Below are positions 1 to 26,444 of a stretch of 26,444 nt of DNA, in pieces (the stretch's first letter is position 1; every line of letters starts with the position of its first letter). Where the stretch lies: positions 1-26,444 of the IMG/VR virus record IMGVR_UViG_3300045431_000780. One strand, 5' to 3'. Both the position numbers and the translations under genes were made by a program. The notes under the pieces were generated by a model, which was not told the origin of the DNA, made no database searches, and was given only the letters and a program-made list of their open reading frames with translations. The DNA is from a virus.

Positions 1-2112
1 CCATGGGCTGAGTGTGCATCACCTCTTGCCGGAGAAACTTCTTCTGGTAGATATAATAGTTTCAATAGAACTGCTACTATTAGTGATAGCAATGATTACC
101 AATCATCTGTACCTATAAAAGATTTCAAAGAAACTGAGTTTAGTCAAAACGCTGATGGTACAGGAGAGAAACCTGCAAATATTTTAGAAAAATATAAATT
201 CTCATTAAAAGATGCATTTGTAAGCCCTGGGGCATCTGGTACCAACAAAGCTAATTTGTATGGTAATAATTATCGTCCTACCTCATATTCAAATAAACCG
301 AAGGGCTCTTTTAGCGTTCCTCCAGTAGGCTCACACCTTTGGGTATTCTTTATAGATGGTAATCCGATGTATCCGGTTTATTTCGCAGCAAGTCATGGTA
401 CAAAAGAATGGCAAAGTGTTTACGAATTTACTGACTATCCTGATTCGTATGAAAACAGGACACCTAATACCTCTAATACTGATCATAATGTAGAGATTTA
501 CAGAAACAAATATCTTATTAATCAAAAGGGCGGGACATTAGAATTTGTTAATACTGATAATAAGGAGGCGATCAACTTAACTCATTATAGCGGAAGTTTT
601 ATAAGTTTAACGAATCCAACATGTATATATCTTGCTACAGCAAACGAACAGCATCTTGTTCTTGGTGATAAATTTGAGACTATAAGAGGAGCAGACAGCT
701 ATTATGTAGATGGGGATAATGATAATACTATAAGAGGTGATGTATACAGAAAAATAGGTAGCCTGGATTCTAGTGCTATACAGAGATGGAAAGATATGAT
801 GCAAGATATAGCTGATATAAAGCAAAGATTTGAAACGCAAAGAGTAAAAGACAAGCAGCTATTCAATAGTATTGAACAATCAAAATCGGGCAATTACGGA
901 CCTTGTCCCGTATGTAGTCAAAACCGAGCATACGACACATTACAAAATAATCCATTTGGTAGTGTTGGTATATCTAGTGTCATATTTACAACTAATGAAG
1001 TGACACAGTATACTCAAGTGGATGCTAAGGGTGTTCAACCGCCTGGTACCGCACAAAGTATGGCGTTGCCGTCAGTAGGAAAATGCCCGGTTTGTGGAGG
1101 TACCGGATTAAGCCCCAGCAGTATGGGTGGTAAGTGGGCTCCAGATCCTGCGAAATTACAATTAGCGTCCTTAATTCAATCGAAAGTTGTTGATTTGAGC
1201 AAAGCGGAAGCTGACTTAGGTTTGGGAGGTCATGAGATTGTAGATGTAACTAAACATAAAATAGAGACTATCGGTTTAGTTATGAATGATTTTGGTAGTA
1301 TTAGAGTAGATAACGAAGGAAAAATATACAATTCAGGGGTTTACGTAGGACCAGAGGGTGTATTTGAAAAACAAACATCAAGTCCATTAATAGAATATGT
1401 ACATGTAGATGATCTACCTGGTGGTAACTATACATTAAATGTATGTAACAGATACACCCTACAGGTTGGAGCAGGAGGAATTAGTATGAAGAGCTTCGGG
1501 CCAATACAGGTAGGAGGTACTATCATTAATATGTCCGGGGAGCAAGTTAATCTTGCAAGTAGTAATGAAATTAATTTAGATGGAGGAAAAAGGCTAACTC
1601 TAACATCAGATATAATGGTATTCAAACAAAGACAAATGGGACAGGTTCTAGTAGATAGTAGTCTTGGAATTAGTAGAAATCTCATTGTAGGGGGAGGTGC
1701 TCATATTGAAGGTGAAATGTTTATTAATCATATGACAGCGCCTGTAGAGATTCAGGAGACTGAATATACAAGACTATACGGTGAAGCTAATTCTGATGCT
1801 GCGCCTGCTTCACCTGGTGGTAGTTCGGGGTATGTTATTGGGTATGTATCAGGTTTTTCTAGTGATTGGGTAACTGAAAATAGCAGAAACTGGACCCGTG
1901 TTTATAGTAGAGTACCTAATGTTATTCCAACACCAGGGTCAGGGTCACCATCAAGAAATAGTATACAAAATTATGATCACTCGCACCATTTTCGTAATAT
2001 TCCTCTAACACTGGTTGCGAGTAACACGGATCTACGTACAGCTGCAGCAGGTAATAATAATACTGATAGAGTTGATGCGAGTCCTCAGAATAATTCTAAG
2101 AAAGGACCTTGA
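1..2112 (+). CDS. Baseplate hub / tail needle protein, gp5-like (5' end outside window)
   Basis: The reading frame is open from base 1, so the gene begins upstream and 703 codons are visible. The first ~130 visible residues read like the T4 gp5 OB-fold (PWAECASPLAG near the start, then VGSHLWVFF and PMYPVYFAASHG). A T4-type lysozyme domain is not recognisable after it. A helical stretch (about 255-295) leads to two cysteine pairs, CPVC at 302-305 and CPVCGGTG at 362-369, which look like a zinc-binding insertion. The remainder is glycine- and beta-rich with repeating GGISMKS / VGGTIINM / LDGGKRLTL strands, as expected of a trimeric beta-helix needle, and a late HSHH motif (about 660) could bind metal near the tip. 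The likely role is in the membrane-piercing baseplate hub. It converges with the minus-strand gene ending at 2096, overlapping by 17 bases. The family call is by motif and layout, without alignment. Confidence 0.8.
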   Translation, partial: PWAECASPLAGETSSGRYNSFNRTATISDSNDYQSSVPIKDFKETEFSQNADGTGEKPANILEKYKFSLKDAFVSPGASGTNKANLYGNNYRPTSYSNKPKGSFSVPPVGSHLWVFFIDGNPMYPVYFAASHGTKEWQSVYEFTDYPDSYENRTPNTSNTDHNVEIYRNKYLINQKGGTLEFVNTDNKEAINLTHYSGSFISLTNPTCIYLATANEQHLVLGDKFETIRGADSYYVDGDNDNTIRGDVYRKIGSLDSSAIQRWKDMMQDIADIKQRFETQRVKDKQLFNSIEQSKSGNYGPCPVCSQNRAYDTLQNNPFGSVGISSVIFTTNEVTQYTQVDAKGVQPPGTAQSMALPSVGKCPVCGGTGLSPSSMGGKWAPDPAKLQLASLIQSKVVDLSKAEADLGLGGHEIVDVTKHKIETIGLVMNDFGSIRVDNEGKIYNSGVYVGPEGVFEKQTSSPLIEYVHVDDLPGGNYTLNVCNRYTLQVGAGGISMKSFGPIQVGGTIINMSGEQVNLASSNEINLDGGKRLTLTSDIMVFKQRQMGQVLVDSSLGISRNLIVGGGAHIEGEMFINHMTAPVEIQETEYTRLYGEANSDAAPASPGGSSGYVIGYVSGFSSDWVTENSRNWTRVYSRVPNVIPTPGSGSPSRNSIQNYDHSHHFRNIPLTLVASNTDLRTAAAGNNNTDRVDASPQNNSKKGP

Positions 2113-2290
2113 CTTCAGTATCCCATTTAGTTTTGTGATGGACTATCCAATCAATTAAAGCATACTCAAACCCTACATCACGACCCGCTTTTTCACTTTC
2201 AAACCATTTATGCTTCAAGACTTCTTCTCGTACTTTTAAGAAATGCTTATACACCGCTGTTGATGAGAGCGAATAATTCTCAGTTCCCAT
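2096..2290 (-). CDS. Small hypothetical protein (64 aa; possible 80-aa form)
   Basis: I do not recognise the family. The protein is small, charged and probably helical, with a conserved-looking core (KHKWFESEKAGRD, then ALIDWIVHHK). I prefer the ATG at 2290: an AATAAATA element lies 4 nt upstream, as before several other genes here, and a perfect hairpin (2311-2326) lies just before that. A GTG at 2338 would add 16 residues; it has an AAGGAG 13 nt upstream, which is a long spacing. The 3' end overlaps the end of the gp5-like gene tail to tail by 17 bases. Function is unknown. Confidence 0.6.
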   Translation of the reverse strand: MGTENYSLSSTAVYKHFLKVREEVLKHKWFESEKAGRDVGFEYALIDWIVHHKTKWDTEVKVLS

Positions 2291-2294
2291 AAAA

Positions 2295-2302
2295 TATTTA
2301 TT
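2295..2302 (-). promoter_or_regulatory. Start-proximal AATAAATA element
   Basis: AATAAATA on the minus strand, 4 nt upstream of the ATG at 2290. It is one mismatch from the T4 late-promoter -10 (TATAAATA), but so close to the start codon that it may act in translation or in near-leaderless transcription instead. Confidence 0.3.
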
Positions 2303-2310
2303 CAAATAGT

Positions 2311-2326
2311 CTCGAACTATTTCGAG
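2311..2326. repeat. Perfect 6-bp stem hairpin
   Basis: CTCGAA - 4 nt - TTCGAG, an exact inverted repeat. It lies 70 bases downstream (minus direction) of the membrane gene ending at 2394 and 20 bases upstream of the ATG at 2290. It could be a weak terminator or a processing site for minus-strand transcripts. No run of T follows directly, so this is tentative. Confidence 0.4.
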
Positions 2327-2393
2327 CCCACCTCCCACCCCTATTTGAATACTCCTTCATTATTACTTAGGGATTTTGGGTCAATTTTTTTTA

Positions 2394-3641
2394 TTAGCTA
2401 TGGGGATGATCCAAATAATTATAATCTTCAGGTGTTATAATTTTTGGCTCTTTGCCAGCCGAGGTTTCAATAGAAGATAATTCCTGAATAAGCTTATCCT
2501 TTTTATCATCTACAGGAACCTTTTCGTATGATTTAAAGAATAATTTGGATTTTACTTCTTCTACGGGCGTTTCAACAACCTTTTTTGTACCTCTTATCAT
2601 GAAAACTATAATAATATCTACCATTTCTAATAAAAATGCAAGTAAAAAGCAAATTAATGCTGTAATTTCACCGCGCATTAATGCCCCAAATGAAAGCTGA
2701 ATAACATCGTCTGTAGTATAGGAAACAAATTTTGGCTCTAAACCCATTTTAGAACTAATATTAGATATACTATTGTTAACTGATATTATGATCTTAGACA
2801 GGTCATTAAAATTCTGTACATTATTAACTTGATATAATAATCCCTTAGCTTTAGTATCACTTGATACTAGTGTATCGATTTCCTTTAAACCTACATTACA
2901 TTGTTCAATTAAATTATCATACTGCTTAATAATTCGTTCTTTCTCTATTTCTTTCTCTCTTGTATATTTTCTAAGTTCTAAATCGTTTTTAGCTTGAGTT
3001 TTTCGTATTTCTGCTTGATATTCTTTTGCTCTTGGCCCGGAACCAGGTTTGCCAGTAGTACTGTGGCTTTTTACTCCTTCGGTTTCATCTATGTATATTT
3101 GCTTGACTTCTGCTAGTCCGCCCTCCAGAAATGATTGCTGTCTGCTTAAATCTGTATCTATGTCCGCTAACTCTTTATCTCTTTTTTTAGCTAATTCTAT
3201 CTTTTCGCCTTCCAATTTTTCCCTTGCTTCTGTATTGAAATAACTTATTTTTTCGACTATTTCAAATTTAGTTTGAGTGAGAGTTTGCTTTATTCTAGTT
3301 TCGCTATAAAAGCCTATAAAATCAAAGATAGCTGGTAAAACACTGATAGCTAGACACAGATATGCATGCTTAGCTTCAAATCTCTCATTACCAAACAAAA
3401 CTATTTTAATACAATAAGGTAATCCAACTACAGATAAACTAGCGAGAAAAACAAATATCTTATTCCAATCCGAAAGAATTATGCTTAATGCATGGAACGC
3501 AAATGCCATAGCTACCACCATTACAACACCATAAACATAGTTAAGCATTTGACTGGCAACTTTATTTCTGGTGGAGAATCCGAATATAGTAGGATATAAG
3601 TGGTTCTCAGCCAATCTCTTTGAGTTGAGCAACGGAATCAT
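2394..3641 (-). CDS. DUF4407-like membrane protein with long coiled coil
   Basis: A 415-residue protein with three hydrophobic segments near the N-terminus (about 32-52, 58-80, 92-112), a long charged coiled-coil region (about 115-250), and one more membrane segment (about 330-356), followed by a cytoplasm-like charged tail. A short glycine/proline linker (GKPGSGPRAKEY, about 197-208) interrupts the coiled coil, as in DUF4407 proteins, whose topology this matches. The family's function is not established. An inner-membrane location is inferred from the segments. The ATG at 3641 has AATAAATA 8 nt upstream. It lies 31 bases downstream of nrdB on the same strand. A role in host-envelope remodelling, or in sensing or excluding other phages, is possible, but nothing in the sequence decides it. 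Confidence 0.7.
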   Translation of the reverse strand: MIPLLNSKRLAENHLYPTIFGFSTRNKVASQMLNYVYGVVMVVAMAFAFHALSIILSDWNKIFVFLASLSVVGLPYCIKIVLFGNERFEAKHAYLCLAISVLPAIFDFIGFYSETRIKQTLTQTKFEIVEKISYFNTEAREKLEGEKIELAKKRDKELADIDTDLSRQQSFLEGGLAEVKQIYIDETEGVKSHSTTGKPGSGPRAKEYQAEIRKTQAKNDLELRKYTREKEIEKERIIKQYDNLIEQCNVGLKEIDTLVSSDTKAKGLLYQVNNVQNFNDLSKIIISVNNSISNISSKMGLEPKFVSYTTDDVIQLSFGALMRGEITALICFLLAFLLEMVDIIIVFMIRGTKKVVETPVEEVKSKLFFKSYEKVPVDDKKDKLIQELSSIETSAGKEPKIITPEDYNYLDHPHS

Positions 3642-3649
3642 TAGTATAT

Positions 3650-3657
3650 TATTTATT
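3650..3657 (-). promoter_or_regulatory. Start-proximal AATAAATA element
   Basis: AATAAATA on the minus strand, 8 nt before the ATG at 3641, in the 31-base gap after nrdB. Late-promoter-like core; same element as before 2290, 8742 and 12169. Confidence 0.3.
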
Positions 3658-3672
3658 AATTTTTAATATCAA

Positions 3673-4737
3673 TTACAGTTCTATGTCCGCAAAAACGTCT
3701 TCGGCAATTGTTGTATCGCGGGCAGCAATTTTATAAGCACCGATTTCAGCTTCCTGCGGGGCAACCTGTACTTTGCTGCTATCTAGGTAACTATCCAGCC
3801 AACCGGCAATAGGATTTTCCTTTTCATTAAACAACTTCTTATAACCCAAAGATCTAAGTCTATTATCACAGAGCCATTTGGCGTAACCGCTCAAAACATC
3901 AGCATTTAATCCTAATAGAGATCCTTTGCTAAATAGATATTGTGCCCATTCTATTTCATTTTTAGCTGCCTGTTCATAATAGGCATAAATCTTATCTTCA
4001 CTCTTTTTTATTGTTGAGGTAAACCCCTCCTTGTCTTCATCTCTTAATATTTTAATAAGGTTTTGAGTTATAGCAAAATGCTGTGATTCATCTCTTTGAA
4101 TAAATTTAATAATCTTGGCGTTACCCTCCATTTTGCCGCGATAACCAAAATAATAAGAACAGGCAAAACTAACATAAAATACTAACCCCTCCATTACATT
4201 TACAGCTAAAATACAATCAAAGACTTTTTGCTTCAAATCTTTCTTTGAGTCATCACCTAAAATTTTATCGAAATTGGCACGAATAAGTTCTGCTCTAGAA
4301 ACTATCTCTTTATCATCTATTATACTATCGAAGAAAGCAGATGCATCGGGATGAACATTATTGAGCAAATAAGAGTAGCTGTAACTATGTATACCTTCAA
4401 AACGTTGCCAGGTATTCATACAAATTTCTAGCTCTGGATTAGAGACATGATCTTTCAAGGAATGAATAGATCTTGAGAGCATACTGTCACCTAGAGTCTG
4501 AAATTTTAGATTATGATCAAATACAAACCGCTCTTGACCTTTTAGTTCCTTATAATCACTTCTATCTTTTTGTAAAGAAATTTCGTGCGGCCACCAGAAA
4601 AACTCTTCTTGTTTCTTGAATAGTTCAAAAAATACTGGGTATTTGAACCTATCATAACGCTGTAAGTTTAGATCTTCACCAAAGAAAAGAGGCTGCTTTG
4701 TGTGATCGATATTCTTTATGTTGAGGACTGATTTCAT
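3673..4737 (-). CDS. nrdB: Class Ia ribonucleotide reductase, beta (radical) subunit
   Basis: Makes the diiron-tyrosyl radical used by NrdA to reduce ribonucleoside diphosphates for phage DNA synthesis. The 354 residues are close to the usual ~375. Comparing by eye with E. coli NrdB, all metal ligands are present: D84 (LGDSM), E114 and H117 (FEGIH), E183 (VMEGL), E217 and H220 (RDESQH). The radical tyrosine is Y121, with an extra Tyr two residues before it. The C-terminal tail keeps the radical-relay Tyr (Y335, in VQAPQEAEIGAY-like context) and an acidic end, which fits docking to NrdA. Starts at ATG 4737, 14 bases after the nrdA stop, so the two are surely co-transcribed. It appears complete and functional. 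Confidence 0.97.
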   Translation of the reverse strand: MKSVLNIKNIDHTKQPLFFGEDLNLQRYDRFKYPVFFELFKKQEEFFWWPHEISLQKDRSDYKELKGQERFVFDHNLKFQTLGDSMLSRSIHSLKDHVSNPELEICMNTWQRFEGIHSYSYSYLLNNVHPDASAFFDSIIDDKEIVSRAELIRANFDKILGDDSKKDLKQKVFDCILAVNVMEGLVFYVSFACSYYFGYRGKMEGNAKIIKFIQRDESQHFAITQNLIKILRDEDKEGFTSTIKKSEDKIYAYYEQAAKNEIEWAQYLFSKGSLLGLNADVLSGYAKWLCDNRLRSLGYKKLFNEKENPIAGWLDSYLDSSKVQVAPQEAEIGAYKIAARDTTIAEDVFADIEL

Positions 4738-4740
4738 TGA

Positions 4741-4749
4741 TTTATTGTA
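4741..4749 (-). promoter_or_regulatory. TACAATAAA element before nrdB
   Basis: TACAATAAA on the minus strand, ending 3 nt before the nrdB ATG and lying in the nrdA-nrdB gap. The same nine bases precede the starts at 8742 and 14946. It could be a -10-like or start-proximal element. No clear Shine-Dalgarno sequence is seen here. Confidence 0.3.
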
Positions 4750-4751
4750 TA

Positions 4752-7010
4752 TTAAAGTTTACAAGCTCCACTAGAACAATCTGGCTCCTTATTTATACTT
4801 TGCTCTTTGTCGCCATCATCAGTATTATTATAATACAAACTTATAAGGCCCATGCTATACGCATACATAATCTCTTTCATTACCTTGGCATCAGGTAATA
4901 CATGATTTTCATAATGACTATAGTTGTAGTAAATATTTGTTGAGATTGCCATATCTATATATTTCTGTAGTACGGAATTAATATTGATTACACCTGTATT
5001 ATCTGCGAGTGAATATGCTAATTCATAATTTTGTTCATATTTACCAATACCAGGTACTAGCACTGGTAGCTTCCCCATCTTAGACATCTTATATGTAATT
5101 AATGATCTTATTGGCTCTACACCATTAGTGGAGCTCTGAATAACAGAACTGGACTCACAAGGCATAATAGCGGATAAAGTACTGTGTCTAAGACCATTTA
5201 TTTGTATCTCCTTCCTAAGACTTTCCCAGTCTAAAGAGAGTTTTCTCCTTACTATGTCGTGTAATTTCTTTTTATATGTATCGATAGGAAGAATGCCTTT
5301 GGAATATTTTGTTTTATCAAATTTCTCACATTTACCTTTTTCCTTTGCCAAAGTCATACTTGCTTTGAGAAGATAGTATTGAAAATGCTCCATCCATTCA
5401 TCTAGAATAGGTAATGCCTTTAATGACGAATACTTTACTTCGTTCTTAGCTAAGAAAGCGGCTAAATTAGTAATTCCAATACCAAGACTTCTTCTTTTTT
5501 TAGCAAAATTCTCTGCAGCTTTATTAAAATAATCCTGTACATCTATTATTTCATCTAAAAAGCGTACAATTAACTCACAAACTTTCTCTAGCTCTGTCCA
5601 GCTCTTTATTTCTAGCATATTTACCGCAGAGAGAATACACATACCAATTTCTGCTTCTGGGTCGTGATAATCTTTTAAAGGAATATAGGGATGTATAATC
5701 TCGGTACAAAGATTAGACATTGTAACCTGGTCTAACCAAGCTCCGTGCTCATTAGCAGTATCTACATTAAGAATGTAAATTCTTCCTGTTTCAACACGTT
5801 CTTTAATAATTAAAGAAAATAGTTTTCTTGCTGATATCTTCTTTTTAAATTTAATTTTCTTATCAGCCTCACACTCTGCATATATTTTATCAAAATTTGG
5901 TGTTCCCCAAGCGCTCCATAACTGAGGTACTTCATGAGGAGAGAAAAGAGTGATAGCTTCATTTTTAATTACTCTATCATAAAAAAGCTTGGATAAGCCA
6001 ACTGTATAATCTAGCTTTCTGACTCTATTATCATCGGTACCAGCGTTATTCTTGAGAACAACTATATCCTCAATTTCATAATGCCACCACTGTATATTAA
6101 CTGTTGCAGAGCCACCACGAATAGAGTTCTGTTGCCACGCTTTTACAGAAGCTTCAAATATCTTCAAAAAAGGAATTACACCAGTATGCACTACTGTACC
6201 TTCATTAACAGGTGATCCCATAGCACGTATACGAGATATATCGATACCAATTCCACATCTACTAGCTGTAGCTAGTGAGACAGCTGTTCCAGATGCAGTA
6301 ATGGATTCTTTTGTATCGTCAACTCCAATTAAGCAACAACTCGCATAGCCGCGGGATAGGGTACGTACCCCCGCCATTATAGGGGTGGGAAGATTAATTT
6401 TATGCTTGGAAATTGCGTCATAAAACTTTTTTACATAGTTAAGCCTAGTTTCTGCAGGGTAATTTACAAACGCATAAGCAGCTATTAAAATATAAACAAA
6501 CTGAGGCGTTTCGTAAATTGTCCCGGTAATTCTATTTTTAACTAAATACTTATCACAGAGCTGTTTGATGCCGGCATAAGTGAAAAGAAAGTCTCTATCA
6601 TGATCTATAAACTCTCCCATTTTATTAATTTCATCTTCACTGTATTTTTCTATTATAATTGAATCATATATCTTACGTCTTATACCACTATATATTGTAT
6701 CTACTAGTCTCGGAGCATGCTTTCCGCCCCATACATCTTTTCTTAGCTGATAATTCAACAAACGGCCTGCAACATATTGATAATTGGGAGCATCAACAGA
6801 AATTAAATTAGCTGCTGCTTCAATAAGACTTTGATGTATCTCCTTTGTAGAAATATTATCTGTAATATTAACTTTGGCATTTATCTCAATATCTGAAAGA
6901 TTAACCCCGTCTAAACCCTCAATGGCCCATTTTATAACTTTATGTATTTTATCTATATTAAATTTCTCTGCATTGCCATTTCTTTTATTAACATGAACTT
7001 GATTACTCAT
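4752..7010 (-). CDS. nrdA: Class Ia ribonucleotide reductase, alpha (catalytic) subunit
   Basis: Reduces ribonucleoside diphosphates to deoxy forms together with NrdB. The 752 residues are of family length. An ATP-cone regulatory domain occupies roughly residues 1-95 (VNKRNGNAEKFN at the start). Active-site residues by comparison with E. coli NrdA are C225 and C458 (redox pair), C435 (thiyl radical) with N433 and E437 in MSNLCTE. The radical-relay tyrosines are Y726/Y727 (SLYYNN). The C-terminal redox pair C745/C750 (CSSGACKL) that is re-reduced by thioredoxin or glutaredoxin is intact. The intact cone suggests allosteric control by ATP/dATP, though phage enzymes can differ. Start ATG 7010. 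It is the first gene of the nrd pair, with a GATAAATA element upstream. Confidence 0.97.
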   Translation of the reverse strand: MSNQVHVNKRNGNAEKFNIDKIHKVIKWAIEGLDGVNLSDIEINAKVNITDNISTKEIHQSLIEAAANLISVDAPNYQYVAGRLLNYQLRKDVWGGKHAPRLVDTIYSGIRRKIYDSIIIEKYSEDEINKMGEFIDHDRDFLFTYAGIKQLCDKYLVKNRITGTIYETPQFVYILIAAYAFVNYPAETRLNYVKKFYDAISKHKINLPTPIMAGVRTLSRGYASCCLIGVDDTKESITASGTAVSLATASRCGIGIDISRIRAMGSPVNEGTVVHTGVIPFLKIFEASVKAWQQNSIRGGSATVNIQWWHYEIEDIVVLKNNAGTDDNRVRKLDYTVGLSKLFYDRVIKNEAITLFSPHEVPQLWSAWGTPNFDKIYAECEADKKIKFKKKISARKLFSLIIKERVETGRIYILNVDTANEHGAWLDQVTMSNLCTEIIHPYIPLKDYHDPEAEIGMCILSAVNMLEIKSWTELEKVCELIVRFLDEIIDVQDYFNKAAENFAKKRRSLGIGITNLAAFLAKNEVKYSSLKALPILDEWMEHFQYYLLKASMTLAKEKGKCEKFDKTKYSKGILPIDTYKKKLHDIVRRKLSLDWESLRKEIQINGLRHSTLSAIMPCESSSVIQSSTNGVEPIRSLITYKMSKMGKLPVLVPGIGKYEQNYELAYSLADNTGVININSVLQKYIDMAISTNIYYNYSHYENHVLPDAKVMKEIMYAYSMGLISLYYNNTDDGDKEQSINKEPDCSSGACKL

Positions 7011-7027
7011 AGCGCAAAATTATTTTA

Positions 7028-7035
7028 TATTTATC
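7028..7035 (-). promoter_or_regulatory. Candidate late-type promoter upstream of nrdA
   Basis: GATAAATA on the minus strand, one mismatch from the T4 late consensus TATAAATA and 17 nt before the nrdA ATG. It lies in a 60-base AT-rich gap with a short inverted repeat (AAGAATTCTT, 7040-7049). Because nrd genes are usually early or middle genes in T4, the late assignment is doubtful; only the sequence match is observed. Confidence 0.3.
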
Positions 7036-7071
7036 ATAAAAGAATTCTTCTTTGTAAGAAAAAACTTTTTT

Positions 7072-7551
7072 TTATTTTTTGTTGTGATTAATAAGCGCAA
7101 AGAGATAAATATTCCCCATACGCTGAAAAACCGGAATGTTATTTTTTCTATCGATAAACGCTTCATTTATCTCGGGAAAGAAATGACTCATAAAAGTATC
7201 ATCAACTGGATAGAGACCAGGGGAAAAATGCAAGAAACAAGTCAAACAAGAGAGACCGCAGCTATTTAATAAAGTACTATATTCACATACACTAATAGTA
7301 TCTCTTGAATTTAAACTAGAAATTAATTTATGATTAGGCGAGGCTTGCTTAAGCCTGCCGTATAGTTTATAAGCTCCATTATTTGTGGGGAAAGTAAAGC
7401 GCACCGGCTCAAAGCTATTATTAATTTTATATCTCTCTTCATCATAGCGATTTTTTACAATAAACCCAGAGAAAAAACTATCTGAAAAATCTACCGGTAA
7501 CGCGGGGTAGTCAAGAGAGGTATCTACCTCAGCTAACGTATAATCTATCAT
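7072..7551 (-). CDS. Hypothetical protein with CX3CX2C cluster
   Basis: I do not recognise this 159-residue protein. I use the ATG at 7551 rather than the TTG two codons earlier. The N-terminal half looks like a soluble alpha/beta protein (DYTLAEVDTSLDY, then a Phe-rich segment). Cysteines C89, C98, C102 and C105 are clustered, the last three spaced CX3CX2C (SCGLSCLTC). That is the spacing of radical SAM iron-sulfur motifs and of the NrdG activase, but the motif sits in the C-terminal half with too little protein after it, and the other family motifs are missing. A metal-binding role is possible. It lies 61 bases upstream of nrdA on the same strand. Confidence 0.65.
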   Translation of the reverse strand: MIDYTLAEVDTSLDYPALPVDFSDSFFSGFIVKNRYDEERYKINNSFEPVRFTFPTNNGAYKLYGRLKQASPNHKLISSLNSRDTISVCEYSTLLNSCGLSCLTCFLHFSPGLYPVDDTFMSHFFPEINEAFIDRKNNIPVFQRMGNIYLFALINHNKK

Positions 7552-7589
7552 ATACAAATGATAACATTAGTATGGTAGAATTCAAGAGA

Positions 7590-7817
7590 TTATCCTCGAA
7601 AAGTAGATGTAAGCATGAACGAAGGAAGCTTGAGAACTTGTCCAAAATTTGAATTAGATTTTCTTACTACTATAGTAACTCGATCACCTGTTACAACCGG
7701 TCCCGAAACTAGTGTCCCGTTCAATCTATAAGTATTAAATTGAGTACCGGTATTGGCATCAATACACTTTAATACAGTACCATCGCTTATAACCGTATAA
7801 AGCTTATCATTGCTCAT
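7590..7817 (-). CDS. Small protein resembling one PQQ/beta-propeller blade
   Basis: 75 residues with the alternation of a single PQQ-like propeller repeat: DGTVLKCIDANTGTQ, then LNGTLVSGPVVTGDRVTIVV. One blade cannot form a propeller alone, so it may oligomerise, bind to a larger structural protein, or be a fragment. It starts at ATG 7817, inside the end of the preceding gene (11-base overlap), which suggests translational coupling. A virion or accessory role is inferred only from context. Confidence 0.65.
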   Translation of the reverse strand: MSNDKLYTVISDGTVLKCIDANTGTQFNTYRLNGTLVSGPVVTGDRVTIVVRKSNSNFGQVLKLPSFMLTSTFRG

Positions 7818-8157
7818 ATATCTTATTTATAAAAGCTTTGACCTCTGGATCGGTTTCTATATGGGTAAAAGATGAAATACCTGTGAACATAGTGTTTTTC
7901 TTTAGTCCAAATTCATTAGTAGTAATTTCTTTTAATACACTCTCCGGAATCTCTTTATTTTCATCATTTGAACCTAACTGTTGTTTTATCTGTTCTACAG
8001 TAAATCCTTTTGAGAGAAGAGCCTTAGCCTCTTTGCATACATATGTTTTATGTAGTTCTTCTTCTGAACCTGCTTTTTCAAGTTTTTTTGTGTAGTACTC
8101 TATCGATGCTGCAAGCACACGACCAGTAATAATGCATTTCAACTTTCTTGTTTTCAT
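7807..8157 (-). CDS. Hypothetical protein, paralogue of the 8154-8684 product
   Basis: 116 residues. The first ~65 align without gaps to the upstream neighbour: both have CIIT near residue 8, KL-K-GSE, a YV-K-A--LL--G segment and a T--Q-RQ/KQ-L helix ending near residue 62. The pair therefore arose by tandem duplication. The remaining 50 residues differ. The N-terminal pattern (short beta strand, then helices with a K/R-rich face) could bind nucleic acid, but this is not shown. The start ATG overlaps the neighbour's stop as ATGA, so the two are translationally coupled. The family is not recognised with certainty. Confidence 0.75.
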   Translation of the reverse strand: MKTRKLKCIITGRVLAASIEYYTKKLEKAGSEEELHKTYVCKEAKALLSKGFTVEQIKQQLGSNDENKEIPESVLKEITTNEFGLKKNTMFTGISSFTHIETDPEVKAFINKIYEQ

Positions 8158-8684
8158 CTAACATCCTTACCGCTACATAAACAAAACTCGTGATAGGGAC
8201 ATGTCTTGCATCTACCATCTCTACTACCCTCGTTATCATAATAGATATCAGGTCTTATGCATGTACCGCCGTATGGTACCTGACACTGATTAGGCCCGCC
8301 GGTCATCTCTTCTACCCATGTCTGAAAGCATGTTTTCATTTTCTCCCGACGATTATACCACTCTCTTTCATTAATCTCGGTTTGCTCTCTTACCTGCTTA
8401 GCCTCTTCAGATGAAACTTGCTCCTTTCTTTTTTTACTAGTTTTCAGAAGTTTTAGTTTATATAGAATCTCTATATCAACTTGCTTCGAATAATTGCTAT
8501 TAAGTCTTTGTCTGACCTGATCTATTGTCAGGCCAGATTTCAACAATTTGGCTGCTGGTTTAGAAACATAAAATCTCCTAAAATTATCTTCCGAGCCAAA
8601 TTTATTTAATTTGTTTCTTAAAACGGTGCTATTGAAATACTTCTCTTCATTAGTTATAATACAGTTCACGCGTAGACCTTTCAT
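8154..8684 (-). CDS. Hypothetical protein: paralogous N-domain plus Cys-rich C-terminus
   Basis: 176 residues. Residues 1-65 form the module shared with the next gene downstream. Residues ~85-118 are a charged helix. The C-terminal ~60 residues carry seven cysteines (C119, C134, C142, C159, C162, C168, C170) with the compact ending CKTCPYHEFCLC, typical of a zinc or iron-sulfur site. A CxxCPY...C ending also occurs in Cas4/AddB-type iron-sulfur nucleases, but no nuclease motif is present. It starts at ATG 8684, divergent from the tail-fibre gene at 8742, so the 57-base gap must hold both promoters. A regulatory or DNA-binding role is inference. Confidence 0.75.
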   Translation of the reverse strand: MKGLRVNCIITNEEKYFNSTVLRNKLNKFGSEDNFRRFYVSKPAAKLLKSGLTIDQVRQRLNSNYSKQVDIEILYKLKLLKTSKKRKEQVSSEEAKQVREQTEINEREWYNRREKMKTCFQTWVEEMTGGPNQCQVPYGGTCIRPDIYYDNEGSRDGRCKTCPYHEFCLCSGKDVR

Positions 8685-8707
8685 TGATTGATATTATAAA
8701 AGCACTT

Positions 8708-8717
8708 CTAAATAAAT
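8708..8717 (+). promoter_or_regulatory. Candidate late promoter, CTAAATAAAT
   Basis: CTAAATAAAT lies 24 nt before the tail-fibre ATG in the divergent gap. It resembles T4-type late -10 boxes and would give a leader of about 15 nt. A second element, AATAAATA, follows at 8725-8732. Late control suits a tail gene, but this is only a motif match. Confidence 0.35.
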
Positions 8718-8724
8718 CAATTAC

Positions 8725-8732
8725 AATAAATA
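8725..8732 (+). promoter_or_regulatory. Start-proximal AATAAATA element
   Basis: AATAAATA, 9 nt before the ATG at 8742, within TACAATAAATATATAAG. The TACAATAAA part (8722-8730) also occurs before nrdB and before the deacetylase gene. Confidence 0.3.
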
Positions 8733-8741
8733 TATAAGCAT

Positions 8742-9869
8742 ATGCCCGACCCAATTACAAGAATAGTCTTTAGAAGAGGCCTTTATACGGAAAAATCTAA
8801 CCTAGTCCTGCTTCAAGGAGAACCAGGTTATACAACTGATTCTAAGAGATTGTTTATTGGCGACGGAACAACATTTGGCGGGGTACCGGTGGGAATGCGT
8901 AATCTGGGAATAGCAACGTTTGGTTCAACTTCAACAAATTTAAATGCTACGCAAATTAATTACAGGGGACAACCTGGTGATATTATTTTTGATACGGTGT
9001 CGAACTGTGTCTGGAGCTTAACAGGTACCGATCCTGGGTTGGTAGCTAGCTACGTTAAGTATGCAGCTTCTTTTGGACCTGATAATACAACTACAGTAGA
9101 AAATGGTGGTATTTTTAGCGTAAAACAGGGCGGTCTGAACGCTACATATTTAACAAGCGGTATGATAGGTAGGGGATTAGAGAGAATTACAGGCAATACA
9201 ATTTTAAGGATTGCTGACCCGAGTACAGAACTCACGTTTCTCGGTAATAGCTTATCCATAACTGATGCGGGTGTTAGTAACGCAAAGCTTGCCAACGTGG
9301 TTGCTAATACGGTTAAAGGCAGATTAAACACAGCTGGTTCACCAACAGACATTCCAATTACTACTTTAGCTTCAGTATTAGCTCCTTATGTTACCCCACA
9401 GGTTAATAGTGTGCCACCTGGAGCTGTATTAGATTTTGCCGGTAATACACCCCCAGCTGGTTATTTGCTTTGCGATGGAAGCGCGGTGAGTAGAACTACA
9501 TACAGTACTTTGTTTGGTGTCATCGGTACAACATGGGGTGCAGGTAATGGAACAACTACATTTAATCTACCAGATCTAAGACGCAGAGTAACAGTAGGGA
9601 GTGGCGGTACTCCCACATCAACAATTGGAAGCAGTATTGGTAGTATAGGAGGCGCTGAAACTCATACGTTAACCGAAGCTCAGATTCCTAGTCATACCCA
9701 TACGGGTGGTGCATTCTGGCCGACGGCCAGAGGGACTGGGCCAGAACAAAATCAAACATCTGGGCCTGAAGACTATACGAGATTTTCCAATACAGGAGCA
9801 ACTGGCGGTAGCCAGGCTCATAATAATATACAGCCATCTGCTATAGTGCATAAGATTATTAAAACATAA
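8742..9869 (+). CDS. Tail fibre / collar-domain protein
   Basis: 375 residues. Residues ~6-50 (IVFRRG, EGEPGY-like LLQGEPGY, LFIGDGTT) match the N-terminal module seen in phage tail fibres and the Mtd tropism determinant. The middle is a beta-rich, Ser/Thr/Asn/Gly-rich shaft. Residues ~225-285 (PPGAVLDFAG, GYLLCDGSAVSR, FNLPDLRRR) are a clear phage tail-collar domain. The C-terminus has the typical HTLTEAQIPSHTHT (307-321) and a late H-x-H-like set with NNIQPS, which in related fibre tips binds iron. It is a virion protein that probably contacts the host. It starts at ATG 8742, and its stop overlaps the next start as TAATG. Structural late gene on the plus strand, opposite to most neighbours. 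Confidence 0.9.
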   Translation: MPDPITRIVFRRGLYTEKSNLVLLQGEPGYTTDSKRLFIGDGTTFGGVPVGMRNLGIATFGSTSTNLNATQINYRGQPGDIIFDTVSNCVWSLTGTDPGLVASYVKYAASFGPDNTTTVENGGIFSVKQGGLNATYLTSGMIGRGLERITGNTILRIADPSTELTFLGNSLSITDAGVSNAKLANVVANTVKGRLNTAGSPTDIPITTLASVLAPYVTPQVNSVPPGAVLDFAGNTPPAGYLLCDGSAVSRTTYSTLFGVIGTTWGAGNGTTTFNLPDLRRRVTVGSGGTPTSTIGSSIGSIGGAETHTLTEAQIPSHTHTGGAFWPTARGTGPEQNQTSGPEDYTRFSNTGATGGSQAHNNIQPSAIVHKIIKT

Positions 9870-10093
9870 TGAGTAAGTTTAATAGGACAATAGACGCTAT
9901 ATATGAAGGTCTGGCGGATGGTAGCTTTTCTAGACCCGGGCAAGGTACAGGACCTAATATAAATGTAAGAGGCACAATTCCGACGGGGTTTAGAGGTGCA
10001 GGTCCCCAGGGTATTGCCCCAGGTAAAGAGTCTTTATTATTAATAAAAGTAAATAAGAAGAAAAATCAGCGAACCCCAGAAAAGAAAGTGTGA
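9869..10093 (+). CDS. Small glycine-rich protein, coupled to tail fibre
   Basis: 74 residues. The start ATG shares one base with the tail-fibre stop (TAATG), so translation is probably coupled. The middle is rich in Gly and Pro (SRPGQGTGPN, RGAGPQGIAPGK) and the tail is lysine-rich. No family is recognised. Its position suggests a virion or fibre-assembly accessory role. The 3' end overlaps the convergent hydrolase gene by 28 bases. It is probably real because of the overlap pattern and the lack of a better alternative. Confidence 0.6.
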   Translation: MSKFNRTIDAIYEGLADGSFSRPGQGTGPNINVRGTIPTGFRGAGPQGIAPGKESLLLIKVNKKKNQRTPEKKV

Positions 10094-10554
10094 CTTCCAA
10101 CTGTGGTTGTTGGGGTAGCAGAAGGGTTCTTACCACCAAATTGGGGATTAGTCCAGGACGGCTTTACTGTACTAGGACCTTGAGTAACGTGATAATGTGT
10201 TGCAGGACCTATTAAATTAGGTAAGGTACCAACAGCTGCTGATATTACCATGTCTCTTGCAGCATTGAAGTTAGGATGTTTTTTGGCTTGAGTTACAATA
10301 TTAACCAAGTCCTGTTGATTTTTAACATTATTAAAAGCACTAAATTGCTTTGGTTTTAATGCAACTCCCATATAATTTGATGGGTTCTTTTTAGCTCTAG
10401 CCGCAATAGTATTCATAACTGCAGCCATACCTGCAATATAATCACGCTCTCCACCTGCCTCTTTAACTAAAAGAGAGGCTAGAACCTCTATATCAAAAGG
10501 AGAAAGCTGTCTTGTTTGTTCAAGTAGTGAATTTACTAAAATATCAAACTTCAC
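10066..10554 (-). CDS. SleB-type cell-wall hydrolase (putative endolysin)
   Basis: 162 residues matching the Hydrolase_2 / SleB-like fold of peptidoglycan hydrolases. Visible are ASLLVKEAGGE (candidate catalytic Glu at 32), GMAAVMNTI (family aVa-vvlNRv region), KQFSAFN, and the later GPATHYHVTQGP and GSHTFF pieces. It would cleave host murein during lysis or entry. There is no signal peptide, so it would need a holin or the membrane for access, or be virion-borne. The start is a GTG at 10554, because no ATG precedes the conserved region. It follows the 3D-domain gene by 7 bases, and the two probably form a wall-degrading unit. Confidence 0.8.
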   Translation of the reverse strand: MKFDILVNSLLEQTRQLSPFDIEVLASLLVKEAGGERDYIAGMAAVMNTIAARAKKNPSNYMGVALKPKQFSAFNNVKNQQDLVNIVTQAKKHPNFNAARDMVISAAVGTLPNLIGPATHYHVTQGPSTVKPSWTNPQFGGKNPSATPTTTVGSHTFFSGVR

Positions 10555-10561
10555 CTATTAT

Positions 10562-11128
10562 TTAGTTCAAAACTGCAACCTTAACAACTTTAGGATAGTT
10601 ATTGGCAAACTGCATTGCATCTTTCTTGTTAACAAAGAATACATCTATAACAGGTAGTTTACCACTTGATGCGCGTTTCTCTCTTACAGCAGTACCGGTA
10701 TCAACAGCCTTTACTAATCCAATATTAGGTATAATAACCTCTCTATTATAGGGTATAATTTTTGGATCTACCGCGATCGATTCACCCTGTTTTAGGGTAT
10801 AACCAGTAGAGCTCTTAAACCTAGCACTATCACCGTCAGTACTACCGCCTTTTGCCCAATATACCGTTAATCTTACTGTAATAACCTTGAACCCACTATT
10901 ATTAGTTTTAGGAATAAATTCATCCTTATACTTTATTCCATCTGATTTAACTACTATTTGCTTGGCAATAGATTTCTCTACAACCGGAGAAGCTACTTTT
11001 AAATCTGCCCTTAAATCTTTAACATCTAATTTTCTTTCTTCATAATCAGTATAGCAAAAGGTAGCTGTAGTTAAAAATAGCATGGTAATGAGTGTTCCTA
11101 GCTTGTGTAGTTTATTGTTTGTTTTCAT
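10562..11128 (-). CDS. Exported 3D-domain (double-psi beta-barrel) protein
   Basis: 188 residues. I choose the ATG at 11128, because it places a lysine-rich n-region and hydrophobic segment (LGTLITMLFLTTATF) at the very N-terminus as a signal peptide or anchor; a TTG at 11146 would add six residues. The C-terminal ~100 residues form a 3D domain: AVDPKIIPYN (D121), AVDTGTAV (D143) and VIDVFF (D162), the three conserved aspartates. Such domains occur in MltA-like lytic transglycosylases and in Rpf/YabE-type wall proteins. It likely acts in the periplasm or at the wall together with the adjacent SleB-type enzyme. The final residues (PKVVKVAVLN) complete the barrel. Confidence 0.8.
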   Translation of the reverse strand: MKTNNKLHKLGTLITMLFLTTATFCYTDYEERKLDVKDLRADLKVASPVVEKSIAKQIVVKSDGIKYKDEFIPKTNNSGFKVITVRLTVYWAKGGSTDGDSARFKSSTGYTLKQGESIAVDPKIIPYNREVIIPNIGLVKAVDTGTAVREKRASSGKLPVIDVFFVNKKDAMQFANNYPKVVKVAVLN

Positions 11129-11182
11129 AAATTGGTTTAGCGACAAGAAGGCCGCAGAAAAACTATATTACAATTAAGTGTA

Positions 11183-11629
11183 TTATTTAGTCTCCTCCCA
11201 CGGAAAAACAACCCAACGGTTGTCCAAGAGTTCAGAGCCAAAATAATTTGGTCTATATATTTCATTTGATCGATATATAAGTGTAATCGAAATTATTTGA
11301 ATAGGCAACAAATAATTTTCCATAAACTTTAATGTGCCGCCCGTATCACATATATCATCAACAATATAGACAACGTCTTTATTTTTAATAACTTCTTTAT
11401 CAGGGTATTGAAACATTACCTCAGAGCTTTTGTTATGCTCTGAATAACTTCTTACACCACAACAATAAAAAGTATTAATATTCTTTAAATGTGATAAAAT
11501 AACGGCAGGTATTAAACCTCCCCTGGATAGTCCAATGATTGCGGCGTTGCTATCAAATTGCTTAGTTTTATTATGAATATTGATTAATTGATTGGTAATA
11601 TCCTGCCAGCTTAAGAATAGTTTATCCAT
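11183..11629 (-). CDS. Phosphoribosyltransferase (Gpt/Hpt-like)
   Basis: 148 residues of a type I phosphoribosyltransferase. The PRPP-binding signature is VVYIVDDICDTGGT (about 86-99). The N-terminal GLSRGGLIPAV (33-43) is the pyrophosphate loop. The ending WVVFPWE is typical of the xanthine/guanine or hypoxanthine branch. It would convert a purine base plus PRPP to a nucleotide, feeding the same nucleotide supply as NrdAB, although other PRPP-dependent substrates are possible. It starts at ATG 11629, and the preceding small gene ends 28 bases upstream. Confidence 0.85.
   Translation of the reverse strand: MDKLFLSWQDITNQLINIHNKTKQFDSNAAIIGLSRGGLIPAVILSHLKNINTFYCCGVRSYSEHNKSSEVMFQYPDKEVIKNKDVVYIVDDICDTGGTLKFMENYLLPIQIISITLIYRSNEIYRPNYFGSELLDNRWVVFPWEETK
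11184..11190 (-). promoter_or_regulatory. Candidate late promoter CTAAATA before the lysis-type genes
   Basis: CTAAATA on the minus strand, overlapping the stop of the phosphoribosyltransferase gene and 55 nt before the ATG at 11128. It would drive the 3D-domain and SleB-type genes late. The overlap with coding sequence and the AT-rich background make this tentative. Confidence 0.25.
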
Positions 11630-11657
11630 CCTTAATTTTAAAATAATTTACTAGAAA

Positions 11658-11837
11658 TCAACTTTTCTTTTTAAGAATACTGTCACTTACTACTAACCAT
11701 TCATTTAAATGCTTACAAAGAGTTTTAGCCGTTTGTAATAATTCTTCTGCAGCTTTACCCTTTGTCTTTTTACTTCTATCGTAAATATCGAGAATAAAAT
11801 CGGCTGTAATTTTGGTCTTAACTTTACCAGAATTCAT
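11658..11837 (-). CDS. Small hypothetical protein (59 aa)
   Basis: Found by reading the gap between the phosphoribosyltransferase gene and the 110-residue gene. Its ATG at 11837 shares one base with the upstream stop (TAATG) and it ends in TGA at 11658. The product is lysine-rich and helical (DYRSKK-type DIYDRSKKTKGKAAEELL, then HLNEWLVVSDSILKKK), with one Cys. No family is recognised. Start-stop overlap, full use of the gap and a sensible amphipathic pattern support a real gene. It may work with the upstream partner. Confidence 0.65.
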   Translation of the reverse strand: MNSGKVKTKITADFILDIYDRSKKTKGKAAEELLQTAKTLCKHLNEWLVVSDSILKKKS

Positions 11838-12169
11838 TAAGAGCCACTTCCGGCCCTTAAATTTCTAAGCGCATTAATATATTGTTTTAATAAATTACTA
11901 AGATCCGAAGACGAGAATAATGTATATTGAATTTTTTCCACACTTTCCAAATCGTTGGAATTGGTGAGCGAGGCTATATCATTTATAATGTCATTGATTC
12001 TTGACTTAAGCTCTTTTAACGTTAATTTACCATGCCCTGTTACAAAAGTCTTTGCGCTTTCCTCATCTTGTGAAGGGGCATACTGATAGCTAGTAGGAAA
12101 GGAGGGGGTGTTATTTAAATTAACATTCTCTAACCACTTGTCTATTTTTGGCTGCCAATAATTTGCCAT
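11837..12169 (-). CDS. Hypothetical protein (110 aa)
   Basis: A soluble protein. The N-terminal third is Asn/Ser/Pro-rich and probably extended (WQPKIDKWLENV, then TPSFPTSYQYAPSQ). The C-terminal two thirds are helical (LTLKELKSRINDIINDIA). No family is recognised. It is coupled by TAATG to the 59-residue gene downstream and starts 6 nt after an AATAAATA element. Confidence 0.65.
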   Translation of the reverse strand: MANYWQPKIDKWLENVNLNNTPSFPTSYQYAPSQDEESAKTFVTGHGKLTLKELKSRINDIINDIASLTNSNDLESVEKIQYTLFSSSDLSNLLKQYINALRNLRAGSGS

Positions 12170-12174
12170 ACATA

Positions 12175-12504
12175 TTATTTATTCTTATCGATAATAGACT
12201 TATATAAATAGGCAATACTTGGAAAGGTAAACCAACATAAAGGAATAAAATAATTTGGAAGGCTAAAAAATAGCCAAAACAAAGTACCGATTGACAAAGA
12301 ACACCAGAAAGAACTGCATATAAAGCACCCTAGTAATTTACCCAAAAAAGGACTCTTATATAAAAGTGCTGTTTCAAAATCCTCATTAGACGAAATACTT
12401 TTACTAAAAAATAAGCGTCCAATACTCGTTCTAAATGGACTGTAAAACCAAATCAGTAAAAGAGTAAGTGTTACCCCAAGAGCTGAGAGATAAAATTCTA
12501 TCAT
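12175..12504 (-). CDS. Small inner-membrane protein (DUF1360-like pattern)
   Basis: 109 residues with three or four hydrophobic segments: about 3-22, 55-83 and 86-103. The middle holds LLGCFICSSFWCSL, close to the TCPFCVGFW-like pattern of small DUF1360 membrane proteins. That similarity is by eye and weak. The ATG at 12504 overlaps the stop of the dehydrogenase-like gene (ATGA). A role in the host membrane is inferred from hydrophobicity alone. Confidence 0.65.
   Translation of the reverse strand: MIEFYLSALGVTLTLLLIWFYSPFRTSIGRLFFSKSISSNEDFETALLYKSPFLGKLLGCFICSSFWCSLSIGTLFWLFFSLPNYFIPLCWFTFPSIAYLYKSIIDKNK
12176..12183 (-). promoter_or_regulatory. Start-proximal AATAAATA element
   Basis: AATAAATA on the minus strand, 6 nt before the ATG at 12169 and overlapping the end of the membrane-protein gene (stop at 12175-12177). 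Confidence 0.3.
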
Positions 12505-13268
12505 TTTAATCTGTGTAGTTTATTTATTTTTCTCATAAATTTTATAAGCTTGCTCCCAGTAAAAGCTTGAAATTCCATATTATCCTTCTCAAAGCAGTGA
12601 CCGCCCCAGCCTCTTAGCCCATCACGGCCAGGTACTTGTGTGTGGGAGCTACCAATACGATAATCTAATGTCATGAGCTCTATTATATTATTAAATGAAG
12701 ATTTAAGATTGAGTTTTTTATGTATATCGAACAATTCATTAAAAAAAGTTATTTTATAGGCCAGAAATGCATTTTCTGCATACTTAATTAATGCAGCGGT
12801 TTTAATATCGGTATATTTTATTATGTTGAGAGATTTAATTTTTGACTTTAGTATACAAGCTATTTTTTTACATCCATTTAATTTCCCTCCAAGTATAAGA
12901 AACGTTTGTGATTGAAAATCCTTAATATTAGAATGATGTGAAAGATACTCCGGGCTATATACAATATTGATATTGCTATAGCGCTTTTCTGCATTTCCAT
13001 AAAAATAAGGTGGGGCAGTAGACTTACAGCATACTACAGTATTTTTACTCATTAATACATTAAGTTCATTTAATACACTATTAAGCGTTTTGAATTTATT
13101 TCCACGCGGAGTATCTACACACACAAATACTAAATCATACTTTCTTGTTGAAACATCTTTTATGGTAAGTTTATTATATTTTGGATCAATAATATCTTTC
13201 TCCGTTTTACTAAAAATAGAGCTAATTGCTTTGCCTACATATCCATGGCCTATTATCAATATTCTCAT
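12501..13268 (-). CDS. UDP-glucose/GDP-mannose dehydrogenase-like protein, shortened
   Basis: NAD-dependent sugar-nucleotide 6-dehydrogenase family. The N-terminal Rossmann motif is GHGYVG (7-12). Catalytic positions by comparison with UDP-glucose dehydrogenases are K162 and N166 (KYAENAFLA), C225 and D229 (GGHCFEKD). The protein stops after 255 residues, soon after the catalytic Cys, so the C-terminal nucleotide-binding domain of the usual ~400-450-residue enzyme is missing. It may act on a different or smaller substrate, or work with a partner. The reading frame is otherwise clean, so this looks like a stable short form and not a decayed gene. It is coupled by ATGA to genes on both sides and opens the carbohydrate island. 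Confidence 0.85.
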   Translation of the reverse strand: MRILIIGHGYVGKAISSIFSKTEKDIIDPKYNKLTIKDVSTRKYDLVFVCVDTPRGNKFKTLNSVLNELNVLMSKNTVVCCKSTAPPYFYGNAEKRYSNINIVYSPEYLSHHSNIKDFQSQTFLILGGKLNGCKKIACILKSKIKSLNIIKYTDIKTAALIKYAENAFLAYKITFFNELFDIHKKLNLKSSFNNIIELMTLDYRIGSSHTQVPGRDGLRGWGGHCFEKDNMEFQAFTGSKLIKFMRKINKLHRLK

Positions 13269-13444
13269 AATTTAATTCTTTCAATATACCTATCTCTAAT
13301 TTTTAAACGATCACACTCCTTACACTGTGTAGAGAAACTGTTTACCTCGCGTATATATTCGTCTCTCAGGATATTACAGTCTTTTATATTATCTGGACAA
13401 GGCCGACTCAGATCAAAAAACTGTAAAATTGTAGATATGTCCAT
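13265..13444 (-). CDS. Small four-cysteine protein (59 aa)
   Basis: Found by reading the gap between the dehydrogenase-like gene and the plus-strand GT8 gene. It starts at ATG 13444 and its stop overlaps the next start as ATGA. The cysteines are C16, C23, C41 and C44 (SRPCPD, KDCNIL, TQCKEC), followed by a basic helix (LKIRDRYIERIKL). The arrangement suggests a small zinc-binding fold. No named family is recognised. Divergent from 13500; the 55-base gap must hold both promoters. Confidence 0.7.
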   Translation of the reverse strand: MDISTILQFFDLSRPCPDNIKDCNILRDEYIREVNSFSTQCKECDRLKIRDRYIERIKL

Positions 13445-13466
13445 AGGTTAATATTAGTATTATATT

Positions 13467-13478
13467 TTGATTAATCAA
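13467..13478. promoter_or_regulatory. 12-bp perfect palindrome in a divergent promoter region
   Basis: TTGATTAATCAA, an exact palindrome, in the 55-base gap between the divergent genes starting at 13444 (-) and 13500 (+). Its position suits a dimeric operator, but AT-rich palindromes arise easily by chance. Confidence 0.3.
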
Positions 13479-13499
13479 TAATTTAGATTAAATTTTAAT

Positions 13500-14354
13500 A
13501 TGAATATGGCATTAATGTTTGCATTGAACGATAAGTTTATCCTCAGTATGCAAGTGTTTCTTTTAAGTATTTTGAGAACTAATCCCTGGTTTAATAGTGA
13601 TATTTTACTTCTTTCCGATGGTGATTTATCTGATATGAATTTAAGTTTACTAAAAAATATTTATCCAAGAATAGTTAAAATTGATGCTAAGAGAAATGAT
13701 TATACGGGCTGCATGCCAACTACACAAGTATGGGGATATAACTTATTTTATAGATTTGATGTTTTCGAAATGGGACATCTAGGATACGAAAGAATAATAA
13801 TAATGGATTCTGATATGGTGGTGTTAAAAGATATTAGTGAGCTTTTAACTTACAACTATGATTTTGCATCATGCGAGAAACATTTAGGTATACCGGAGAT
13901 AGGCCCCGACGATCCCAGAATAAGAGATAGAAAAAGATTTAATTGCGGATTAATGTCTATTTCTAAAAAAATATTAAGACCTTATTATAAAGATAAATTA
14001 ATAAGAATTGCATCCAGTAGGAGTTGGTCTAGCGATCAACCAGTTTTTAATGTGTGTTTTGAAAATACAGTAGATTATTTACCACAGAAGTTTAATGTTG
14101 TTAGCTCTATTGCTACGGAGAAAAATCTTAAAGAAGCCTGTATAATACAATATCATGGTTTTATTAAGCCTTGGCACTCTAGTGATGCAAGTAAATGCTT
14201 TGAGCCGTTTGTGCTCGAAGAACTAGAAAAAACCTCATTAAACGTACAGTCTACTTCAAATACATTAAAGCAAATCTTCGATGAATATGCTATATTATGT
14301 TCCTCAAGCACACAAATGCCTCTGCAAACTCTGAATCACACTCCATTCCTCTAA
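13500..14354 (+). CDS. GT8-family glycosyltransferase
   Basis: 284 residues, retaining GT8 (glycogenin/LgtC-like) glycosyltransferase. The metal-binding DxD is D103-S-D105 (IMDSDMVV). Family motifs FNCGLM (147-152) and YHGFIKPW (218-225) are present, the latter holding the His and Lys near the sugar donor. It would transfer a hexose from a UDP-sugar to a glycan or protein. No membrane segment is seen, so it is cytoplasmic. It is the only plus-strand gene in the island and ends inside the convergent deacetylase gene (65-base overlap), which suggests it was inserted or inverted there. The second GT8 at 14976 is only a distant paralogue. Confidence 0.9.
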   Translation: MNMALMFALNDKFILSMQVFLLSILRTNPWFNSDILLLSDGDLSDMNLSLLKNIYPRIVKIDAKRNDYTGCMPTTQVWGYNLFYRFDVFEMGHLGYERIIIMDSDMVVLKDISELLTYNYDFASCEKHLGIPEIGPDDPRIRDRKRFNCGLMSISKKILRPYYKDKLIRIASSRSWSSDQPVFNVCFENTVDYLPQKFNVVSSIATEKNLKEACIIQYHGFIKPWHSSDASKCFEPFVLEELEKTSLNVQSTSNTLKQIFDEYAILCSSSTQMPLQTLNHTPFL

Positions 14355-14946
14355 ATCTAGCTAATGTCTCTAATCCTTTCGCAGATCTTGGGTGAGGCTC
14401 AACCATAAGCTCGCCATCATAACAAAGCAGTGATTTAACTTTAATATTAAATTCCTCCGCTGTCAATTTAATATAATGATTTGGAACGAACATATTATGC
14501 GGTATTTTTATAGATTGATCTGTAGAGCTTGCTATTTCTCCAACAAAAAATTTTCTAACCTTCAACCCTCCCCAAACCCGTACTAGTCTTGAAACACACT
14601 CATAAGTTATCTGATGATCTTGATGATTATCACCCCAGAATGTTGTATAAACAATTGAAGGTTTTAAATCGTATAATGCAGATTCAAGAGCTCGGAAGAG
14701 AATGAGCGGATTATCTGAGATAGTTAACTCAGGTATATGCAGGTATCTTATACCGTGATATTTTAAAATACTTTTAGCAATTTGCGTACATTCAATCTGT
14801 CGTTCTGATCTCAAGTCATTAGGGGCTGCGCCTCGTTCAAATACTACCGTTACATCATCACCGGCCTGCACATGCTTTTGAATAGCACCAGCAAATCCTA
14901 TTGCCTCATCATCACCATGAGGTACTATTACTACAACCTTTTCCAT
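14290..14946 (-). CDS. PIG-L / LmbE-family deacetylase
   Basis: 218 residues. Zinc-binding motifs PHGDDE (9-14, the PHPDDE signature with Gly for Pro) and DNHQDH (106-111) are intact, so the enzyme should be active. Family members remove an acetyl group from N-acetylglucosaminyl or related amino-sugar conjugates. Here it would unmask an amine on a sugar, which fits the nearby aminotransferase and acetyltransferase genes. The 3' end overlaps the GT8 gene tail to tail by 65 bases. Starts at ATG 14946 with TACAATAAA just upstream. Confidence 0.9.
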   Translation of the reverse strand: MEKVVVIVPHGDDEAIGFAGAIQKHVQAGDDVTVVFERGAAPNDLRSERQIECTQIAKSILKYHGIRYLHIPELTISDNPLILFRALESALYDLKPSIVYTTFWGDNHQDHQITYECVSRLVRVWGGLKVRKFFVGEIASSTDQSIKIPHNMFVPNHYIKLTAEEFNIKVKSLLCYDGELMVEPHPRSAKGLETLARFRGMECDSEFAEAFVCLRNII

Positions 14947-14948
14947 AT

Positions 14949-14957
14949 TTTATTGTA
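14949..14957 (-). promoter_or_regulatory. TACAATAAA element before the deacetylase gene
   Basis: TACAATAAA on the minus strand, ending 2 nt before the ATG at 14946 and within the 29-base gap after the GT8 gene that ends at 14976. Same nine bases as before nrdB and the tail-fibre gene. Confidence 0.3.
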
Positions 14958-14975
14958 TGTGTAATATCATGTTTA

Positions 14976-15809
14976 TCAAGATAAAATCTCGTTACATTTT
15001 TTTTGATAGTATAAAAATCTGTCTCTAAGCTTTCTTAACTTAATATTGTATAAAAACTTACCGTTATTCTTTATAAACGAGTCAACTATATGACTATCAA
15101 ACTGTTCTTTTAATTTATTGGATTGCCACGGCTTCTTGCTACCTATAAAATGAAGATTAGTAACGTTAATATCAACATCTGGCGTAATCTCATCTGTACA
15201 ACAATTAATTTGTTTTGGAAGCCAGGCTATTTTTTTGTCTAAAAAGTATGTGTTGAATATAGGTTCGTTACCTACCCATTTTCTAGAAAGAACATTTTTA
15301 TCTAATGGAGGTTGACTGTTATAAATTTTTAACAGCTTTGTTTTTGTATCTTCTAGCAGATATTTTTCATCTAATACCATTAAGCCAGCATTGAAGCCCT
15401 TGCGTCCTTCAATTTGATTAATATGCGTACGCCTGGCAGCTCCAAATTCTATATCCGGGCTAATAAAGTTTTCTATATTGTTTTGAAAGATAATATCAGA
15501 ATCAAAATAAACAATCTTTTCATATCCTTTAATGAGAAAAAGGTCAAACCTGTATGCACAATTATATTCCCATAATCTATATTTTGTATCAAAATTATTC
15601 AAAATATAGTCATTTAAACTCACTTTCTTATAAATTATATTTTTATAAATTTTGCTTATTCTATTTTTATTATCTAAGGAAATTTCATCCCAATATAAAA
15701 TAATCACATCTCTATTGAAATTCTTTATAGAGTGAATTAAAGAGTAAAGAGTAATTATAAAGCCAAAAACTGCATCATTTGAAAGAGTGGTTGTATACGC
15801 CAATTTCAT
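14976..15809 (-). CDS. GT8-family glycosyltransferase
   Basis: 277 residues with D103-S-D105 (YFDSDIIF), GFNAGLM (138-144) and LHFIGSKKPW (219-228), the complete GT8 motif set. It probably transfers a hexose from a UDP-sugar in the cytoplasm. It shares only motifs with the GT8 at 13500, so the two likely have different acceptors. The ATG overlaps the stop of the GT32-like gene (ATGA), so the two are translated in sequence. Confidence 0.9.
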   Translation of the reverse strand: MKLAYTTTLSNDAVFGFIITLYSLIHSIKNFNRDVIILYWDEISLDNKNRISKIYKNIIYKKVSLNDYILNNFDTKYRLWEYNCAYRFDLFLIKGYEKIVYFDSDIIFQNNIENFISPDIEFGAARRTHINQIEGRKGFNAGLMVLDEKYLLEDTKTKLLKIYNSQPPLDKNVLSRKWVGNEPIFNTYFLDKKIAWLPKQINCCTDEITPDVDINVTNLHFIGSKKPWQSNKLKEQFDSHIVDSFIKNNGKFLYNIKLRKLRDRFLYYQKKCNEILS

Positions 15810-16549
15810 AGTAATTTATGTTTTTTAAGTAGATTATAGTATAATGTAGTTGGAATGGGATTGTTAAAATTTCTTTTTATGGAATAATCCCACTGACCGG
15901 TTGATATAGCTTCATTACACCAATGTAATGCGTACTCTGGTAATATCTCTTTCTTTAAAAATATACCGATATTCAACATTTGTCTAATATCCTCGATATT
16001 ATCATTACCAAACCATTTAATAGGTGCCAGATATTTTTCTAAAGAAAACTTCTTTATACAATCACGGAGTATTTCTACAGGCTTTACCCATCTATTATTA
16101 TCTTGATCTATAAACTTTTCAGTTAGAAGTATGCATTCATCTAGAAACGGAGCATTTTTAGGTGTTTTGATAATATTACCTACAATTTCTACTTTATTAT
16201 GAGGTCGAATAACATATTCTTGATTGTTTAATGGTGTAAAAGATTCCAAGCATGTTACATCCATATCACTATACCATCCGCCTATGTTTTTCAACAAATA
16301 ATATCTAAAAAGATCAGAGAACCCTCCATAGCTACCAGCTCTACAATCCCCATTACCTTTATAAGCGAATATTCTTGCTTCAGGCAGAATTTCATTTGCA
16401 TCTCTCTTTATAGTGCCCTCAGGTATATTCAGACAATTTTTATCATATAACCACAAGACAGGGATATGTTGATGGTCTAGAAAAGATTTTAAGGTTAGCT
16501 GTTCAAGCTTGCCAATGCTGCTACCTATCCATAAAAAATTAATTTCCAT
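15806..16549 (-). CDS. GT32-like (DXD sugar-binding) glycosyltransferase
   Basis: 247 residues. I choose the ATG at 16549 over a TTG two codons upstream. FSDLFRYYLL (77-86) and GGWYSDMDV (90-98, DxD at D95/D97) are the Gly_transf_sug/OCH1-type signature; NFLWIG at the start is also typical. These enzymes add hexoses, often mannose or galactose-type sugars, in capsule, LPS or glycolipid assembly. It overlaps the end of the unknown gene upstream by 11 bases and is coupled by ATGA to the GT8 gene downstream. Confidence 0.88.
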   Translation of the reverse strand: MEINFLWIGSSIGKLEQLTLKSFLDHQHIPVLWLYDKNCLNIPEGTIKRDANEILPEARIFAYKGNGDCRAGSYGGFSDLFRYYLLKNIGGWYSDMDVTCLESFTPLNNQEYVIRPHNKVEIVGNIIKTPKNAPFLDECILLTEKFIDQDNNRWVKPVEILRDCIKKFSLEKYLAPIKWFGNDNIEDIRQMLNIGIFLKKEILPEYALHWCNEAISTGQWDYSIKRNFNNPIPTTLYYNLLKKHKLL

Positions 16550-17420
16550 ATGCAAACCACGGTAAGGGGTAAAGAATTTCTGGCCAAGTACTTAAAATAT
16601 CTCTTATATTCTTACAGTTGTCAAATATCTTTTCATTAATATCTACAATAGCCTTTCTATATTCAGCGCTTTGTAAAATGTATTCCTGTCTTTCTTCCTC
16701 AGCTAAATTTTTACTATTGGCTATTAAATCCTGTAAGGTTTGGTCTATATAGATTAATGCATTTTGTTTTTGCTTATCTATCTCATAATACCACAAATTT
16801 TTAACTGCATCTATGATCTGACTATCATCAGTGTTTAGAATATCATTTGTAGCACCTATTTGCTTTAATCCTGGTAAAATATATTCTTTGTTATAACGAG
16901 CAATAAAATATTTTTCAATTGCATCTTTTTTAATTTTACTAACAATGGTTTCCGTGGTAAGGTCAATTGACGCTTTTTTGTGAAATCTTATTGTATAGCT
17001 TGATTTAAGTAACTCTTGATTAACATTCTGACATGGTTCAAGTATTTCTAGTAAATAAGAAATGTACTGCGCTTTTTGCAGCTTTATAAAGTTTGCTATT
17101 TTTTCAACATAGGATTCATCTTGTAAGAGAAAGTCTTGACCATATCTTAGAGTAAGACCTACATTTTTTGTTAAGTCTTCTATATATACTCCTGGGGGAA
17201 GTAATTGATATTCTAGCATTTCAAGATTATACTGGTTTATATCTACTGAAGTTCCTAATATAATATCAATATAATCTCCTTCGCATTGCTCAATACCAAA
17301 TAAATTTGCATGCTTATTGCTGCATATAGTAATAAATTTTTGTATTAATCCGTCCGAATAATACAGCTTAATTATTACGCCACGCTCTAAAAGAGTTGCC
17401 GCAAGAGAGGCAAGCTGCAT
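16539..17420 (-). CDS. Unknown protein with C-terminal WPEI-P-P motif
   Basis: 293 residues from the ATG at 17420, two bases after the upstream stop; the longer frame reading (to 17492) runs into the dioxygenase gene and is less likely. No family recognised. It is mostly alpha-helical with an N-terminal alpha/beta piece (MQLASLAATLLERGV). The last ~90 residues resemble those of the product of 22304-23200: a helical stretch with LW, then a terminal W-P-E-I-x-x-P-x-P motif ending in Tyr-rich residues. The repeated use of this tail beside glycosyltransferase genes suggests a shared role in the island. The tail also faintly resembles tail-fibre assembly chaperone ends (YRKAI-D-I near 255), which is not convincing. 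Confidence 0.7.
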   Translation of the reverse strand: MQLASLAATLLERGVIIKLYYSDGLIQKFITICSNKHANLFGIEQCEGDYIDIILGTSVDINQYNLEMLEYQLLPPGVYIEDLTKNVGLTLRYGQDFLLQDESYVEKIANFIKLQKAQYISYLLEILEPCQNVNQELLKSSYTIRFHKKASIDLTTETIVSKIKKDAIEKYFIARYNKEYILPGLKQIGATNDILNTDDSQIIDAVKNLWYYEIDKQKQNALIYIDQTLQDLIANSKNLAEEERQEYILQSAEYRKAIVDINEKIFDNCKNIRDILSTWPEILYPLPWFAYGN

Positions 17421-17421
17421 A

Positions 17422-18297
17422 TTACGCCCGCCAAAAGCGCATTTCCAAAGAAATTCGAGTACTATCTGTATTGAAATTAAAGCCACCGCCATGAATTAAG
17501 TACGGTGTGAAAACCATAGCTTGATTCAACTTTGGGTTAGGGGTAATAAGATTTAATCCATGAACCGAGCTAACAATAGCTGGATTTGTAAATTTTACAC
17601 CATTAACATGAACATTTCCGTAAGTTCTTGTTATATCTTTTTCTGACCATAGATGGCTTTTTGGTATTACTGGGAGAGACGAATTTTCATTACTACCGGC
17701 TAAGGGGTAATAAATATTAACAGCTTTCTTCCCTTCTGAACCACCACGCTCTAAATGATTATCACGGTGAGGGGGATTATTATCGCTAAACTTTTGAGGT
17801 CTCACTATTCTAACCCAAAAACATTTTGTTTCAAAAGTCTTGCCATCGCCTATATCAAAAACTTTTCTACCTACTACAGAACATTTACATATTTCACTTA
17901 TATGTTGCTCAATTCTCTCCAATGAAACTGGTAGTTTATCAAGCGGTATCCCACCGGTACCGTCGCCACCAGCTCTAATTTGTTCCACCACCTGTAAATG
18001 TGTTTCGTCTGTTACAAACTTGTGATAGGTTTCTAGAGTAAACCCATCTGTAGGAATATTTAGTTCCCCCATCGTGGTTATTAACCCAACTCTGGATGCC
18101 TCTCGAATTAATTCATTTTCCTGAGGGGTTAAAAATTCTTGTACAGTATAACCTACGTCAGACCAGTCTGATTCGTAACTAGGGGGTTTGTCTCTATTGA
18201 AAAGAATCACATCATCCCCAGAAGCAATGTTATCTGCCGAAACTCGAACTTCAATTGGACGACTATTAATAGTCATCTTAGATAAGTATTCAGTCAT
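17422..18297 (-). CDS. 2-oxoglutarate/Fe(II)-dependent dioxygenase (phytanoyl-CoA hydroxylase type)
   Basis: 291 residues with a double-stranded beta-helix iron site: H177-x-D179 (PPHRDNH), distal His near 269 (LIHGGG), and Arg 281 (STRISLEMRF) to bind 2-oxoglutarate. SLPVIPKSH (207-215) is the usual loop before the second half. It would hydroxylate or otherwise oxidise a small molecule, lipid, sugar or protein. No substrate can be read from sequence. It overlaps the aminotransferase gene upstream by 8 bases, so it is in the same translational unit as the aminotransferases. Confidence 0.9.
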   Translation of the reverse strand: MTEYLSKMTINSRPIEVRVSADNIASGDDVILFNRDKPPSYESDWSDVGYTVQEFLTPQENELIREASRVGLITTMGELNIPTDGFTLETYHKFVTDETHLQVVEQIRAGGDGTGGIPLDKLPVSLERIEQHISEICKCSVVGRKVFDIGDGKTFETKCFWVRIVRPQKFSDNNPPHRDNHLERGGSEGKKAVNIYYPLAGSNENSSLPVIPKSHLWSEKDITRTYGNVHVNGVKFTNPAIVSSVHGLNLITPNPKLNQAMVFTPYLIHGGGFNFNTDSTRISLEMRFWRA

Positions 18298-18925
18298 ACT
18301 TAATTAATTTATCCCCACTCCTAGCATTTTCAATATTATATTTCGAAAGATCTGGGTATTCATTACAAATGTCATCATTATAGTCGGGCATACTATCTAA
18401 AAGCCATAAACCTCTTGCCGCATCTATATTTGTCATATAAAAATTCCACCCTATCATATTAAAGTTACAGTTATTATAGGGAGTTTGATCTCGTCCGTTA
18501 AATCTTGCTAGCTTTAACCACTTTACAGCGTTCTCATCATCTGTCAAAATCATACCCCCCCTTCCTATTTTTAAATGCTTTTTTGCATGGAAAGATAGGC
18601 AATGTAATCCTCCAAAATACATGTTTTTTGTAAAACGGGTCGCTCCATCATATACAGGTAAAGGCTTTAATTGATATAAACCGGTCCATACTAATTCTTC
18701 TAACCTTACTTTATAACCAGCATGTATAACAGAACATGGAACGGATATATAAGTTTTTTTAGGTATTGTAATGGTTAATTCAGGTTTATTAATATACTTC
18801 AAGCACAAGAATAATGCATTACTGCATGAATCGACTGCCACAGCATATTTTGAACCGGCGTATAACGCCACAGCGCGCTCAAACTGCTCTACTACAGTAA
18901 AAGGATCAGTGTTTTGCATTGTCAT
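18290..18925 (-). CDS. DegT/DnrJ/EryC1/StrS-type PLP aminotransferase, short form
   Basis: 211 residues covering the large domain of sugar aminotransferases. AVDSCSNALFLCL (30-42) is the cofactor-phosphate region, D93 (VYDGA) pairs with the pyridine nitrogen, and K116 in SFHAKKHLKIGRGG is the Schiff-base lysine. The usual enzyme has ~370-400 residues; the C-terminal small domain is missing. It would transfer an amine to a keto-sugar nucleotide, if the short form is active (perhaps as a dimer). The start lies 20 bases inside the truncated paralogue upstream. MTMQ has a second in-frame ATG at 18919. Confidence 0.85.
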   Translation of the reverse strand: MTMQNTDPFTVVEQFERAVALYAGSKYAVAVDSCSNALFLCLKYINKPELTITIPKKTYISVPCSVIHAGYKVRLEELVWTGLYQLKPLPVYDGATRFTKNMYFGGLHCLSFHAKKHLKIGRGGMILTDDENAVKWLKLARFNGRDQTPYNNCNFNMIGWNFYMTNIDAARGLWLLDSMPDYNDDICNEYPDLSKYNIENARSGDKLIKYD

Positions 18926-19187
18926 ATATAGGATATGGAACTAACTGATAAATACCTGACCAGTCATTTCGTATACTATCAAATATTACCTCCCCGCCTG
19001 CATTTATTATAGACTGTGGAACAGAAAGATATGTTTTGCTGGGTATGGTTACTTTTGTTACTTTTAAATATTTGCAATATAAAAAAATAGCATTTGTACA
19101 GTTATCAACAGCAATTGCGTAAGGAGAACCTGTATACGTAGCTATCCTTTGCTCTAACTTATCTACTAAGGTGAAATCATTATTCAT
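18906..19187 (-). pseudogene. Truncated duplicate of the DegT-type aminotransferase (N-terminal part)
   Basis: 93 residues closely parallel to residues 1-95 of the next gene: AVDNCTNAIFLYC, TIPSKTYLSVP, WSGIYQL and YPIYDNA align to its counterparts. It keeps the PLP-nitrogen Asp but ends just before the Schiff-base lysine, so it cannot be a working transaminase by itself. The stop falls exactly at the start region of the intact paralogue, as if a longer copy had recombined there. It may be a remnant, or a kept subunit that dimerises with its neighbour. It has a good ATG (19187) and overlaps the GNAT gene's stop by 8 bases, so it is still translated. Confidence 0.7.
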
Positions 19188-19650
19188 ATAATAAATTAAG
19201 TTGTATGTTATCTATATGAAGTTTACCCGTCTTTAATGTTTTAAACATATATAAAAATCCCTCTAGAGCGCGTTTGTTATTAGGATTTATTCTCACATAA
19301 AACTTAGTTAGTTTTCTCAGTTTTATATATTGACACAGCATCGAAAACCCGAGTTCAAAACTCTTTCTTTTTATTTGTTTTAAGCATTTTCTTAATGTTG
19401 CAAAATCGTAATTATGAGTAATGGAGCCGTTTTTGTTGTGTCCCACTATTCCTAGGGGAATATTTTTGTAGTAAACTATACTAACATCGTAAAACGCCGT
19501 TTTTAAGTTTTTTTTATGTTCTTTGTATGAAGGTAGGTCACCAGGTAGAACAACGGCATTAGAAAACATATACCTTTGTTTTAGTAAGCTATATGTGTAA
19601 TCAACATGATTAGTATTTTTTAAGTCTATAGATTTAAATTGTAACTTCAT
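19180..19650 (-). CDS. GNAT-fold N-acyltransferase (sugar-amine type likely)
   Basis: 156 residues. MKLQFKSIDLKNTNHV at the start, DVSIVYYKNIPLGIVG (strands beta2-3) and NPNNKRALEGF near 122-132 (the N-x-A---GF acetyl-CoA region) match GNAT-type acyltransferases of the sugar-amine group. It would acylate an amine, such as that made by the aminotransferase next door. The diphosphate-binding Q/R-x-x-G loop is weak, so the activity is less certain than the fold. Starts inside the halogenase gene (17-base overlap). Confidence 0.7.
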   Translation of the reverse strand: MKLQFKSIDLKNTNHVDYTYSLLKQRYMFSNAVVLPGDLPSYKEHKKNLKTAFYDVSIVYYKNIPLGIVGHNKNGSITHNYDFATLRKCLKQIKRKSFELGFSMLCQYIKLRKLTKFYVRINPNNKRALEGFLYMFKTLKTGKLHIDNIQLNLLYE

Positions 19651-21151
19651 TGAATGCTTCGTTCAAGAACGTGTTGTATTCTTTTGCCTTGGAAACGATT
19701 TTATCATTCCATTCTTTGTATATATTATCATCGATAAAATCAGCGGGAATGCTTCCTGTATAAATGTTGCTCCCTCTTAACATTGTCACCCAGTTCCATG
19801 CAACAAATTGAGATTCGTACTTCTTAAGCAACGGCTTGGTTAATAAGCTCGCTACTCTACGTTTGCAAAAAGTAACATTATTATTATAATTCTTCTTAAA
19901 TTCCTTCCAGAACGATGTATCATCTTTATTAGCTAAACAGTAGTGGGAATAGATAAAATCTCTAACGTAGTCAAATTCTCTATTCATAATTCTGTTATAA
20001 ACTTTTTGAGCACTATCGCTCCATTCTCCTTTTTTATCTAAAAGCATTTTTATTAAAAAATTTCCGAGTACTGTTAAAGATATGCTGTTAGCCTCGAGTG
20101 GTTCAACAAATCCAGAGCTAAGACCTATAGAAATTATATTTTTATAACATTGATTTGTATTTTTACCGCTAGTAAACTTTAATTCCCGAAGAATATTAAC
20201 CTTTTTTCCTTTTTTTTGCCAGTATTCTGCTAAGGTCTGCTTTGCTTGTTCAACGGTAGTGTGCTTAGAACTGTAAACAAAGCCGCTGCCAATTTTATTA
20301 TATAAAGGTATCACCCATACCCATCCATCCTTGTAGGCTGTTGATGTTGTGTATGGTACTCTCAACTGCTCCTCGTCGTTTTCATAGAAAACCCGTCCTG
20401 CTACTGCACTATCACACAATAATTCATTATATGGCTTAAAGTTTGCAAACTTATTGATTAGAATTTTATGAAAACCAGAGCAATCAATAAACAAATCACT
20501 AGTAATTTTTTCACCATTATCTAGGGTTACAGATTTTAGGTATCCATCAGAGTTTAGTGTAGTATCTACTATAGCTTTGTTTATAAATGTAATGTTTGAT
20601 CGCGATTTACATATATGCTTAAAAGCATTGATTATTAATTCCGCTTCTGTATGATATGCATAACCGGGATGTGAAATATTGAGCTTACTACCGGTTAGAG
20701 AATAGGGTGATTTGTTATTTTTAAGTAGTGCATATAATTCTGTAGACCTAGCGTAGTATTGCTCTTCATTGAAATTTACTCTATCTAGTAGTTCTATATG
20801 CTTTATATCTGTATCTGGGTATCTATTATTATTTAAAATGTTAGAGTTTATATAAGTAGTCTCTCCAAATAAATGAAACCAGTTAGACTGGTCACATGAC
20901 CAGTTTTCGAAATTAACCCCATATTTTAATGTACCGTTAGTCCTACGAATAAAATCAAGTTCATCAACATTACATAATCTAAGAAGTTCGGTAAGATTAG
21001 GTGTTGTACCTTCACCTACACCTATTATAGGTATTTTTTCACTTCCTATAATATTAAAATGAATATCTTTGAAGACACTAGATAGATATGTAAGAGTAAT
21101 CCAGCCCGCACTTCCCATTCCAACTACAGTAATGTTCTTAACCTTTAACAT
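19634..21151 (-). CDS. Flavin-dependent tryptophan-halogenase-family enzyme
   Basis: 505 residues. The FAD-binding motif is VVGMGSAGW (9-17). IGVGEGTTPNL (43-53) and NGTLKYGVNFENW (72-84) follow, with K76 matching the catalytic lysine (K79 in PrnA) that relays hypohalous acid. GWVWVIPL (276-283) is the family W-x-W-x-I-P signature that blocks mono-oxygenation, and GFVEPLEANSIS (347-358) holds conserved acidic residues. It needs a flavin reductase and a halide; the reductase is not in the window. The family includes halogenases encoded by marine cyanophages (VirX1 type), so a related activity is plausible, on an unknown aromatic or glycan-linked substrate. It is coupled to the GNAT gene and to the DUF6356-like gene. 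Confidence 0.9.
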   Translation of the reverse strand: MLKVKNITVVGMGSAGWITLTYLSSVFKDIHFNIIGSEKIPIIGVGEGTTPNLTELLRLCNVDELDFIRRTNGTLKYGVNFENWSCDQSNWFHLFGETTYINSNILNNNRYPDTDIKHIELLDRVNFNEEQYYARSTELYALLKNNKSPYSLTGSKLNISHPGYAYHTEAELIINAFKHICKSRSNITFINKAIVDTTLNSDGYLKSVTLDNGEKITSDLFIDCSGFHKILINKFANFKPYNELLCDSAVAGRVFYENDEEQLRVPYTTSTAYKDGWVWVIPLYNKIGSGFVYSSKHTTVEQAKQTLAEYWQKKGKKVNILRELKFTSGKNTNQCYKNIISIGLSSGFVEPLEANSISLTVLGNFLIKMLLDKKGEWSDSAQKVYNRIMNREFDYVRDFIYSHYCLANKDDTSFWKEFKKNYNNNVTFCKRRVASLLTKPLLKKYESQFVAWNWVTMLRGSNIYTGSIPADFIDDNIYKEWNDKIVSKAKEYNTFLNEAFNEVTI

Positions 21152-21386
21152 CTGTCATTTCTAACCATTTTTTTTCTATTTTTTGAATATGATGATGTTT
21201 TTTTATCTCATGATAAAGCTTTATAACTGTCATTATACTATATCTAGGGAACAATTGTGGAAAAAAGCTATGAATATAGCTCGCTATAGCACCTAGAAGC
21301 AGTCTAGTACCGTTTATTAAGCCATGCTTACAGTGATATGTATAAGACATACTACTTTCGACTAAATGCTCTCTTATAGACCGCAT
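21138..21386 (-). CDS. DUF6356-like small membrane-associated protein
   Basis: 82 residues. The pattern is REHLVESSMSYTYHCKHG near the start, then an amphipathic to hydrophobic stretch (LLLGAIASYIHSFFPQLFP, 30-48) and a helix with L-Y-H-E. That agrees with the small DUF6356 family (HP-x-x-V-G-x-T-Y--H, H-x-x-x-P-x-L-F), known from bacteria and phages. Function unknown. The stop lies inside the start of the halogenase gene (14-base overlap), so the two are probably made together. Confidence 0.75.
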   Translation of the reverse strand: MRSIREHLVESSMSYTYHCKHGLINGTRLLLGAIASYIHSFFPQLFPRYSIMTVIKLYHEIKKHHHIQKIEKKWLEMTDVKG

Positions 21387-21417
21387 ATTAAAATTATAGA
21401 ATACTTATACTAAAAAT

Positions 21418-22302
21418 CTATAAATACCAATGTCCATATTGTTTCATTGCGTCAATTTTTTCTATCAATCTTTTCTTTGGATCTGCATGAGAATGAAAAT
21501 TATAATGCACAAGATAGCAGCTATCTTTAATATGTTCTCTTAAGTATGGTATCTTCCACAGGCTTCCATTAGGAAATTCATATACAGATAAAATATTTAT
21601 ATCTATTTTAGACTGCTCTAACAAATCTCTATCATTGGATATTGTTTGAAGACTACCCCCCTGGACACCTCTTGGATATTTACTATACATTTCTTCGCTA
21701 GTATTTTTTTTAAGGTAATTTAGTACTTTATCTTTGGTGCTATTTGGTAAGTACATGACAGCACCATTTTTTCTTCCAAATTTTGCTTGTTCCGCAAGCC
21801 CCCAGTCGGATACTGTTTTTTTATTATGATCTATAGTTATAATTTGATCTTTTTTACGTTTATATGTAAATGGATCAAAGCGTCTATCTGATGCCATAAC
21901 CATATCATGGTTTAAAGATTCTTCTGCTAGACGTGGTATAAAATTTCTAAAAAATATTATATCTGTATCTAAATGTATCAGATTTACGGGGTAATTTTCG
22001 TATATATAAAGTACAGCTTTAGGTTTAAAAATTTTTGCGTTTTCTATCCACTGGCTGGCAGTTTTATTGTTGATATTAGAATCTATTAACGCGCTTGGAA
22101 TGCTATTTGCTTGAAGTATATCGTATGATTTTTTGTCTAACGCTACTGCAAACGCTAATTTTTCTAATCTAACATGTTTTAATGATTCATACCAATTTAA
22201 TAGCATATCAACAAACTCAATAGTTGTACTAGTTATAAGCGCATCTTTTTTATTTTTAAAGAAATTATTAACGTTATCTATACCACTATCAAAAACACTC
22301 AT
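21418..22302 (-). CDS. GT77-like nucleotide-diphospho-sugar transferase
   Basis: 294 residues. HLDTDIIFFRN (110-120; DxD at D112/D114) is the donor site, and the C-terminal VHYNFH ... MKQYGHWYL (last 45 residues) is the typical ending of the GT77/DUF-type Nucleotid_trans family. It would transfer a pentose or hexose from a nucleotide sugar. The donor is not determinable. It starts one base after the stop of the unknown protein at 22304 (minus direction) and ends 31 bases before the DUF6356-like gene. Confidence 0.8.
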   Translation of the reverse strand: MSVFDSGIDNVNNFFKNKKDALITSTTIEFVDMLLNWYESLKHVRLEKLAFAVALDKKSYDILQANSIPSALIDSNINNKTASQWIENAKIFKPKAVLYIYENYPVNLIHLDTDIIFFRNFIPRLAEESLNHDMVMASDRRFDPFTYKRKKDQIITIDHNKKTVSDWGLAEQAKFGRKNGAVMYLPNSTKDKVLNYLKKNTSEEMYSKYPRGVQGGSLQTISNDRDLLEQSKIDINILSVYEFPNGSLWKIPYLREHIKDSCYLVHYNFHSHADPKKRLIEKIDAMKQYGHWYL

Positions 22303-22303
22303 T

Positions 22304-23200
22304 TTAATATGGATATAAAAGAGAGGGACCTGGGGCGAATATATCTGGCCAAAAATGTAATAATGCTCTAGGTGTTTTAAAAGTATCTAAATTTAATTCA
22401 TTAAATGTTTTGTCTAGTTCCTTTTTTATTAATTCAATTTCTTGAAGAGTTTCTGTATCGCTAAATTTTAACGCGCTTGTCTCCTCCTCATGAAGCAAAA
22501 GCTTAGCTCTCTCATAGGTTTCGCCTATTAAGATGTGCCATAATTTTCGCATAGGCTTCATTATTGTCTCGTTTTCTTGATTAAATTTAAAAAACTTTAG
22601 TTCAGGAATTTCAAAAGTTTTTAAGCACTCTGTAACCCAAGCAAATTCTTTGTCGAACAACTCTATAAATTCTTGTTGATTCGGGAATAATATATAGTAA
22701 AGCTTAACTCTAATATTATGTATATAATAATATTTTTTAGAAATATTATTATCTCTATAAAAAGTATCTAACGGTAGGTATTGCAATAATACTGAAGTAT
22801 CTTTAATTGACAAAATGTTTTTTTCTATTTCTTCACTAAACCTGTTTTTACAATAGGAATTTTTTAAAAAAGAAATAAGCTTTTTTCTATATGCTGCAGA
22901 AAGTATTTTTTCATCTCTACTTAAAAAACTCTCAATATCGACATTAAGTGCTCGTGCTAGGGTAAAATACTCCGATATTGAGTTGGCGTTTGCAATATTA
23001 ATTATTTTTCCTTTTTTCTTAAAATATTTTAATTCGTATTTGTTTACTGTATATTCTATAGACTTTACATCTATATTTGCCTCTGTATAGTCATAATTAT
23101 TAATAATACTTCTTCCTTTTAATAGATAATCTGTATGTAGCTTTGTATCACCACATATTGTGTATGTTATCTTGATTGGCTTGTCCGAGACTATATTCAT
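22304..23200 (-). CDS. Unknown protein with C-terminal WPDI-P-P motif
   Basis: 298 residues, helical and lysine/tyrosine-rich, no family recognised. The C-terminus (RALLHFWPDIFAPGPSLLY) matches the ending of the product of 16539-17420 (ILSTWPEILYPLPWFAY), and before it both have a KLW/NLW helix followed by ~60 helical residues. The N-terminus begins KITYTICGDTKLHTDYL, possibly the first strand of an alpha/beta domain. The ATG overlaps the stop of the radical SAM gene (ATGA). Perhaps a structural or acceptor partner for the adjacent transferases, but this is a guess. Confidence 0.7.
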   Translation of the reverse strand: MNIVSDKPIKITYTICGDTKLHTDYLLKGRSIINNYDYTEANIDVKSIEYTVNKYELKYFKKKGKIINIANANSISEYFTLARALNVDIESFLSRDEKILSAAYRKKLISFLKNSYCKNRFSEEIEKNILSIKDTSVLLQYLPLDTFYRDNNISKKYYYIHNIRVKLYYILFPNQQEFIELFDKEFAWVTECLKTFEIPELKFFKFNQENETIMKPMRKLWHILIGETYERAKLLLHEEETSALKFSDTETLQEIELIKKELDKTFNELNLDTFKTPRALLHFWPDIFAPGPSLLYPY

Positions 23201-24597
23201 ACATTATTAGGTTTTTTATACTTATAACCAATTATCGAATTTACAAAATCTATATATTGACTCTGTATAGATATATTGTCGGATAAAGACGCAATATGCT
23301 TAGAAAGCATCGCAACAATATTGTCAAGCTGTACATCATTTAAACTATGAAGACAGAATTCTGGAATAAGATTTTCTGAAGCTACTTTTACTTGTTCCAT
23401 ACTATCATCATTACCGGTCCATACGCTGGTATTATTTTGCTCTCCTTCATGTATACCTTTTATCTTGCCGCCTAGCGGTTTAGTTACAGTATTAATATAG
23501 AGACTAATATTATTTTTTATACAAAATCTAGCTACATCAGGTAGCTCGTCAACGTTTTGTATCATCGGACAAAATGCAATTGCAGATAGCTTTTGCATAG
23601 ATATTAATTCCTTAATATTCTTTATAACTATATCAAAATTACTATTTTTTCTGATTAATTCATAAGTATGCTTTTTTAATGAGTCTAGGGAAACAACTAT
23701 TTTCATATTACTATTTGTAAGATAATGAATAACTTTATTAGAAAGAATAGAGCCGTTAGTTGTTACGTAAATTGATATAGATGGTTTCTTGTTAATTATC
23801 TTGTCCCATATTCTATAATATAGAGGTGTTAGAAATGGCTCTCCCCCAAGAAAATTTACTATAGATAGATGATTGATAAATTCATCGAGCTCTTCTATAA
23901 ATCTTTCATCGTAAGGGGGTATAATTGGAGGAAGTTTTTCTCTATTTTTTCTAATAGATGAAGACCATTTTCCACCGCACATTATACATTCATAATTACA
24001 TATATTACCAAATTCAAATTCCATATTAACCGGCATATCAGAAACTATGGACTCATACACATTAAACTTTGTAAAAAGAGCATTATTGATATTGTTTGTA
24101 ACGGCTTGTAATTTGCATTTCTCACATCCCTTTGGAAAAATTGGCCTAGATAATATATCTATGAATTTCTGTCTTTCAGGATTATACCAAGCCTTGCGAA
24201 TTGTACTCTGAGGATACGTTCCTAATACAAAATAATTATTATAACAACACACTCGTATTTTACCTGAAGTATCAAAGTTTAATGTGGAATAAGGAGCTAT
24301 ACAACAATTTCTCTTATTATTGAATTTAAAGTCTACTAGGGGCTTATTGTATAGTGATTCTTCAGATAGTACATTATGTATAAAGCCTGCAATTGCATTT
24401 AAGGGAAGATTTTCTGAAATCGTTAGATAGTCTAATGCGGCGGTTAGAGATGTTCTGACTTTAACACGTGGGTTAGAAGTGAGTTCATATTCTAACTTTA
24501 CTTTAAAGTCTTCAATTGTAAAAGATGTATTTTTCTCTTTGTTTAGATTATCGAAGTATGTCCATGCCTCATTTATACGGCTATCATAATGCTGCAT
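23197..24597 (-). CDS. Radical SAM protein with N-terminal SPASM-like cysteines
   Basis: 466 residues from the ATG at 24597. I prefer this to the GTG 18 bases earlier because AAGGA lies just upstream. Radical SAM core: C200-x3-C204-x2-C207 (CNYECIMC), GGEP (251-254) and a strand with YVTTNGS. Before the core are extra cysteines (98/99, 117/118, 158/161), arranged like the auxiliary-cluster SPASM motifs but on the N-terminal side. Members of this class make sugar or peptide modifications such as epimerisation, C-C or C-S bonds. No substrate is evident. Overlaps the methyltransferase gene by 14 bases. Confidence 0.88.
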   Translation of the reverse strand: MQHYDSRINEAWTYFDNLNKEKNTSFTIEDFKVKLEYELTSNPRVKVRTSLTAALDYLTISENLPLNAIAGFIHNVLSEESLYNKPLVDFKFNNKRNCCIAPYSTLNFDTSGKIRVCCYNNYFVLGTYPQSTIRKAWYNPERQKFIDILSRPIFPKGCEKCKLQAVTNNINNALFTKFNVYESIVSDMPVNMEFEFGNICNYECIMCGGKWSSSIRKNREKLPPIIPPYDERFIEELDEFINHLSIVNFLGGEPFLTPLYYRIWDKIINKKPSISIYVTTNGSILSNKVIHYLTNSNMKIVVSLDSLKKHTYELIRKNSNFDIVIKNIKELISMQKLSAIAFCPMIQNVDELPDVARFCIKNNISLYINTVTKPLGGKIKGIHEGEQNNTSVWTGNDDSMEQVKVASENLIPEFCLHSLNDVQLDNIVAMLSKHIASLSDNISIQSQYIDFVNSIIGYKYKKPNNV

Positions 24598-25336
24598 AGG
24601 TTTCCTTTTGAGCACCTCTTGTCTCTATATAATTTAATATTCTATTAATTTGATCATTACTAAAAGTCTGTAGAGGCCCTTTATCCTGCTCCGTAGTAGA
24701 ATAGTCCGTCCAGTCTAAAATTACAAATTTGTTTTTATCAGTTAAAAACGATTCAAATAATGTTTTATCATGTAGAAAATTATTTCTAGGACTTCTAACA
24801 TTTGCAGCTATAATCATATCATATTTTTTTAAATCAAGCTCTTGAAATGGTATATTATAAAATGGTAGATTTATATTGAAATGCTCACACATATTTTTTG
24901 TTAAGCTCTCTCGGTGAGGAGTAAAGTCACATGCTTCAATATCTATATTCTGCATTTTTAAATAAATAGAAACTTGACCTACACCGCAGCCTATTTCAAG
25001 TATTTTTTTTTCGCTAAAGTAATTTTCGATAAGTGAAACAAGTAATAATTCTTTATCGGTAAAAATTTCATTTTTCTTTAGCTTATCATAATATGTGCCA
25101 GCAGCTTCACCCATCAATACACTCTCTTCTTGCAGATTATTAATTTTTTTTAATATTCTCACCCTGGTTGTTAATGATCTTAAGTGAGTACAAAATCTAT
25201 CGTTAAACTCCCTTATCCTACAGGCCTCATTTAACAATCGAATTAATCTTGACTGTGTATCAGATTTCTCATAGCTTGCTACAGCTTTCTGTAAATACTG
25301 AAGATCGTCTTTATTTAGCTGTCGAACAAATTTCAT
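24584..25336 (-). CDS. SAM-dependent methyltransferase
   Basis: 250 residues. EIGCGVGQ (114-121) is motif I of class I methyltransferases; ACDFTP (135-140) is the acidic SAM-ribose motif, and DMIIAANVRSPRNN near 175 is the post-II/motif IV region. Residues 1-100 are a separate helical region. It probably methylates a sugar hydroxyl or amine, or a small molecule of the pathway. Coupled by overlap to the GT4-like gene upstream and to the radical SAM gene downstream. Confidence 0.88.
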   Translation of the reverse strand: MKFVRQLNKDDLQYLQKAVASYEKSDTQSRLIRLLNEACRIREFNDRFCTHLRSLTTRVRILKKINNLQEESVLMGEAAGTYYDKLKKNEIFTDKELLLVSLIENYFSEKKILEIGCGVGQVSIYLKMQNIDIEACDFTPHRESLTKNMCEHFNINLPFYNIPFQELDLKKYDMIIAANVRSPRNNFLHDKTLFESFLTDKNKFVILDWTDYSTTEQDKGPLQTFSNDQINRILNYIETRGAQKETYAAL

Positions 25337-26264
25337 AATTCATTATATAGTCTAATGTGAGGTTTTCAATTTTAGTATGATATAGCATTTTATTGGAATA
25401 CTCCAAATTAACAATATTTTTTATGTCTAGGGTTGGGAGTAGCTTTTGCGCATACTTTATAAAAATATTCCTAAAATTATTCTGCTGTTCTATACATTTT
25501 GTTCTAATAATTTGTCTGTTGAATTTATCTATATTTGATAGCATAGTTCTTATAGCAGCCTCAAGCTCACTTTCACTATTATCTATTATAATAGAATTAT
25601 TTTCATTATACCAAATATGTCGCCCCCCCACACTCTTGGTGCTTATTACCGGTAGACCGCATAATAGATATTCAGTAGAAGCATAACATGATCCTTCTAT
25701 TGTCGACAGAGCAAGTCCTATCTTTGATTGATTTAAGCCGGTTGCAACATGATCATTTGTTACTTCGTTAAAGATATTGCAAGGATTATATTGATTAAGA
25801 TCATTTTCTGTAGTATTATATGTTATAAAAAGTGTTTTGTATTTTTTGTTGATATTAGCTAATAGTTTATGATTTTTCCATTGATAGTTATTAGCATTTA
25901 TTACTAAATCATATTTTTTTTCTGTATCATTTATACAATACGTGTTTGAATCAAGCCAACAATTTTGATTGCAATAAATAGAGTTTAAACCACTTTTCTT
26001 GTAAAAGATATTATCATTCATTGAGTTTGCAAGCATTGTCGTACAACAAAACTTGCTTAGGAGTTCATAATGTTGTAAGCCATCTTTGTGCCACCACGGA
26101 ATAATAAACGCATAAAGCCTCTTGTATCTGACTTTAAGTTGACTTAGTAGATGATAAACCTTTTCAAATAATAATTTATTGTGAATCCAGGTGCTTATAA
26201 AAAAGCCTATTTTATCATCTGAGCGAAACAGAATTTTAAAATTTATATAATCAGGTGTTATCAT
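25311..26264 (-). CDS. GT4-like glycosyltransferase
   Basis: 317 residues. The C-terminal half has the GT4 nucleotide-sugar site: an E-x7-E pair E190/E198 (IEGSCYASTEYL), then CGLPVISTKSVGG. The N-terminal half is an alpha/beta domain with LVINANNYQWKNH (120-132). It is somewhat shorter than the usual 350-400 residues of the family. It would transfer a sugar to a lipid- or glycan-linked acceptor. Its ATG at 26264 lies 14 bases inside the end of the gene that enters from the window's right edge, and its own stop overlaps the methyltransferase gene by 26 bases. Confidence 0.85.
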   Translation of the reverse strand: MITPDYINFKILFRSDDKIGFFISTWIHNKLLFEKVYHLLSQLKVRYKRLYAFIIPWWHKDGLQHYELLSKFCCTTMLANSMNDNIFYKKSGLNSIYCNQNCWLDSNTYCINDTEKKYDLVINANNYQWKNHKLLANINKKYKTLFITYNTTENDLNQYNPCNIFNEVTNDHVATGLNQSKIGLALSTIEGSCYASTEYLLCGLPVISTKSVGGRHIWYNENNSIIIDNSESELEAAIRTMLSNIDKFNRQIIRTKCIEQQNNFRNIFIKYAQKLLPTLDIKNIVNLEYSNKMLYHTKIENLTLDYIMNYEICSTAK

Positions 26265-26444
26265 CTAAATATGATTTGGTTTTTCCATCATAAATATAAG
26301 GCCACAGTCTCTCCAATGTCCATGCACAATAGCCATTACTTCTAATATCAGAAATATTTTCATATAAGTGTTTATAGAAATTATGTGAATGAAATTTTAT
26401 CCTAGATCGTGGAACTATTAACTGACCTCCAATATAAAAAATAA
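26251..26444 (-). CDS. DUF3431-like protein, C-terminal fragment (5' end outside window)
   Basis: Not complete; the minus-strand frame is open to the right edge and ends in TGA at 26251, giving 63-64 visible codons. The visible part has GGQLIVPRSRI, then FYKHLYENI and TLERLWPYIYDG. The pairing of a GGQ-V-R-RI strand, a FY--L helix and a closing ERLWPxIF-like motif fits the DUF3431 family of putative glycan-modifying enzymes. With the true start unseen, this is a family-level guess. It overlaps the GT4-like start by 14 bases, as in the rest of the operon. Confidence 0.6.
   Translation of the reverse strand, partial: IFYIGGQLIVPRSRIKFHSHNFYKHLYENISDIRSNGYCAWTLERLWPYIYDGKTKSYLDDNT

Follow-up and report, generated by a model that had tools for sequence, protein, structure and literature searches.

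What is made by a run of phage genes in which a halogenase, a dioxygenase, an aminotransferase and a radical SAM enzyme lie among glycosyltransferases, and on what do these enzymes act? The run occupies positions 12501–26444 of a virus fragment of 26,444 bases (record IMGVR_UViG_3300045431_000780), the whole of which is referred to here as the window.

Organization of the island and its relatives

The ORF list and Pfam matches place 17 minus-strand genes and a single plus-strand GT8 gene (13500–14354) in this interval. Adjacent minus-strand genes overlap or lie no more than 31 nt apart, with the sole exception of a 1,021-nt gap, which is the site of the plus-strand GT8 gene. The original prediction of a nearly continuous gene run of about 14 kb therefore holds; this is a tight operon-like run and the island is real. 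The first half gives Pfam matches to UDPG_MGDP_dh, Glyco_transf_8 (twice), PIG-L, Gly_transf_sug, PhyH and DegT, and the second half to Trp_halogenase, DUF6356, Nucleotid_trans, Radical_SAM, a methyltransferase fold, Glycos_transf_1 and a fragment of DUF3431. These matches support the at least five glycosyl transfers that had been proposed, as well as oxidation, deacetylation, hydroxylation, halogenation, methylation and radical SAM chemistry.

The record breaks off within the DUF3431 gene, of which only the part for the C-terminal end of the protein is present (26251–26442, minus strand), and the fibre end of the locus is absent from the window. This end is 85–89% identical to the full genes of two related contigs, L106 and L107, which encode 207–214 aa; the full L106 protein matches Pfam with E 3.7e-16. 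In the relatives, the DUF3431 gene is the island gene closest to the fibre genes, and in the nearest of them the tail-fibre genes stand right next to it, on the side on which the window record ends.

A conserved neighbourhood, on which the original prediction had hung, exists elsewhere: the order of the island is kept in the IMG/VR contigs L106/L115, L107 and L109, and is scrambled but recognizable in L002, L019, L021 and L121. Island proteins of the best relatives are 43–89% identical to those of the window, the halogenase excepted. In L106, L107 and L109, two genes immediately precede the island, one for a Peptidase_S74 tail fibre and one for a conserved companion of 250–265 aa. Affinity to T4-like phages is indicated by the window nrdA, whose best match is HTVC008M (52.6%), and by portal similarity in L109.

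The host recognition clusters of pelagimyophages contain tail fibres, GT8s, UDP-glucose dehydrogenase and radical SAM cassettes, and those of pelagimyophages and cyanomyophages are likewise large variable islands in T4-like phages (PMC7029224). In L106, L107 and L109, too, a T4-like phage carries tail-fibre genes together with genes for glycosyltransferases and radical SAM enzymes, and the island is a new form of this pelagimyophage cluster. A place between the vrlC and gp14 genes is a further mark of the published clusters; the window and its nearest relatives are fragments. It differs from the published clusters in its conserved order, its halogenase slot, its pairs of WPEIL-family and glycosyltransferase genes and its miniature enzymes; the word 'halogenase' is absent from the main text of PMC7029224. 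Miniature enzymes, WPEIL family, a DegT stub and slot exchange also go beyond the original prediction. The Ostreococcus tauri viruses (PMC12906663), which are aquatic, have a variable host-recognition region too, and glycosyltransferases at other places of their genome, but they are eukaryotic algal viruses and the genes of their hypervariable region are unrelated to the island.

The halogenase and its exchangeable slot

The gene at 19634–21151 (minus strand) is predicted to encode an FAD-dependent halogenase of the PrnA/VirX1 kind (Pfam Trp_halogenase, E 8.6e-97), the match spanning 446 of 458 model positions. The flavin site GxGxxG (GMGSAG) and the residues K76 and E350, which stand for the catalytic Lys and Glu of the family, are invariant in an alignment of six phage halogenases, and the WxWxIP motif is present as WVWVIP. 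By these sequence features, the enzyme is a complete-looking member of the PrnA/VirX1 group. Its solved relatives are LooH, PrnA, RebH and VirX1. VirX1, a halogenase of cyanophage Syn10 (PDB 6qgm), and PrnA belong to the same FAD-dependent family and share its motifs; the comparison with VirX1 gives E 4.1e-49. The window halogenase is about 25–26% identical to both Syn10 halogenases, which stand in tandem beside genes annotated solely as hypothetical, whereas the window copy lies in a glycosylation island. Used as a single-sequence seed, it found no viral loci, and two unannotated halogenase-carrying fecal records (MT835646 and MT837902) had no full-length halogenase ORF in the stretches examined.

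Between the window and L106/L109, halogenase identity is only 32%, compared with 75% between L106 and L109 themselves and 47–85% for the genes that flank the slot in the same islands. In L107 and L002, the slot contains instead an Asp/Asn hydroxylase (E 9.5e-35 in L107) and a full-length DegT. Next to the halogenase lies a gene for a DUF6356 protein (21138–21386, minus strand; Pfam E 3.4e-8), which is 70–74% conserved in L106 and L109; wherever an island is known to have a halogenase (three cases), the two genes adjoin. Judging from these alignments, this is one variable slot, filled either by DUF6356 with one of two halogenases or by the Asp/Asn hydroxylase with a full-length DegT. No further viral loci were found for DUF6356. 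We also considered DUF6356 as a general halogenase partner and rejected this, because the Sphingomonadaceae loci inspected, over about 1.5 kb of flanking sequence, had no halogenase beside it.

Other phages, for example HTVC008M and Sf-CH3, also carry halogenases away from any sugar island, and the substrate of the halogenase may therefore differ from that of the other island enzymes. To our knowledge, the natural substrate of phage halogenases such as VirX1 is not known. By the established chemistry of the family, plain sugars are not known as substrates of PrnA-type enzymes.

The cultured Synechococcus phage S-SCSM2R (PQ898602) likewise has glycosyltransferases, a miniature DegT, radical SAM, 2OG oxygenases and PrnA together. 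There, however, the halogenase is about 10 kb from the miniature DegT, an annotated inosamine amidinotransferase is added, and the WPEIL family was not seen.

Tailoring enzymes, two of them miniature

A PhyH-type Fe(II)/2-oxoglutarate dioxygenase is predicted at 17422–18297 (minus strand; Pfam E 8.6e-5), with H177-x-D179, H269 and R281 invariant in the alignment. The gene at 23197–24615 (minus strand; Pfam E 1.3e-14) probably specifies a twitch-domain radical SAM enzyme, with an auxiliary Cys cluster N-terminal to the CxxxCxxC core; its match to NCBIfam N_Twi_rSAM has E 4.6e-41, under the cut-off of that model. A SAM-dependent methyltransferase (24584–25336, minus strand) is suggested by several Pfam methyltransferase models (best E 2.4e-5), and is 60–70% identical in L106 and L107. 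To these is added a putative PIG-L/LmbE-type sugar N-deacetylase (14290–14946, minus strand; Pfam E 6.9e-17), 82% identical in both L106 and L107.

The sugar-nucleotide oxidation and the amination of the original prediction stand in part, since the candidate enzymes are, as far as alignments and domain matches tell, conserved miniature forms. The UDP-glucose dehydrogenase of 255 aa (12501–13268, minus strand; Pfam E 4.7e-15 and 4.3e-13) retains the NAD-binding and central domains, including the catalytic Cys225, but the chain stops at 255 aa and gives no Pfam match to the C-terminal UDP-binding domain. Its eight relatives have 242–261 aa, with C225 and K162, the catalytic Cys and Lys, invariant, and the solved enzymes that it matches have 393–495 aa. 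For amination, the window offers a DegT with the PLP-site residues, although only as a 211-aa protein (18290–18925, minus strand; Pfam E 1e-22, in two pieces) and a 93-aa stub.

The mini-DegT shares its fold and PLP-site residues with DegT/DnrJ/EryC1/StrS enzymes such as GDP-perosamine synthase and WlaRG. D93, S111, K116 and N161 are invariant among 37 aligned sequences and are aligned to GDP-perosamine synthase as well; we take them to be the pyridine-nitrogen aspartate, the phosphate-site serine, the PLP lysine and the partner-subunit asparagine respectively. An AlphaFold2 model (pLDDT 87.7, pTM 0.85) resembles DegT sugar aminotransferases with Z of about 20. At about 210 aa against about 360–400, however, the family does not have the full-length DegT architecture: the large domain is incomplete, the small domain is for the most part missing, and in the window protein Pfam profile positions 102–161 and those after 238 are unmatched. 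A C-terminal YPDLS motif is unique to it. Viral copies (n = 79) have 199–234 aa, and the family occurs in dozens of viral contigs and several bacterial surface-sugar islands, among them those of Prochlorococcus and Marinimicrobia; in the latter, the relatives adjoin GDP-mannose-4,6-dehydratase-like genes. A single enzyme split over two genes was rejected as an explanation, because the neighbouring gene is unrelated. The gene beside mini-DegT is often PglD-like, WbqC-like or an oxygenase, the names PglD and WbqC being assigned by eye.

The 93-aa open reading frame at 18906–19187 (minus strand) is a stub that corresponds to the 5' part of another mini-DegT allele, recognized by its 65% identity to the L109 mini-DegT; the 211-aa protein is 52% identical to the L109 copy and 67–68% to those of L106 and L019. 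From these identities, the stub looks like a recombination scar. Directly upstream of mini-DegT in all core islands, as an alignment shows, comes the gene for a protein that has 156 aa in the window (19180–19650, minus strand) and matches no known family or structure. Acylation had been proposed in the original prediction, but an acyltransferase or GNAT N-acetyltransferase identity for this protein is no more than a guess, which we have dropped as unsupported: Pfam and NCBIfam gave no acetyltransferase match for it or its relatives, and a nine-row profile of the family found no solved acetyltransferase in the PDB.

Glycosyltransferases and the WPEIL family

Five glycosyltransferases in the island are supported by their sequence matches. 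The plus-strand GT8 (Pfam E 2.4e-15) is 72% identical in L106 and L107 and lies on the opposite strand there too; a second GT8 is at 14976–15809 (minus strand; E 3.3e-12). The remaining minus-strand genes are a GT32-type (Gly_transf_sug, DXD; 15806–16555; E 1.9e-8), which is 80–81% identical in L106 and L107, a GT77-type (Nucleotid_trans; 21418–22302; E 1.1e-11 and alignment) and a GT4-type (25311–26264; E 7.3e-7).

Directly upstream of the GT32 and GT77 genes lie, respectively, hyp317 (WPEIL-family protein B; 16539–17492, minus strand) and hyp298 (protein A; 22304–23200, minus strand), which form a single family (hhalign probability 100). In 18 of 21 copies of this orphan family (16 of 19 in relatives and both in the window), a glycosyltransferase gene follows directly downstream; these belong to four different families, GT31 in one case. 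The WPEIL–GT77 and WPEIL–GT32 pairs persist where gene order is scrambled, and in L003, L019, L021 and L109 the fibre companion gene precedes WPEIL. Used as a single-sequence seed, hyp317 found no viral loci, and the hyp298 AlphaFold2 model (pLDDT 84.8) had no convincing fold match. Since both WPEIL models match nothing, it is gene adjacency that suggests a role as adaptor. That WPEIL is a known tail-fibre chaperone was unsupported (best BFVD E 0.19, PDB E 1.4, no phage tblastn match).

A locus for decoration of the tail fibres?

In the relatives, the T4-late-type motif ATAAATA was seen upstream of genes 24 times, against 2.7 expected, and lies 11–25 nt upstream of the portal, S74 fibre, DUF3431, DUF6356 and UDP-glucose dehydrogenase genes. 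Over the whole window, TATAAATA was not enriched (5 seen, 8.7 expected). ATAAATA precedes nrdA in the window, and none lies within 60 nt of any island gene from 12501 on; it is therefore the relatives that point to late timing.

The original prediction had found a decorated glycan, a modified virion protein and a modified nucleotide all conceivable. We favour the first two combined, as a glycan on a virion fibre, because of the position by the fibre genes, the late-type motifs and the adjacency of fibre, WPEIL and glycosyltransferase genes. We thus believe, with a probability of roughly 0.55, that the island is the host-recognition-cluster locus of a deep-branching T4-like phage that glycosylates and tailors its own fibres; glycan, halogen and modified fibre are all predicted from the genes. 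Glycosylated virions are known from mycobacteriophages, as cited in PMC12619734.

The operon behind the tail-fibre genes would presumably be expressed late in infection, when the two WPEIL proteins may hold or present the fibre to their partner GT77 and GT32. The GT8 and GT4 enzymes, whose family function is known, would then extend the chain on this presumed acceptor, and the mini-dehydrogenase, PIG-L, mini-DegT, methyltransferase and radical SAM enzymes would oxidize, deacetylate, aminate, methylate or otherwise edit its sugars. The PhyH enzyme may hydroxylate sugar or protein. Because plain sugars are not expected to be substrates, the halogenase would halogenate an electron-rich aromatic group; fibre Trp/Tyr or an aromatic decoration is the most plausible target. 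Halogenation would be one interchangeable step, so that related phages might carry different fibre-decoration 'serotypes'. The place of the halogenase in a swappable slot behind the fibre genes of a conserved island, with Asp/Asn hydroxylase as the alternative, yields a concrete and testable substrate guess, the virion fibre or its glycan. If true, this would be a new finding of halogenated virus particles and would give phage host recognition a chemical layer varying by cassette exchange, presumably to the benefit of the phage and comparable to the variation of bacterial surface sugars.

The main rival, unlikely in our judgement but to be taken seriously, is that the island remodels host surface polysaccharide during infection. 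A change of the host O-chain, rather than fibre decoration, has been proposed for pelagimyophage glycosyltransferases, and would hide the receptor from competing phages (PMC7029224). The enzyme kinds are those of bacterial O-antigen loci, and the presence of mini-DegT relatives in Prochlorococcus and Marinimicrobia surface-sugar islands agrees with this. However, in relatives the operon follows the fibre genes and has late-type motifs, the glycosyltransferases are linked to the fibre genes through the WPEIL proteins, Pfam found no membrane flippase, polymerase, ligase or O-antigen acetyltransferase in the island, and a PrnA-type halogenase has no evident LPS substrate. That there is no common pathway, and that unrelated auxiliary genes pile up at a hot spot behind the fibre genes, would fit the solitary halogenases of other phages and the scrambled order in more distant relatives; we consider it improbable, because nearly the whole order is kept despite divergence to 43–89% protein identity and the two WPEIL pairs outlast scrambling.

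The enzyme mix resembles aminoglycoside-type tailoring, and related islands add an amidinotransferase-like gene (so annotated in S-SCSM2R), a carbamoyltransferase and a glutamine amidotransferase. The natural-product look noted in the original prediction therefore stands as a resemblance in chemistry, but a small halogenated aminosugar metabolite, released or acting in the host cell, appears quite improbable: the island proteins scanned with Pfam include no PKS or NRPS domain and no recognized exporter or resistance gene, and the island has a fixed place behind fibre genes. Least probable of all, and hardly to be expected, is phage DNA hypermodified with glycans, as in the arabinosyl- or glucosyl-hydroxymethylcytosine of T4-like phages. 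Phage glycosyltransferases can act on DNA, and glycosylated DNA has been described for T4-like phages. Nevertheless, the island sits in the fibre region, and a modified nucleotide is not favoured because none of 12 related records, all of them possibly fragments and including contigs of 229,717, 193,220, 162,497 and 157,280 bases, contains a thymidylate-synthase-type hydroxymethylase.

Within the fibre-decoration reading, a more specific version, which we put forward tentatively and think rather doubtful, is that a serotype-like locus writes a halogen-bearing decoration on the fibres, with WPEIL proteins as adaptors and miniature enzymes that edit fibre-attached sugars, not free nucleotide sugars. 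Under this version, the mini UDP-glucose dehydrogenase and mini-DegT would have lost the parts that hold nucleotide sugars. The mini-DegT family also offers a testable case of the minimal size of a PLP sugar aminotransferase.

A conserved gene island in related viruses

The window is the entire IMG/VR record (26,444 bases) and a fragment of a virus. T4-like backbone genes are found in its first half, including those for a baseplate hub-like protein (weak family match) and a tail collar fibre, together with nrdB and nrdA, the latter nearest to that of Pelagibacter phage HTVC008M (52.6%). A 415-aa protein (2394–3641, minus strand), which seems to have membrane segments and whose long middle part resembles a coiled coil, gave no PHROG match. 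Two adjoining genes (10066–11146) encode a 162-aa protein that looks by eye like a SleB-type wall hydrolase, and a 194-aa protein weakly matching the L-alanyl-D-glutamate peptidase family.

From 12501 to the window end, 17 genes lie on the minus strand and one GT8 on the plus strand; minus-strand neighbours overlap or are at most 31 nt apart, except at the gap containing this GT8. The products with Pfam support are a UDP-glucose dehydrogenase, two GT8, PIG-L, a GT32-type enzyme, PhyH, DegT, Trp_halogenase, DUF6356, a GT77-type enzyme, radical SAM, a methyltransferase, GT4 and the end of a DUF3431 protein.

The original prediction treated these genes as one island, a view that would fail if they occurred independently, with no conserved neighbourhood. 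It withstood this check, because nearly the same order recurs in the related contigs L106/L115, L107 and L109: Peptidase_S74 fibre, fibre companion, DUF3431, GT4, methyltransferase, radical SAM, WPEIL-A, GT77, a variable slot, a 156-aa protein, the short aminotransferase mini-DegT, PhyH, WPEIL-B, GT32, GT8, PIG-L, opposite-strand GT8 and the short dehydrogenase mini-UGDH. L109 lacks the DUF3431-to-radical SAM stretch, and PhyH is placed elsewhere in L107. Most parts are present in reordered form in L002, L019, L021 and L121. In related islands, genes for a carbamoyltransferase, a glutamine amidotransferase/Asn-synthase-like protein and a UDP-galactopyranose mutase also lie near fibre genes (L019:16438–17880, L003:5169–6557, L106:1077–2069).

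The cultured Synechococcus phage S-SCSM2R (PQ898602) carries a run of glycosyltransferase genes together with mini-DegT, radical SAM, a 2OG oxygenase and a gene annotated inosamine amidinotransferase (L100:9580–16333), and its PrnA halogenase sits ∼10 kb away; this phage offers a practical test system.

Association with the tail fibre

The fibre gene directly upstream in L106, L107 and L109 belongs to PHROG tail-fibre families (PHROG match for L106; alignment). In the relatives ATAAATA, which resembles the T4 late promoter, is enriched about ninefold within 60 nt upstream of genes, and lies 11–25 nt upstream of the portal, fibre, DUF3431, DUF6356 and dehydrogenase genes.

The orphan proteins hyp298 (WPEIL-A) and hyp317 (WPEIL-B) form a single family by hhalign, with two copies per core island. 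A glycosyltransferase (GT77, GT32, GT8 or GT31) is the next downstream gene for 16 of 19 copies in relatives and both in the window, and in four islands the fibre companion is immediately upstream. Because WPEIL is thus located between fibre and glycosyltransferase, it is a plausible candidate for the protein that presents one to the other; its structure model speaks neither for nor against this role.

We favour, at a probability of about 0.55, the reading that the island decorates the phage's own fibres with a glycan having exchangeable tailoring. Islands of this kind have already been published; for those of pelagimyophages, the proposed role is remodelling of the host O-chain (PMC7029224). 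This is the main rival, though we consider it unlikely here. Less likely than either are unlinked cargo genes, which we judge improbable against the recurring order, a free metabolite as product, which is more doubtful still, and DNA hypermodification, which is very improbable. Membership of the island is least certain for the halogenase, because phage halogenases also occur alone, as in HTVC008M, where the gene adjoins the terminase genes. A 2OG-Fe(II) oxygenase gene lies immediately ahead of the HTVC008M halogenase, and four more neighbour one another beside an annotated ferrochelatase, inside the structural gene region (L099:3668–5907). Cyanophage Syn10 has a tandem halogenase pair with 38% mutual identity, one annotated merely as a hypothetical protein (L103:4491–7596).

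As far as our searches reach, the novelty lies in the conserved order, with its slot for halogenase or hydroxylase, in the modules of WPEIL and glycosyltransferase, and in the mini-DegT family.

Variable slot and active sites

DUF6356 and halogenase occupy the slot in the window, L106 and L109, and an Asp/Asn hydroxylase with full-length DegT in L107 and L002. Among 12 related records, which are fragments and a small sample, two have the halogenase, four others the hydroxylase and none both. Halogenase identity is 75% between L106 and L109 but only 32% between either of them and the window, against 47–79% for adjoining genes. In the window, a 93-aa DegT stub lies between the slot and the intact mini-DegT. 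Because the stub matches the L109 allele best (65%) and the intact copy those of L106 (read from sequence) and L019 (67–68%), we read the stub as the probable scar of an incoming cassette carrying the 5′ part of its own DegT.

The halogenase, a relative of LooH, PrnA, RebH and VirX1, has GMGSAG, K76, WVWVIP and E350, and the PhyH enzyme retains H177-x-D179, H269 and R281. In the radical SAM enzyme, CNYECIMC is accompanied on the N-terminal side by an auxiliary cysteine cluster in a segment similar to that of BtrN; the nearest NCBIfam model for this enzyme, twitch-domain radical SAM, scores below cut-off.

Mini-DegT and mini-UGDH

The window DegT is only 211 aa long. Across 37 aligned viral relatives, K116 (PLP lysine), D93 (pyridine aspartate), S111 (phosphate serine) and N161 are invariant, and there is an extra C-terminal YPDLS motif. 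The structure model (pLDDT 87.7, pTM 0.85) matches DegT sugar aminotransferases with Z ∼20 over 199 residues. A single scan matched at least 90 viral loci, of which 80 were retained, and relatives also occur in bacterial and archaeal assemblies, including Prochlorococcus, where the protein encoded upstream is weakly PhyH-like, and Marinimicrobia, where the gene directly downstream looks by eye like one for GDP-mannose 4,6-dehydratase. Mini-DegT (∼190–240 aa) is a branch of the DegT aminotransferases that is widespread in phages, extends to some bacterial and archaeal assemblies and is apparently undescribed. Recurring neighbours in L019–L098 and L149–L187 are PglD-like (9 of 16 clusters) and WbqC-like (4 of 16) proteins, both named by eye, and, in Prochlorococcus, PhyH-like proteins.

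Mini-UGDH (12501–13268, minus strand) is a conserved 242–261-aa form whose chain stops past the catalytic cysteine. UDP-glucose dehydrogenases of equal length, without the UDP-binding C-terminal domain, also occur in Campylobacter T4-like and Microbacterium phages (matches H83–H107).
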